Shown: in pieces, positions 1 to 64,000 of the stretch
Layout: every line of letters begins with the position of its first letter
Numbering within the stretch: the stretch's first letter is position 1
The notes under the pieces: generated by a model
What the model was told of the DNA's origin: nothing
The model's input: only the letters and a program-made list of their open reading frames with translations
Databases searched by the model: none
Assembly (NCBI RefSeq): GCF_015644725.1
Contig: NZ_CP064795.1
Location: 2,354,501-2,418,500, forward strand
Reading direction: 5' to 3'
Source of the DNA: Salinimonas marina
Lineage (GTDB): Bacteria; Pseudomonadota; Gammaproteobacteria; Enterobacterales; Alteromonadaceae
DNA: 64,000 nucleotides
Translations under genes and position numbers: made by a program

Positions 1-1
1 C

Positions 2-685
2 CTGGAAACCACCGAAAAAGCCTTATTACGGGTTGCCAAACGCGCCAAAGGTGGCGACTCAGAAGCCAAGTTTGAATTGAAAGTTCTGGAAAAAATTAAG
101 CCTCACCTTGATGAAGGATTGTTGCTGCGTTCCCTTGAACTTAGTAAAGAAGAGCTGGCAGCCATTAGCTATATGAATATGCTTACGTTAAAGCCCACCA
201 TGTACATTGCTAATGTGAACGAAGAAGGTTTTGAGAATAATCCCTACCTGGATGAAGTTCGAAAAATCGCTGAAGACGAAAATGCCGTGGTTGTGGCGGT
301 TTGTGCTGCGATTGAGTCTGAGATTGCCGAGCTGGAAGATGATGAGCGCGAAGAGTTTATGCAGGACATGGGCTTAGAAGAGCCTGGCCTGAATCGGGTA
401 ATTCGTTCTGGCTACAGTCTGTTGACCCTACAAACCTATTTTACTGCCGGAGTGAAGGAAGTCAGAGCCTGGACCTTCCCTGAAGGGTCTACCGCCCCAC
501 AAGCCGCGGGCCGTATTCACACCGACTTTGAAAAAGGCTTCATTCGTGCCGAAATCGTATCGTTTGATCACTTTGTTGAATTCAACGGCGAGCAGGGTGC
601 CAAAGACGCGGGTAAGTGGCGCCTGGAAGGCAAAGAGTACATTGTAAAAGACGGGGATGTGATTCACTTCCGCTTTAACGTGTAA
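2..685 (+). CDS. ychF: Redox-regulated ribosome-associated ATPase YchF, 3' part (5' end outside window)
   Basis: The reading frame is open from base 2, so this is the C-terminal 227 residues of a roughly 363-residue protein. YchF is an Obg-family P-loop ATPase that binds the ribosome and has been linked to oxidative stress. The visible part covers the end of the coiled-coil domain (acidic [10 protein letters not shown] stretch) and the C-terminal TGS domain, with the family signature [18 protein letters not shown] followed by [21 protein letters not shown] and the terminal [12 protein letters not shown]. The G-domain and its motifs lie upstream and cannot be checked. A clear intrinsic terminator follows 25 bases after the stop, so the transcript ends here. 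Identification is confident from the TGS region. Confidence 0.95.
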
Positions 686-710
686 GCACTTACGCTTCCT
701 GTGATACCCG

Positions 711-739
711 AAAAGCCGCTGCCAGTTCAGCGGCTTTTT
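711..739 (+). terminator. Rho-independent terminator after ychF
   Basis: A 10-bp stem (AAAAGCCGCT at 711-720 with AGCGGCTTTT at 729-738) around an 8-base loop ends in a T run. It lies directly downstream of the ychF stop. Confidence 0.85.
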
Positions 740-1019
740 AATGCTTTGCCCCACCCTGGGCTGCTGAATATAAGCTCCTCTCCGCAACAAACCCGACTTC
801 CGGCATGACAATAATTTCTTTAGCTTGCGTTACTACGCCCGCTCACACGCAAACCTTTGTTTTTTTAACATCCAAAATACAAAACGCCTGCTGCCTGCTT
901 GTATAAACAACTTTCACGCTTGGTTTTATACACACAATCTTAAGGTGGCGTTACACGGGCCTGTGTGAAATACCGTTCATTGGTAAAGCAACAGCTTTGT
1001 GAGCCGGGAATAATTTGAG
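740..1019. other. Intergenic stretch between ychF terminator and repeat array
   Basis: I see no gene here. The ORF on the minus strand at 428-811 runs antisense through ychF and its terminator and has no family features. The base composition is ordinary and no RNA gene is recognisable. Confidence 0.5.
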
Positions 1020-1898
1020 CAGTGAAATAAGTGCAGTGACAGTCCACCTTCTATCTGTCCACCTTCTATCTCCCAATAACTGGCCCCTGAATTCGGCATA
1101 AATTATTGGCATCCCGTGCTTCGCCTGTATAGAAACGTCGCTACGGTGAATGCCCTGTAGCTATTAAGATAAATGCAGTAACTGTCCACGCTCCCCAAAA
1201 TACAGTGACTGTCTACGTTCTGACTCACGTTCTACCGCCGTTAATGGGTTCCGGTGCATAGCCTTTGTAGAGTTGCCGCTTCACGATATGACCTGAAGCT
1301 ATTAAAAATAAAAACAGTGACTGTCCATGTTCTGGCTTTATCAGCCGGGAGTAATTTGAGCATTGAAATAAGTGAAGTGACTGTCCTCCTTTCGCCGGTG
1401 CCCTGCTGCAGTGACTGTCCATAGCAGTGAATGTCCATACTCTATCTCCCAATATCCGGCCTCTGAGTTCGGCATATATTAATGGGTTCTGGTGCATAGC
1501 CTTTATAGAGTTGCCGCTTCACGATATGACCTGAAACTATTAAAAATTAATACAGTGACTGTCCATGTTCTGGCTGTCCGTGTTCTGGCTTTATCAGCCG
1601 GGAGTAATTTGAGCATTGAAATAAGTGAAGTGACTGTCCTCCTTCCGCCGGTGCCCTGCTGCAGTGACTGTCCATAGCAGTGATAGCAGTGACTGTCCAT
1701 ACTCTATCTATAGCAGTGACTGTCCATACTCTATCTCCCAATATCTGGCCTCTGAGTTCGGCATATATTAATGGGTTCTGGTGCATAGCCTTTATAGAGT
1801 TGCCGCTTCACGATATGACCTGAAGCTATTAATAATTAATACAGTGACTGTCCATGTTCTGCCATACAGTGACTGTCCATGTTCTGCCTCATGTTCTG
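1020..1898. repeat. Tandem repeat array with CAGTGACTGTCC motif
   Basis: Large units begin with TTAATGGGTT at 1241, 1479 and 1768, giving a first unit of 238 bp, a second of 289 bp and a third that stops near 1898. A more diverged copy lies upstream from about 1020 to 1240, recognisable by the AATTTGAGCA, CTCCCAATA and AGCTATTAA segments. Inside the units the short motif CAGTGACTGTCC, or a one-base variant, recurs about fourteen times, often followed by ATGTTCTG or ATACTCTATC. The motif contains the small palindrome CAGT-G-ACTG. The second unit is longer because it carries extra copies of the short motif. ORFs predicted across this stretch on both strands are repeats of each other and are not genes. 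The array ends where a truncated gene begins. Confidence 0.9.
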
Positions 1899-1902
1899 CC
1901 CG

Positions 1903-2136
1903 ATACTTTATCCCTCTTCCAGTTTACACAAGGTAACCCCGGTAACCCGGGGAGAACGGTTAGCCGTGATCACCTGGATCCAAAGGATGGTCAGTGATGC
2001 CGCAACCCGAGCCAGCCTGCATGAATTGGATGAGGTTATTCAGGCTTTAATCGCCAGTGGCACTGCGCGGCGCACCGAGTTGGATAAACTGCATCATGTG
2101 TATCACAACCTGATTCGGCAATTCACTACACTATAA
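1903..2136 (+). pseudogene. C-terminal fragment of a PKHD-type (Fe/2-oxoglutarate) hydroxylase
   Basis: The frame encodes ILYPSSSLHKVTPVTRGER followed by LAVITWIQRMVSD and ends HHVYHNLIRQFTTL. This matches the C-terminal part of the PiuC/YbiX family, where the His of SSLHxVTPVTRG is an iron ligand and the Arg contacts 2-oxoglutarate. The N-terminal roughly 150 residues, including the HxD ligands, are missing. Upstream of about base 1900 the sequence is the repeat array, so the in-frame ATG at 1879 lies inside repeat DNA. Intact members are about 225 residues, so this fragment cannot make an active enzyme. It is best read as a gene remnant truncated at the array boundary. I am confident in the family and fairly confident that it is broken. 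Confidence 0.75.
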
Positions 2137-2750
2137 ACAGTTACCCTTCCCAAAAGTTCTTGCTATCAGGCCGGTAACAGCGGGGCCCGGGACCGTCTTT
2201 GGGTCTGCCAGGCAGCATGTTTTTGATCGTCTGTTGAGGTGCTCCTCAAGCCGGTGTTACGGCCGGGTCTGTCAGATCCAGGTCTCGGGCAATACCAATG
2301 CCTGTCAGTATGAAGGCTTTTTGAATAGCTAGCGCAAGCCACTCAGTATCGGCTTTTCGGAGTCTTTTGTAACCTGTTGATTGCCTCAGAACTTTAACCT
2401 GATGTTATTTTTGTCGTCTCATCAGCGCTAACCGTCGCCGACTGGTTTACGCAACCCAGGCTGGCTTAGGTAACAGGATGCCACCGTCGGGTAAAGGCCG
2501 TGGGTAACGGGCGCGGTTAACATGCGCGGCGAGATTTGCCCTAAAGGCCGTATCGGCGCCAGCCAATTAAGCACACTGCTTTGTATAGCTGCATTGGCCA
2601 GACGCCATTTGTCGGTTTGTTTATCAATAGTCTTTTGTAGTGCTTGTGTATATTCTGTATAGCCAGAACCTGACCATGGCCAAGCCGAAGCTGTGCTGGC
2701 AAGGCGTAAGGTGCTACCTATAAACCCCAACAATGTGTACGGATTCTGCG
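2137..2750. other. Intergenic region with possible decayed minus-strand ORF
   Basis: No intact gene is supported. On the minus strand a frame from 2404 down to 2141 reads protein-like sequence (KRLRKADTEWLALAIQKAF, then MLPGRPKDGPGPR) but is interrupted by a TGA at 2246-2248 and has no start signal. I do not recognise it. A 101-codon minus-strand ORF at 2428-2733 also matches no family known to me. Confidence 0.4.
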
Positions 2751-3617
2751 ATGCTTAAATTTTGGTTATTACTCAGCTTGCTTATTACGCTGCCAGTTGT
2801 TACCTGCGCGGCGAGTGATGAAGAAACGGCTGCCGACAAAGATTTCTGGTACCTGATACCCCAAAGTGACCTGGTATATATCGACACCAATCAGGGGCAA
2901 GTGGTAGTGGCGCTTACCGATAGTGTTGCTCCTGAACATGTGAAACGCTTCAAAACATTAGTGAGTGAGGGCTTTTATAATCAGCAACATTTTTATCGGG
3001 TGATAGAAGGCTTTGTGGCCCAGGCGGGGGCAAATGCGCAACAGCCCGAGGGGGAAGCGTACCCTCCCCTGCCGGCAGAGTTTTCGAAATCGTCGGTAGA
3101 AGGCTTTTTTGAAGTTGAGCGTCCGGCACCATTTGCTCCGGTTGCTGGCTTTATCAATGGTTTTGCCGCCGGTACCACACCCGATCGGCAGGGGTATTGG
3201 CTGACTCACTGCCCCGGCGCGGTGGCCATGGCCAGAGACAACAAAGCCGATACTGCCACTACCGACTTTTATATCGTGTTGGGCCAGGCTCCCCGGCATC
3301 TTGACCGTAATATGTCGGTTTTTGGCAGAGTAGTTGCCGGGATGGCGGCCCTGCAGCGCTTGCCACGAGGCGAGAAGGATAACGGCGGGGTCATTTCCCG
3401 GCCCGGTGAGGCAAGTGCCATTGTCGGTGCAGCATTGGGGACCAGCTTGCCTGCTGACCAGCAACGCCGCTTCAGGATCCAGCTGCCCGGACATTCAGCG
3501 TATCAAAATAGGCTTTTGACGACTAAAACACTATCAAATAGCTTTTTTGTAGACAAAAGTCTGGCACCTCGGGCCATCGATATTTGTTATGTACAGACTC
3601 TGGTTGAAGAAATCTGA
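2751..3617 (+). CDS. Secreted cyclophilin-type peptidyl-prolyl cis-trans isomerase
   Basis: The 288-residue product starts at ATG 2751, which gives a clean signal peptide (LKFWLLLSLLITLPVVTCAA) ahead of an acidic mature start; an in-frame GTG at 2733 is less likely. The domain opens with VYIDTNQGQVVVALTDSVAPEHVKRF and contains GFYNQQHFYRVIEGFVAQAG and an AMARDNKADTATTDFYIVLG segment, which are cyclophilin core motifs for proline isomerisation. The stretch at residues 100-150 is an insertion compared with compact bacterial PpiA, and the C-terminal 60 residues extend past the fold. The predicted location is the periplasm, where it would help outer-membrane or secreted proteins fold. The gene stands alone upstream of the tRNA cluster. 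Confidence 0.88.
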   Translation: MLKFWLLLSLLITLPVVTCAASDEETAADKDFWYLIPQSDLVYIDTNQGQVVVALTDSVAPEHVKRFKTLVSEGFYNQQHFYRVIEGFVAQAGANAQQPEGEAYPPLPAEFSKSSVEGFFEVERPAPFAPVAGFINGFAAGTTPDRQGYWLTHCPGAVAMARDNKADTATTDFYIVLGQAPRHLDRNMSVFGRVVAGMAALQRLPRGEKDNGGVISRPGEASAIVGAALGTSLPADQQRRFRIQLPGHSAYQNRLLTTKTLSNSFFVDKSLAPRAIDICYVQTLVEEI

Positions 3618-3742
3618 TAGCCGGAGTGTCTGTTCCCAAGTACAGAGCAGGGCTTTTCTGTCTTATTTTCGTACACTTACTGCTAAAAATGATGGTTTCG
3701 GTATATATTGTGAGCACTTAAATAAAGATGGTAAAAAAGGGG

Positions 3743-3771
3743 TTGACGAGACCCCGCCATATTCGCATAAT
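3743..3771 (+). promoter_or_regulatory. Sigma70 promoter of the tRNA operon
   Basis: TTGACG at 3743-3748 and CATAAT at 3766-3771 are separated by exactly 17 bp. They are followed by a GC-rich discriminator (ACGCGCC), typical of stringently controlled stable-RNA promoters. The first tRNA begins about 38 bases after the -10 box. Confidence 0.8.
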
Positions 3772-3809
3772 ACGCGCCACTTCCTTAAGGGGAAGAGAAA
3801 AAGTGACAA

Positions 3810-3886
3810 GGCTACGTAGCTCAGTTGGTTAGAGCACATCACTCATAATGATGGGGTCGCAAGTTCGAATCTCGCCGTAGCCACCA
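3810..3886 (+). tRNA. tRNA-Met (CAU), elongator, copy 1
   Basis: This 77-nt gene includes an encoded CCA end. The acceptor stem is GGCTACG/CGTAGCC, the anticodon loop is CTCATAA with CAT, and the T loop is TTCGAAT. The sequence is very close to E. coli elongator tRNA-Met (metT/metU) and lacks the unpaired first base of an initiator tRNA. Confidence 0.96.
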
Positions 3887-3918
3887 TTTTTCTCCCTTAA
3901 GCAGAAGTGTTCAACAGT

Positions 3919-4003
3919 GCGGGAGTGGTGGAATTGGTAGACACGCTGGATTTAGGTTCCAGTGCTTCACGGCGTGAGAGTTCAAGTCTCTCCTTCCGCA
4001 CCA
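3919..4003 (+). tRNA. tRNA-Leu (UAG)
   Basis: This 85-nt class II tRNA has a long variable arm, the anticodon loop TTTAGGT (anticodon TAG) between CTGGA and TCCAG, acceptor GCGGGAG/CTTCCGC and an encoded CCA. It corresponds to leuW in the E. coli metT operon. Confidence 0.95.
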
Positions 4004-4006
4004 TGT

Positions 4007-4082
4007 TGGGGTATAGCCAAGTTGGTAAGGCACCGGGTTTTGATCCCGCTATTCGTTGGTTCGAGTCCAGCTACCCCAGCCA
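4007..4082 (+). tRNA. tRNA-Gln (UUG), copy 1 with an anticodon-stem mismatch
   Basis: This 76-nt gene has anticodon TTG in loop TTTTGAT, acceptor TGGGGTA/TACCCCA and an encoded CCA. It differs from the other two Gln copies at positions 27 and 43, where it has C and C instead of G and T. This leaves the outermost anticodon-stem pair unpaired. Confidence 0.94.
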
Positions 4083-4123
4083 CTTTTTTTAAGTAATTGC
4101 GCTTATGTTGCGTGATTATCAAC

Positions 4124-4199
4124 TGGGGTATAGCCAAGTTGGTAAGGCAGCGGGTTTTGATCCCGTTATTCGTTGGTTCGAGTCCAGCTACCCCAGCCA
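4124..4199 (+). tRNA. tRNA-Gln (UUG), copy 2
   Basis: This 76-nt gene has anticodon loop TTTTGAT flanked by GCGGG and CCCGT (G-U pair at 27-43) and an encoded CCA. It is identical to copy 3. Confidence 0.96.
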
Positions 4200-4204
4200 C
4201 ATTT

Positions 4205-4232
4205 AAAACCGGTCCCCTTGACCGGTTTTTTT
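4205..4232 (+). terminator. Intrinsic terminator inside the tRNA cluster
   Basis: AAAACCGGT (4205-4213) pairs with ACCGGTTTT (4221-4229) around a 7-base loop and runs into T residues. It follows the second tRNA-Gln by 5 bases and precedes a further tRNA-Met and tRNA-Gln. Confidence 0.8.
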
Positions 4233-4247
4233 ATGAAAGACAAATCA

Positions 4248-4324
4248 GGCTATGTAGCTCAGTTGGTTAGAGCACATCACTCATAATGATGGGGTCGCAA
4301 GTTCGAATCTCGCCATAGCCACCA
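4248..4324 (+). tRNA. tRNA-Met (CAU), elongator, copy 2
   Basis: This 77-nt gene is like copy 1 apart from a compensated acceptor-stem change (C6-G67 in copy 1, T6-A67 here). The anticodon is CAT and the CCA is encoded. The compensated pair shows both copies are kept functional. Confidence 0.96.
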
Positions 4325-4364
4325 CTTTCCAATAAGTTCAGTCGTATCTGCGCTGATTTTTTGT

Positions 4365-4440
4365 TGGGGTATAGCCAAGTTGGTAAGGCAGCGGGTTTTG
4401 ATCCCGTTATTCGTTGGTTCGAGTCCAGCTACCCCAGCCA
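4365..4440 (+). tRNA. tRNA-Gln (UUG), copy 3
   Basis: This 76-nt gene is identical to copy 2, with anticodon TTG and an encoded CCA. It is the last gene of the cluster, and no clear T-tailed hairpin follows it. Confidence 0.96.
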
Positions 4441-4600
4441 TTCTCTTTCATTTCTTTTGAAACTCTATTGCCACTCTGTCCGTAGCTGTATTTTCAGATT
4501 GTTGTGAAAGCAATCCGTTATCCGAATCCTGCTACTTTCGGTTCCTACACCACGTGGTAAGATATCTATTCATTACAAGAACGCTACCCAAGGAAAATCA

Positions 4601-6046
4601 GTGATTGAAAATATTGTCGCGGCCGTTAATAACGTGCTGTGGGGGGATGGACTGTCATTCAATCAGGCAGATGTGAATTTTGCGACCGGCCCGCTGCTTA
4701 TCTATATGCTGGTATTTTGTGGTCTTTGGTTTACCTGGAAATTACGAGCTGTGCAGCTGCGCCACTTCGGTTATATGTTTTCGGTAATGAAAGGCAGCAC
4801 CACCGCCACCGCTGAGGGTATCAGCTCGTTTCAGGCTTTATGTACCAGTCTATCGGCTCGCGTAGGCACGGGTAACCTGGCCGGAGTAGCAGTAGCAATC
4901 TCTTTGGGCGGTGCCGGCGCTATTTTCTGGATGTGGATGATTGCCTTAATTGGTATGGCCACCGGCTTTGCAGAAAGTGTACTGGGTCAGCTTTATAAGG
5001 TGAAAGACGACAATGGCGAATTTCGCGGCGGCCCTGCTTATTATATCAAACAAGGGTTAAATAAAACCTGGCTGGCCGTGGCATTTTCATTGTGCTTGTT
5101 CTTCGGCTATGGGTTTGTGTTCAGCGCGGTACAGGCCAACACTATTACTGATGCGCTGGAAAATGCCTATGCTATTCCGACTTTGTATTCAGGCGTGGCG
5201 ATCATCGCCCTGGCAGCCATGATTGTGGTGGGCGGCTTGCGGGGCATTGCACGTTTTGCTGAGCTGGCTGTGCCGTTCATGGGAGTGGGCTATATATTAG
5301 TGGCACTGACCATAACCTTTATGAATCTAAGTGCCCTGCCCGACATGCTGATGCATATTATTTATTCTGCGTTTGGCCTGGAAGAAGCCGGGGCTGGCGC
5401 ATTGGGCGCCGCTATCAAAAACGGTATCCAACGGGGGCTGTACTCAAACGAGGCCGGTTCAGGCAGTGTGCCCCATGCAGCAGCCGGGGCCGCGCCCAAT
5501 CCTAACCATCCGGTCTCACAAGGCTATGTGCAGATGCTGGGGGTGTTTTTTGACACCATGATTTTATGTACCTGTACCGCTTTTATTATCTTGCTGGCCG
5601 GTAAAGAAAATGCCGCCGAAGGTATGGGAGGAATCGGGTTGACCCAGGAAGCCTTAAGCATCCATATTGGTGCTTCAGGCACTGACTTTATCTCTGCGGC
5701 AATATGTTTGTTTGCATTTACCTCGGTGGTGGCTAACTATGCCTATGGGGAAAGTAACCTGCATATGTTCAAACTGGATAACAAACCCGGGCGACTGGTT
5801 TATACCGCCGGCTATCTGGGTATGATCTTATGGGGCTCGATGGCGGCGTTGCCCACGGTATGGGCAATGGCGGATATGGCCCTGGGACTCATGTCAGTAA
5901 TCAATATTATTGCAATAATCTGGCTGACGCCGACGATTGTCGCGGTGTGCCGGGATTATTTTGGCAAACTCGACCGGGGCGAGCGTCCGGAATATGCCAC
6001 CGGCGATTGCGAGATTCAGGGCAAATCCGAAAAGGGAATTTGGTAA
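4601..6046 (+). CDS. Sodium:alanine symporter, AGCS family
   Basis: The 481-residue inner-membrane protein has about ten hydrophobic helices. Translation starts at GTG 4601 behind AAGGA. Family landmarks include SSFQALCTSLSARVGTGNLA near residue 76, FRGGPAYYIKQGL near 147 and GIQRGLYSNEAGSGSVPHAA near 280, the conserved cation and substrate region of AGCS transporters. Members co-import alanine or glycine with sodium, which suits a marine organism. The gene is monocistronic with its own terminator. Which amino acid it carries cannot be read from sequence. Confidence 0.93.
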   Translation: MIENIVAAVNNVLWGDGLSFNQADVNFATGPLLIYMLVFCGLWFTWKLRAVQLRHFGYMFSVMKGSTTATAEGISSFQALCTSLSARVGTGNLAGVAVAISLGGAGAIFWMWMIALIGMATGFAESVLGQLYKVKDDNGEFRGGPAYYIKQGLNKTWLAVAFSLCLFFGYGFVFSAVQANTITDALENAYAIPTLYSGVAIIALAAMIVVGGLRGIARFAELAVPFMGVGYILVALTITFMNLSALPDMLMHIIYSAFGLEEAGAGALGAAIKNGIQRGLYSNEAGSGSVPHAAAGAAPNPNHPVSQGYVQMLGVFFDTMILCTCTAFIILLAGKENAAEGMGGIGLTQEALSIHIGASGTDFISAAICLFAFTSVVANYAYGESNLHMFKLDNKPGRLVYTAGYLGMILWGSMAALPTVWAMADMALGLMSVINIIAIIWLTPTIVAVCRDYFGKLDRGERPEYATGDCEIQGKSEKGIW

Positions 6047-6067
6047 CCCGGCTTATTTCAATTTGCT

Positions 6068-6105
6068 AAAAAACCGCTATCGGCCTTGTCGATCAGCGGT
6101 TTTTT
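6068..6105 (+). terminator. Terminator after the AGCS symporter gene
   Basis: AAACCGCT (6071-6078) and AGCGGTTT (6095-6102) form the stem, followed by a T run. Confidence 0.8.
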
Positions 6106-6362
6106 GTGTCTGGCAGTTTAAAGTGTGAAGCAGACTTATTTGATATCAACAAGCGGCCTGAGTGACAGGTCGGGTGCTTTCGCTATCAGCAGTTTTGCTC
6201 CATGACTGGTTTTGTGCCGCAAACTAACACTGCTCTTTCAGGGCCATTCACAGTAGCCGGATTCAGGCAGGGGCGCTCATGCGAACATTGTATTCCAACT
6301 GACAGACAAAATGACCAGCTCATATTCATATACCCAGATTCATCAACTGCCAGACCGGTCAT
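6106..6362. other. Intergenic, no gene seen
   Basis: Nothing supportable lies between the two terminators. A 70-codon plus-strand ORF (6202-6414) runs through the following terminator and overlaps the end of the next gene, so I reject it. Confidence 0.5.
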
Positions 6363-6386
6363 AAAAAAAGCGCCACGAGGGCGCTT
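6363..6386 (-). terminator. Terminator of the CMD-family gene
   Basis: On the minus strand AAGCGCC pairs with GGCGCTT (6368-6374 and 6380-6386) and is followed by a run of T. It sits just past the stop of the next minus-strand gene. Confidence 0.8.
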
Positions 6387-6406
6387 CTTTAAACCTGACA
6401 GGCTAA

Positions 6407-6955
6407 TTACTTAGACCATTCAAATTTCTTGAACGGCTCATCAATCGGTGTGTTGGCCAGATGATTGGTGTAATTACTCATCAGCTTCTGGGCCATAATG
6501 GTTATGATTTCCAGCAACTGCTGACGGGTAAAACCGGCATCAAAGAATGAGCTTAGTACCTCATCTTCTACATTGCCGCGACCACGAGTCAGTGCCAGAA
6601 CAGTCTCTTTCAAGGTATTAAGCTTGGCATCGGACAATGTTTTGTCATCGCGAAGCTCCTGAATCAGCTCATCGCTGACTTCCATGCTTTTAGCAATACC
6701 AGTATGCGCCGGCACACAATAATGACATTCGTGCTCGACATTCAGTGTCTGCCATACCACGGTTAACTCTTCTTTATTAAACGAAGAATCCAGCGCCAGC
6801 TCATGCAGTTTTTGATAGCCTTCTAATAAGCCAGGCGCTTCGGCCATTACCGCATGTAAATTTGGAATCATACCAAACGATTTTTTGGACTCTTCCAGTA
6901 AGGCTTTTGATTTTTCGGGTGCATTCGTTTCATCATAAAGTGTAAAATCGGTCAT
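6407..6955 (-). CDS. Carboxymuconolactone decarboxylase-like (AhpD-type) protein
   Basis: This 182-residue alpha-helical protein carries the AhpD-like active-site pattern ECHYCVPAHTGIAKS (CxxC followed by His). In that superfamily the two cysteines and the histidine make a thiol-based peroxidase or disulfide reductase. Further matches are the helix ELTVVWQTLN before the motif and NHLANTPIDEPFKKFEW at the end, typical of the peroxidase-related group. The gene is divergent from a TetR regulator and the shared gap holds two matched operators, so TetR probably represses this gene. An oxidative or electrophile stress role is inferred, not shown. Confidence 0.85.
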   Translation of the reverse strand: MTDFTLYDETNAPEKSKALLEESKKSFGMIPNLHAVMAEAPGLLEGYQKLHELALDSSFNKEELTVVWQTLNVEHECHYCVPAHTGIAKSMEVSDELIQELRDDKTLSDAKLNTLKETVLALTRGRGNVEDEVLSSFFDAGFTRQQLLEIITIMAQKLMSNYTNHLANTPIDEPFKKFEWSK

Positions 6956-7001
6956 TTGCGTCTCCTGTTAATTCGCGCTTGGCAACTATACTGGGGTTTC
7001 C

Positions 7002-7038
7002 TGAACACTTGTTCAAGGGGTCCGTGAACATTTGTTCA
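7002..7038. promoter_or_regulatory. Paired TetR-type operators
   Basis: Two near-identical palindromes, TGAACACTTGTTCA (7002-7015) and TGAACATTTGTTCA (7025-7038), sit 23 bp apart centre to centre in the divergent gap between the CMD and TetR genes. The spacing of about two helical turns would let two dimers bind on the same face. This is the expected place for TetR autoregulation and control of the divergent gene. Confidence 0.85.
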
Positions 7039-7062
7039 AATTCATTAAGGCAGTACCGTTTT

Positions 7063-7647
7063 ATGTCAGACAGCACCACTTTACTTAATACCGCCACCGA
7101 TCTGTTTTGGCGCAAAGGCTATCAGGCCACCAGCATGCGGGATATCCAACACGCCCTCGATCTGCGTCCCGGCAGTTTGTATTCACGCTTTCAAAGTAAA
7201 TCTGAATTGTTTGAAAAGGTCATTGTGCACTATGCCGAACAGATTCTGGCGCGACTGGAACAAAGTGCGCAAAGTGATGATGGACTGACTGCGACCCGAC
7301 AAATGTTTATTCAGGAGTTGCTCAAGCCCGAAGAACTGCGCTATCAGCGCCAGTGTTTACTGCTAAATGCGATGGCCGAAAGCAGCAAGCTGGAAGACAG
7401 AGCCGCGCAGGCATTAGAAGACGCGATGGCAAAAATGTTACAAGGATTTATTGCGCTGGCGATGTCGTTACAGCAACAACAGATGGTGTGCGGTCATACC
7501 GCGCCTGAAAAAATAGGGCAATGGCTACAAATTCAGTTTATCGGGCTGCGCAATACTGCTTTTGTATCGAACAATGACGAAGAGATTATTTATTTTATCG
7601 ATAAGCTACTTATCGATTTGCAGCATTCGTGGCCCGATAGCGCCTGA
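7063..7647 (+). CDS. TetR/AcrR-family transcriptional regulator
   Basis: The 194-residue product starts at ATG 7063 (MSDSTTLLNTATDLFWRKGY). A longer frame back to 6979 would run through both operators and is rejected. Residues 5-50 form the TetR DNA-binding domain, with TSMRDIQHALDLRPGSLYSR as the helix-turn-helix and FQSKSELFEKVI behind it. The C-terminal region resembles the TetR_C group with a conserved CLLLNAMAESS stretch. It likely represses itself and the divergent CMD gene through the paired palindromes. The inducer is unknown. Confidence 0.9.
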   Translation: MSDSTTLLNTATDLFWRKGYQATSMRDIQHALDLRPGSLYSRFQSKSELFEKVIVHYAEQILARLEQSAQSDDGLTATRQMFIQELLKPEELRYQRQCLLLNAMAESSKLEDRAAQALEDAMAKMLQGFIALAMSLQQQQMVCGHTAPEKIGQWLQIQFIGLRNTAFVSNNDEEIIYFIDKLLIDLQHSWPDSA

Positions 7648-7713
7648 TGGTGGTGTTGAGGGTCAGGGTGCCAAAGGCCAGGCCGGGGATGGCCCGGGCG
7701 CTGAACGCCCAGA

Positions 7714-7890
7714 TTAACGGGCCATCATGTAAATAAGCTGAATAACCAGTGATATCATAATCAGCGGCCATATCCACCGGGCGACCTTGCTAGCGGTCTC
7801 GCTGCTGATGCGCATGTTTGAACGTTCAATCAGTGGCACCACCACCAACAGGGCTAAAAACAGCACACCCAGAATAATCAGTACTTCCAC
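7714..7890 (-). CDS. Small single-domain membrane protein downstream of ubiF
   Basis: This 58-residue protein starts at GTG 7890, placed 7 bases behind a GGAG ribosome site; the longer reading frame to 7977 overlaps ubiF and has no such site. It has two predicted transmembrane segments, VLIILGVLFLALLVVVPLI at the N-terminus and IWPLIMISLVIQLIYMM at the C-terminus, joined by a short basic loop. It follows ubiF by 2 bases and so probably shares its transcript. I do not recognise a family and do not assign a function. Confidence 0.65.
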   Translation of the reverse strand: MEVLIILGVLFLALLVVVPLIERSNMRISSETASKVARWIWPLIMISLVIQLIYMMAR

Positions 7891-7892
7891 GG

Positions 7893-9056
7893 TTACTCTC
7901 CAATTGCGTATTGCAATATTTGACGTTTGGCAAAATCGGTTTGTTGCGTCATTTTCAATAGTCCGGTTCGCACCCATTTGGCCGGTGCCAAGCGGTTACT
8001 AAATAGCAGATAAAACGCATCCATGGCGCTCATCATGGCCAGGTTATCGCGCTGGCGCGGCTGTTCGTAATGCTGCTTCAGGCTGTCGTACTTTAACAAT
8101 CCCGCGCTGGGCTGAGTAACATTGAGCAGTGCCTGTACATCTTTAAAGCCAATATTTACCCCCTGTCCGGCCAGCGGATTAATGGTATGGGCAGCATCGC
8201 CCACCAGAATAGCCTGATGCTTTAAATAGCGCTGAGCATGCATCCGCGTTAACGGAAAGGCGGCTTTGGCCTGTATTTCAAAATCACCGGTGATACGGGG
8301 AAAGGCGTCTTCAATAGCCTGTTTTAACTGCGTATTGTTCATCGTTTTTAGTTGTCTGATGCGCGCCGGATTGTCATACCAGACAAACGAACCAAAATTG
8401 TCGTACATGGGCAAGAACGCCCGTGGGCCACTTGGGTGAAACTCCTGCCAGGTCCAGTCAGGCTGTGCTTGTGCTGTTTTTACCGTGACCCCCAGCGCCT
8501 GCTGGCCATATTGCCAGCCTTGGGTACTGATGCCGGCCTGCTGGCGCACAAATGAGCCCGCGCCGTCCGCACCAATAAGCCAGCGCGCTGCAATGGTACT
8601 ATTATCGTTTAATACGATAGTGCAGCCATGGGGCTCGTGCCACTGTACAGTTTCAGGCGTTTGGGTAAACTGAGTCAGGTTTGCCTCATGTTGTTGTAGC
8701 GCGATGGCAGCTAAGCATGCCAGCTGAATCAGACGATTTTCGCAGAAATAGCCCAGCACACTCATATCCAGCAGCTGCGCCTCAAAATCGGTAGTGGACT
8801 GCCGGTCTTCCCACACCGAAAGCTTATTGTAGGCACGTAGCCGCGAAGCAGGGATCGACTGCCATGCGCCTAAAGACTGCAATAAGGCCACGGTGCCGGC
8901 CGATAACGCACTGACCCGCAAATCCGGTGGCTGTCCCGGTTCAAACGGTTTAGGGGGAGCCGGATCAATCAGCGCGACCCGATAGCCTTGCCGCAACAAT
9001 CCTAATGCCAGCGTAGCGCCTACCATGCCCGCTCCATTCACACAAAAATCGTACAT
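7893..9056 (-). CDS. ubiF: FAD-dependent ubiquinone-biosynthesis hydroxylase, UbiF-like
   Basis: The 387-residue product starts at ATG 9056 behind AGGAGAG; an upstream ATG at 9083 lacks a ribosome site. Residues 3-30 (YDFCVNGAGMVGATLALGLL) form the FAD-binding Rossmann motif. ALSAGTVALLQSLGAW, LIGADGAGSFVR and LVGDAAHTINPLAGQGVNIG are the conserved motifs of the UbiH/UbiF/VisC monooxygenases that hydroxylate the ubiquinone ring. Divergence from miaB matches the E. coli ubiF-miaB arrangement, which favours UbiF (C-6 hydroxylation of demethoxyubiquinol) over UbiH or UbiI. The first glycine motif reads VNGAGMVG, close to the usual VGAGMVG. Confidence 0.87.
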   Translation of the reverse strand: MYDFCVNGAGMVGATLALGLLRQGYRVALIDPAPPKPFEPGQPPDLRVSALSAGTVALLQSLGAWQSIPASRLRAYNKLSVWEDRQSTTDFEAQLLDMSVLGYFCENRLIQLACLAAIALQQHEANLTQFTQTPETVQWHEPHGCTIVLNDNSTIAARWLIGADGAGSFVRQQAGISTQGWQYGQQALGVTVKTAQAQPDWTWQEFHPSGPRAFLPMYDNFGSFVWYDNPARIRQLKTMNNTQLKQAIEDAFPRITGDFEIQAKAAFPLTRMHAQRYLKHQAILVGDAAHTINPLAGQGVNIGFKDVQALLNVTQPSAGLLKYDSLKQHYEQPRQRDNLAMMSAMDAFYLLFSNRLAPAKWVRTGLLKMTQQTDFAKRQILQYAIGE

Positions 9057-9330
9057 ATGCTCTCCTGCCCTTGTTACCGCCATTATGACCTAAACCCAGG
9101 CCTGCGTCATGATGTGCTATACCCCTTACGTAGTAACCAGTAATTTTCGATTAAGATTCCGTACAATCACTGGGCAAACGCGCTTATAGCAGGTAAAATA
9201 CGCGGCTATTTTGAACATTTATCGATCCCTTTGTACCTGATAGTGACGCGTTGCGCAGGATGCGTGCTTTTTACCCGTCCCGGGACATTTGTAAAAGGGC
9301 TTGATTGAACCTGAATTGACTGTATTCGCT

Positions 9331-10767
9331 ATGACCAAGAAGCTGTATATCAAAACCTGGGGCTGCCAAATGAACGAGTACGACTCGGACAAAATGGCAG
9401 ACCTGCTCGACTCGACCCACGGCTATACCCGCGCAGAAGAGGCAGAAGATGCTGATATCATTTTGCTGAATACCTGCTCGATACGGGAAAAAGCCCAGGA
9501 AAAAGTATTCCATCAGCTGGGACGCTGGAAGAATCTCAAACAGCATAAGCCCGAGCTTATCATTGGCGTAGGCGGCTGTGTGGCCTCCCAGGAAGGCGAC
9601 GCGATTCGTCAACGCGCCCCGTTTGTTGATTTGGTTTTTGGCCCACAAACCTTACACCGTTTGCCTGAGATGATTAAAGATCTGCAAGGCGGTGCCAAAT
9701 CTGTGGTGGATATCAGCTTTCCGGAAATTGAAAAGTTTGACCGCTTACCCGAACCACGGGCCGAAGGCCCTACCGCCTTTGTTTCTATTATGGAAGGGTG
9801 TTCTAAATATTGTACCTTCTGCGTGGTGCCCTATACCCGGGGTGAAGAAGTCAGCCGCCCGGTGGACGATGTGCTGTTAGAAGTTGCCCAACTTGCCGAG
9901 CAAGGCGTGCGCGAAGTGAATCTGCTGGGCCAGAATGTAAACGCATTTCGTGGTGAGCACCACGATGGCTCTACCTGCTATTTTTCAGAGTTGCTGGAAC
10001 TGGTAGCCGCCATCGATGGTATTGACCGGATTCGCTACACCACCTCCCACCCGGTTGAATTTACCGACGACATTATTGCCGCCTACGAAACTAGCCCGGA
10101 ACTGGTAGATCATCTGCACTTGCCGGTACAAAGTGGCTCAGATCGGGTATTAACGCTGATGAAGCGTGGTCACACGGCATTAGAATATAAGTCTCGGGTA
10201 CGCAAATTACGTAAAGTGCGTCCCAATATCAGTATGTCTTCTGATTTCATCATTGGCTTTCCTGGCGAAACCGATGCCGATTTTGAAGCCACCATGGATC
10301 TTATCCAGGCCATTGATTTTGATTTAAGCTTTAGCTTTATCTACAGCGCTCGTCCTGGCACACCGGCCGCCGATGCGGTGGACGATGTCTCTGAACAAAC
10401 CAAGAAACAGCGGTTACAGCTGTTGCAGCAACGTATTACGCAACAGGCGTTACGTATTGCCCGCCATATGGTAGGCACCGAGCAGCGGATTCTGGTGGAA
10501 GGCCCGTCGAAAAAGAACCCAATGGAGCTTTCTGGTCGTACAGAGAATAATCGGGTGGTTAACTTTGAAGGCACCCCGGATATGATTGGTGAATTTGTGG
10601 ATGTGAACATCACCGATGTCTTTACCAATTCACTGCGCGGCGATGTTATTCGTCGGGAAAGCGAAATGGGGTTGCGTGTGGCAGTTTCACCCCAATCTAT
10701 AACGGCGAAACGTCAATCTGAACAACCTGACGCCCTCGGTGTGGGTCAGTTTGTTCCATCAGTTTAA
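9331..10767 (+). CDS. miaB: tRNA-2-methylthio-N6-isopentenyladenosine synthase MiaB
   Basis: The 478-residue radical-SAM methylthiotransferase adds the methylthio group to i6A37 of tRNAs. The MTTase domain has Cys in [20 protein letters not shown] and [12 protein letters not shown]. The radical-SAM cluster CSKYCTFC lies at residues 157-164, the same numbers as in E. coli MiaB, which supports the start at ATG 9331. A TTG at 9301 with a good AAGGG site is a possible longer start. The C-terminal TRAM domain is visible ([20 protein letters not shown]). It is the first gene of the miaB-ybeZ-ybeY-corC-lnt cluster, a conserved gammaproteobacterial order. Confidence 0.96.
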
Positions 10768-10785
10768 AGCGAGGAAACAAGCAGC

Positions 10786-11847
10786 TTGAGTAATTTGGTT
10801 AGCAACGAAATTGTATTAGAGCCGGAAGATAACAAACGGCTGTCAGTATTGTGTGGACCGTTTGATGACAACATCAAACAAATTGAACGCCGCCTTGGTG
10901 TTGAAATAACCTACCGAAATAATGCCTTTCGGGTATTGGGTGACGATCAGCAAGCCAGTGGTGCGGCAGAGTTACTTAAGCTGCTGTACATCGAGACTCA
11001 ACCGGTGAAAGGTCAGCCTGCAGAACTTACCCCTGAACAGGTACACCTGGCGATTCAGGAATCAAAGGTTCTTGAACAGGATGACAGTGCTGCCCGGCCA
11101 GGCAAAGAAGTCAGTATCAAGACCAAACGCGGTGTGATAAAACCACGAAACCCCAATCAGGGGCAGTATGTGGCCAACATTGTTAATCATGATATTGCCT
11201 TTGGTATTGGACCGGCCGGTACGGGTAAAACCTACCTGGCGGTTGCCGCGGCCGTGGATGCGTTAGAACGCCAGGAAGTACGGCGGATCTTACTGACCCG
11301 GCCAGCGGTGGAAGCGGGTGAAAAGCTGGGCTTTTTACCCGGCGACTTGTCGCAAAAAGTCGATCCTTACCTGCGCCCGCTTTACGATGCCCTGTTTGAA
11401 ATGCTGGGTTTTGAAAAAGTGGAAAAACTGATGGAGCGCAATGTGATTGAAGTGGCGCCCCTTGCCTATATGCGTGGGCGTACGCTAAATGATGCCTTCA
11501 TCATTTTAGATGAAAGTCAGAATACCACCACCGAACAAATGAAAATGTTCCTGACCCGGATTGGCTTTAATTCAAAAGCCGTCATCACTGGTGATATTAC
11601 CCAGATTGATTTGCCTAAGGGCGCCCGGTCAGGCTTACGCCATGCCATCGATGTTCTGAAAAATGTGAATGATATTTCGTTTAACTTTTTCACTGCCACG
11701 GATGTGGTACGTCACCCTGTGGTTGCACGTATTGTGCAAGCGTACGAACGCCATGATGCTGAGCAGGAAGCTGCTCAGATAGCCCGCCGGGAAGAGACCA
11801 AAAGGCAGGCAATGGCCCGCGACTATAGCGAATCAAAACCCTCGTGA
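10786..11847 (+). CDS. ybeZ: PhoH-family ATPase YbeZ
   Basis: The 353-residue P-loop protein has Walker A GPAGTGKT at about residue 142, a conserved [20 protein letters not shown] segment and Walker B-like [10 protein letters not shown]. YbeZ is a PhoH-type putative RNA helicase/ATPase that works with the endoribonuclease YbeY, encoded next. It starts at TTG 10786, about 11 bases after GAGG. It lies 18 bases after miaB, and its stop overlaps the ybeY start by 4 bases, indicating translational coupling. Confidence 0.94.
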
Positions 11848-12317
11848 CGGCGTTAATTGACTTGCAGTTAGCCTACGAGGATGACCCGGCAATTGCCGCC
11901 GACATCCCTGCTGCCAGTCAGCTACAACATTGGGCGGACATGGTCTTTGTCATGCTCGATCTGTTCGATCAGGAAATGACCCTGCGATTTGTCGGTATTG
12001 ACGAGTCGCAGGCGTTGAACAGCCAGTTCAGAGGCAAAGACAAACCCACCAATGTTCTCTCCTTTCCCTTTGAGTCGCCCCCCGGTATGGAAATGCCATT
12101 GTTAGGCGATCTGGTTATTTGTGCTCCGGTCATCAGCCAGGAAGCACAGGAGCAAGGCAAGCCAGTGAAGCATCATTATGCCCATATGATTGTGCACGGC
12201 ATCTTACACTTGCTGGGATATGACCATATTGATGATGCCCAGGCAGAAGAGATGGAAGCGCTGGAAATTCAAATACTGGCTGAATTAGACATTGACGACC
12301 CTTATCAAGATCATTAA
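11844..12317 (+). CDS. ybeY: Endoribonuclease YbeY
   Basis: The 157-residue metalloprotein is needed for 16S rRNA 3' end maturation and ribosome quality control. The zinc-binding [11 protein letters not shown] motif (HxxxHxxxxxH) is at about residues 117-127, preceded by NVLSFPFE and [10 protein letters not shown], all diagnostic. Translation starts at GTG 11844 inside the end of ybeZ (GTGA overlap). Length matches the family. Confidence 0.96.
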
Positions 12318-12350
12318 CTTGAACCTTGGAAATAAACAAAAACGGATACT

Positions 12351-13208
12351 ATGAGCGACGATAACCCCCACTCTACCAACGGCTCCTCGTCGAAAAGTTG
12401 GTTAGATAAGCTAAAACTGACTTTCTCCGGAGAGCCGCAAAGCAAAAAAGAACTGGTAGAAGTCATTACTGAGGCCGAACAGCGCGAAGTAATTGATCCC
12501 CAAACCCGCGAGATGATTGAAGGCGTCATCGGGGTAAATGAAATGCGGGTGAGGGATATTATGATCCCGCGCACGCAGATGACCACCATTGATATCGATC
12601 AGAAGGTAGAAGAATTTCTGCCTATTATGCTCGAATCTGCTCACTCCCGTTTTCCTGTTATCAGCGAAGATAAAGACCACATCGAAGGTATTCTGCTGGC
12701 CAAAGATTTACTGGCCTACATGTTCAACACCGAAAAGGAATTTTTGCTGCGGGCGGTATTGCGGCCAGCCGTGATTGTTCCTGAAAGTAAGCGGGTTGAT
12801 GTTCTGCTCAAAGAGTTTCGCCAACAGCGCTATCACATGGCCATTGTGGTGGACGAATACGGCGGTGTCTCAGGCCTGGTGACGATTGAAGATATTCTGG
12901 AGCTTATCGTCGGCGAAATTGAAGATGAATACGACACCGAAGATGACGGTACCGACGATATCCGGCCGCTCAACAAATATACCTATTCGGTGAAAGCACT
13001 GACGCCGGTGGAAGATTTTAATAGCTTTTTTGAAACCAGTTTCAGTGAAGAAGAAGCCGACACCATTGGCGGCATTGTGCTGAAAGCCTTTGGTCATATG
13101 CCTTCCACCAATGAAGAGATTGCCATTGGCGATATCAACTTTAAAATCACCCACTCTGACAAACGTCGGCTGGTGCAACTTAAAGTGACTATCCCCTCGT
13201 TGGAGTGA
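12351..13208 (+). CDS. corC: CorC/YbeX CBS-domain protein
   Basis: The 285-residue soluble protein has two CBS domains (about residues 70-190; MIPRTQMTTID starts the first and VVDEYGGVSGLVTIEDILE ends the second) and a C-terminal CorC_HlyC transporter-associated domain (KALTPVEDFNSFFETSFSEE). YbeX/CorC has been tied to magnesium and cobalt efflux and, in E. coli, to ribosome metabolism. Its place between ybeY and lnt is conserved. The gene starts at ATG 12351. Confidence 0.93.
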   Translation: MSDDNPHSTNGSSSKSWLDKLKLTFSGEPQSKKELVEVITEAEQREVIDPQTREMIEGVIGVNEMRVRDIMIPRTQMTTIDIDQKVEEFLPIMLESAHSRFPVISEDKDHIEGILLAKDLLAYMFNTEKEFLLRAVLRPAVIVPESKRVDVLLKEFRQQRYHMAIVVDEYGGVSGLVTIEDILELIVGEIEDEYDTEDDGTDDIRPLNKYTYSVKALTPVEDFNSFFETSFSEEEADTIGGIVLKAFGHMPSTNEEIAIGDINFKITHSDKRRLVQLKVTIPSLE

Positions 13209-13212
13209 TCCC

Positions 13213-14712
13213 CTGAACTCGTTAATCTCTGCCGCCCTGCTATTGCTTAGCGGGGCCAGTCTTACCCTCGCGTATGCGCCGTTTTTATTGTGGCCGGTTT
13301 CGCTGTTAGGCTTAATGGTGGCCGTGCGTCAGTTACACCGCCGTCCTGATCAGGGATTCAAAACCGGCTGGCTCTTTGGCTTAGGCTGGTTTGGGGCAGG
13401 CATCAGCTGGGTGCATGTGAGTATTGCCGACTTTGGTGGACTGCCTTTGGCCGCGTCGATCGGCCTGATGGTGGTTTTATGTAGTTATCTGGCGCTGTAT
13501 CCGGCCTTGGCATTTTATCTTACCAAACGTCTTTTTAAACCGGCCTTGTGGCCGCTGGCGTTGCCAGCCTGGTGGTTTATCGGCGAATGGCTTCGCAGCT
13601 GGGTGCTAACGGGTTTTCCGTGGCTGTCGGTAGGTTACAGTCAGCTTAACTCGCCGTTAGCCGGCTGGTTTCCGGTTATTGGGGAAACCGGGGTGAGCGC
13701 ACTGCTTATCTTTGTTGCCACCGGCTGTGCGGTGTGGCTCACCAAACGCCGATTTGTGCCGGCGCTGTTGTCGCTGGCGCTGGTTTTTGGTAGTGGCTGG
13801 GCGCTGCAGCACGTGCAATGGGTAACCATCCATAAGACGGTAGATGTTGCAATGGTGCAGGGTAATATAGAACAATCTGTGCGCTGGCAGCCTGAGCAGG
13901 ACCAGCCCATCATGAACACATACCGCTCGCTGACCCAGCCGTTATTGAATAACGATTTGATTATCTGGCCGGAGGCCGCCATTCCAAAACTGGAATATCT
14001 ATCCCGCGCCTGGCTGCGTGAACTTGACAGCGAAGCGGCGCAACAGCAAACGGCGATTATCTCCGGCATAGTGAATTACAACTTTGAGAGTCAGCAGACC
14101 TGGAACTCGTTAATTGTGTTAGGGCAGCAGGATAAAGAATCTGGTGGCGACTATCGCTACGCCGGGACCAACCGCTACGAAAAACACCATTTGTTGCCAA
14201 TTGGTGAGTTTGTTCCGTTTGAAGATATCTTACGCCCGCTGGCCCCCCTGTTCGACTTGCCGATGTCGTCTTTTACCCGCGGCGATTACCAGCAAACGAA
14301 TCTGCTGGCGAACGGGTTACGCCTGGCACCGGCTATTTGTTTTGAAATTGCCTTTCCAAGACAGGTGGCGACCAATATTCTCAACAATACGGATATTTTA
14401 CTTACCGTCAGTAATGACGCCTGGTTTGGTCACTCACACGGGCCGGCACAGCATCTGCAAATTGCCCAGACCCGGGCACTGGAAATGGGCAAACCGGTCA
14501 TACGGGCGACCAATAACGGCATTACCGCTTTTATTGATGCCAATGGAGTCATCACCAGCCGTTTGCCTCAGTTTCAGCAAGGCGCGATTGCCGACCAAGT
14601 CGACATCACCCGTGGTATGACACCGTATCGTTATGCCGGGGACCTGCCCATGGCCTTACTGCTTATGGTGGCATTGATAGGCGGATATTGGGCCCAGCAG
14701 CGGCGTCAGTAA
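13213..14712 (+). CDS. lnt: Apolipoprotein N-acyltransferase Lnt
   Basis: Lnt adds the third acyl chain to lipoproteins at the inner membrane. About six N-terminal transmembrane helices are followed by a nitrilase-like domain. The catalytic triad is visible as Glu in LIIWPEAAIPKLE, Lys in YEKHHLLPIGEFVPF and Cys in LAPAICFEIAF. The first ATG/GTG/TTG in frame is TTG 13243, but this would cut the first helix. CTG 13213 sits 7 bases after GGAG and gives NSLISAALLLLSGASL, restoring a full first helix. I therefore propose a CTG start, giving 499 residues, with moderate confidence in the start. The 13208 stop of corC is only 4 bases upstream. Confidence 0.92.
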   Translation: MNSLISAALLLLSGASLTLAYAPFLLWPVSLLGLMVAVRQLHRRPDQGFKTGWLFGLGWFGAGISWVHVSIADFGGLPLAASIGLMVVLCSYLALYPALAFYLTKRLFKPALWPLALPAWWFIGEWLRSWVLTGFPWLSVGYSQLNSPLAGWFPVIGETGVSALLIFVATGCAVWLTKRRFVPALLSLALVFGSGWALQHVQWVTIHKTVDVAMVQGNIEQSVRWQPEQDQPIMNTYRSLTQPLLNNDLIIWPEAAIPKLEYLSRAWLRELDSEAAQQQTAIISGIVNYNFESQQTWNSLIVLGQQDKESGGDYRYAGTNRYEKHHLLPIGEFVPFEDILRPLAPLFDLPMSSFTRGDYQQTNLLANGLRLAPAICFEIAFPRQVATNILNNTDILLTVSNDAWFGHSHGPAQHLQIAQTRALEMGKPVIRATNNGITAFIDANGVITSRLPQFQQGAIADQVDITRGMTPYRYAGDLPMALLLMVALIGGYWAQQRRQ

Positions 14713-14804
14713 TCTGTCCCTTCGGCTCAGCCTTATCACCCTGCTGAATTGATCTGTTTTGGCGGTTGCCACGATAGTAATTGTTTAGGCTGGGGAGAAA
14801 CACT

Positions 14805-15071
14805 ATGGCAGGCGGCTGGGCGAAAGACGGCGCAGTGCAGGATCAGATTGATGCCAGTGTCGAAGATGCGCTGGCCCGGGCAAAAAGTAATATGCCTAGC
14901 GGTGAGAGCGCTGAGTTTTGTGATTTATGTGATGAACCTATCCCGGAAGCCCGGCGTGTCGCTATGCCCGGCGTCCAGTTGTGTATCCAATGTCAAAGTG
15001 AAGAAGAAAAGAAAGCTGTAAAGCATTCTTCTATCAACCGGCGCGCCAGTAAAGATAGCCAGCTGCGCTAA
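14805..15071 (+). CDS. DksA/TraR-type C4 zinc finger protein
   Basis: The 88-residue protein has a C-terminal zinc finger FCDLCDEPIPEARR...LCIQCQ (two CxxC pairs), characteristic of the DksA/TraR superfamily. It lacks the long coiled coil of DksA and resembles the short YbiI-like group. It starts at ATG 14805 after GGGGAGA, starting MAGGWAKDGAVQDQID; an in-frame TTG at 14781 precedes that site and is not used. Members may bind the RNA polymerase secondary channel, but this is not established for YbiI-like proteins. Monocistronic. Confidence 0.88.
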   Translation: MAGGWAKDGAVQDQIDASVEDALARAKSNMPSGESAEFCDLCDEPIPEARRVAMPGVQLCIQCQSEEEKKAVKHSSINRRASKDSQLR

Positions 15072-15122
15072 TCACATCGCTTGAGGCTATGCCAAAAACA
15101 AGCCCGCTGGTTCTAATCCTTC

Positions 15123-15150
15123 CTTGAATTACCGGTACAAAGCCTTATTG
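15123..15150 (+). promoter_or_regulatory. Candidate sigma32 promoter of hsp20
   Basis: CTTGAA (15123-15128), a perfect heat-shock -35 box, is followed after 14 bp by CCTTATTG (15143-15150), a partial match to CCCCATNT. It is 67 bases upstream of the Hsp20 start. Confidence 0.5.
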
Positions 15151-15216
15151 TATGAATTAACTGGTGCTTCTTAGCAAGGCCAGATCTTTTCACCTTTTGC
15201 TTAATAGGATAGGTAT

Positions 15217-15663
15217 ATGCGCTCTGTAGACATGACTCCTCTGTATCGTTCGTTTATTGGTTCTGATCATTTAGCCACCCTGATTGATGCGGCCAACCGC
15301 GCCGAAAAACAAAGCTCTTACCCGCCTTACAACATCGAGTTGCTGGCGGAAAATAAATACCGGATCACGATGGCGGTAGCCGGCTTTAGGCAGGATGATA
15401 TTAATATTGAAATGCTGGAAAACACCCTGACCATCACCGGTCAGAAACCCACGGCGCAGGATAGCGGCGAAGAACGTACGTATTTGCACAAAGGCATCTC
15501 AGATCGCAGTTTCGAGCGCAAGTTTCAGCTTGGCGATAATGTGAAGGTGCTCGGGGCTGATATGGAGCATGGTCTGTTGCATATTGATATGGAGCGGCTA
15601 ATACCAGAGGCACAAAAGCCGCGTCAGATAAAAATTGATGGCAACCTGCTTACTAATCGTTAA
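15217..15663 (+). CDS. Small heat-shock protein, Hsp20/IbpA family
   Basis: The 148-residue holdase has an alpha-crystallin domain from about residue 35 to 130 (YNIELLAENKYRITMAVAGF, LTITGQKP, YLHKGISDRSFERKFQLGD). The sequence GLLHIDMERLIPE replaces the usual G-x-L box region, and the tail RQIKID is the I-x-I assembly motif. It binds unfolding proteins and hands them to DnaK, which is also encoded in this window. An upstream CTTGAA element suggests heat-shock control. Close to E. coli IbpA in size and layout. Confidence 0.93.
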   Translation: MRSVDMTPLYRSFIGSDHLATLIDAANRAEKQSSYPPYNIELLAENKYRITMAVAGFRQDDINIEMLENTLTITGQKPTAQDSGEERTYLHKGISDRSFERKFQLGDNVKVLGADMEHGLLHIDMERLIPEAQKPRQIKIDGNLLTNR

Positions 15664-16107
15664 TTAACGTTTTATATATTCGGGTACCCGTTTAATTACC
15701 GCGGTACCCGAAATGTAATCGTGAAAGCCGCGTTTGTTTTTATCAAAAGCTATCCAGATAAAGCCTAAGAAAAACGGGGCGATGGAAACCAGATAAGCAA
15801 AATAACGAAGGGTTGATTTGAACACCGATGGCTTGCGGCCGGTGCGCATATCGACAATTTGAATCCCCATCATCAGTTTGCCTGGGGTACCCAGATATTT
15901 TTGCCAGAACCACAGGGTAATAATAAACGGCAGTAAATATCCCAGCCCAATGTTCATCCATATCGGGTTATCAGAACCGGCCAGGGAAATTGTCCCGGAA
16001 ACCAGTGCTACCGGTACGGTCACAAACAAAAAAAACAACAGACAATCCAGCACCACCGCCAGAAAGCGCAGGATAAAACCGGCTGGGGTGACCCCAAACA
16101 TACTCAT
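15664..16107 (-). CDS. RDD-family membrane protein
   Basis: The 147-residue integral membrane protein begins with the RDD signature region GFILRFLAVVLDCLLFFLF (Arg then Asp in the first helix). It contains three to four hydrophobic segments and the loop GTPGKLMMGIQIVDMRTGRKPS, typical of RDD proteins. The function of the family is mostly unknown, with some members linked to ion transport. It lies 2 bases after the NUDIX gene, so they are cotranscribed. Its stop abuts the convergent hsp20 stop. Confidence 0.85.
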   Translation of the reverse strand: MSMFGVTPAGFILRFLAVVLDCLLFFLFVTVPVALVSGTISLAGSDNPIWMNIGLGYLLPFIITLWFWQKYLGTPGKLMMGIQIVDMRTGRKPSVFKSTLRYFAYLVSIAPFFLGFIWIAFDKNKRGFHDYISGTAVIKRVPEYIKR

Positions 16108-16109
16108 GA

Positions 16110-16670
16110 CTATATTAATCCTTGTAAACGAGCCTGCCCAAAAGCATTACAGGTACTGGCATCGGTAATTTCGCCGGCCTTAAATTTTTCAATTAGCAGA
16201 GACACTGGCAACCGGTGTACTGTCAGTCCTTCCTCTTCAGCATCGAGCTGCTGAGCGCCCTGGGTAAACTCCTGGGCCAGATAAATATGATAGCCCTGAT
16301 TGCACAATCCCGGAGCCAGGTATTGAAAGCCGATGTAGGTCCAGCTCTTAGCCTCTAAACCGGTTTCTTCACGAAGCTCGCCCTTAGCCAGGGTTTGCGG
16401 ATCAACCCCGGGATTATCGTCCCAGGTGCCCTGCGGAAACTCCAGCTGCCGAACCCCCACCGGGTACCGATATTGCTCCACCATATAAATATGGTCGCCA
16501 TCTACCGGTAACACAATCGCAAAATCCGGTTTCTCAACCACACTGTAGATACCCTCAGCGCCACTTGCACGCTGAATTTTGTCTTCTCGCACCCGAATCC
16601 ATTTGTTTTGGTAAACAACCTCAGAGTCGGTGGTGGTTATCTCTGGAGCATGTGCAGAGTTAGTGCTCAT
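16110..16670 (-). CDS. NUDIX hydrolase, ADP-ribose pyrophosphatase-like
   Basis: The 186-residue NUDIX protein has a box centred on LAKGELREETGLEA. The preceding FPQGTWDDNPGVDP carries the longer loop usual in this subgroup. The upstream IYMVEQYRYPVG motif is typical of ADP-ribose/nucleoside-diphosphate-sugar hydrolases. It would hydrolyse X-linked nucleoside diphosphates in the cytoplasm; the exact substrate is not readable. Its start overlaps the stop of the upstream lipoprotein hydrolase by 4 bases, so the three genes (hydrolase, NUDIX, RDD) form an operon. Confidence 0.88.
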   Translation of the reverse strand: MSTNSAHAPEITTTDSEVVYQNKWIRVREDKIQRASGAEGIYSVVEKPDFAIVLPVDGDHIYMVEQYRYPVGVRQLEFPQGTWDDNPGVDPQTLAKGELREETGLEAKSWTYIGFQYLAPGLCNQGYHIYLAQEFTQGAQQLDAEEEGLTVHRLPVSLLIEKFKAGEITDASTCNAFGQARLQGLI

Positions 16671-17665
16671 GAGCTTTCCTTTACCGGCAGGCGGCTAATT
16701 ACCCGAGCCTGTAGCCATTGGGTAAAATGATGATGGAACCCGGCATCCACGGTTATAACCGACATATGGGAGTCTTGCTTGTTCACCACCCGATAAACGT
16801 CTACACCCTGCCACAACAAATCATTATCAACATTAGAAATGGTGTCCTGGGCGCCGGCAACCAGCATGATCGGAATCTCCACCGATTTGGCAAGCGCAAC
16901 GACATCGGTGCGCCGCGGTGCGACGCCCGCGCTGGTTAATGCCTGCCGTGCCCCTGTGCGCAGTACACTATCAGGCATCAGCAAGGCCGCAAACGGACGA
17001 TAGGTTTTGGCCGCAGCCACCGTGGCATCTTCAAATTGACGCATGGGCGCAAGCAATACCGCCGCATCGATGACGCTGGAAACCTGCTTAGTCTCAAGGG
17101 CCGTCAGTGCGCCGATTGAATGGCCTACAATAATCAGCGGCCCGTTATTGGCGGCAGTCTGTTGTTCAATAAAGTGGCTAAGCGGTCTGGCATCCTGCAT
17201 ACCAAATCCATAGGGCGCTTTGGATTCGCCCTGCCCCATTAAGTCTACCGCTATGGTTTCAAAACCCAGAAAATTCAGGTACTGCATCATGGGCCGCCAA
17301 CTGTCCTTAGAACTTCCATGTCCGGGTAACAAAATGACGCTGCCGGTGAAGGCATTTTGCCATTTTTTATCAACCACAATTGACTTTTCCCAGTGTTCTC
17401 CCTGTCCGGTTGTCGCTGCGACCGAGGCGGAAAACATCGACGGCGTAAAAGGCTCGGACGGTTTGGAAGACAGGTAAGGCAGACAATAGGTAAACTGCTC
17501 ATTACAATAACGATGGCGAGTGATGGTAAATGGCGGTGTCGCGTTATTTTGTTCAAAGACCAACTGAGTCTTTGCTGAAGTAATCTGCTTCGCAACATAG
17601 CTGGCACAGCCACCCGAAAAAAGTGCCAATGCAAAAAAGAGTGCTGCCAGCGTATTTTTCAGCAT
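16667..17665 (-). CDS. Alpha/beta-hydrolase lipoprotein
   Basis: The 332-residue protein has a lipoprotein signal (AALFFALALFSGGCAS, Cys about residue 20), so it is predicted to be anchored in the envelope. The hydrolase fold shows VILLPGHGSSKDSW (oxyanion region), the nucleophile elbow IIVGHSIGALTALE (Ser in GHSIG), an acid in MLVAGAQDTI and a late His. The substrate is unknown; esterase or lipase activity is inferred. First gene of a three-gene operon. Confidence 0.83.
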   Translation of the reverse strand: MLKNTLAALFFALALFSGGCASYVAKQITSAKTQLVFEQNNATPPFTITRHRYCNEQFTYCLPYLSSKPSEPFTPSMFSASVAATTGQGEHWEKSIVVDKKWQNAFTGSVILLPGHGSSKDSWRPMMQYLNFLGFETIAVDLMGQGESKAPYGFGMQDARPLSHFIEQQTAANNGPLIIVGHSIGALTALETKQVSSVIDAAVLLAPMRQFEDATVAAAKTYRPFAALLMPDSVLRTGARQALTSAGVAPRRTDVVALAKSVEIPIMLVAGAQDTISNVDNDLLWQGVDVYRVVNKQDSHMSVITVDAGFHHHFTQWLQARVISRLPVKESS

Positions 17666-17703
17666 TGCTGCCCCTGCGGTTATACGTGCTATTTATGCCA
17701 ATC

Positions 17704-17729
17704 AAAAAAGGGAGCCTTTGCTCCCTTTT
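17704..17729 (-). terminator. Terminator of greA
   Basis: AAAAGGGAGC and GCTCCCTTTT (17706-17715, 17720-17729) form the stem, with T residues on the minus strand. It lies 2 bases past the greA stop and could also act on the plus strand. Confidence 0.85.
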
Positions 17730-17731
17730 AT

Positions 17732-18208
17732 TCAGATGTACTCGACTTCAATAATCTCAAACTCCACAGCACCTTTTGGAGTTTGAATCGTCACCACATC
17801 ATCAACTTCTTTGCCAATTAACCCCCGGGCAATGGGAGAATTCACCGAAATCAGATTATTTTTAATGTCGGCTTCATCGTCGCCCACAATCCGATAACGC
17901 GTTTCTTTATCGGTTTCCAGGTTCATGATGGTGATGGTGGTACCAAAGATAACCTTGCCGGTATTTTCCATCTTGGTGACATCGATAATTTGAGCGTTGG
18001 AAAGTTTTCCTTCGATATCCTGAATCCGGCCTTCACAAAAACTTTGCTGTTCACGGGCCGCGTGATATTCCGCATTTTCTTTTAAATCACCATGCTCACG
18101 TGCCTCGGCAATAGATTGAATAATACGTGGCCGGGTCACAGATTTCAGTTCATTAAGCTCATTGCGCAGAAGCTCTGCCCCGTGAGCAGTCATAGGATAC
18201 TGAGCCAT
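17732..18208 (-). CDS. greA: Transcription elongation factor GreA
   Basis: The 158-residue length is standard. The N-terminal coiled coil has [19 protein letters not shown] and the acidic tip region [20 protein letters not shown], which enters the RNA polymerase secondary channel to stimulate cleavage of backtracked RNA. The C-terminal domain ends in [20 protein letters not shown]. It lies downstream of carB on the same strand, but a terminator stands between them, so greA probably has its own promoter at about 18209-18250. Confidence 0.97.
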
Positions 18209-18250
18209 AGGTTTGTCTCACTTTTATGTCTGTTTATACTAAAACACGAT

Positions 18251-18277
18251 CAAAAAAAGTGCGCCTGGAAGGCGCAC
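18251..18277 (-). terminator. Terminator of carB
   Basis: GTGCGCC (18259-18265) pairs with GGCGCAC (18271-18277). The minus strand continues with seven T residues. It separates carAB from greA. Confidence 0.85.
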
Positions 18278-18329
18278 ATTTCTTTTCCTAATTATGCCAA
18301 CAGGATACCTCGTATCCTGAAGGTTGTCA

Positions 18330-21551
<3,222 letters not shown>

Positions 21552-21563
21552 AACGGGCTTGTC

Positions 21564-22697
21564 CTACTGCTTTGCTTGCTTGATGAGATCGATAAAGTGG
21601 TCAAACAACGGACCGGCATCTTGCGGCCCCGGGCTGGCTTCAGGGTGACCCTGAAAACTGAACGCCGGTTTGTCTTTACGGTGGATGCCTTGCAGGGATT
21701 TATCAAACAAAGAAATATGAGTAATTTCAAGGTTATCGCCCAAAGTGGACTCATCTACCGCAAAACCATGGTTTTGACTGGTGATCATGACGTTGCCTTT
21801 CTGCAAGTCTTTTACAGGATGGTTAGCACCATGATGGCCAAATTTCATCTTCACAGTTTTGGCGCCACTGGCAATGGCCAGCAACTGATGACCTAAGCAG
21901 ATGCCAAATGTCGGAATGTTGGCATCTACAATGGTTTTAATGGCTTCAACGGCATAATCACACGGCTCTGGATCGCCCGGACCATTTGACAAAAATACGC
22001 CATCGGGCTGCATCGCCAAAACCTCATCGGCTGGGGTCTGGGCGGGCACCAGGGTGATCTTGCAGTGACGATCCACCAGCATCCGTAAAATATTGTGCTT
22101 TACACCATAGTCATAGGCCACAACATGATATTTTGGCGCTTCAGCAGGTTTTACATAGCCTTCGCCAAGTTTCCAGACGCCGCCATCCCACTGACTGATT
22201 TCTTTACTGCAGACTTCTTTGGCTAAATCCATGCCTTTTAATCCCGGATACGCTTTGGCTTGCTGTAATGCCGCCTGTTCGTCAAGTTCATCAGTACACA
22301 CAATGCAGCCATTCTGAGCGCCTTTGTCGCGCAATAAACGCGTGAGACGCCGGGTATCGATATCTGCGATGCCAACCACATTATGTTGTTTCAGATAATC
22401 AGACAAAGACTGGGTTTGACGAAAATTGCTGGCTATCAGCGGTAGTTCGCGAATGATAAGACCTTTGGAGCGTATCTGGTCAGCTTCAACGTCTTCTAGA
22501 TTGATACCGGTATTACCGATGTGGGGATAAGTCAGGGTGATGATTTGTTCAGCGTAAGAGGGGTCGGTGAGGATTTCCTGGTAACCGGTCATGGAAGTAT
22601 TAAAAACGACTTCCCCAACGGCCGTGCCTGTGGCACCAATTGCCGTACCTTTAAAAACAGAACCGTCCTCTAACACCAAAAGGGCAGAATTAGCCAA
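21564..22697 (-). CDS. carA: Carbamoyl-phosphate synthase small (glutaminase) subunit
   Basis: The class I amidotransferase subunit has nucleophile Cys in [15 protein letters not shown] and His/Glu in [14 protein letters not shown] place the start at TTG 22697 ([16 protein letters not shown]), five bases after a strong GGAGG. The TTG at 22709 would include that site in the coding sequence and is rejected. The E. coli carA gene also uses a TTG start, as far as I recall. The length of 377 residues is normal. The 270-base gap to dapB should hold the promoter. I found no convincing ArgR box there. Confidence 0.96.
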
Positions 22698-22902
22698 GTC
22701 AACCTCCAAAATAAGGATAACCGAGTGTTTTGATTAGATAACCAAAACGCACAAAAAACCGGAAAAAACAGACGCTAAACCTGCTTTCCGTTTGCAGTCT
22801 TTGCAGCTAATAAACCTGCGTTGTAGAACTCTACAGCGCAAAATTCTGGCAAATTCCGTGAAGTATATAGTAATTCTTAAACGCGGTCTAACCCGATTTT
22901 GT

Positions 22903-22930
22903 AAAAATGCCAAAAACAGGGCTTTTGGCA
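22903..22930 (-). terminator. Terminator of dapB
   Basis: TGCCAAAA (22908-22915) and TTTTGGCA (22923-22930) flank a 7-base loop, and the minus strand continues with five T residues. Confidence 0.75.
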
Positions 22931-22938
22931 GATTTTCT

Positions 22939-22978
22939 CGCTAAAGTGGCTAAAAATCTATATTAAGCCACTTTAGCG
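22939..22978. repeat. Perfect 13-bp inverted repeat after dapB
   Basis: CGCTAAAGTGGCT (22939-22951) is matched exactly by AGCCACTTTAGCG (22966-22978) around a 14-base A/T-rich loop. It has no T tail and lies between the dapB stop and its terminator. It may be an RNA-stabilising hairpin or a protein site. Confidence 0.75.
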
Positions 22979-22995
22979 CTGACGCCATCATGCCG

Positions 22996-23796
22996 CTAGT
23001 CCAGACCTATTACATCACTCATGCCATACAAACCGGGGGTTTGGTGGTGCAGCCACACGGCCGCTTTCACTGCGCCCTGAGCAAAGGTCAGCCGACTGGA
23101 CGCTTTGTGCGTAATTTCCAGTCGTTCGCCAATATCGGCAAACAGCGCCGTATGTTCCCCTACAATGTCGCCTCCGCGCACTGTGGCAAAGCCGATGGTT
23201 TGCTGGTCGCGCTCAGGCTCTTCACCTTCGCGACCGTACACCGCACACTGCGACAAATCACGGTCCAGCTCATCGGCAATGGCTTCACCAATCGCCATGG
23301 CCGTGCCAGAAGGCGCATCTTTTTTGAATCGATGGTGGGCTTCGGTAATTTCGATATCTGCAGTATCTCCTAATGCTTTGGCGGCCTGACGCACCAGCGC
23401 CAGCATCAGATTGATGCCCACACTGTAATTGGCGGCAAAAACAATAGGGATATGCGCTTTGGCCTGCTCTAGGGCGTTTAGCTGTGCCTTTGACAGACCG
23501 GTGGTGCCGATGACCATGGGCACTTTGTTGTTTACACACCAGCTAAGATTACTATCAAGTGCCGCCGGCAGTGTGAAATCAATCATTACATCTGCCTGAC
23601 TGGCGTCCAGTTGACTGAATGCCTGACAGGTTACCGGTAAGGTGCCAATCCCTGCCAGCTCGCCCACATTCATCCCTACCCAGTTTGAATCATCGCGAAC
23701 CGTGGCCACACTCAATTCGGTGTCCTGGTGTTGTTGCACCGCTTCAATCAACACTCGTCCCATACGCCCGTTGGCGCCAAATAGTCCTACCTTCAT
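22996..23796 (-). CDS. dapB: 4-hydroxy-tetrahydrodipicolinate reductase
   Basis: The 266-residue length matches the family. The N-terminal nucleotide-binding motif is VGLFGANGRMGRVLIEAV. The DVMIDFTLPAA and IGTTGLSKAQ segments follow, and the substrate site is EAHHRFKKDAPSGTAMAIGE. It acts in the diaminopimelate/lysine pathway in the cytoplasm. The order dapB-carA-carB is the same as in E. coli. It has its own terminator ahead of carA. Confidence 0.96.
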   Translation of the reverse strand: MKVGLFGANGRMGRVLIEAVQQHQDTELSVATVRDDSNWVGMNVGELAGIGTLPVTCQAFSQLDASQADVMIDFTLPAALDSNLSWCVNNKVPMVIGTTGLSKAQLNALEQAKAHIPIVFAANYSVGINLMLALVRQAAKALGDTADIEITEAHHRFKKDAPSGTAMAIGEAIADELDRDLSQCAVYGREGEEPERDQQTIGFATVRGGDIVGEHTALFADIGERLEITHKASSRLTFAQGAVKAAVWLHHQTPGLYGMSDVIGLD

Positions 23797-23981
23797 GGTG
23801 TCTCTTAATTTGTTGGTTTATCCGCATTTTGCCTGATAAACGCGGCTATGCAACCGGACCCATTCAAATTAAGAAAATTATCTTCGTTAGGGGATAAACG
23901 GCGTGCGCAACATGTTTAGAGGTCATATTGCCTGGTTAATGCCGTCTGTCCAAGCGTTTGTCAGGGTCGGGCAATAGTTTT

Positions 23982-24830
23982 TCAAAGGCCTTTCAGACTT
24001 TGTGCAAAGCTTTTGTTCAGGGGATGGGAAGGGTCCAGAAACTTATAATCCAGTAAATGATCTAACTCTTTGTGATCATAATGATTACAACTGGACGTTT
24101 CATTACTCTGCATCTTTTCACAGATAGCAGAAGCCATTCGTGATGAGGGCCAGATTTTATCCTGGCCTCCGGAATAGAGAAATACCTTACCTTTGATATT
24201 TTCTACGGGAATATCAGCCTGACCATTATCGGCTCTGTTATCCAGCGATTGTGTATACAGGTCAAGCAGGCTGGTAACCGGCGCGTTCGGGTTAAAGGGC
24301 ACGTGCGCCAGGGGCTTACTGCCTTGCGTCCAGCTTGAGCCTGGCACTTTTTGCCAGTCATTGAGGATCCCCGCCCAGACTACCGAACTGGGGGCTATAG
24401 CTACCACATGACGAAAATCAGAGTCGGTTGAGGCCAGCAGCAGTGCCAGCTCAGCGCCCTTAGACCACCCCAGCAGCACGATTTGGTCAGCGTTCACCTG
24501 TTCATTATGCATAAGCCACGACTTAGCTTTGGTGAAATATTCCAGTGGAATGTTTTCCAGCTCTTCAGGTAACCCTTCTTTTTTAAAGTAGGCCAGGGCC
24601 AGCGCCGGATAGCCCTGATCGGCCACCGCCTGCGCCAGCTTTACAGGCAGTCCGCCTTCTGAGCCGCCTAACACCATCACCACCTGTTTGACTGCAGTAT
24701 CTGAGCCGGGGTAATAATTGGCCACAAACTCTTGCGTATCTATAGACACAGGCTTAGGCGCGGCCAAGGGTTGGCATGTCACCAAAATAGCAAGCAGCAT
24801 GGCTGCCCGGGCGAGATTCAACGGTTTCAT
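23982..24830 (-). CDS. Secreted acyl-thioester hydrolase/BAAT C-terminal-type protein
   Basis: The 282-residue product has a signal peptide (ARAAMLLAILVTCQPLAA). The hydrolase fold has VVMVLGGSEGGLPVKLAQAV at the oxyanion loop, nucleophile VLLGWSKGAELALLLAS, acid in LYSGGQDKIWPSSRM and a candidate His in NHYDHKELDHLLDY. The layout fits the BAAT C-terminal domain family (acyl-CoA thioester or bile-acid-CoA transferase-like hydrolases), although a periplasmic location argues against CoA substrates. It is monocistronic. The function is not assigned beyond hydrolase. Confidence 0.8.
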   Translation of the reverse strand: MKPLNLARAAMLLAILVTCQPLAAPKPVSIDTQEFVANYYPGSDTAVKQVVMVLGGSEGGLPVKLAQAVADQGYPALALAYFKKEGLPEELENIPLEYFTKAKSWLMHNEQVNADQIVLLGWSKGAELALLLASTDSDFRHVVAIAPSSVVWAGILNDWQKVPGSSWTQGSKPLAHVPFNPNAPVTSLLDLYTQSLDNRADNGQADIPVENIKGKVFLYSGGQDKIWPSSRMASAICEKMQSNETSSCNHYDHKELDHLLDYKFLDPSHPLNKSFAQSLKGL

Positions 24831-24973
24831 TTAAAAATATCCTTATTAAAAAGTCCTTTATTGCTGTTGGGGTGTCCCCACAACCGGTGGTTTCATGTTG
24901 TACCCGATTCTGCAGCTAACTACCAGTAAACAGCGGCTGGTACCCGCATAAAACATCAAAGACCATAACGAAC

Positions 24974-25000
24974 AAAAAAACGCCAGCATCAAGGTGCTGG
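24974..25000 (-). terminator. Orphan minus-strand terminator
   Basis: CCAGCA (24983-24988) pairs with TGCTGG (24995-25000), followed on the minus strand by CG and seven T residues. No intact minus-strand gene precedes it, but a gene relic does. Confidence 0.65.
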
Positions 25001-25023
25001 TCGTTTGCGGCTTCCAATGTCAG

Positions 25024-25095
25024 CTAACGGGCCAAAAGCACTACCTTGCCACGGTTAAGAGTGCTCTCAACACAGTGCAAAGCCTGGCTTTGGTA
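25024..25095 (-). pseudogene. Relic of a zinc-type dehydrogenase/quinone reductase C-terminus
   Basis: A 23-codon minus-strand frame reads QALHCVESTLNRGKVVLLAR and then a stop. This matches the C-terminal helix and GKVVL strand typical of medium-chain dehydrogenases. A TGA directly precedes the frame, and no further upstream homology is visible before the cytochrome b561 gene on the other strand. The terminator at 24974-25000 fits as its old 3' end. Assignment rests on a short motif only. Confidence 0.45.
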
Positions 25096-25205
25096 TCAGA
25101 GCAAAACCACCTCCACCAATAAAAAGTCGGTTAACGGCTTGTTTTTAGCGCTGTGATTTCGCAATCTATAGCTCTGCGGCGAATTATTACAGGACCTTAC
25201 TATTT

Positions 25206-25888
25206 ATGCGTGCCAGCCTGATCTGGGATCTCCCCACCCGTTTTTTTCATTGGCTATTGGTTGCTGGTCTGGTGGTGCAGTATGTAACGGCGGAATGGCT
25301 GGACGATGCCATGCAGTGGCATTTTTACGCCGGGTACTTTTTATTGGGACTTATTATCTTTCGTTTTGGCTGGGGTTTTCTGGGCCCCGAATATGCCCGC
25401 TTTCGTTCATTTGTGACCGGGCCGGCGCAGGTCTGGCGCTATTCCCGGCAAATACTCAGTCGGCATAGCGCCCCGTATACCGGCCACAACCCTTAGGCGG
25501 ATGGATGGTGTTGATTATGCTGATGCTGGTCGCATTACAAGCCGCCAGTGGCTTATTTATGACCGATGATATTTTTATGCAGGGGCCCTGGTATCATGTG
25601 GTCAGTGAACAGACACAATCGCAGATGAGCTTTATTCATCATCAAAGCTTCAATGTGTTATTGGTGATTATTGCATTGCACATTGCCGCAATTGGCTTTT
25701 ACACCTTCTATAAACGTCAGCCGTTGGTCGCTTCGATGTTTCATGGCAAGAAGGTCACCCCTTCCACTCCCATCCCATCGTCCAGAATCATTCTGGCAGT
25801 GGTGCTGGCGCTGCTCAGTGCGGCCCTCACCTACTATATTGTGGCGGTAGCACCCGGCGCTCCCGTGGAACAGGAAGTGTATTATTAA
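25206..25888 (+). CDS. Cytochrome b561-type membrane protein (apparent frameshift)
   Basis: The first frame (25206-25496) reads WDLPTRFFHWLLVAGLVVQY...HFYAGYFLLGLIIFRFGWGF...TGHNP then stops. The next frame continues directly as GGWMVLIMLMLVALQAASGL. Adding one C at the CCC of 25490-25492 joins them into 227 residues with four transmembrane helices and the haem-ligand histidines of the Ni/Fe-hydrogenase b-type cytochrome family (FHW; WHFYAGY; HHQSFNVLLVIIALHIAAI). It would carry electrons between the quinone pool and a periplasmic partner. A cytochrome c' gene faces it downstream and may be that partner. Likely functional with a base-call error. Confidence 0.85.
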
Positions 25889-26200
25889 TCAGCTCATCTG
25901 AGTAACGCGCCCACCCTAGCTAAGTATAACTTGTCCTGGCACCGTTCCGGTCTGTGGACTATGAAGGGGTCGGGCTTAGAAGAAGCCCTAAAATACACGG
26001 TATCAGCGGCGAGCCGGCAGTAATATCAGGGCGCGGGACCTGGCAGTAATATCAGGGCGCGGGACCTGGCACCCACCATCCATAGCGCTATTGCTACACT
26101 TAATGGGCCACCAACGTTACCCTAAGCCAGTACCAGCGAATAGGCTACGATGCCAACTTTTGTAGTGAGCGGGGGGCTGTTAATGGATAGCTAATCCTGG
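25889..26200. other. Intergenic region between cytochrome b561 and cytochrome c' genes
   Basis: There is no gene. It contains a tandem duplication described separately and a weak hairpin (GGGCTT/AAGCCC near 25974-25989) without a T run. Confidence 0.5.
26019..26070. repeat. Exact tandem duplication of a 26-bp unit
   Basis: Two identical 26-bp units lie head to tail at 26019-26044 and 26045-26070. The unit contains GCGCGGGACCTGGC. Confidence 0.95.
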
Positions 26201-26226
26201 AAAAAAAGAGCCGGCGAGTGCGGCTC
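26201..26226 (-). terminator. Terminator of the cytochrome c' gene
   Basis: GAGCCG (26208-26213) pairs with CGGCTC (26221-26226) and is followed on the minus strand by seven T residues, 12 bases past the stop. Confidence 0.8.
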
Positions 26227-26238
26227 CGGTATCAAAAA

Positions 26239-26718
26239 TCAGTCAGCTTTGTAATCGTCATGACACGATTTGCAGGTACTCCCCACTTTACCAATAGCAT
26301 CACGATAGGCTGATTCGTCGCCTGCTTTGGCAACTTTCTGTAAATTCGCGGTTGCCGTCAGGAGATCCTGAATTTTGCTTTCCACATCGGCATAATTGTC
26401 CCACAACTCAGGCTTAGCATGGGTGTGAACATCATATTCACGGGTATCTACTTTAAGGTAATCTGACACCATGTTGGCCAATTGTTCCATACGCATACCA
26501 TTGGTTTGCATTACTTCGGCATCGTATTCGATGGCGCCCTTGGCCATCCCACCCAGCGGGGCCATGTTGCTTTTCATCAGCATAAAAATTGCCTCGCGAT
26601 ATTCACTGTATGCTTCAGCATGCTTTTGTGATTTTGCCAGTTCGGGGGTGGCTGCCAGGGCGGCGCCACTTAGTATTGCGCCGCTGCAAAATACCGCCAG
26701 GCGGGTAGTGAATTTCAT
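26239..26718 (-). CDS. Cytochrome c' (monohaem, periplasmic)
   Basis: The 159-residue product starts at ATG 26718, eight bases after GGAG; a TTG two codons earlier is less likely. A signal peptide (AVFCSGAILSGAALAATPE) is followed by a four-helix protein whose haem motif CKSCHDDYK lies at the extreme C-terminus, which defines the cytochrome c' fold. Such proteins bind NO or act in electron transfer. The convergent cytochrome b561 gene suggests a shared redox role. Confidence 0.9.
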   Translation of the reverse strand: MKFTTRLAVFCSGAILSGAALAATPELAKSQKHAEAYSEYREAIFMLMKSNMAPLGGMAKGAIEYDAEVMQTNGMRMEQLANMVSDYLKVDTREYDVHTHAKPELWDNYADVESKIQDLLTATANLQKVAKAGDESAYRDAIGKVGSTCKSCHDDYKAD

Positions 26719-26912
26719 GCTCAAATCTCCTTATGATGTTTCAGGCTGAGTTGCCGTTTGTATACATTAATGCATCTGCTGCAAAATTGTTAATTTTTTG
26801 CGCTAGCACTTTATATGATTTAGCCCGCAAAAAGATTGGATTCAGGGTTAGCAATTTATTAAAACACCACTCATGCAGGAGGCGGGGCCAGCAAAACCGA
26901 AAGCCAGCCAAT

Positions 26913-26942
26913 AAAAAACCCTCCGGATGAGGAGGGTTTTTA
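26913..26942. terminator. Bidirectional terminator after dnaJ
   Basis: AAAACCCTCC (26915-26924) and GGAGGGTTTT (26931-26940) form a 10-bp stem with A and T tails on both sides. It lies 7 bases past the dnaJ stop on the minus strand. Confidence 0.88.
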
Positions 26943-26949
26943 TTAACGC

Positions 26950-28083
26950 TTAATTGGTGAGGTCATCAAAAAACTTTTTAACGCCGTCGAAGAAGCCTTG
27001 TTCTTTCGGCCGGTGTTTACCGGTTTCATCACCCATTGACTCATTAAGCTCTTCAAGCAGCTCTTTTTGACGGGTGGATAAATTCACCGGCGTTTCTACG
27101 ACCACCTTACACATCAGATCGCCGGTCATGCCGGTACGCACTGACTTCACGCCTTTGCCACGCAAACGGAACATACGTCCGGTCTGGGTTTCCGGTGCCA
27201 CTTTCAGTTTGACCTTGCCATCTAAGGTTGGCACCTGAAGCTCTCCGCCTAATGCGGCGGTGGTAAAGCTCAACGGCACTTCACAAAACAGGTTGTTGCC
27301 ATCGCGGGAGAAGATTTCGTGCTGCTTCACATGAGCCTGCACATACAAATCGCCTGCCGGGGCTCCTGCTTCACCTGCTTCGCCTTCACCTGCCAAACGG
27401 ATCCGGTCACCGGTATCAACACCCGCCGGAATTTTAACCGACAGGGTTTTGGTTTTTTCTACACGGCCCTGACCACGACAGCTATTACACGGATCGCTGA
27501 TGATCTTGCCTCGACCTGAACAGGTAGGACATGTTTGCTGTACCGCAAAGAAACCCTGGCGCATCTGTACCTGGCCATTACCATGGCAGGTAGGACACGT
27601 CTTAGGTGAGGTGCCGCGCTTAGCGCCTGAACCATCACACTTTTCGCATTCGACCAGGGTCGGAACACGAATCTCAACATCTTTACCGCGAACGGCTTCT
27701 TCTAACGACAACTCCAGGTTATAGCGTAAGTCGGCCCCCTGACGAGCACGAGACTGACGCCCACGGCCGCCTCCGCCAAAGATATCGCCAAACACATCGC
27801 CAAAGATATCGCCGAAATCGGCATTGCCGCCGCCGAAACCGCCGCCACCACGATTGGGGTCAACGCCTGCATGACCGTACTGGTCATAGGCAGCACGTTT
27901 TTGATCATCGGTCAGGATCTCATAGGCTTCCTGAATTTCCTTGAATTTATTTTCAAGTTCTTTATCGCCCTGGGTGCGATCCGGATGGTATTTCATCGCC
28001 AGTTTTTTGTACGCTTTTTTAATATCACGTACGCCGGCATCTCGACCCACCCCAAGCACTTCGTAGTAGTCACGTTTCGACAT
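26950..28083 (-). CDS. dnaJ: Chaperone DnaJ
   Basis: The 377-residue type I J-protein has the J-domain at residues 1-70 with the HPD motif in [10 protein letters not shown], a G/F-rich stretch ([20 protein letters not shown]) and four CxxCxGxG zinc repeats ([32 protein letters not shown]), followed by the C-terminal substrate-binding domains. It delivers clients to DnaK and stimulates its ATPase. It follows dnaK by 178 bases. Confidence 0.98.
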
Positions 28084-28185
28084 ATCGCTTACTTTTCCTA
28101 CTCGTTACCTAAGCACCCGGCCTGTGGCCCGATACTCAATATTCTTATAAATCAGTGCATTATTGTAAATGCTTTAACACAACAA

Positions 28186-28214
28186 AGGCGCAACAAGACA
28201 ATCCTGCTGCGCCT
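28186..28214 (-). terminator. Hairpin between dnaK and dnaJ, possible attenuator
   Basis: AGGCGCAACA (28186-28195) and TGCTGCGCCT (28205-28214) pair with one G-T mismatch. On the minus strand this is followed by TTGTTGT rather than a full T run. A second hairpin (ACCGGTT-type repeats near 28231-28255) lies closer to dnaK. Either could partly terminate transcription and lower dnaJ relative to dnaK. Confidence 0.45.
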
Positions 28215-28261
28215 GCACTGTTTCGTTAAACCGGCCCGAAGACCGGTTAACCGGACGACAG

Positions 28262-30190
28262 CTACTTTTTATCGTCGTCTTTTACTTCTTCAAACTCAGC
28301 ATCAACCACATCATCTTGTGATTTGCCTTCAGAAGCTTGTTCTGCCCCTGCTTCAGCACCGCCTGCGGCACCTTGCTGAGCCTGAGCCGCTTCCATCAGT
28401 TTGCTGGATTTTTCCATCAACTGCTGGGTTTTCGCTTCAATCTCGTCTTTGTCTTCGCCTTTCAGAGCGGTTTCCAGCTCGGCCAGCGCTTCTTCGATTG
28501 GAGCTTTATCTTCGGCGCTCAATGCTTCGCCAACTTCGTCCATTTGTTTGCGGGTGGTATGTACCATCGCATCCGCCTGGTTACGAGCCTGAATCAGTTC
28601 TTCGAACTTCTTATCAGCATCTTTGTTAGCTTCAGCATCGGCCACCATTTGCTCGACTTCTTCATCACTCAGACCTGAAGAGGCCTTGATCGTGATTTTC
28701 TGTTCTTTACCCGTATCCTTATCTTTGGCAGATACGTGCAGAATACCGTCAGCATCGATGTCGAAAGTAACTTCAATTTGCGGTACACCACGTGCCGCCG
28801 GACGAATACCTTCAAGGTTAAACTGACCCAGTGACTTATTCGCAGAAGCCTGTTTACGCTCACCCTGGATAACATGCACGGTTACCGCAGACTGGTTATC
28901 TTCGGCAGTTGAGAAAGTTTGCGATTTCTTAGTAGGAATCGTGGTGTTTTTCTCAATCAGGTGCGTAGTAACACCGCCCATTGTTTCGATACCCAGAGAC
29001 AGTGGCGATACGTCCAGCAGCAGTACGTCTTTCACGTCACCTGCCAGTACCCCACCCTGGATTGCAGCACCAACGGCTACCGCTTCATCCGGGTTTACGT
29101 CTTTACGAGGTTCTTTATCAAAGAACTCAGTAACGTATTTTTGTACCAGAGGCATACGCGTCTGACCACCAACCAGAATAATATCCTGGATGTCGCTAAC
29201 TGACAGATCCGCATCCGCAAGCGCTTTTTTCACCGGCTCAAGGGTGGCTTTAACCATATCTTCAACCAAAGACTCTAGCTTGGCGCGGGTAACTTTGATC
29301 GCAAGGTGCTTAGGCCCTGACGCATCTGCTGTGATGTACGGCAGGTTGACTTCTGTTTGCTGCGCTGATGACAGTTCGATCTTGGCTTTTTCACCAGCTT
29401 CTTTCAGACGCTGCATTGCCAGCGGGTCTTTACGCAGGTTAATGCCCTGATCTTTATGGAACTCATCTACCAGATAAGTGATCATACGGTTATCGAAATC
29501 TTCACCACCTAAGTGAGTATCACCATTGGTGGCCAGTACTTCGAACGTATGCTCGCCGTCAACGGCATCAATTTCGATGATAGAGATATCAAATGTACCA
29601 CCACCCAAATCGTATACTGCCACAACGTTGTCACCTTTCTTCTTATCCATGCCATAGGCAAGGGCAGCAGCGGTGGGCTCGTTGATAATACGTTTTACTT
29701 CCAGACCCGCGATACGGCCGGCATCTTTAGTAGCCTGACGCTGAGAATCGTTGAAGTAAGCAGGAACAGTAATAACTGCGCCAGTAACTTCTTCACCCAG
29801 GAAATCCTCTGCTGTCTTCTTCATTTTTTTCAAAACTTCAGCAGAGATTTGTGGCGGCGCCATTTTGTCGCCTTTCGATTCTACCCACGCATCGCCGTTG
29901 TCTGCTTTAACAATTTTGTAGGGCATGATGTCGATATCACGCTGTACTTCTTTGTCTTCAAAGCGACGACCAATCAGACGCTTAATTGCAAACAAGGTGT
30001 TTTCAGGGTTAGTCACTGCCTGACGTTTGGCAGACTGACCGACCAGTGTTTCACCGTCGTTGGTATAAGCAATAATAGAGGGCGTAGTGCGATCGCCTTC
30101 GGCGTTTTCAATAACGCGTGCTTTGTCGCCGTCTAAAACTGCGACACATGAATTTGTTGTACCTAGATCGATACCAATGATTTTACCCAT
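28262..30190 (-). CDS. dnaK: Chaperone DnaK (Hsp70)
   Basis: The 642-residue length is standard. The N-terminal ATPase domain has [47 protein letters not shown] and [12 protein letters not shown]. The linker [18 protein letters not shown] leads to the substrate domain, and the tail is EVKDDDKK. It works with DnaJ and GrpE, both adjacent. An own heat-shock promoter is likely in the 99-base gap after grpE. Confidence 0.99.
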
Positions 30191-30228
30191 TACGTGTCTC
30201 CGCTAAATCTTGTTAATTTCTGCATTTT

Positions 30229-30257
30229 TAGTGGGGTTATTCCCGCACTTTTTCAAT
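30229..30257 (-). promoter_or_regulatory. Candidate sigma32 promoter of dnaK
   Basis: On the minus strand ATTGAA (30257-30252) and CCCCACTA (30236-30229) are spaced 15 bp apart, close to CTTGAA and CCCCATNT. It ends 39 bases before the dnaK start codon. Confidence 0.55.
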
Positions 30258-30289
30258 AGTTTTTTACAAAAAGTTGTGAAACCACCCTT

Positions 30290-30934
30290 TCAGGCTTTGG
30301 TATCAACACCGCTGTTAGCAGCACGTGATACCATCACCATCGCCGGACGAACCAAACGTCCGTTCAGTTCATAACCTTTTTGCATGACGGCCATTACCGT
30401 GTTCGGCTCCAGCTCATCACTTTCCTGCATCGACATAGCCTGATGCAGTTCTGGATTAAATGGCTGACCCTGAGGATCAATAGGTGTCAGACCGAATTTT
30501 TCAATGGTGCTGATAAATGACTTATGGGTCATTTCAACGCCTTCAAGCAGAGGCTTTACAGCGTCGTTGCCGGCATCGCCAGCTTCAAGCGCGCGTTCAA
30601 GGTTGTCTACTACGGGCAGTAATTCGCCGGCAAAGCGCTCTAAAGCAAATTTGCGGGCTTTTTCTACTTCCGCGTCGGCACGGCGGCGAGCATTATCCAT
30701 ATCAGCACGAGCACGTAATACGCTGTCCTGCTGTTCTTTAATTTGCGCCTGTGCTTCTGACAATGCCGTTTCCAGCTCATAAATACGCTGTTCGTCTTCG
30801 CTGGCTGCAGCGCTCTGATCATCGTTTACCACTTCACCTTCGTGAACCGGAACTTCCTGCGCTTCTTCCTGCATTTGCTGCTCAACTACCTCAGCGTCTT
30901 GCTGCTGCGCTTGCTCGTCGCGCTTTTCGCTCAT
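30290..30934 (-). CDS. grpE: Nucleotide exchange factor GrpE
   Basis: The 214-residue product starts at ATG 30934 five bases after GGAGG; an upstream in-frame ATG at 30946 precedes that site. The N-terminus is a Gln/Glu-rich coiled coil ([20 protein letters not shown]) longer than in E. coli. The core [20 protein letters not shown] and the C-terminal beta domain with [18 protein letters not shown] are diagnostic. GrpE releases ADP from DnaK. First gene of the grpE-dnaK-dnaJ cluster. Confidence 0.96.
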
Positions 30935-30979
30935 GCCTACCTCCAACTAGAATTTCAGGGCAATTTTTTACTAACCCAT

Positions 30980-31007
30980 CAATAGGGTCATTCAACAATT
31001 TTTCCAG
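30980..31007 (-). promoter_or_regulatory. Candidate sigma32 promoter of grpE
   Basis: On the minus strand CTGGAA (31007-31002) and CCCTATTG (30987-30980) are separated by 14 bp, each with one or two differences from the heat-shock consensus. It lies 46 bases upstream of the grpE start. Confidence 0.5.
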
Positions 31008-31349
31008 CCCCGAAAGTAAAAAAATTTGCAAACCTGGTTTGCGTTAGCCCTTTCGGAACTTAGGACTGAAGCTAGTAATGGGGCTGCTTATGTTGGGTTC
31101 AAGGGTAACCGTATAAAATTTGTGGATGTTAAGGTGTTTTTTAGGTAATAGCGGCAATATACAGGTGTTAAGAGCGCGTAAATGTGCAAGACAGGAGGTT
31201 TCACCCACGCAAAGCATAGCCCGTGAGATTTGGTTGTCGGTTGTTACCCCCAGGCCATTCACAGATCAATTCGGTGTCTGCTGTCTTGTTGGCTGGCTGA
31301 AACATAGGGTATGGTAAGGTAATTATCTGATTATTTAACTTTTATTATC
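31008..31349. other. Intergenic region upstream of grpE and the histidine kinase gene
   Basis: No gene is supported. The 72-codon minus-strand ORF at 31044-31262 has no family features. This stretch should hold the promoter of the plus-strand kinase gene, but I see no convincing box. In E. coli grpE is divergent from nadK at this place. Confidence 0.4.
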
Positions 31350-34300
31350 ATGCTCAGCATCTGGTCGGTAGGCGCAATCGTAATTTGTTATCTGGCCCTG
31401 TTGTTTGTTATTGCCTTTGCCGGGGATAAATGGCTGCGTGCGAATCAGCAGCATCCGGTATTGTACAGCCTGGGGCTGGGCGTTCACTGTACCTCCTGGG
31501 CGTTTTTCGGCACCACGACTCAGGCCGCTCAGTTTGGCTGGGCGGTTGTCCCTACTTATGTCGGTATCATGCTGGTGATGACATTTATGTTCCCGGTATT
31601 GCTGCGGATTAACCGGCTTTGCCAGCAACACAGTGTTAGCTCTCTGGCCGACTTTATCGCCCTAAAATACCAGGGTGCCCACTTTATAGCCGCCCTCATC
31701 ACCTTGTTATGCTTTATCGGGGTTATTCCCTATCTTGCTCTGCAACTGGATGCTATCACCAAGAGCATTAATTTACTCGCCCCCCACCAGGAACAGCAAA
31801 GTCATACCGTAGGATTATATGTGGCGGCGTTAATGGCATTATTTGCGATTTTATTTGGCACGCGCACCTTAAGTTTAAAAGATAAGCACCCGGGCTTGCT
31901 GCTGACCATTGCGGTAGAATCCGTCATCAAGCTGGCCGGCCTGAGTATTGTCGGCATTTATGTGTGTTACAGCCTGTTTGATGGGCCACTGGATTTATTT
32001 GCCCAGGCCGGCGCCCACCCGGTCGCCCGTGAAGTCATCTACGCCGACAGCTCGCTATGGGTATATCTGAGCCATATCTTACTGGGAGTGTGCTCTATGT
32101 TTATCTTGCCCCGACAATTTCATATGAACTTTGTTGAATGCAATGGCGAAGGTGAGCTTAGAACCGCCCGGTGGCTGTTTCCGTTGTACTTACTGGCCAT
32201 CACTGTGTTTGTGTTACCTATTGCGCTGGCAGGCAGCATGTTGTTGGACACCGGATCGGTGAATTCAGACACCTTTGTGCTGGCTTTGCCCTTGTTTGCC
32301 GGCAACGAGAGCGTGGCGCTGGCGGCCTTTATTGGCGGCTTGTCGGCAACCTCAAGCATGATTATTGTCGCCACCCTGGCGCTGGGCATTATGATCGCCA
32401 ACAATCTGATCACACCATTATGGCTTAAGATCCGTCTGGCAAAACACTCGGTGGGCTCCATGCAGTCCAGCGGGATCCTGACGATTCGGCGTATTACTGT
32501 GTTGGTGGTGTTGTCGGTGGCGTTCTGGTATCACCTTAATATCAGCCAGACCGCGCCTCTGGTAAAAAGCGGGATTGTGGCTATTGCCTTATTAGCGCAA
32601 ATGTTGCCTACCATGTTATTCGGGCTTTACTGGTCCAGAAGTACGGTAACCGCGGCCAGTCTGGCTATGCTGGCGGGCCTGTGCTGCTGGATAGTCTGGT
32701 TGCTCTACCCCAGTTTGCTTGCCAGCTATTACTTTAACCCCGCCCCCAGTGACGCTGAGCTGGGACTGGGGTTTGTGCTGAGTCTGTTAGTCAATTGCCT
32801 CACCTTTATCGGGGTCAGTCTGCTAACCCCCGCCCGTTCCGACCAGCCAGGCTTCGCCAACAATGCCCCGCTGATTCCTGAGCTGGCGATTCGCATAGCC
32901 GATTTGATGCAACTCACCGCACGGTTACTGGAGCCGCGCGAACAAGACCGTTTAATCGCCCAGCTATCGGCTCAGCCTAGTCAGGGATTTGCCAGTGCTG
33001 CATTGCTACAGAATGTTGAACACAGACTCGCGGCCCAGGTCGGCACGCCCAGCGCCAGAGTGCTATTAAGTGCCATTGCTCAAACCAGCCATACCGAATT
33101 GCCTGAGCTGGTGGACTGGGTTGAGGAAGCCTCCCAAACCTTTCAGTTTAATCACGAAGTGTTGCAGTCTTCGGTGCAGCATATCCAGCAAGGTATCAGT
33201 GTTCTGGATAGCAACCTGGCGCTGCTTGCCTGGAACGACCGCTATATCGACCTGTTCAATTATCCGGCTAATTTTTTGCATTCGGGCATGCCGATTACCT
33301 CACTGTTACAATTTAACGCCCGGCGGGGGTTGCTTGGCAACAGTCAGGATGTGGATGCCGAGATTGCAAAGCGGGTGGCGTACATGAAAGCCGGCAGACC
33401 TTACAAATATCTGCGCAAGCAACCAGATGGCCGAGCTATTGAGCTTAACGGCAGTCCCCTACCTGGAGGCGGCTATGTCACCACCTACAGCGATATAACC
33501 GAATACACCCTTACTCAGGAAGCGCTGGAACAGGCGAAAAATGCGTTAGAAGCGCGGGTGGCCGCGCGCACTGAACAGCTACATCATGCCCGGCTTGAAG
33601 CCGAGCAGGCCAATGAAAGCAAAACCCGATTTTTAGCAGCAGCCGGCCACGATCTGATGCAACCCTTTAATGCAGCGACCTTGTTTGCCTCTATGCTGGC
33701 GCAAAAAACCAAGGGCACTGAACTTGAAACCCTTAGCAAGGGCGTGACCACCTCGTTATCCTCGGCTGAAAGTCTGCTTAGTATGTTATTGGATATGACC
33801 CGGCTGGAATCGGGTGTGCTGAAGCCGCAGCTATCCCGATTTGCCCTGACAGATATTCTGGAGCCGCTATATCGGGAATTCACGGTGATCAGTGAACAAA
33901 AAGGGCTGCATCTGAGTTATATGCCAACCACAGTCTGGGTCTATTCGGATCGGCGATTGCTGCGGCGTATTGTGCAAAACTTGTTATCTAATGCCGTACG
34001 CTATACCAACAGCGGCAAAGTCCTTCTCGGGGTCCGGCGCCGCTGTGCCGATCAGGCTGAAATCTGGGTCTGTGATACCGGCCCGGGGATCGCTGCTGAA
34101 AAACAACAGGAAGTGTTTGCTGAGTTTCATCAGCTCGATAGTCAGCATAATAATCCAGGTCTGGGCCTGGGACTGACCATAGTGGATCGGATGAGTGGCT
34201 TGTTAGAGCATCCGGTAGGATTATTTTCAAAACCACACCAGGGTACCCGATTTACATTGAGTGTCCCAAGGGTAAGTGGCACGGCTACCCCGGCGCCTAA

Positions 34301-34730
34301 TAAGGCCCCCGAAACCGCAACACACACTCTGCCATTCATGCGCAATCTGAAGGTGTTGGTGGTGGAAAATGACGAACAGGTATCACAGGCTCTGAAATTA
34401 TGCTTTGAATACTGGGGGGCGCAGGTAATCTGCGTCACCGACCGACATCAGGCCACACAACACTGTCCGGAGCCTCCGGCTATTATGCTGGTTGATTATC
34501 ACTTAAACGGAAATGATCGCGGAACCAGGGTGGCTCAGGAGCTTCGGGAATTTTGGGGCCAGTCAGTGCCCGGTATCTTGAATACCGCGAATCGCGAAGA
34601 GGGTATTAAGGATGTGGCAGCACAACATGAATTGTTTTATCTGAGCAAGCCGATCAAGCCGCTGCTGCTTCGCCGCGCCGTCAGGACGCTGCTGAGCGAG
34701 TACCCGTGGGTCCCGATACCAGCTGATTAA
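31350..34730 (+). CDS. Hybrid histidine kinase with sodium:solute symporter domain (CrbS-like)
   Basis: This 1126-residue inner-membrane sensor has residues 1 to about 500 as an SSF/SLC5-like domain with 12-13 helices (LGLGVHCTSWAFFGT, LPRQFHMNFVECNGEGELRTARWLFPLYL). A linker resembling the STAC region and a PAS domain follow (HIQQGISVLDSNLALLAWND near 610). HisKA has its phosphoacceptor His in FLAAAGHDLMQPFNAA near 768. HATPase motifs are QNLLSNAVRYT, DTGPGIA and GLGLGLTIV. A C-terminal receiver has its Asp in MLVDYHLNG near 1049. This matches CrbS/MxtR-type kinases that tune acetate metabolism through acs. Its partner is encoded convergently and their 3' ends overlap by 50 bases. Confidence 0.9.
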   Translation: MLSIWSVGAIVICYLALLFVIAFAGDKWLRANQQHPVLYSLGLGVHCTSWAFFGTTTQAAQFGWAVVPTYVGIMLVMTFMFPVLLRINRLCQQHSVSSLADFIALKYQGAHFIAALITLLCFIGVIPYLALQLDAITKSINLLAPHQEQQSHTVGLYVAALMALFAILFGTRTLSLKDKHPGLLLTIAVESVIKLAGLSIVGIYVCYSLFDGPLDLFAQAGAHPVAREVIYADSSLWVYLSHILLGVCSMFILPRQFHMNFVECNGEGELRTARWLFPLYLLAITVFVLPIALAGSMLLDTGSVNSDTFVLALPLFAGNESVALAAFIGGLSATSSMIIVATLALGIMIANNLITPLWLKIRLAKHSVGSMQSSGILTIRRITVLVVLSVAFWYHLNISQTAPLVKSGIVAIALLAQMLPTMLFGLYWSRSTVTAASLAMLAGLCCWIVWLLYPSLLASYYFNPAPSDAELGLGFVLSLLVNCLTFIGVSLLTPARSDQPGFANNAPLIPELAIRIADLMQLTARLLEPREQDRLIAQLSAQPSQGFASAALLQNVEHRLAAQVGTPSARVLLSAIAQTSHTELPELVDWVEEASQTFQFNHEVLQSSVQHIQQGISVLDSNLALLAWNDRYIDLFNYPANFLHSGMPITSLLQFNARRGLLGNSQDVDAEIAKRVAYMKAGRPYKYLRKQPDGRAIELNGSPLPGGGYVTTYSDITEYTLTQEALEQAKNALEARVAARTEQLHHARLEAEQANESKTRFLAAAGHDLMQPFNAATLFASMLAQKTKGTELETLSKGVTTSLSSAESLLSMLLDMTRLESGVLKPQLSRFALTDILEPLYREFTVISEQKGLHLSYMPTTVWVYSDRRLLRRIVQNLLSNAVRYTNSGKVLLGVRRRCADQAEIWVCDTGPGIAAEKQQEVFAEFHQLDSQHNNPGLGLGLTIVDRMSGLLEHPVGLFSKPHQGTRFTLSVPRVSGTATPAPNKAPETATHTLPFMRNLKVLVVENDEQVSQALKLCFEYWGAQVICVTDRHQATQHCPEPPAIMLVDYHLNGNDRGTRVAQELREFWGQSVPGILNTANREEGIKDVAAQHELFYLSKPIKPLLLRRAVRTLLSEYPWVPIPAD

Positions 34731-35339
34731 ACAACACCCCGGCCTGAGTGCGATTAACCACATCAAGCTTTCGCAGTACTGCAGAAACATGCTGTTTAAC
34801 GGTAGACTCGGAAATATCCAGCTCATACGCAATCTGTTTGTTGAGCAATCCATCCGCCAGCATTTTCAGCACCCGAAACTGATGGGGGGTCAACAGGGAA
34901 AGACTTTTAGCGAAGCGGCTTTCTTCCTGACTCAATTCGTCAGGCGAGAGTAAGCCCGGTGGCACCCATATGTCGCCGTCCATAATCTGCCGGACCGCCG
35001 CGGTGATGTTATCCAGTGAGGTAGATTTTGGAATGTAACCACTGGCCCCATTTCCATCACCCGTTTAATCAGACCCGGATCTTCTTCGGCTGACACCACC
35101 ACCACCAGCAGCTGATCGTGTTGCGTCAGAAGCTGAGCCAGGCCCGAAAGCCCCTGATTGCCGGGCATGTTCAGGTCCAGAAACACCAGCTCAATGGCGG
35201 CATTTTGTGCCAGCACCTGACAGGCTTCGTCGAGGCTGGCCGCTTCATGCAATGCCCCCTGAACAATCGTACCCAACGCCTGCTTCATGGCAGCCCTGAA
35301 GAGGGGGTGATCATCAGCAATCAGTACCTGTGTATGCAT
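34681..35339 (-). CDS. LuxR-family response regulator (CrbR-like), apparent frameshift
   Basis: The receiver half (from ATG 35339, THTQVLIADDHPLFRAAMKQ-like start, phospho-Asp in LVFLDLNMPGNQG) runs into a false frame after RVMEMG. One extra base in the CCCC run at 35046-35049 restores ASGYIPKSTSLDNITAAV and joins the NarL/LuxR helix-turn-helix half (LTPHQFRVLKMLADGLLNKQ, ESTVKQHVSAVLRKLDVVNR). The repaired protein has 219 residues, normal for the family. Likely phosphorylated by the convergent symporter-fused kinase. In Vibrio and Pseudomonas the equivalent regulators activate acetyl-CoA synthetase genes; here the neighbouring 3-hydroxybutyrate locus is a plausible target. Confidence 0.85.
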
Positions 35340-35393
35340 CGTCGTGGAGCAACCGTCTTATCAACCTGTTAACAGTCTATCAACATCCCGGGG

Positions 35394-35492
35394 AACATCA
35401 ACGGACAGGTACAAAGTTTCTCTGACCCGCGCTATTTAGGACGCGAACATCAATAGACTGGCAAAAGTTTTCGCTGGCCAGCGCTATTTAGC
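35394..35492. repeat. Two diverged 47-bp direct repeats
   Basis: The segments 35394-35440 and 35446-35492 are the same length and agree at about three quarters of positions, sharing AACATCAA at the start and GCGCTATTTAG at the end. They lie between the response-regulator start and the TonB receptor terminator, in the regulator's likely promoter region. Confidence 0.75.
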
Positions 35493-35507
35493 ATGAGGCA
35501 CCCTGAC

Positions 35508-35536
35508 ACAAAAAAGGGCCACCCGGCCCTTTTTTC
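35508..35536. terminator. Bidirectional terminator after the TonB receptor gene
   Basis: AAAAAAGGGCC (35510-35520) pairs with GGCCCTTTTTT (35525-35535) around a 4-base loop, downstream of the receptor's stop on the minus strand. Confidence 0.88.
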
Positions 35537-35558
35537 GTTTTATCGTCAGTAATTTGGT

Positions 35559-37887
35559 TTAAAAACGGTAGCCCACGGTCAGATGGACGGTGCGGGGATC
35601 GCCATAGTAACCAATCAAGGTGGTATCGTTCCCCAGCCCCGGACCAAAGCTGCCATCCTCATTACGGGTCACAAAATCATAGCCCCCACAAGGTATTCTT
35701 CGTCGGTCAGGTTTTTCAGGTGCAGGCCGCCATACCACTGGCCCTCCACGCTTTCCCAACCCAGGCTCAGATTCAGCAATCCGTAGCCATCTTGTTGAAT
35801 CAGATCGCTGGTCTCAAAAATAAGATAATCATCGCGATAATAGTAGTTGGCATTAAAGGTAAAGAAACCATAGCTGGTGTCCATGCCATAATTGGCCGCC
35901 AGGTTAAGGGTGCTTTCCGGGGTGCTGGCCAGCCCGATTAGTGGCGGTACCGCATTGTTTTTCTTGATTTCAAAATCAATATAGCCATAGGCAATATCAA
36001 AGGTCAGATTATCTGTTGCCACATATGTGGCTTCTAGCTCAAGGCCTTTGGCCGCCGTTTCGGCAGCATTACGCAGACGTTGCTGCAGCGCGGTGGGATC
36101 GTCCGTGCTTCCTTCAATACCAATATACTGGCGGTCTTTGTGATCGTAGGAAAACACGGTGGCGTTCACCCGTAACGCGTCACTGAGATCGCTTTTGATA
36201 CCCAGCTCGAATGAATCAACCACTTCGGGACTCACACCCGGCTCATTCACCGTAGCTCGCGGGTTGAACGTTCCCGACTTAAAGCCCTGAGCATAGCTGG
36301 CAAAGAGCATAAGATCGGGGCTGAACTTATACTCAACGCCCACCCGTGGCGTAAAGCGCGACCAGCTTTCAGTGGCCGGGGCATCCAGCAGACCATCATT
36401 ATCGGAATCGCTGCCCAGTACCTGCGGGATCACCACCTCATCCGGGCGTACAAACCCATCTATCCAGCCACTTTCAGGGTATAGGTTGGTTAAAACCGTA
36501 CCGTTGTAAACCGTGGCTTGCTTTTCTTCATCGGTAAATCGGGCCCCCAGCGAGACCGATAACTGCTGACTGATATCATAATTCAACTGCGCATAGCCGG
36601 CCCAGCTTTCACTGTTATTGCAGCCTGAAACTTCCCGGGTAAAGCCCGGCGTGCCTTCAGGAAAAATACCCAGCGCGGCAAAGTCGCGTCCCAATACCCC
36701 TAAAACCGCATCAAACACCCCGCAAGACTCACCCTCGTAGTAATACAGGCCACTGACCACATTAAAGTCCTGACCGGTATAGTTGGCCTGCAATTCATGG
36801 GTGTCGTTATTGTCTTCATAGATGGCCGGTACATCAAAAATATCCAGCTGAGTGTTGTCAAAGTCGATATTAGTAGGCGAATAACTGTCGCGATGTGAAC
36901 CAATGTATTTTAACTGTAATGCATCCGAAACATCATAGCGCATCATCCAGCTATAGCCCTCCAGTTCTACTTTATTGCTGGTAGGCAAACTGGTGTAGGA
37001 ATCAAACACTGAGTCAGGTTGTGGGGCCTCGGTGCGAAGACTGGGTAGCAAGCGGTACCCGCCTTTGGAATTGGAGTCATCTTCGGTTTTGTCCCAGCCA
37101 AAGCGCAGGAAAAGATTATCGGTCGGATGGATTTCCAGGGTTAGCCGGGCGGCCCACAAATCTTTGTTGTAGTTTTCACGATCCTGACCCGGCTGGGCCG
37201 AGACCAGAAACTCACCAAAGCCGTCGCGATTAAGATTGGCATAACCAAATCCCAGATACACCGTATCTTCCATCAGCGGGTACTGACCGGTTATTTTCAC
37301 ATCCCGCTGACTGTAACTTCCTACCGTCCCCTGAAGATTCAGTTGCGGGTCACCGGTCATCTCTTTGGTAACATACTTAACCGCGCCGCCAATGGTGTTT
37401 TTGCCATAAAGCGTGCCCTGGGGGCCTCGTAATACTTCAATACGCTGCACATCGAGTAAGTCCATAACCGCCCCCTGGGGCCGCGCTATATACACATCGT
37501 CAACATAAATGCCGACACCCGGCTCATACCCCACAGCGGATCTTGCTGGCCCAGACCCCGGATGAATGCGGTTAGCGTGGAATTCGTGCCCCGGCTGGTT
37601 TGCAAGGTGGTGTTGGGAGAAAATTGCTGTACTTCAGTCAGTACGCTGATGCCTTTTTCGGTGAGTTCGGCAGCCCCAATTGAGGTGATGGCCACCGGTA
37701 CTTCCTGCAGGGTCTCCACCGTTTTACGGGCGGTGACTTCTATTCTTTCCAGCTTGCCTTTTTCTGGCTCTGCGGCTGCATTATTCTGTTGCGCCGCAGC
37801 AAGAGGCGTCCAGCTGCAGGCAGCAGCTACGGCGATTGCGCACAATGAACGCTGGCATGGCCGGGTAGTTCGGTAGATATGTTTCAT
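35559..37887 (-). CDS. TonB-dependent outer-membrane receptor (two apparent frameshifts)
   Basis: Three consecutive frames join into 776 residues when one base is added at CCCC 37529-37532 and one at CCCCC 35683-35687. The signal peptide (CAIAVAAACSWTPLAAAQQ) is followed by the plug domain (IEVTARKTVETLQEVPVAIT, AFIRGLGQQDPLWG joined to YEPGVGIYVDDVYIARPQGA, and VEVLRGPQG-type LRGPQGTLYGKNTIGGAV). A 22-strand barrel ends in HLTVGYRF with terminal Phe. It is divergent from the GntP permease gene across a strong palindrome, so it probably imports a ligand for the 3-hydroxybutyrate locus, perhaps an oligomer. The ligand is inferred from context only. Confidence 0.87.
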
Positions 37888-37983
37888 AACAAGTCCCTAT
37901 TATTGTAATTCGCTGGAGTCGTTTTTTTTATTTTCAGACTATCGATGAAAAAGTAATCTAATCTACTTTAGCGCGCAGGTATC

Positions 37984-38029
37984 TAGTACGTTAGTACGTA
38001 GCACCAAAGGCCTACGTACTAACGTACTA
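37984..38029. promoter_or_regulatory. Perfect 18-bp palindrome with nested 8-mers, probable operator
   Basis: TAGTACGTTAGTACGTAG (37984-38001) is matched exactly by its reverse complement at 38012-38029 around a 10-base spacer. Each arm is itself a tandem repeat of TAGTACGT, so the 8-mer occurs four times, two per orientation. It sits between the divergent TonB receptor and GntP permease starts, about 85 bases before the latter. It is not followed by a T run, so it is not a simple terminator. A multimeric repressor or activator site is the likely role. Confidence 0.8.
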
Positions 38030-38113
38030 TAGGCTCGCAACGAGCATACGGTCACAATGCGTTTTTACGTTATTAACAGGCTATCTCGGCACGTTATTAC
38101 AAGGAAACGCAAT

Positions 38114-39409
38114 ATGTTAAGTATGTTTGGCCTGGTGTCCGGCCTGATTCTATTGATTGTGCTGACCATTCGCGGGATGAACCTGTTTATCGCCGCGCCT
38201 CTGTGTGCACTGTTGGTGGCAGTCACTAATCACATCCCTGTATTTACCGGCGACAGCAATTTTATTGGTCTGTATATGAGTGGGTTTTCCGGTTTTATTG
38301 CGTCCTGGTTTTTTATGTTTTTACTGGGCGCAATTTTCGGCAAATTCATGGAAGATACCGGCGCCGCGGACGCGGTAGCACGCTGGATTGTCAGTAAACT
38401 GGGGTTCCGGCATGCCGTGCTGGCAGTGGTCCTGGCCTGCGCCATTCTTACCTATGGCGGGGTCAGCCTGTTTGTAGTCGCGTTTTCGGTCTATCCCATG
38501 GCGGTCAGCCTGTTTAAAGATGCCAATTTACCCCGTCGCTTTATCCCTGCAACACTCGCGTTTGGCTCGGTAACCTTTACCATGACTTCAGCCGGCTCCC
38601 CGGAGATTCAGAACTGGATCCCGATAAAATACTTAGGAACCTCGCCCTTTGCCGCGTGGGAAGTCAGCTTAGTGGTGGCGATATTTATGGCCTGCTTTGG
38701 TTATTGGTGGCTGCGCCGCATGATTGGCAAAGCCCTGGCAAACGGCGAAACCTTTGAGCCTCGCGAGCATGATCCCAAGATTGCTGAGCGCGATTATCCG
38801 CACCCGTTATCGGGGCTGGTGCCTTTACTGGTAGTATTAGTGCTGTCTTTTTTATTACACGACAGTCTTGGGCATTATGCACTTATTATTGCCCTGACCG
38901 GAGGCGTGGTAACGCTGATGGTCATTAACTATCGCTATTTCCAGAGTCTGACCGGGGCCGTCAACGCGGGCACGACCGGGGCGCTGGTGGCTATTGGGAA
39001 TACCGCCGCCGTGGTAGGGTTTGGCAGTATTGCCAAAAATACCGAAGCTTTTTCTGCCACCGTTGATTTAATGACCCAATTACCCGGCAATGAATTGATT
39101 GGAGCTGCGGTGGCGGTAAGTGTTATTGCCGGGTTGACCGGCTCGGCCTCAGGCGGCCAGGTGATCGTATTGCCATTGGTGGCCCCGCATTATATTGATC
39201 AGGGCGTTCCGCCTGACCAGTTACACCGGATTGTAGCTATTTCATCCGGCGCGTTAGACACGCTGCCGCATAATGGGTATGTGGTCACCACCATTCGCGC
39301 AATCTGCCACGAAACCCACCAGGCGGCCTATCGTGCGATGGCGGCGTTAACCCTGGTGACCCCGTTATTGGGACTGGCGCTGGCTATTACCTTATTCAGT
39401 GTGTTGTAA
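38114..39409 (+). CDS. GntP-family permease, probable 3-hydroxybutyrate importer
   Basis: The 431-residue inner-membrane transporter starts at ATG 38114 behind AAGGAAA; an ORF start at 38057 has no ribosome site. It has about 12 helices. GntP landmarks include FFMFLLGAIFGKFMEDTGAA, ILTYGGVSLFVVAFSVYPMA, TFTMTSAGSPEIQNWIPIKY and a late GLTGSASGGQVIVLPLVAPH and SSGALDTLPHNGYVVT. The subgroup with the SALDTLPHNG-type motif is associated with 3-hydroxybutyrate and related acids. Its downstream neighbours (hydrolase, PHB depolymerase, hydroxybutyrate dehydrogenase) support that. First gene of a four-gene operon. Confidence 0.85.
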   Translation: MLSMFGLVSGLILLIVLTIRGMNLFIAAPLCALLVAVTNHIPVFTGDSNFIGLYMSGFSGFIASWFFMFLLGAIFGKFMEDTGAADAVARWIVSKLGFRHAVLAVVLACAILTYGGVSLFVVAFSVYPMAVSLFKDANLPRRFIPATLAFGSVTFTMTSAGSPEIQNWIPIKYLGTSPFAAWEVSLVVAIFMACFGYWWLRRMIGKALANGETFEPREHDPKIAERDYPHPLSGLVPLLVVLVLSFLLHDSLGHYALIIALTGGVVTLMVINYRYFQSLTGAVNAGTTGALVAIGNTAAVVGFGSIAKNTEAFSATVDLMTQLPGNELIGAAVAVSVIAGLTGSASGGQVIVLPLVAPHYIDQGVPPDQLHRIVAISSGALDTLPHNGYVVTTIRAICHETHQAAYRAMAALTLVTPLLGLALAITLFSVL

Positions 39410-39417
39410 GGACAATT

Positions 39418-40605
39418 ATGAAACACCTCTTTTTATCGCGATTGGTTATTCTTACCTGGCTGCTGAGCCTGCCCGGCCATGCCAGTGAACTGCCGCTGGT
39501 ACAAAAACAAACCTACACCACCACCGATTTTACGCTATTTTCAGGCAAGCGCTTGCCTGAGGTGAAGGTAGGCTGGGAAAGTTACGGCAAGCTCAACGAG
39601 GACAAAAGCAACGTAGTGCTGGTTACGCATTATTTTTCCGGTTCGTCTCATGCCGCCGGAAAATATCGCGCCGATGATGCTGCCCCGGGTTACTGGGACG
39701 CCATCATTGGCCCCGGAAAGGCCATTGATACCAATAAGTTTTTTGTGATAAGCGTGGACTCTTTAGCCAATTTATCGGCGTATTCAAACGATGTGGTGAC
39801 CACGGGCCCCGCCAGTATCAATCCCGCTACCGGCAAGCCGTATGGGCTGGATTTTCCCGTGGTAACCATTCGTGATTTTGTCAATATTCAAAAGCAGGTG
39901 CTGGAAAGCCTGGGGATCACCAAACTGCACGCGGTCGTTGGTCCGTCCATGGGGTCTATGCAGGCGCTGGACTGGGCCAGCGCTTACCCGGCCTGGGTGC
40001 CCAGAATGGTCTCGGTTATCGGCTCGGGCGAAAGCGATGCCTGGACGACGGCGGCGCTGGAGCACTGGGCTTTGCCCATTAAACTGGACCCGCGCTGGCA
40101 ACAGGGCAATTACCGTAAGGCTAACCCTCCTACTGAAGGCCTGGTTGCAGCGCTGATGCTGATTACCCAACAGGCTTTGCACCCCGACTTTTTTAATCAA
40201 CAGGGCCAACGCTTAAACTACAGCGCTCTCGAACCAGCCCCGCTGCACGATATAACCGCCAGTCATTCTATTGTAACCTGGCTTGAGTCGCGGGCCCGGG
40301 CCCGGGCCAGTGAGATGGACGCCAATCACCTGCTGTACCTGGTCAGAGCGTGCCAGTTATTTGTGGCAGGTCATCAGGGGTCATTGCAGCAAGGCATTGA
40401 AGCTATTGAGGCAAAAACCTTATTTTTACCTGCCAGTAGTGATTTATTATTGATGCCTTATCTTGCCAAAGACGCGCATAAGGCGATGGTCACTGCCAAC
40501 AAAGACAGCGATTACGTGGAACTGGCTGGCGAACTGGGCCATTTAGAAGGGGTGCTGGATGTACAGGAACAACAGCAAAAACTAAAAACTTTCCTCGAAG
40601 AATAA
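39418..40605 (+). CDS. Secreted MetX-fold alpha/beta hydrolase
   Basis: The 395-residue product has a signal peptide (HLFLSRLVILTWLLSLPGHA) and then a homoserine-acetyltransferase-like fold: LPEVKVGWESYGKLNEDKSN at the start, nucleophile region VVGPSMGSMQALDWASAYP, acid in FLPASSDLLLMP and His in ELGHLEGVLD. True MetX needs cytoplasmic acetyl-CoA, so an exported copy should act as a hydrolase. In this operon, between a 3-hydroxybutyrate-type permease and a PHB depolymerase, cleavage of hydroxybutyrate oligomers or esters in the periplasm is a reasonable guess. The function has not been shown. Confidence 0.8.
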   Translation: MKHLFLSRLVILTWLLSLPGHASELPLVQKQTYTTTDFTLFSGKRLPEVKVGWESYGKLNEDKSNVVLVTHYFSGSSHAAGKYRADDAAPGYWDAIIGPGKAIDTNKFFVISVDSLANLSAYSNDVVTTGPASINPATGKPYGLDFPVVTIRDFVNIQKQVLESLGITKLHAVVGPSMGSMQALDWASAYPAWVPRMVSVIGSGESDAWTTAALEHWALPIKLDPRWQQGNYRKANPPTEGLVAALMLITQQALHPDFFNQQGQRLNYSALEPAPLHDITASHSIVTWLESRARARASEMDANHLLYLVRACQLFVAGHQGSLQQGIEAIEAKTLFLPASSDLLLMPYLAKDAHKAMVTANKDSDYVELAGELGHLEGVLDVQEQQQKLKTFLEE

Positions 40606-40618
40606 AACAGGAAACATC

Positions 40619-41610
40619 ATGAACAAAACCCTAATAGCCATTGCCTGTAGTTTGGTCACTATGCCGGTTATGGCCAAAGAACTTACCCTTACCGCAGATG
40701 CTATCACAGTGTCAGGCTTATCCTCGGGAGGCTACATGGCGAATCAGTTTCACCTGGCCTACAGCGATCGGGTAGACGGAGCGGCCATTATCAGTGCCGG
40801 GCCGTTTTATTGTGCTCAAAATGATATTACGGTGGCGCTGGGGGCTGTGTCGATAAGACCGCCGACACCACTGATATCAATCAGCTTAATGCCCATGTTG
40901 AACAGCTGGCCGCGGCGGGCAGACTGGCCCCGCTGAGCGAGCTTAAAGACGACAAAGTCTGGTTGTTTCATGGCGCCCGCGATCAGAAAGTGGCTGAAGC
41001 GGTCACTACCTTGCTGTACCAGCAGTACCAGCGGTGGATCAACCCTGACAATCTTCGCTATATAAAAGACAAACCCTTTGGCCACGTGTTCCCTACCCTG
41101 AACCAAGGCGAAGGGTGCGCCGCGTCCAGCAGCCCCTATATTGGCAACTGTAATTATGATGCTGCCGGTGCAGCCTTGCAGTTTATGTACGATGACCTGG
41201 CAGAGCCTGCCAAGACCCTGGCCGGCAAAATTATCAGTTATGATCAACACGCCCTGGCTGGCTCACAAGCCGATACCCTGGCTCAGACAGGTTATGCGTA
41301 TGTGCCCCAAAGCTGCGCCGAGGGGGCTGAATGCCGGGTACATATTAGTTTTCATGGCTGTAATCAGTATGCTGAGGCAGTAGGTAAAGCCTACGTGGAG
41401 CAAACAGGTTTAAACCGCTGGGCCGAGACCAACAATATGGTGGTGTTTTATCCGCAAACACGAAAATCTCTATTTATGCCTTTAAACCCACAGGGTTGCT
41501 GGGATTGGTGGGGCTACACGGATGAAAATTATGCCACCCGGGAGGGCGCGCAAATTAATGCGGTGATGGCCATCGTGGATGCGTATATCAAACAACAGGA
41601 GTCATTATGA
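40619..41610 (+). CDS. Secreted PHB depolymerase-family esterase (apparent frameshift)
   Basis: Two frames join into 330 residues if one G is added to the run at 40840-40844, giving DITVALGGCVDKTADTTDIN. The signal peptide is TLIAIACSLVTMPVMAKE. The nucleophile motif is VSGLSSGGYMANQFHLAYSD, the acid lies in WLFHGARDQKVAEA and the catalytic His region is VHISFHGCNQYAEAVG. Cysteines (YCAQND, GCVDK, GNCNYD) suggest disulfides in a secreted enzyme. It would cut polyhydroxybutyrate or its oligomers to 3-hydroxybutyrate. Its end overlaps the dehydrogenase start (ATGA), so translation is coupled. Confidence 0.87.
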
Positions 41611-42377
41611 AAACGGCCTATAATGTGTTTATCACCGGCGGAGCCAGTGGCATAGGCTTTGGTATTGCCGAAGTCCTGGCCCAATCCGGTCATCATGTCA
41701 TTCTGGCGGATATAAATGAAAAAGCCGCGAATGAAGCCGCGACAAGCCTCATCAACAAAGGCTTGTCTGCCAGCGCTATCGCGGTAGATGTCACCGATGC
41801 CCAGGGCGTGGCTATGTTGCCTGAAGCCCTGGCCGACACCCCGGTAGACATCCTGGTAAACAATGCCGGCATTCAGCATGTTGCTAAGCTCGAAGCCTTC
41901 CCTGCACAAAAATGGCAGCAGCTGATTAATATTATGCTGGTGGGCCCAGCCCTGTTATGTCAGGCATTTTTACCCGGCATGAAAAGCCGTAACTTTGGCC
42001 GCATTATCAATATCGGGTCGATTCATTCCCTGGTAGCCTCTCCCTATAAATCGGCGTATGTGGCCGCCAAACATGGTCTGCTGGGGCTGGCCAAAACCAT
42101 TGCCCTAGAAGTGGAACAGGCCGATATTACCATCAACACCTTGTGTCCGGCCTATGTAAAAACCCCGTTGGTGGAACAACAAATTGCTGATCAGGCTAAC
42201 GCCAACGGCATCAGTGAGGAACAGGTTATTAGTGAGATAATGCTAAAGCCTATGCCTAAAAAAGCCTTTATTTCTATCGAAGAGCTGGCAGCTTCAACCC
42301 AGTTTCTGATCAGCCCGGGGGCACGTAATATGACTGCCCAGACGCTGGTACTGGATGGGGGCTGGACTGCCCGGTAA
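41607..42377 (+). CDS. 3-hydroxybutyrate dehydrogenase-like short-chain dehydrogenase
   Basis: The 256-residue SDR has a cofactor motif FITGGASGIGFGIAEVLA, NNAGIQHVAKLEAFP, active-site Ser in IINIGSIHSLVASPYKS and YVAAKHGLLGLAKT with the catalytic Tyr and Lys. The QHVAPLE-type segment and the GxxxLVASPxKSAYVAAKHG run are characteristic of D-3-hydroxybutyrate dehydrogenase (acetoacetate-forming), and LCPAYVKTPLVEQQIADQA matches its substrate loop. It would complete the pathway from polymer to acetoacetate. Last gene of the operon; nadK follows 69 bases later. Confidence 0.9.
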   Translation: MKTAYNVFITGGASGIGFGIAEVLAQSGHHVILADINEKAANEAATSLINKGLSASAIAVDVTDAQGVAMLPEALADTPVDILVNNAGIQHVAKLEAFPAQKWQQLINIMLVGPALLCQAFLPGMKSRNFGRIINIGSIHSLVASPYKSAYVAAKHGLLGLAKTIALEVEQADITINTLCPAYVKTPLVEQQIADQANANGISEEQVISEIMLKPMPKKAFISIEELAASTQFLISPGARNMTAQTLVLDGGWTAR

Positions 42378-42446
42378 CACTTTCTTTTTTCCGTTTTTTT
42401 GTGCTACTGTCCAACCTATCATTACTGTCAGGAATGCTTGTTTTTC

Positions 42447-43322
42447 ATGTCCTATAAAACGGTAGGTTTAATCGGAAAACCCGGTCATGCCGAAACCCAG
42501 AGTACGCTGAACCATCTTATTGAGTATTTGCAACAGCGTGGCTGTGAGGTATTAATTGAAGAAACTATCCGGCATGAGCTCAAAGATCCCGCGATTCCCG
42601 GCCATAATCTGGTGCAGATTGGTAAGCAGGCCGACTTAGCCGTGGTAGTCGGCGGCGATGGCAGTATGCTTGGGGCAGCCCGGGTACTGTCTCGGTTCGA
42701 CATTCATGTGGTGGGGGTCAACCGGGGCAATCTTGGCTTTCTCACCGATATCCACCCTGATGAAATCACCGAGCAGCTGGACCTGATATTTGAAGGTCAG
42801 GCGATTGTGGAGCAGCGCTTTTTACTGGAAGTGGGGGTGTATCGTCACGAAAAACTAAAAAGCAGCAACACCGCGGTAAATGAAATTGTGCTGCACCACG
42901 GTAAAGTGGCGCACATGATGGAATTTGAAATTTACATTGATGATCAGTTTGTGTTTTCGCAACGCTCCGATGGGCTGATTGTGGCAACACCGACAGGCTC
43001 TACGGCTTATTCGTTGTCGGCAGGCGGGCCGATTATTATGCCCAAACTGGATGCATTGTCACTGGTGCCGATGTTTCCTCATACTCTGAGCAGCCGTCCG
43101 ATTGTGGTGGATGCCAGCTGTACGGTATCGATGCGGGTGTCACATGTTAACAGTGATAATCTGCAGGTCAGTTGTGACAGTCATATTGTGCTACCGGTAT
43201 TGCCGGGCGATGAAATTAAGGTGCAAAAAAGCAAAGATACCCTGTCGCTGGTTCACCCCAAGGGATACAGCTACTTTAATGTGCTGCAAAATAAACTGAG
43301 CTGGGGCAGCAAGCTTTATTAG
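42447..43322 (+). CDS. nadK: NAD kinase
   Basis: The 291-residue product starts at ATG 42447 ([20 protein letters not shown]). It carries the [13 protein letters not shown] nucleotide motif, [13 protein letters not shown], the NE pair in VNEIVLHHG and [19 protein letters not shown], all diagnostic for ATP-NAD kinase, which makes NADP in the cytoplasm. In E. coli nadK sits between grpE and recN; here both neighbours have been moved away by accessory genes. Confidence 0.96.
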
Positions 43323-43505
43323 CCTTTGCGAGCCGGAGGGCGCGATTAACCCCGTAGGCTCACGGAGACCCGCCAGGTTTTCAGAATCCCCCAGCCCGAT
43401 TTAAGCTTTAATCAAAAGTTCGAAAACTAACACAGGCTTCACTGGACTTTCCCGGTGGGGCTGCGTAATTATCTGATTTGTCGCTCAACACACTGTATTT
43501 TGTTT

Positions 43506-44160
43506 ATGATTCAGATCAGGGACCTGGTAAAGCAATACCCTCAAACCGCCGCTCCAATTATCGATAAGCTGTCGTTAGAGGTCGAAAAAGGTGCATCGGT
43601 AAGTATCCGGGGGCCTCTGGCTGTGGCAAGTCTACCTTGCTAAGCCTGATGGCCGGCTTTGAACCTGCTGATGCCGGACAAATTCGCATTGGCGCCGCCA
43701 CCCTGCCTTTTGCCAGTGCTAAACAGGGCGATGCGTTTCGCCGCAACGAGTTGGGGGTGATTTTTCAAAGTTACAACTTACTCGACTGTTTGAATGTGTG
43801 GGACAACATTGCGTTTACCGCCCGCTTAAAAGGTGTAACCGATAAGGCGTATCTGCGCCGGTTGATGACCATGCTTGGTATCGTTGAGCTTAGTAAAAAG
43901 CCCGCCAGTGCCCTGTCGGGCGGCGAGCAGCAGCGGGTCGCCATTGCCCGCGCGCTGGCGCACCGTCCGGCGGTGGTGCTGGCCGACGAACCCACCGGCA
44001 ATCTGGATGAAACCACCAGCGAAAGGGTCACCCAGGCTTTGTATACCACCTGCATTGAGCTGAACACGACACTGGTGGTGGTCACCCACAGTAATGAGGT
44101 GGCTGAGCAGGCCAGCCGCCCCTATGGTTACGCCACGGCGTATTACACCACCATCCATGA
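43506..44160 (+). CDS. ABC transporter ATPase (AttE/LolD-type), two apparent frameshifts
   Basis: ATG 43506 opens [20 protein letters not shown]. Adding one G at 43609-43613 restores the Walker A as [20 protein letters not shown]. Further motifs are [16 protein letters not shown] (Q loop), [20 protein letters not shown] (signature), [13 protein letters not shown] (Walker B) and [13 protein letters not shown] (switch His). Adding one C at 44119-44122 restores a normal end at 44160 that overlaps the permease start (ATGA). The 218-residue size then fits the MacB/LolD group that powers FtsX-type exporters. Operon with the permease and AttH-like lipoprotein. Confidence 0.87.
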
Positions 44161-46684
44161 ACAGGCCATCCATGCGCATGTTAGCAAGAGCCTGGCTGGT
44201 GGCATCGGTGATGTTGGCCACCGCCCGTAATAAGCCCTGGCAACCATTGCTGATTATACTGGCGGTGATGGTCGCTACCGGGGGTTTTTCTTCCGTATTG
44301 CTTATCAACGAAGGCGCGCGTCAGGGCGAACTGGGCCGCTCAGAAGCATCAATATTCAATGGCGCCGCCATTGTTGCACGAACCTCTGATAAGCCCCTGA
44401 CCCGGCGCGACTACGCCGAGCTACGCCGGGCCGGCTTTACCGGGTTGGTAGCGATGGCTCAACAAACAGATACCCTTGCATGCACCACTGCGGCCAAAGC
44501 TGCCGACGTATCTGCTGTTGATGCTACTACCTCATCGCACTCCTTAACCCTGTTAGGGGTGGATATGCTGGCCCTGTCTTCCTCATCGCTGCTAAAAGAC
44601 ATGCAAGCCGCCTTGGCTCCAGGTACCGGCACGACCGGCTCTTCATCAGCTACGACCATGGCCACGGCAATCAGCTATGCCCATCCGGAACTGGCTGACA
44701 AGCTCGTGTGCGACGCGGGGGTATCCCGAAGCCGGGGCGTGAAATTGTCTTCGCCGCTGGCAGTGAGTCAGCTGCCTGCGGATACCCTGGTTATGTCGCT
44801 GCGGGCTTTTTATACCCGGACCACCACCTTACAAAATACCCCGCTCAAGGCTCTGCTCATTTCCAGGCCGCTAAGCGAGAGTCGTATACGCGACTTAAAG
44901 CATCAACTGCCTGCGCATTTGCAGTATCAGCCAGCGCCAGTAACCACGAGTAACGGCACGCTGGCAAAAAGTTTTCAGTTAAATCTGTGGGCCATGGGGG
45001 TGCTGATGGGCGTAGTGGCGTTGTTTATTGTGTTAAACGCGTTAACGCTGATGTATCGGGCCCGGTTGTTTTTTATTCTGCGCCTACGTCAGCTGGGGGT
45101 AAGCAAAGCCAGCCTGTTGCTGGCGCTGATGAGCGAGCTGGCGTTGTATTGCATTATTGCCGCGCCCCTGGGGGTGCTCGCGGCGGTGATGCTCACCCGG
45201 CAGCTGACGCCGGTGCTCAAATCCACTTTTAAAGGGTTGCTCGACAGTGCATTTGTCGCCCCTCCCCCGCTGTTAACCGAGATGATGAGCGGGGCTTTTA
45301 TCGCCAGCTTCGCAGCCCTGGCAGTGTTTTTTGTGATCCCTGCGCGGCAGCTTTCCGGCGCATTACTGGCCTCCCAAACTCGCCACCAGCCACTGTCACT
45401 GGCCGCCCGCGGCATTATCACCCTAATCGTGGTGAGTCTGGTGAGTGTGGGGCTGGCAATAGCAAACTCCACCATCACGGCGCTGCTGGCCGTAGCCGGT
45501 GTATTACTCGGGGGTTGTGGCATTATTGTACTGTGGCTGCCGGCCTTTAGCGCACTGATAAGCAAGCTTACGCCCGCTTCCCGGCCCCTGCTTAGTTATG
45601 TGGCCGCCAGTACCCATCAATTATCCTTTAAAAGTCGCCTGTCGGTCTGTGCTTTTTTTATTGCGCTGGCGGCCAATATTGGCATGAATGTCATGACCGA
45701 CAGCTTCAGGCACGCCACCGAAAGATGGTTGCAACAACGGCTGGCCGCGCCGGTGTATTTGTACGCAGAGGAAAAACCTTCCGCCGACATGATTGCCAAG
45801 CATATTGATGCCCGTCACTTATATCGGGGCACTACCATGGTCAGCCAGCAGCGGGTAACGGTGCGCAGTTACGCGACCGACGAGACGGCCCGCGACAGTC
45901 TGACGCTGGATAAGCTGGTCCCGAGGGCTGGTCATTGTTTGCAACAAATAAAGCAGTATTTATCAATCAGCAGCTGGCCTTTCGCCAGCATCTTAAGCTC
46001 GGGGACAGACTGACCCTGGGGCCGGTATACACGCAAAACCTCCAGGCACCGGCGATGCCCAAGTCTGCGACCTACACGGTTGCCGCCATTTATCCCGATT
46101 ATGGCAATCCCGACAGCCAGCTATTGTTGCCCTTCAGCACGTTTTCGCCCGATACCGGCTATGCCGGGGTTACGGCTTTGTATGGGGCAGCAAAATCCGA
46201 TCTGGCGCGGCTGGCCAGCCTGGGGGAGGTGTATGCCTCTTCACAGCTGTTGAAAAAATCGATGCAGACATTCGATCGTACCTTTGTGGTGACTGATGCA
46301 CTGAATATCGCTACCTTGCTGGTGGCGGGAATGGCATTTGCCGTATCGGTTAGCGTGATCACCCTGGACCTGCGTCCACAGCTTAATGTGTTACGAACCA
46401 TGGGAGTAGCACAGTTGCAGGTTAAAGCCATGCTGACCGCACAGTACATGTTGCTGTGCTTGGTCACCGCGTTACTGGCGCTGCCATTCGGCATCCTGCT
46501 GGCATGGGTCTTTATCAATATGGTTAACCGATTTGCGTTTTTCTGGGTGTATCCCATGCAGGTTTCAGTAATGGTATTGCTAAACAGTCTGGCGCTAAGT
46601 TTATTCGTGGTGTTGATCATTTTACTGCTGCCGATCGCCAGAATAGAAGGCAAGGTCGACTTGCGTCAGGAGACCCCTTTATGA
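44157..46684 (+). CDS. FtsX-type ABC transporter permease (apparent frameshift)
   Basis: The repaired product has 842 residues after adding one C at 45920-45922, where VP joins EGWSLFATNKAVFINQQ. It starts at ATG 44157 ([20 protein letters not shown]) in overlap with the ATPase. It has an N-terminal helix, a periplasmic domain, a first group of helices near residues 275-430, a second periplasmic region and a final three-helix FtsX domain (ITLDLRPQLNVLRTMGVAQL). This duplicated layout resembles AttF/AttG-like permeases in one chain. The exported substrate is unknown. Its stop overlaps the next start by 4 bases. Confidence 0.84.
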
Positions 46685-47748
46685 GCATGCGTGTTACGCT
46701 CTTCTGCCTGGTGCTGCTGTTAACCGGATGCACAGAACCCGCGCCGCGTACCAGTTTGTTTAACGACACCTCAGCGCCGGCAACGACCGCCCGGGTAACC
46801 CCGGAAAATCCGGTGAAGCTACCAGATGATCACGGCGCGCATCCGCAGTATCAGCTTGAATGGTGGTATCTGACCCTGGTATTGCAAGATGAACATCAGA
46901 CCCCTTATGGGGCGCAATTTACCCTGTTTCGCTTTTTAACCAATCCGCCTTATGACAGTGACTGGGCTGATGCGCAGCAGTGGATGGGTCATGTTTCGTT
47001 GCACAGCCCCGAAGACCATGTTTTCAGCGAACGTTTTGCCGCTGGTAAGGTCGGCACAGCCGGTATTACGGCATCCCCCTTTAGCGCTTTTATAGATGAC
47101 TGGTTGTGGCAGGCTGAAGGGACGGCCCCCTTCCCCTCCACGTTACAGCTCAAGGTAGATGATGACACCCGTCTGTCTTTATCCATGGCCAGTCAGGGTC
47201 CTTACATTGCCCACGGGCAGCAGGGATACAGCGTAAAATCCCGAAGCCAGAAATACCGCTCGTATTATTATAGTCAGCCTTTTATTCATGCCGCGGGCCA
47301 GCTGACCCTAAATGGGAAAACAGAAAAGGTACAAGGCTCAGGCTGGTTTGATCACGAATGGTCCAGTCAGTTGGCAGATAAGGACGCGCTGGGCTGGGAC
47401 TGGTTTTCACTGCATCTGGATAACGGTGATAAGCTGATGATGTTCGCAATGCATGTCAATGACCAACCGCCATACCTCACCGGTACCTATATTACTGCTC
47501 AGGGCCGGGCGACCACCCTCAAAGAGTCGGACTTATCAATCCAGGCATTAGGTTACGAGCGGATCAATCAACGCAAGGTACCGGTAACATGGCAAATCGA
47601 CATCGCCAGGCCGGCCATGTCACTGACCATCAAACCCTTTAAGAAAGGCCAGTGGAATGCCAGCCGGTTTTCTTATTACGAAGGACGGGTAAAGGTTACC
47701 GGCAGCCATCAGGGTGATGGTTTTATGGAACTAACCGGGTATCAGTAA
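46681..47748 (+). CDS. AttH/CrtC-like lipocalin-domain lipoprotein
   Basis: The 355-residue product has a lipobox ([12 protein letters not shown], Cys about 17). The body matches the AttH/carotenoid hydratase-like family: [42 protein letters not shown] and a second half with [20 protein letters not shown]. It is translationally coupled to the FtsX permease, the same order as in attEFGH-type loci, where AttH is thought to act with the exporter on a lipophilic substrate. The last 7 bases overlap the convergent glutaminase gene. Confidence 0.86.
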
Positions 47749-48661
47749 ACCGACCAGTTAATGTGTTTAGTGAGTGAGGTTAATGCGGCCATCCCCATCA
47801 GCGAATTGCCCATGGAGTTCAGCGCCGGCGAAAATACACAGATAGAGAAGCGTCCCGGCACTACCGCAATAATACCACCGCCTACCCCACTTTTGCCCGG
47901 CAATCCTACCTGAAAAGCAAAACTTCCCGCCTCATTATACATACCACTGGTAGCCAGTAATGCATTCACCTGGCTGGTTTGTGACGGTGTCAGGATCTGT
48001 TCTTCCGCGCCTTTTGAATACCCCCGGTTGGCCAAAAAACTGCCTGCTTTGGCCAAATCTACGCAGGACATTTCCAGCGCACAATTATAAAAATAGCTGT
48101 GTAGCACCTCTTCTACTTCATTCTCGAAATTACCGAAGGCTTTCATTAAGTATGCAGAAGCGGCGTTACGGGCGCGGTATTCAAATTCAGAATCTGCCAC
48201 ATCGCGGTTAGCAGTGATTTCGTCATTTTCAGACAGTCGTCTGACAAAATCACGCATCGCCAGATGGGGGAGGCAAAACGGGACTGGTTCATGTCACTGA
48301 TCACCAGCGCGCCGGCATTAATAAACGGATTGCGCGGCACCCCATTTTCGTATTCAAGCTGCACCAGCGAATTGAAAGGCAGGCCTGAAGGCTCGCAGCT
48401 TACGCGATCCCATAGCTCCTCACCGTAATGGTTGATGGCGAGTACCAGATTGAACACTTTGGAAATACTTTGAATAGAAAATGGGACATGGGCGTCCCCT
48501 ACTGTAGATATATTCCCGTCGTTATCACAAATGGCGATGCCAAATTGCTGCGCTTCCACAGAAGCCAGTGCCGGGATATAGTCGGCCACTTTGCCCCTGC
48601 CCAGCATGGGGATTACTTCGTTGTAGATTTCATCTAACAATGATTGCATTGCCTGTGTCAT
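47742..48661 (-). CDS. glsA: Glutaminase (apparent frameshift)
   Basis: Two frames join into 306 residues, the usual family length, when one base is added in the run at 48266-48270, giving [18 protein letters not shown]. Beta-lactamase-fold glutaminase motifs are [17 protein letters not shown] (Ser-x-x-Lys), [34 protein letters not shown] and [18 protein letters not shown]. It hydrolyses glutamine to glutamate in the cytoplasm. The gene is alone and convergent to the attH-like gene. Confidence 0.9.
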
Positions 48662-48952
48662 AACATCTGACCGATGCGGCCCTCCTTAACATCACAGGCC
48701 TGTTTACCCGCGTGATTAATAAATTCCCGGGTAGAAGCAAATGTCTTCACAGTGTGCTGCATTATTACAAAAACCCATTGAACAATTACTTGCGTGAAAG
48801 CTGATACGCGTCTTTTACGCTGCAAGATCGCGCTTATCTGCATTGTGCGATTACACTATACCAAATCAAAATGGTTAATTTCGCGGTTCTGGTCTTAGTT
48901 GAGATCCGTTTAGCATGGCCAGCATAAAACCCGGCCGCCTGACCCGCAAGCA

Positions 48953-50028
48953 TCACCGACCGCTGGCTTCAGAGGCTTGCAGGTCAAGCTCCGGCAGCGG
49001 TTCAAGTGATACCCGCTGACCGCTGCTGGCACTGCGGCGAGCTGCATCCAGAATTTGCATGACCCGCATATTATTTTCCAAAGACGAAAGATCATAAGGG
49101 CTGGGGTAATCCTGCCCTCTATTACGGCTTTTAAATAGCTGAAAGGATCATCATAGGGATATGGCCGCTCTTTCAAGATTACCCGGGTCTGGTCAAAGTC
49201 ATCGTAATCTCTGGCCGTACGCTGACGAAACTGCGTCCGATTGTCGGGGTACGATAAGATAATCGTCGCCTCATCTTCTACATCCTGATGATTGTCAGGT
49301 TGCAGTTGCTCGGTGATGGCGGTCACATGCGTCGGCATCTGGCCGTTTTTCAGCCAGGTCATTAAATTTGCACCATAACACCCAAAATCCATCAGCGCGC
49401 CGCCGCCACTTTGTGCCGGATCAAGCAGCCAGTCCAGAAATTCCGAATTAATATCAAGTTTGACCGGGCCCTTGTGTCCGTCCCGGACAATCACTTTGCG
49501 CACCGGCCCCACGGCATCGTTGTCTAACTGCTGCTTCACCCTGTGATTAGTGGGATACCAGGTAGTTTCGTAATTGGTCAACAAATGAATCTGATGTTGT
49601 GTTGCCAGCTGGTACATTTGTCTGGCCTGATTCATATTCAGCGCCAATGGCTTTTCGACCATGACATGGATGCCTCTGGGCGCTGCGGTTTGCACTACCT
49701 CCAAATGCTCGGCGATACTACCAAAAGCTGCCAGTGCTTCAGGACGGGTTTTATCCAGCATCGTAGCCATATCAGGATAAACCAGCTCCATGCTAAAATC
49801 ATGGCGTTTGGCATAGCGACGGGCCAGTGCCTTATCTGGCTCAACAATGCCACTGATAACAAAGTCTCCGCGCTTCTGGCTTTCAAATATCCAGTGAACA
49901 TGAGTATGGGTAAGCCCTACCACCCCAATATTGAGTTTCTCCTGCGCGTTGGTAGCAAATGCAAACATAAACATGGTCCAAAATATCAGGTATTTCACCA
50001 AAGGTTTCCTACTCAAAAACATCATCAC
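48953..50028 (-). CDS. Secreted Gfo/Idh/MocA-family oxidoreductase (apparent frameshift)
   Basis: One extra base at the GGGG of 49103-49106 changes the tail to GRITPSPYDLSSLENNMRVM and ends at 48953, giving 358 residues. The N-terminus looks like a Sec signal (YLIFWTMFMFAFATNAQEK) followed by the Rossmann strand LNIGVVGLTHTHVHWIF. The family motif EKPLALN and the C-terminal domain entry GGGALMDFGCYGANLMTWL are clear. Exported relatives such as glucose-fructose oxidoreductase use the Tat route with bound NADP; no twin-arginine motif is visible here. The substrate is unknown. The gene is alone between glsA and recN. Confidence 0.8.
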
Positions 50029-50400
50029 ACCATAACCGTTTAAGTTGTTGATTGCAGCTGTATAAAGTCATATTCAGCGCCGTCAGAAGAAAAAACTGAG
50101 GTATTACGCAGTAATAGCAAAGCCCGGACTGATGCCGGGCGTTTAAGAATGAATTTAACTGAATAAGTTTTGGCTCAGCACTTTTCTAAAACCCTACTTT
50201 CCTTTGCTAATCTATATTCAAACCAGCTTCTTACCTCTTCAAACCATGATTCTTGCCTAATTTAAAAAGCCGGGCACCACCGGTTGAGAGGGGAATGGCT
50301 TGCGATTTTTTTAGCCACCGTGGTACTGCTACAACCGCCATTCCAGGAAGATTCAAATGGAGTAGCGCCGTTTTTTGTAGAATTAATTTTGCACAATCAA
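50029..50400. other. Intergenic region upstream of recN
   Basis: There is no gene. A GC-rich hairpin (GCCCGG/CCGGGC near 50124-50143) with a short T tail is the only structure before the recN promoter. Confidence 0.45.
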
Positions 50401-50457
50401 TTGAAACCGGCCCCGCACTACTGTATAAATTCACACATACTGTATAAACATCGAGTA
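50401..50457 (+). promoter_or_regulatory. recN promoter overlapped by two LexA-like boxes
   Basis: TTGAAA (50401-50406) and TATAAA (50424-50429) are 17 bp apart. Two tandem elements beginning TACTGTATAAA lie at 50419-50438 and 50438-50457. The first reads CTGT-N8-ACAC and the second CTGT-N8-CGAG, imperfect matches to the LexA box CTGT-N8-ACAG. They overlap the -10 and the start-proximal region, as expected for SOS repression of recN. Confidence 0.65.
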
Positions 50458-50464
50458 CCTTTCT

Positions 50465-52149
50465 ATGTTAGTGCATCTTTCGATAAAAAACTTTGCGGTT
50501 GTAAAGCAGTTGGCGGTAAATTTTGAGGCTGGCTTAACTGCCATTACCGGGGAAACCGGGGCTGGTAAATCTATCGCGATTGACGCGTTAAGCTTATGTC
50601 TGGGTGAGCGAGCCGATGCCGGCGCGGTGAGAAAAGAAGCAGCAAAAGCCGAAATTGTGGCGCACTTTTCTATTGAAAAAAACAGTGCTGCCAGGCATTG
50701 GCTTAACGAGCAGGAGCTTGATTGCGAAGACGATCCTAATGGCTGTTTTATCCGCCGGGTTATTTCACGAGAAGGTCGCTCTAAAGCCTTTATTAACGGT
50801 ACTGCTGTATCATTGCAGCAACTTAAAGCGTTGGGACAGTTTCTGTTGGCAATTCATGGGCAGAATACTCACCTTCAGTTATTAAAAGAAGATGTTCAGC
50901 GCCAGCTTACCGATAATTACGCAGGCCATGCCGGGTTAATCAAACAGGTCGCCAGCGGCTACCGCCTCTGGCAACAAAAACAATCTGAATTAAAGCATTT
51001 GCACGAACAAGCCAGAAACAGAACTGATCGGCAGCAATTGCTGGCGTATCAAGTCGAGGAGTTAAACGACTTTGCTTTGAGTGATGGTGAGTTTATTGAA
51101 TTAGAAACCGAGCATCGCCGGCTAAGTAATGGTCAGTCATTGCTTGAACAGGCTCAAACCAGCTTTTTTAACCTGTATGAAAATGATGATGGCAATGCAC
51201 TGTCGATCATTCAGACCAGTATGGACAACTTAAGCGCGCTGGAAGAGCATGATGCTACCCTCACCCCGATATTGTCGCTACTTAATGATGCGGTCATTCA
51301 GGTGGAGGAAGCATCTCAGGAACTGCGGGCCTATTGTGATGCACTGGAAATCGATCCCTTGCGTTTACAACAGGTCGAATCCCGCTACAGCAAAGCGATG
51401 GAACTGGCCCGCAAGCACAATGTCGAGCCAGAAGAACTCTATACCTTTCACCAGCAATTGTTGTTGGAATTTGAGACGCTGAATCAGCAGGAGTCGGCGC
51501 TGGAAACACTGGAAGCTGAAGTGGTGCAGGCTCAGCAGGATTATGCTGCAAGTGCTGAACAGTTATCCATGTCACGCCAGTCAGCGGCAACGGGATTTGC
51601 CGATGCGATAGAACAACAAATCAAAAAATGAATATGGCACATGCCAGAGTCTGGGTCGATGTCCAGTTTAATCCGGCAAAAACACCCACGGTATCTGGGT
51701 TAGATGAGATTACCATGAAGGTGTCCACCAACCCTGGCCAGGATCCTGATCGCCTGGACAAAGTGGTTTCCGGCGGTGAACTTTCGCGTATTGGCCTGGC
51801 GATTCAGGTCATTGCCAGCGATCACAACACCACCCCTACCATGATTTTTGATGAAGTTGATACCGGTATCAGCGGTCCCACCGCCTCCATTGTGGGCGGC
51901 TTATTGCGTTCGCTAGGTAAACAAAATCAGGTTATGTGCGTAACCCACTTACCGCAAGTGGCGGCCCAGGCACACAATCAGTTGTTTGTTACCAAACTCA
52001 CCGACGGGGAAAGTACCGAAACACGAATGCTTGCCCTGACCGAACAAGATCGGGTGGACGAATTAGCCCGATTATTGGCAGGTGACAAGGTAACGGATAC
52101 TGCGTTGGCTAATGCTCGCGAATTATTGAAATGTGTAGAAACGAACTAA
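50465..52149 (+). CDS. recN: DNA repair protein RecN (apparent frameshift)
   Basis: The first frame (from ATG 50465, VHLSIKNFAVVKQLAVNFEA) has the Walker A ITGETGAGKSIAIDALSLCL and a coiled-coil middle. It stops after EQQIKK at a run of six A (51623-51628). One more A continues into MNMAHARVWVDVQFN and the C-terminal head with DKVVSGGELSRIGLAIQVIA (signature) and MIFDEVDTGISG (Walker B). Repaired length is 561 residues against 553 in E. coli. RecN is an SMC-like protein for double-strand-break repair. The tandem LexA-like boxes suggest SOS control. Confidence 0.92.
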
Positions 52150-52270
52150 TAAGCGGTTGATTGGTCATAGTTGACTGGGGTAGCATGCTTCGCGCTATAC
52201 AGTATATTCGCATACGACATTAAGTGTGCGGGTAAAAACAAATTAAAATGTGACTGGATTAAACACTTAC

Positions 52271-52627
52271 ATGAAGTTGTATCAAACTATTTTGCTGGCG
52301 GCAGTAATGGTTACTGCCACAGCCTGCTCGAACTGGATTTATCGAATTGATGTACCTCAGGGTAACTTTCTGGATACCGGTGATGTGAAAGAATTGCGTA
52401 TGGGCATGAGCAAAGAGCAGGTTGCTTATGTTCTCGGAAACCCGGTGGTTGAAGACTCATTTAACAAAGATACCTGGTATTATGTGTACGATATGAAACG
52501 CGGGATGAGCAAACGCGGCAAAGACTTTCAAAAACAGCTGGTATTGTCATTTGATGATGGCAAGCTAGCTAAAGCAGATGGCGACTTTGAGCTTTCTGAA
52601 GACTTTGATACACCACTGGACCAGTAA
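52271..52627 (+). CDS. bamE: Outer-membrane assembly lipoprotein BamE (SmpA)
   Basis: The 118-residue product starts at ATG 52271. The signal LYQTILLAAVMVTATACSN has its lipid-attachment Cys near residue 19. The SmpA/OmlA fold shows LRMGMSKEQVAYVLGNPVVE and DTWYYVYDMKRG. BamE is a component of the BAM complex that inserts outer-membrane proteins. It follows recN by 121 bases, as in E. coli (recN-bamE). Confidence 0.95.
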   Translation: MKLYQTILLAAVMVTATACSNWIYRIDVPQGNFLDTGDVKELRMGMSKEQVAYVLGNPVVEDSFNKDTWYYVYDMKRGMSKRGKDFQKQLVLSFDDGKLAKADGDFELSEDFDTPLDQ

Positions 52628-52698
52628 TTCTATACATAGGAATGCTTCACTTTACGCCTATGAGATAGCCTGCCTGCCTGCACAGTCGGTAGCTTCTG

Positions 52699-52923
52699 CT
52701 AAGCAGATTTGCGAATAATGTCTGCCCACAAGTCTGCTTGTGGGCGCGCAGCTAAGCTCACCTTTTCTGAATTATTTTGACGCAGCAGAATCTGGCGCAA
52801 GACAGGGATCGCATTTGTTAAAATCTGGTAATCCGGGCGACCGGTTTTTGCCTGAGGGTATCTGGTTGTAGCTCGCGCCTGGACCTTAAACTGGGGACGA
52901 CAAAAGCCGATAACGCCTGTCAT
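52699..52923 (-). CDS. Uncertain 74-residue hypothetical protein
   Basis: A minus-strand frame ends in SLAARPQADLWADIIRKSA and contains TNAIPVLRQILLRQNN, which look protein-like. However, no good ribosome site precedes ATG 52923 and I do not recognise a family. It is kept as a weak candidate. Confidence 0.3.
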   Translation of the reverse strand: MTGVIGFCRPQFKVQARATTRYPQAKTGRPDYQILTNAIPVLRQILLRQNNSEKVSLAARPQADLWADIIRKSA

Positions 52924-52994
52924 GCTTTAGGCATAACCTTAAGGCCCCTTACTCAGCAAGCGTTGTTGAGCAAACTATAATGCTAACCAGTACC

Positions 52995-53141
52995 TTAGTT
53001 TTTGATAGCGTTAATGGAAATCAAAGCCAGTAGCGGCAGAATCAGCAACGTTAGGACCGCGGATGCCTGAAGTATCGCTGAGCTGATGATAGCCGCGCCC
53101 CACAATAGACAAACTCTGCTCACCCTTTGATTACACTGCAT
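52995..53141 (-). CDS. Small two-helix membrane protein
   Basis: A 48-codon minus-strand gene starts at ATG 53141 four bases after AAGGAAG. It reads QCNQRVSRVCLLWGAAIISS, then AILQASAVLTLLILPLLALI and SINAIKN. A basic N-terminus and a long hydrophobic region that could span the membrane twice are clear. The good ribosome site and non-random hydrophobicity support it as real. No known family is recognised. Confidence 0.55.
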   Translation of the reverse strand: MQCNQRVSRVCLLWGAAIISSAILQASAVLTLLILPLLALISINAIKN

Positions 53142-53960
53142 ACATCTTCCTTACTGGCGCTTAGGTGCACCGGTTATCATTTGATTTTTTCTGCACTATG
53201 AGTCTATCGGCGATGGCAGATTTGGCTGTATTTTAACCAGCAAAAGAATGTAACTAATTATTCGAGGTTGCCTAATCTGAGTAAAATATTGCATATCGGC
53301 TCAGCTGACGCTTGGTGGTGTAAGCTCTGATAACGTGGCTGACTCGCGTTGGCTCTACCGGTATTTTTTCGCAATAGAAAAACAAAAACGGTTTATCCGG
53401 TAATAAAGCCCATTGACGAGGCGATAAGTTAAAAATAGCCGGTTAACTCGAATGACTGGGTGTTCCATCCTAATGACATTCTATATTTTGAATGCTTTAA
53501 AGCGCTGCGGCACCACCAATTAAAATAGTTTTGTGTTGCAAACTCATGTGGTCGGCACTGCGCCCTGGCCATGAGTGACAGCTGGTCTAATAACAAGCTG
53601 CTGGTGTTGAAGCCTGAAAACAGAGTATTGCTATAGCCGATCACCAGCGTCACGTTAAGATGAGTTTAGCCTGAGACTGCCAGAATGTTTCGAGCCAGCG
53701 ACCACTGATACTGATTGATGCTTACGGTTTCAGGCCAACCGCCGATACCAACAGGGGAGGCGGCTTATGCTTAGGGGCATGCAGAGCGGGCGTTATAAAA
53801 AAATTGGTTTCGCCCACAAACAACAGGAAAATAGGGTTCGGTTGGAATAACACAGCGGTCAGTGAACCAGACCCAGGTGCAGTATTCCTACTGGCCCTTG
53901 AGAAATTTACATTCCCGAATTATTCAAAAACGTAATATTTACACGATCTGCTCCATGGTG
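53142..53960. other. Gene-poor stretch
   Basis: No convincing gene of normal size is visible on either strand. One tiny plus-strand ORF at 53767-53850 (27 codons, LRGMQSGRYKKIGFAHKQ) has a strong GGGGAGG site six bases before its ATG but no other support. A 74-codon minus-strand ORF at 53429-53653 has no recognisable features. Confidence 0.4.
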
Positions 53961-54143
53961 TTAATCGTCAGATTTATCTTTTGGCTTACGACGGGTCCGT
54001 TCGTCCCGGGTTATCCAGTCTTCCAGCGCAGCACCGGGATCCTCTTCGCCCGCGATACTGGTTTCTTCCGGAGCGCCGGATTCAGCATCCTTCTCCTTGA
54101 GTGGCTTTTTATTCTGTGCTTTGTCTTGAGCTTTGTCAGTCAT
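53961..54143 (-). CDS. Small charged hypothetical protein
   Basis: The 60-residue product starts at ATG 54143 behind GAGGAG with 7-base spacing. It is highly charged and low in hydrophobic residues (DKAQDKAQNKKPLKEKDAES, DWITRDERTRRKPKDKSDD), so it is probably soluble and partly disordered. The overlapping plus-strand ORF (53862-54194) lacks a ribosome site and is rejected. Function unknown. Confidence 0.6.
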   Translation of the reverse strand: MTDKAQDKAQNKKPLKEKDAESGAPEETSIAGEEDPGAALEDWITRDERTRRKPKDKSDD

Positions 54144-54441
54144 AAGAAACTCCTCACAAAACGTGCATCACTTTCTGCACTATTGGTATCTTGATTGCAT
54201 TGAAAAATCAGGCAGCTTTAAGCCTGGTGAGATAACCATAACGTCTTTGCTCGCGTTATTGGTGTTAGGAGATACGCGAGCCAAAGCAGTGCAGTTCATT
54301 GTTAAGATCCAACTTACCGGTATAACAAAAGCAGCCTTACTAAAGAATTATGACAGTAATATTACAGTTATGTAAAAAATACTGGATTTTATGCTTATTC
54401 TTTAGTAACCTAACTAAGTCAAAAAAGAACAGGAGGATGTT

Positions 54442-54576
54442 ATGATTAAATCATTTACCAAGTTCTTTCAGCGTAAACACCCGTATACCGTGGCATTTTA
54501 TATTGGAAGAAAGAAAACACAGAAAATTTTTGATTGTAAAATCAAAAAGAAAAAGGAATTGTTCTCTGCTAAATAA
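54442..54576 (+). CDS. Small basic hypothetical protein
   Basis: The 44-residue product starts at ATG 54442, five bases after a near-perfect AGGAGG. It reads IKSFTKFFQRKHPYTVAFYI then GRKKTQKIFDCKIKKKKELF and is strongly basic (many Lys). The strong ribosome site and absence of other genes nearby make it credible. No family is recognised; a nucleic-acid or membrane-surface role is only a guess from charge. Confidence 0.6.
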   Translation: MIKSFTKFFQRKHPYTVAFYIGRKKTQKIFDCKIKKKKELFSAK

Positions 54577-54773
54577 TGCAGAGGGAGTAAAATAACCACA
54601 CGTTATTTTTCAACACCATCAAAGTACCAAGACTAACCTTCTTTATTAGTCACCTATAAGTAAGACCTGGATAACATATTCAGGCCGAGGCTGTAAAAAC
54701 TAATACGGTACTTAAGATGTATGCCATAGAGGCAGTGTTCAAAGCATTCTTGCTTTATTCCTGGTGTTAAAAT
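54577..54773. other. Intergenic, nothing seen
   Basis: This is A/T-rich sequence between a small plus-strand gene and the porin terminator, with no gene or hairpin of note. Confidence 0.4.
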
Positions 54774-54809
54774 AAAAACCCCGCTAGTCATAGCGGGGTT
54801 TTTGTTTTT
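54774..54809. terminator. Terminator of the porin gene (bidirectional)
   Basis: AAAAACCCCGCT (54774-54785) and AGCGGGGTTTTT (54792-54803) form a 12-bp stem with A and T flanks, past the porin stop on the minus strand. Confidence 0.88.
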
Positions 54810-54839
54810 GGAATATACCATTGTCTGGCTGACTTGCGT

Positions 54840-56018
54840 TTAAAAGGAAATATCCCATTGCACACGTACGCGATTATCATCGTAAGTGTTGTTATCTAAG
54901 GCGTGCAGGTCAAATTGGGTAAAATCGACACTAACTTTGTTATAGTGACCCGCAATGAAGTAATTAACGCCGAAACTCTGCTCTTCATTTTTACGCTCTA
55001 CACCATCCCGATGCGAGGTGTAGGTTGCATAGCGACCCGCCACTTCTAATTGCTTTGGCCACCAGTCGATAATTTCATTTAAAAAGTAACCCGCTTGTAC
55101 GTAATAACCATCTAACGTTAGATCAGATACATTCTCGCTGGAAACAATCTTATCGTGATACTCGGCTTCGGCGCTGAAACCCTGATACATATAAGACAGG
55201 TCGAAGGTATATTGTCTTACTTTGGTTAATGCTTCGGTTTCTTCCCAGCGCGGTAACTGGCTACCACCGGATGAAGAAAAACGACTGTAGTCACCTTCTA
55301 CTAACGCGCGGGCAAAACCTACCGACAATGCGGGTTCTTTATGCCTGTCAATATCAGCCGTGGTCAGTTCAACACCGCCACCTAGTGGGTTCCACTGGAA
55401 GCGACCATAGTACAATGGGTCGCCGGGGCCCGACAGGCTATTACCACGTCCGGTACCAGAGCCCACTCCGGCCCAGTAATTAAAGTCAGCCATGGTGCCT
55501 TCATTCAGACGACCATACACCGCAGCCGCATTATGGCGGTCGATAGTAAACATCTTGTTTACGATTGAGCGGTCGACCAAATGCTGCTTGCCACTGCTGA
55601 TACTGCGTTCACGAGAATAGTCTAACTTCCACTGTCCGACTTTGAAGCTCAGCGCCTTGTATTTCTCGATCGCGATTCCGTAATCGATGAAATAGCCGTC
55701 ACCCACTTCAAACTGCGAGAAATACTTAAACCAGGGTTGATATAAATGCCCTTTCACTTTCAACCGAGACCGGTTCACATTGATGGTACGGTCGGTATCT
55801 GACAAAAAATCGTCCGCCTCACGCGGATCGCTGTCATAAGCGTTAGTGTAGCGCATCTGCGCCCGCGCATTAATTTTGGCGGAGGCGAATGAAGACTCAT
55901 CGCCAAATTGAATGCCTTTTCCATAAGGGAACAGATGATCTTCATCGTTAGCATTGGCAGTATATGAGCTTAATGATAACAGTGCACATGCACAGAGGCT
56001 CAGCTTGGTTTTGAGCAC
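54840..56018 (-). CDS. Phosphate-selective porin, OprO/OprP family
   Basis: The 392-residue product has a signal peptide (LCACALLSLSSYTANAND) and a 16-strand-type barrel rich in aromatic girdle residues, ending in VRVQWDISF with terminal Phe. Family landmarks are INVNRSRLKVKGHLYQPWFK, FKVGQWKLDYSRERSISS and LQVEVAGRYATY-like KQLEVAGRYATY. OprP-type channels take up phosphate or polyphosphate across the outer membrane. A Pho box 78 bases upstream of the start supports phosphate-starvation control. Monocistronic. Confidence 0.88.
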   Translation of the reverse strand: MLKTKLSLCACALLSLSSYTANANDEDHLFPYGKGIQFGDESSFASAKINARAQMRYTNAYDSDPREADDFLSDTDRTINVNRSRLKVKGHLYQPWFKYFSQFEVGDGYFIDYGIAIEKYKALSFKVGQWKLDYSRERSISSGKQHLVDRSIVNKMFTIDRHNAAAVYGRLNEGTMADFNYWAGVGSGTGRGNSLSGPGDPLYYGRFQWNPLGGGVELTTADIDRHKEPALSVGFARALVEGDYSRFSSSGGSQLPRWEETEALTKVRQYTFDLSYMYQGFSAEAEYHDKIVSSENVSDLTLDGYYVQAGYFLNEIIDWWPKQLEVAGRYATYTSHRDGVERKNEEQSFGVNYFIAGHYNKVSVDFTQFDLHALDNNTYDDNRVRVQWDISF

Positions 56019-56335
56019 AGTGTTTTCTCCCGGATGAGCTTAAACTTCAGGCTGCGCAGTGTAATGCGTCACCTTTTTCAGTCAAGAAAATTAATATGAC
56101 AGTTTTGTGACATAGCTATGTAATAGCCGGAAGATTGGGTTATTGCAACTTTAACGAAGTATTATTTAATACTTGGATCCAAACTGCAATGTTGTATCAG
56201 GTAAGCGGAAACAGCTTGCAAGATGAGTTGCTTAACGAGGTATGCTCATTTTTGCATACTCGATTAGCCCTTTTTTCCGTGATTGTGTCACACTAACGCC
56301 CTCTAGCCATCTAACTTCAAAGATACAGATAATTT
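56019..56335. other. Intergenic region between porin and TM2 genes
   Basis: This is a divergent promoter region. It contains the Pho box at 56096-56113. I see no gene. Confidence 0.5.
56096..56113 (-). promoter_or_regulatory. Pho box upstream of the porin gene
   Basis: On the minus strand the sequence reads ATGTCAC-AAAA-CTGTCAT, two 7-bp half-sites spaced by 4 bp. This matches the PhoB consensus CTGTCAT-N4-CTGTCAT at 12 of 14 positions. Confidence 0.7.
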
Positions 56336-57067
56336 ATGTTTAAGCCTGCTCAAAATGCCCCCTGTCCTACTTGCAATAGCCAGTTACCGGCCCAGGATGG
56401 CCGTTGTCCGGAATGCCAGGGTATTGCTGAGTTATTTGTTTACAAAAGTCGGGTAGCTGCCGCCACCCTGGCGTTATTTGGCGGAATGTTTGGCTTACAT
56501 CGGTTTTATCTGCGTCAGTGGCGGGCATTTTTTTACTTATTATTATGCTGGACCCCCTTACCATGGTTAGCCGGGATTATTGAATCGGTAATTTTCCTGG
56601 CTACCTCACAAAAAAGCTGGAATGCCAGATACAATCACGGCATCTGGGCTGGCCGCGAAAGCGGTAAAACACTGGCGATATTTATGGCAATAGGAATTGG
56701 GCTGCTGATCTTTGCCATTAGTCTGGTGAGCTGGCTTCCGTTTGATATGGCGAACCGGTTTATGGCCGCACAACAACAGCAACAACAAGTCATACTGGCG
56801 GGCGAACATATTGCTGAGGCCACCGAGCAATATCTGAAAACCCATCAGCAGCGGCCCGACACCCTAAGCCAGCTACAGTTAAATGAGGACATCATTAGTC
56901 CGGCAAAAGCGTTTATCCGCTTTGAACGAGGCAACATTTATTTAATGCCCGCCGGCGCCAAGACCAGCGAAGTCAGCATGGTGCCTGTGGTGTTAAAAGA
57001 TGAGGTGCTTTGGGATTGTGGCACCCCCGCCTTGCCCAAGGCGATGCTGCCCCGCCAGTGCCGTTGA
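56336..57067 (+). CDS. TM2-domain membrane protein with zinc ribbon
   Basis: The 243-residue product has an N-terminal zinc ribbon (CPTC at 10-13 and CPECQG at 24-29), then a TM2 domain (ALFGGMFGLHRFYLRQWRAF, the conserved G-HRFYLG-like turn) with two to three helices. After another hydrophobic segment near 120-140, the C-terminal half is soluble and resembles minor-pilin or secretion-type globular domains. The function of TM2 proteins in bacteria is not established. It lies just 6 bases before the acpH-like gene and is probably cotranscribed. Confidence 0.78.
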   Translation: MFKPAQNAPCPTCNSQLPAQDGRCPECQGIAELFVYKSRVAAATLALFGGMFGLHRFYLRQWRAFFYLLLCWTPLPWLAGIIESVIFLATSQKSWNARYNHGIWAGRESGKTLAIFMAIGIGLLIFAISLVSWLPFDMANRFMAAQQQQQQVILAGEHIAEATEQYLKTHQQRPDTLSQLQLNEDIISPAKAFIRFERGNIYLMPAGAKTSEVSMVPVVLKDEVLWDCGTPALPKAMLPRQCR

Positions 57068-57073
57068 TTGCAA

Positions 57074-57700
57074 ATGAATTATTTGGCACATTTGGCGCTG
57101 GCCCAACCTACCAGCGCGTCGGTTCAGGGGAATTTACTGGGCGATTTTATGCGGGGTTGTCAGCATGAACATTTTGATTTTGACGTGCAGTGCGGGTTAA
57201 ACAACCACCGTTTTGTAGACCGGTTTACCGATGAGCATGCAAAAATACGTGAGGCAAAATCGTGGTTTTCCAGCCAGCGACGCAGATTTGCCGGCATCAT
57301 TCTCGATGTTAGTTTTGATCATTTTTTGATAAGCCATTGGTCACAATTTTATACTCAGTCCTTCGAGCGCTTCTGTGAACAGCGCTATGCCCTGTTGCAG
57401 CCTGCCCTGGCGGATATGCCTTTGTCGATGCAGCGCACGGTTACAAGCATGCTGAAGCATCGTTGGCTTGATGTTTATCGCACGCCTGAAGGCCTGGCCA
57501 GGGCCCTGGATAACACCGCTGCGCGCATTCGCTTTCGGCATGCGTTTACCGGCAGCATTGATGAAGTTATGCAGCATTATGCGGCCCTTAAGCAAACATT
57601 TTTAGACTTTTACCCGCAACTGATGCAGGCTGTAGTCTCTGCAAATATAGAATCAGGCCAGGCTCACCAGCACATCAATCCCGCGCTCAAGAAAAAATAA
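57074..57700 (+). CDS. acpH: Acyl carrier protein phosphodiesterase, AcpH-like
   Basis: The 208-residue product starts at ATG 57074 (NYLAHLALAQPTSASVQGN). The family pattern GNLLGDFMRG with the acidic residue, NHRFVDRFTDEHAKIREAKS, and DVSFDHFLISHWSQF are diagnostic of ACP phosphodiesterase (DUF479/AcpH), which removes the phosphopantetheine arm from acyl carrier protein. Its 3' end overlaps the convergent DUF445 gene by 48 bases. Confidence 0.9.
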   Translation: MNYLAHLALAQPTSASVQGNLLGDFMRGCQHEHFDFDVQCGLNNHRFVDRFTDEHAKIREAKSWFSSQRRRFAGIILDVSFDHFLISHWSQFYTQSFERFCEQRYALLQPALADMPLSMQRTVTSMLKHRWLDVYRTPEGLARALDNTAARIRFRHAFTGSIDEVMQHYAALKQTFLDFYPQLMQAVVSANIESGQAHQHINPALKKK

Positions 57701-58947
57701 AATCCCGCCGATCAAGCCTCCCACAATGGTGCCATTAATACGCACTTTTTGCAGATCTTTGCCAATATTGAGCTCAATCTGTTCGGCCATTTCCCGCTCG
57801 TCCCAGTTTTCTATGGTAGTGCGAATATGACTGGTCAGAAAATCACTTACCTGCGGCCCCAAATACACGGCACTGTTAATAACCGCCTCATTCACGGTGT
57901 GATTAAGCGCCTTGTTTTCTGCCAGCGTATCACCGAATTCTTTTAACATTGTCTGCAGATGATGCCGCAAACGGCTATCCGGTTTGGCCAGATCAGCTTG
58001 CATATACCCGCGGACATCGGTTAGCACCTGCCCCATATAACCATGCAAGGTTTCGTTGTCGAGCAAAGCACGCTGCCATTGCTGAAGTTTTTCGCCGGTT
58101 TGCTCATCGTGTTCGATACGCCGAATCATCTGAGCTACGTAGCGGTCAAAAGAGCGGCGCAGTGGATGATGTGGATCCTCATTAATATCGGCTATGGTGC
58201 TGACAATCGCGCGCGTCGCGACTTGTGCGCCCTGCTCGCTCAGCCACTGGGTAGGCAGAAATTTTTCAAGCCGGCGGTATTCCGTGCGTAGCCACTGGTG
58301 CAATTTGGCGGTCATAAATTCCTGAGTTGAAGGCTGCTGCAATAAGCGTGCAGCTTTATCGATCAGCTGATCAAGCAACTCCTGATGCCGGCTCTCCCGG
58401 GTGAGCACTCGTAAGGTCCCCCGGCCAGAGGGCGTATATCCAGCTTCGATAAAATTTGTCTGACATTATGGGTCATTACATTTTGTACGGATTGGTCGCT
58501 TATCATCGACAAGGCGCCGGCGCCGGCATCACAGGCAAACACCGCCAGGCGCTTGGAGTTGGTCGGTTGTTTTAGCCAATAAGCTAAATTGTCGGCCGGA
58601 TGCGACTGTCTTACTAACTGTCCGATGGCCGCGGGGTTAAAAAACTTCTCTTTTACAAATTCGGCCAGATTCGATGCAATCCGGGATTTATTGGCCGCCA
58701 CAATATTCGTGTGTGGAATAGGATACTGAGGCGGGATGGGTTTGAATAATGCGGTGACGGCAAACCAGTCTGCCAGCCCACCCACTAAGGCGGCCTCACT
58801 GACCATCTTAAAAAATGCATTGTAAGCCAACCAGCCGGCCTGGCTAAAGCTGTGCTCCAGTAAGGTAGTGATAATAAATAGTATCGCTGCAATAAATAAG
58901 CAGCCGGCGGCCTGTTTTTTTGCACGGGCTAATTGTTGCGCTTTCAA
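57653..58947 (-). CDS. DUF445 family membrane protein (apparent frameshift)
   Basis: One extra base in CCCCC at 58418-58422 joins LDIRPLAGG to TLRVLTRESRHQELLDQL, giving 431 residues. An N-terminal helix pair (GCLFIAAILFIITTLLEHSF) and the conserved EAALVGGLADWFAVTALFKP and NIVAANKSRIASNLAEFVKE are the DUF445/YjiN signature. A long helical region and a C-terminal hydrophobic hairpin (INGTIVGGLIGGILFFLERG) follow. The function is unknown. The gene is alone on the minus strand. Confidence 0.87.
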
Positions 58948-59003
58948 TTGCCTCTCCTGCCAGATTGGGTTTACTAAGAATATGGCTTATTACTGGATTG
59001 GAT

Positions 59004-59028
59004 ATAAAAAAGGCCTGCAAAGCAGGCC
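59004..59028 (-). terminator. Terminator of the aldo/keto reductase gene
   Basis: GGCCTGC (59012-59018) and GCAGGCC (59022-59028) pair around a 3-base loop, followed on the minus strand by six T residues. Confidence 0.85.
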
Positions 59029-59076
59029 ATTCATCTTAATAAGATGTGTCTGAATAGACAGATCCGTGGCTTAAAT

Positions 59077-59886
59077 TTAGTCCCATTCGGGCCCGAAATC
59101 CGGATCGACAATGCGGTCGCCATTGTCCAGATTGTCAATCAGTTCCATGTCCTCTGGCGACAATTTAACCTTCTCAAAGTCAAAGTTATCCTGCAGGTGA
59201 TCAGCATTGGTGGAAGAAGGAATAGTGTAATAACCCTTTTCCTTGATCCAGGCTAAGGTAACCTGAGCCGGAGAAGCATTGTGTTGTTCGGCAATGGTGT
59301 TCAATGTTTCACTTTTCATTACCTTGCCTACCGCAAATGGCATATAGGCGGTCACTGACATGCCCAATTCATGGGCGCGCTCTGCCACCTTGCGGTTTTG
59401 CATAAATGGATGCAGCTCAATCTGATTGGTGTAGATTTCACCTTCACCCAGAATCTCAACCGCTTGCTCCATTTGTGCAATAGTGAAATTTGAAATACCA
59501 ATGTGACGAGTCAGACCTTCTGCTTTGGCCTGGGCCAGGCTGGTCAGATATTCTTCCATCGGTACTTTGTCATCTGGCGATGGCCAGTGAATCAGTAGCA
59601 AATCGACATAATCGGTTTTCAATTTTGCCAGGCTTTCGTGGACACTTTCGATGAAGCTTTTATTGCCAAACCGCTCGAACCAGACTTTGGTGGTTAAAAA
59701 GAAATCTTCGCGGTCAATACCATTGGTCTGAATGGCGTCGCCAACCTGCTCTTCATTGCCATAAATCTGAGCAGTGTCGATGTGTCTGAAACCAATTTTC
59801 AGTGCATCAAGCACCGATTTGCGCGCGGTGTCATCTTCTAATCTGAATGTTCCAACACCTAGCTGCGGCATGTTTTCCATGTTCAC
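59077..59886 (-). CDS. Aldo/keto reductase, DkgB-like
   Basis: The 269-residue TIM-barrel NADPH-dependent reductase has FRHIDTAQIYGNEEQVGDAI with the catalytic Asp and Tyr, LTTKVWFERF with the Lys, LLLIHWPSPDDK with the His and HIGISNFTIAQM. The overall form fits the 2,5-diketo-D-gluconate reductase group of small bacterial AKRs. It reduces aldehydes or dicarbonyls in the cytoplasm; the true substrate is not readable. Monocistronic, with its own terminator. Confidence 0.92.
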   Translation of the reverse strand: MNMENMPQLGVGTFRLEDDTARKSVLDALKIGFRHIDTAQIYGNEEQVGDAIQTNGIDREDFFLTTKVWFERFGNKSFIESVHESLAKLKTDYVDLLLIHWPSPDDKVPMEEYLTSLAQAKAEGLTRHIGISNFTIAQMEQAVEILGEGEIYTNQIELHPFMQNRKVAERAHELGMSVTAYMPFAVGKVMKSETLNTIAEQHNASPAQVTLAWIKEKGYYTIPSSTNADHLQDNFDFEKVKLSPEDMELIDNLDNGDRIVDPDFGPEWD

Positions 59887-60038
59887 TCCTCGTTTTATTG
59901 AAAAAATAAACGCGCTGCCAGCTACAATTTCAAAGTCTGCTTACCCAACGCGTTGTACCTGATTCCCTACGCAAGCTAGCCTCTTACAGATCGCCTCGGG
60001 CTGTCTATTAAGCTTGTCCAGGCTGGGCTTTGGCCAAT

Positions 60039-60071
60039 AAAAAAGGCGAAACGCTGACACGGTTCGCCTTT
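60039..60071 (-). terminator. Terminator of the rluB operon
   Basis: A stem formed by AAGGCGAA and TTCGCCTT with one internal mismatch is followed on the minus strand by a T run, 25 bases past the rluB stop. Confidence 0.8.
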
Positions 60072-60095
60072 ATAATCAAAAGAGTAACGGTAAAA

Positions 60096-60956
60096 TCAGC
60101 GCTTATTACCGGCGCCGGATTTGCGTGTGCGATGTTTTTTAACCGACCGGCGCATGCGGCTTAAGCGGGCATGGTCCAGCTTGGTCTGACGCGCGTCCAC
60201 CAGACTGCTACTTTCATCAGACAGGCTCACCAGTTTGCGCAATTTGTTCACATCTTCAAGCTCAAGCTCTACCCAGGCTCCCTGGGGCAGACGCTTTTGC
60301 AGCTCGATGGGTCCGTAGCGTACCCGAATCAGACGGCTTACCTGAACTTCCTGTGACTCCCAAAGACGTCTTACTTCGCGGTTTCGCCCTTCCTGCAAGG
60401 TAACATTGAACCACTGGTTCATGCTTTCATCGTCATTTTTACGCGGCTTGATGCTGGTGAACTTGGCCACGCCATCGTCCAGCTCCACCCCTTTTTTAAG
60501 GGTGCTGAGGGTCTTGGAGGGGACTTCACCAAATACCCGTACTGCGTATTCGCGCTCAACTTCACATTTGGGATGCATCAGGCGGTTGGCCAGCTCGCCA
60601 TCGTTGGTAAACAACAACAAACCACTGGTGTTGATATCCAGTCGTCCTACCGCAATCCAGCGCCCTAAACGAATCGTCGGTAATCGTTCAAACACGGTAG
60701 GCCGGCCTTCAGGATCGGAGCGACTACACAGCTCCCCTTCGGGCTTGTTGTACATCAGTACCCGGCACACCGGCTTCTCAGTCTGGCGCGATAACAGATG
60801 TCCATCGACACGAATCTGGGCTTCCGGCCCGACCCGATCGCCCAGGGTCGCAATGCTACCGTCTACGGAAACCCGGCCCTGCTCAATCCAGCGCTCCATT
60901 TCGCGGCGCGACCCCAGGCCCTGATTAGCCAATACTTTTTGCAATTTTTCACTCAT
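60096..60956 (-). CDS. rluB: 23S rRNA pseudouridine synthase RluB
   Basis: The 286-residue product has an S4 domain at the N-terminus ([20 protein letters not shown]) followed by the RsuA-type catalytic domain. The catalytic Asp lies in [20 protein letters not shown], and [20 protein letters not shown] is the conserved later motif. A basic tail ([14 protein letters not shown]) extends the protein. It modifies U2605 of 23S rRNA. It overlaps scpB by 8 bases and is last in the PHP-yciO-scpA-scpB-rluB operon. Confidence 0.95.
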
Positions 60957-61590
60957 GAGTGTTCATACTCTTTGGTTCGGTTTTGTCGTTCGTACGGTCT
61001 GTTGTCGCAGACGGTACCTCTTTTTTCTCACCTGACATGTCAGCGTGTTTGAGTGCCAGCGTTGCAAAGGCATCAGCACTGGGAAGCTGCGACAGAGAGG
61101 TTAACGAAAAATAATCAAGAAAGGCACTGGTGGTGGCGTATAACGCCGGCCGCCCGGCCACTTCTTTATGACCCACGATGGTTACCCATTCTCGTTCAGT
61201 CAGTGTTTTAATAATGTTACTGCTTACCGCCACTCCCCGGATTTGTTCGATTTCACCGCGGGTAATCGGTTGGCGGTAAGCAATCAGCGCCAGGGTTTCA
61301 AGCAGGGCTCTGGAATAGCGCGGCGCATTTTCAGGCCATAAGCTCTGTAACCAGGGCGCCAGAGAATCCAGCGACTGGAACCGATAGCCGCTGGCCACTT
61401 TAACCAGCTGGATCCCACGAGGCGCATAGTCTAATTCCAGCGCTTTCAACGTCTCGGATAACTGCGTTGCCGAAACATCAAACTCTGAGAGCACCGTTTC
61501 CTTTAGCTTTTTCGGGGTTACCGGTCGATCAGCAACAAAAATACTGGCTTCAATAAGTTGTTTGAGCTGAGCAGCATTAATCTTCTTCAT
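60949..61590 (-). CDS. scpB: Segregation and condensation protein B
   Basis: The 213-residue product has two winged-helix domains ([40 protein letters not shown]). The family motif [14 protein letters not shown] and a polar tail are visible. ScpB with ScpA and SMC forms a condensin complex for chromosome segregation. It overlaps scpA by 14 bases. Gammaproteobacteria that encode MukBEF can still keep these genes, so the partner SMC cannot be judged here. Confidence 0.95.
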
Positions 61591-62404
61591 GGGTGCCTAA
61601 TTTTACATAAATTCGGGCAAAGGGTCCTGCCTGGACACACATTAACAGCTGCTCTTTTAATAATTCCAGTATGGCCAGAAAACTGACGACACAACCGGCC
61701 CGGCCCTCGGCAACGGTAAACAGAGCCTCCAGTGGGGTGAATGCATCATGGGTGAGCTGCGCCAGAATCTGGCTCATCCGTTCACGGGTGCTCAGTGCTT
61801 CTCTGGCGATAGTATGATGCTCGAAAGCAGCCGCTCTTTTCAGCATGCGCCCAAAGGCTTTTACCAGCTCATCTAAGGCCACATCAGGCTCCGCTTGCTC
61901 TGTGGCTACCGGGGCACTTAAAGCCACATTCACCGCAAACACATCACGTTCAAGGCGCGGCTGGCTGTCCATTTCTTCGGCAGCCTGTTTTACCACCTCG
62001 TATTCTTGCAACCGGCGCACCAGTTCAGCCCGGGGATCATCTTCGTCTTCTGCCACCGCCGCCGGCTTCGGCAGCAGCAGGCGTGATTTAATTTCAGCCA
62101 GCATGGCAGCCATCAGTAAATATTCAGCCGCCAGCTCCAGTTTCAGACTTTTCATCACCTCGACGTATTCCATATATTGCGTGGTGATTTGCGCCACCGG
62201 CAAGGTGGTGATATCAAACTTTTGTCGCTTGATGAGGTACAACAGAAGATCCAGGGGGCCTTCAAAACTTTCTAAAATCACTTCCAGCGCTTCAGGCGGA
62301 ATATACAAATCCTGGGGCTGTTCCAGCATTGCTTCGCCGTAAATAAATGCCAGCGGCAAGGGCTGTTGAATCTGTGTTTCCGCCAGATTGTCTTTAGGGC
62401 TCAT
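61577..62404 (-). CDS. scpA: Segregation and condensation protein A
   Basis: The 275-residue kleisin has an N-terminal region VILESFEGPLDLLLYLIKRQ and KFDITTLPVAQITTQYMEYV, the diagnostic ScpA start. An acidic middle follows (AVAEDEDDPRAELVRRLQEY), and a C-terminal winged helix has GCVVSFLAILELLKEQLLMC. It bridges SMC heads together with ScpB. It is 16 bases after yciO and overlaps scpB. Confidence 0.95.
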   Translation of the reverse strand: MSPKDNLAETQIQQPLPLAFIYGEAMLEQPQDLYIPPEALEVILESFEGPLDLLLYLIKRQKFDITTLPVAQITTQYMEYVEVMKSLKLELAAEYLLMAAMLAEIKSRLLLPKPAAVAEDEDDPRAELVRRLQEYEVVKQAAEEMDSQPRLERDVFAVNVALSAPVATEQAEPDVALDELVKAFGRMLKRAAAFEHHTIAREALSTRERMSQILAQLTHDAFTPLEALFTVAEGRAGCVVSFLAILELLKEQLLMCVQAGPFARIYVKLGTHEED

Positions 62405-62420
62405 CAGCGTATTTCGGGCA

Positions 62421-63041
62421 TCAGATAAATGGGCTCACATCACCGCTACCTTCACGCAGAATGATCGGTGGCGTTTCGGTTAAATCGACAATCGTTGTAG
62501 GATGCTCACCCAGCGTGCCGCCATGAATGATCAGCCCGACCCGTTTTTCCAGTTTGTCGCGAATTTCGTCCGGATCGGCCTCGGCCATACTTTCACCCGG
62601 TAAAATCAGCGAAGTGGACATCAGCGGCTCATTTAACTCAGCCAGTAATTTCAGCGCGATTTCGTTATTCGGCACCCGAATACCGATGGTCTTACGCTTT
62701 GGATTTTGCAGCCGCTTGGGCACCTCGCGGGTGGCTTTGAGAATAAACGTATACGGGCCCGGGGTGTTATTTTTAATCTGTCTGAAGGCAACATTGTCCA
62801 CTTTGGCATAAATGGATAATTCTGACATGTCCCGACACATCAGCGTAAAATTATGATCTTTATCGATATTACGAACCTGACACAACTTATCTAACGCTTT
62901 TTTGTCATCCATCTGACAACCAATGGCATAGCCAGAGTCGGTAGGATATACCACCACCTCGCCCTGACGAATTAATTCGCAGGCCTGCTTTATCAGGCGG
63001 GGTTGCGGATTTTCTGGATGAACAAAGAAAAATTGACTCAT
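62421..63041 (-). CDS. yciO: YciO-type Sua5/YrdC domain protein
   Basis: The 206-residue product has a YrdC-like fold with GEVVVYPTDSGYAIGCQMDD, a KDHNFTLMCRDMSELS segment and PGPYTFILKATREVPKRL. It belongs to the YciO subgroup, whose exact role is less clear than TsaC in threonylcarbamoyl-adenosine synthesis. Its start overlaps the PHP gene stop by 4 bases, so translation is coupled. Confidence 0.92.
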   Translation of the reverse strand: MSQFFFVHPENPQPRLIKQACELIRQGEVVVYPTDSGYAIGCQMDDKKALDKLCQVRNIDKDHNFTLMCRDMSELSIYAKVDNVAFRQIKNNTPGPYTFILKATREVPKRLQNPKRKTIGIRVPNNEIALKLLAELNEPLMSTSLILPGESMAEADPDEIRDKLEKRVGLIIHGGTLGEHPTTIVDLTETPPIILREGSGDVSPFI

Positions 63042-63895
63042 AATGCTTCCTTATCAAAAGACAACTGAGACCAGTTATGCCAAATGGGGGTCAGTTCGCT
63101 GGCTAACCCCAGATTGCGGCCTAGCTCGGTCCAGCGTGACGGAAAATGAAAATCAGATCCGGCTGAAGCCAATAGCTGATGCTCATGCGCCAACTCTCGG
63201 ATCACTGTTTGTTTGTTAGCAGCCATTCCCGGACAAGCCGCTTCAATGGCGTGCCCCCGGGCTTCAGCAAAATCGGTTACCAGACGACGTAACCACTTTG
63301 TGGTCATATCATAATGCGCCGGGTGGGCCAGTACTGCTTGCCCACCCGCGCGGGTAATCGCTTCAATGGCCTCAGCCATTTCTGGCCAGACTGCTTTTAC
63401 GGCAGCACGTTTACCTTTACCCAAATATTTTTTAAAGGCATTGTCCATTGAGCTAACCCCAAACTGGTTCACCAATACCCGGGCGAAGTGGGCCCGAGTT
63501 ATCTGACCGGGCCCGGCAAGCCTGACTGCTTTTTCTAATACGCCTTCAAAACCACATTTACTTAGTTTTTCGGCAATTTTTTCCGCCCGCTCACGCCGCC
63601 GTTTAGCCTGAGCGCTCAAAAACGCCTGAAAATCCGGACACTGCCGGTCAATATTAAGCCCCACAATATGGATATCAAAACCGTGCCAGGCGGTCGATAT
63701 TTCAACGCCATCGATAATCGTCAGCGCTCTTTTCTGGGTTTGCTGGTAGGCGTGGGCTTCATCAAGACCGGCCACGGTATCGTGATCAGTAATAGCAAGT
63801 ACATCCACCTGCATGGTATGTGCTCGTTGCAGTAATTCTGTCGGCGAAAGCTGGCCGTCAGAAAAATGAGTATGGCTGTGCAGATCTATTTTCAC
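63038..63895 (-). CDS. PHP-domain phosphoesterase, RNase AM/YciV type
   Basis: The 285-residue product has metal-binding PHP motifs in DLHSHTHFSDGQLSPTELL, LAITDHDTVAGLDEAH, GVEISTAWHGFDIHIVGL, an AVLAHPAHYDMT segment and ASAGSDFHFPSRWTELGRNL. E. coli YciV (RNase AM, formerly TrpH) is a 5'-3' exonuclease acting in rRNA 5' end maturation and lies next to trp genes. It is the first gene of the operon that runs through yciO, scpA, scpB and rluB. Confidence 0.93.
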   Translation of the reverse strand: MKIDLHSHTHFSDGQLSPTELLQRAHTMQVDVLAITDHDTVAGLDEAHAYQQTQKRALTIIDGVEISTAWHGFDIHIVGLNIDRQCPDFQAFLSAQAKRRRERAEKIAEKLSKCGFEGVLEKAVRLAGPGQITRAHFARVLVNQFGVSSMDNAFKKYLGKGKRAAVKAVWPEMAEAIEAITRAGGQAVLAHPAHYDMTTKWLRRLVTDFAEARGHAIEAACPGMAANKQTVIRELAHEHQLLASAGSDFHFPSRWTELGRNLGLASELTPIWHNWSQLSFDKEAL

Positions 63896-64000
63896 TTAGT
63901 TTTCAGAATTCCGGTTGACATGGGAGTGAATTTGTTTTCTTCTATAGGGCATATTATACCGTTTTTTAAGCTTCAATGTTTAACGAAGTTTCATCTGACA
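63896..64000 (+). other. Promoter region and possible start of the next gene
   Basis: TTGACA at 63915-63920 could be a -35 box, with TATAGG or TATTAT downstream at non-ideal spacing. An ATG at 63979 opens a short frame (FNEVSSD) to the window edge without a clear ribosome site. In E. coli the trp operon starts at this place, but nothing here proves it. Confidence 0.25.

Follow-up and report, generated by a model that had tools for sequence, protein, structure and literature searches.

The window, by which we mean the whole stretch of 64,000 nucleotides that was analysed, covers bases 2354501-2418500 of a single-contig genome of 3.765 Mb, which was placed in the Alteromonas/Salinimonas group and has a GC content of about 50%. 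When 59 genomes of the genus (the window genome included) were searched, G049 and G047 were found to be the closest relatives for the protein tested, with 94% and 93%, respectively. G049 was syntenic over the greater part of the window; the blocks had nucleotide identities of 71-86%, apart from one tRNA block at 97%. Several short tandem arrays with units of 15-27 bases, some of them alike, were found at positions 1042-1888 of the window, where no long ORF is present, and six tRNA genes (Met, Leu, Gln, Gln, Met, Gln) are clustered at 3810-4440.

Ten genes of the window appeared broken. The first is a cytochrome b561-like gene on the forward strand (25206..25885; PF01292 on the G049 orthologue) with a break in the interval 25488-25495, at the run 25490-25492; a perfect 26-base tandem repeat of 2.2 copies was observed in the intergenic region after it (26016-26071). 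Two genes follow on the reverse strand, one encoding a LuxR-type response regulator (34684..35339; PF00072 and PF00196 on the orthologue) with a break at 35044-35053, and one encoding a TonB-dependent receptor (35562..37887; PF00593 and PF07715 on the orthologue) with two breaks at 35682-35693 and 37526-37532. The receptor gene (window 35589-37621) had two matches about 7 kb apart on contig 8 of G047, in blocks of 79% and 65%, indicating that G047 has a second, more distant copy of the TonB receptor. The next three genes lie on the forward strand. They encode an extracellular short-chain polyhydroxyalkanoate depolymerase-like protein (40619..41607; NF050059 on the orthologue; break at 40840-40844), an ABC transporter ATP-binding protein (43506..44160, the end being taken from the gene overlap in G049; PF00005 on the orthologue; breaks at 43607-43615 and 44117-44124) and an ABC permease-like protein (44124..46465; break at 45917-45927, where two neighbouring G/C runs fit). 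No family match was obtained on the G049 orthologue of the permease-like gene, which was named from a weak LolC/E-type match alone. Genes for a glutaminase (47745..48661; NF002132 and PF04960 on the orthologue; break at 48266-48271) and a GFO/IDH/MocA oxidoreductase (48956..49998; PF01408 on the orthologue; break near 49096-49106) were found on the reverse strand, followed by recN on the forward strand (50459..52137; break at 51618-51630, the only one in an A run) and a gene for a DUF445 protein on the reverse strand (57656..58947; PF04286 on the orthologue; break at 58415-58422). In each of the 39 other genomes searched, the open frame holding the best match to recN spans at least 555 codons, compared with 400 codons here, and the public protein P0001, of 561 residues, was 96% identical.

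The sequence-only reading had described twelve homopolymer frameshifts in these ten genes, and all twelve were borne out. When the G049 proteins were compared with the window, adjacent matches in differing frames were obtained at 11 of the 12 places, and the pipeline over all four relatives likewise gave 11 breaks in the window. The twelfth, at 44119-44122, has only 12 residues of its gene beyond it, which leaves no room for a second match; it was recovered by frameshift-aware alignment, with scores of 238 for a -1 shift, 182 for +1 and 180 without a shift (interval 44117-44124). All twelve breaks were of the -1 sense, and G049 was in frame at each. The run strings were as the sequence-only reading wrote them, eleven of G/C and one of A. 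The placement of the breaks agreed with the listed runs, except that a neighbouring G/C run was equally good at 45920 and that the best interval at 49103 was 49096-49101, the next G run, two bases off. The corrected lengths had also been noted to be multiples of three, which adds no evidence since it is implied by restoring the frame. Each of the other window genes matched by G049 stayed in a single frame; for two of these genes the match contained one stop.

Seven parts of the genome were used as targets: a 264-kb region made up of the window and its surroundings, five places far from it, and the rpoB region. The genes of G049, G047, G009 and G022 served as queries. At first 378 genes were aligned; one poor, break-free gene was then dropped, leaving 377 genes and 371 kb. 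The dropped gene was the only one aligned in one of the two terminal 20-kb stretches of the genome, and the opposite end yielded no gene. Five 20-kb stretches (from C1:800001, 1150001, 1850001, 3000001 and 3600001), for which the comparison included no syntenic stretch of a relative, gave no aligned genes and stand outside every count. In the control, each relative was the target of the same pipeline with the window-genome queries excluded. This replaced a first control with window-genome proteins as queries, which had counted their own breaks against the relatives (2 to 9 each). A homology-free hidden-Markov frameshift scan recovered 5 of the 12 known breaks, made 2 other calls in the window and was dropped for homology. 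The overall homopolymer spectrum of the window was uninformative, with no G/C-run deficit compared to the relatives.

Among the 377 genes, 45 (about 12% of those tested) carried a total of 54 breaks, whereas the controls gave 5 breaks in 753 kb (3, 1, 0 and 1 in 229, 198, 198 and 129 kb of the four relatives, respectively). The break rate was 14.5 per 100 kb here and 0.7 in the controls, a difference that excludes chance or method noise. If the sampled rate holds, we infer that the whole chromosome would hold very roughly 400 to 470 breaks. Almost every detail of the earlier observation holds, and the pattern reaches further than was stated there, across the assembly.

A Monte Carlo test over 47 bins showed mild clustering of the breaks (p = 0.017). 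It had been offered as a caveat that none falls in the first 25 kb of the window; the zero itself was seen, but it is unremarkable, since 2.1 breaks were expected there by run content (P(0) = 0.12) and 2.7 by length (P(0) = 0.07). The middle segment of the window held 11 breaks by the pipeline compared with 3.6 to 4.0 expected, and uneven read depth could be the source of this excess and of the clustering. No break was found by the pipeline in the rpoB-rpoC-fusA-tuf stretch, in which genes were named from their position and the rpoB match. The densest cluster, at G000:C1:450001-468900 (locus L153), held 10 breaks in 17.9 kb aligned, while the mean rate would give about 2.6; the gene for acetate-CoA ligase was among those broken there, and the cluster perhaps marks a low-coverage stretch.

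With frameshift-aware scoring, 47 of the 54 breaks were clear -1 shifts. Four others scored better as +1 or -2 (near C1:2336040, 458273, 2496133 and 2723016); three of these had a net shift of -2 by match geometry, possibly as two neighbouring -1 events. The remaining three were weak calls, and two of these tended towards +1. The site of a break was taken as the longest run in its interval, an attribution biased towards runs, and the 47 clear -1 breaks then comprised 39 with a G/C run of at least three, 3 with an A/T run and 5 with no run of three, including that of release factor 1, which was placed at a two-base AA. In 1000 random placements, 8.4 +/- 2.5 G/C-run intervals were obtained with a maximum of 18, compared with the 39 observed. 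The numbers of G/C runs shortened, by inferred original length, were 9/1440 for runs of four, 17/342 for five, 10/51 for six, 3/6 for seven and 0/1 for eight, so that the shortened share was 0.6%, 5%, 20% and 50% at lengths 4, 5, 6 and 7, respectively. For A/T runs the corresponding numbers were 0/2627, 1/1079, 1/312, 1/77 and 0/4, or 3/4095 overall for runs of four to seven. Shortening of G/C runs of five to seven was about 40 to 60 times as frequent as that of A/T runs of equal length.

The rRNA genes were affected as well. Absences were scored where the other copies and the G009 copies agree, leaving aside minor variation in length within variable regions and at insertion edges. Six single-base absences, all in G/C runs, were found among the four 23S copies and the three readable 16S copies. 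In the 23S rRNA they affected a CCCC in copy b, a GGGGGG in copies c and d, a GGGGG in copy d and, in copy c, the CCCC belonging to the GACCCCGTG motif, which is part of the peptidyl-transferase region. The 16S absence was in a GGGGG of copy d. Copies c and d of the 23S rRNA may truly differ from the others at the run in which both lack a base. The five G009 operons showed one single-base difference among themselves, in an A run. By length, 2 of about 107 runs of four, 2 of about 29 runs of five and 2 of 4 runs of six were shortened (run counts of one copy), which resembles the rates in genes. Intervening-sequence-like insertions of about 90-114 bases, two or three each, were also observed in the 23S genes of three operons (G000 loci L246, L247 and L248); the fourth G000 operon and the five G009 operons are without them.

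The raw break rate dropped with gene conservation: it was 0.205/kb for identities of 45-70% and 0.058/kb for those of at least 96%. The most conserved genes have fewer long G/C runs, and when G/C-run counts were used as exposure the trend was not significant (mean identity of broken genes 81.5 compared with 82.4 expected, p = 0.28). Selection as a reading of the unbroken rpoB-rpoC region was supported neither by this run-exposure test nor by the rRNA test. The genes for release factor 1 (C1:2346903-2347984) and for asparaginyl-tRNA synthetase (C1:2491020-2492413), both of which are essential in Escherichia coli, were broken here. No intact second copy of either gene was found in the genome. 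For release factor 1 the other matches were a weak one and a paralogue of 40% identity that is probably release factor 2; for asparaginyl-tRNA synthetase they were paralogues at about 30%. Internal stops were found in 18/378 genes here and 21/739 in the controls (p = 0.12). Such a stop was also present in 6 of the 45 genes with a frame break.

A sequencing consensus that undercalls short homopolymers by one base, chiefly G/C runs of 4 to 7, would shift the frame wherever the undercall falls inside a gene, and an intact gene would then appear split. Undercalling would give many more deletions than insertions, as was found in the sense of the 54 breaks, and would place events in homopolymers at a frequency rising with length, as was found in the run counts. 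It would also be indifferent to function and conservation, rRNA included, and this too agrees with the results, although the raw per-kb trend does fall. The sequence-only reading had preferred base-call or consensus error to decay, a preference supported by the -1 excess, the length dependence in G/C runs, the lack of a significant link with conservation and the effect on rRNA and on genes expected to be indispensable. Undercalling fits, and the G/C-run pattern together with the breaks in presumably indispensable genes and in rRNA argues against decay, phase variation and a mutator. The breaks are therefore very probably artefacts of the deposited assembly that arose through uncorrected homopolymer undercalling, a sequencing or consensus cause that we infer from the assembled bases. 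Almost certainly the genes are not broken in the living cell. Against this reading count the raw conservation trend, the unbroken rpoB-rpoC-fusA-tuf stretch, the mild clustering, the somewhat greater number of internal stops, the 5 of 47 clear -1 breaks without a run of three, the lack of a G/C-run deficit in the window and a published case led by A/T runs (see below).

If the frameshifts were real, the lineage would lack mismatch repair or be decaying, and slippage would have inactivated more than 10% of its genes. Slippage also gives length dependence in homopolymers, and the drop of the raw rate with conservation, the unbroken rpoB-rpoC-fusA-tuf sample and the slightly commoner internal stops would agree with it. 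However, the shifts were overwhelmingly of the -1 sense, the excess of shortened G/C over A/T runs was some 40- to 60-fold, an additional stop was present in only 6/45 broken genes, and the conservation trend was not significant with run exposure. Real decay would also be expected to spare indispensable genes, whereas release factor 1, asparaginyl-tRNA synthetase and rRNA were all affected. Real, inactivating frameshifts are thus very unlikely.

Alternatively, the shorter runs could be real but tolerated, with transcriptional slippage or translational frameshifting yielding full-length proteins. This would account for the breaks in indispensable genes, and passages of PMC3017870 on the insect endosymbionts Blochmannia and Buchnera propose that transcriptional slippage rescues poly(A/T) frameshifts there. 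As in the present genome, the Blochmannia cases described in those passages are single homopolymer frameshifts in otherwise conserved genes, replication genes included. The tracts they describe are, however, poly(A/T) in extremely AT-biased genomes and affect eight genes in one genome, whereas here short runs, mostly of G/C and now 3 to 6 bases long, are concerned in many genes and in rRNA at about 50% GC. Moreover, single-base losses in rRNA are not restorable in this way, and the relatives are almost without the trait. Such tolerance is extremely improbable, and it is scarcely credible that a bacterium carries several hundred real -1 frameshifts, those in release factor 1 and some rRNA copies included, through pervasive rescue by slippage or frameshifting. 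It is likewise hardly conceivable that the twelve include contingency loci whose phase varies through changes in run length. A few of the genes are surface or regulatory ones (TonB receptor, response regulator), but for a contingency locus a run of 3 to 6 is short, the same pattern affects rRNA, a tRNA synthetase and metabolic genes in other parts of the genome, and the relatives are in frame.

Errors of the kind to which we attribute the breaks have been described before. The parts of the Kastor paper (PMC12007338) dealing with long-read bacterial assemblies report homopolymer deletion errors, most of them after four to five equal bases, and one draft with more than 1000 frameshifted pseudogenes, most of which were gone on correction. 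In that case A/T runs had about twice the deletion errors of G/C runs, whereas G/C runs dominated strongly here, by 39 to 3. According to sections of the Homopolish paper (PMC8011154), nanopore homopolymer indels outlast read polishing and inflate pseudogene numbers (151-5298, R9.4). These errors are similar to the present ones in being homopolymer indels that make false pseudogenes, but insertions were also common in some of the tables of that paper, while nearly all shifts found here were -1.

The genome is listed as 99.95% complete in a single contig, yet about 12% of the tested genes are frame-broken, and completeness gave no warning of this. Counting shortened runs for each base and run length, as was done here, offers a way of recognising such assemblies without reads. 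An assembly-wide artefact is no biological novelty and has practical weight for users of the genome. Most of the apparent dead genes of the one-base kind in this genome are probably artefacts, and claims of gene loss, pseudogenes or recoding based on the assembly would be wrong.
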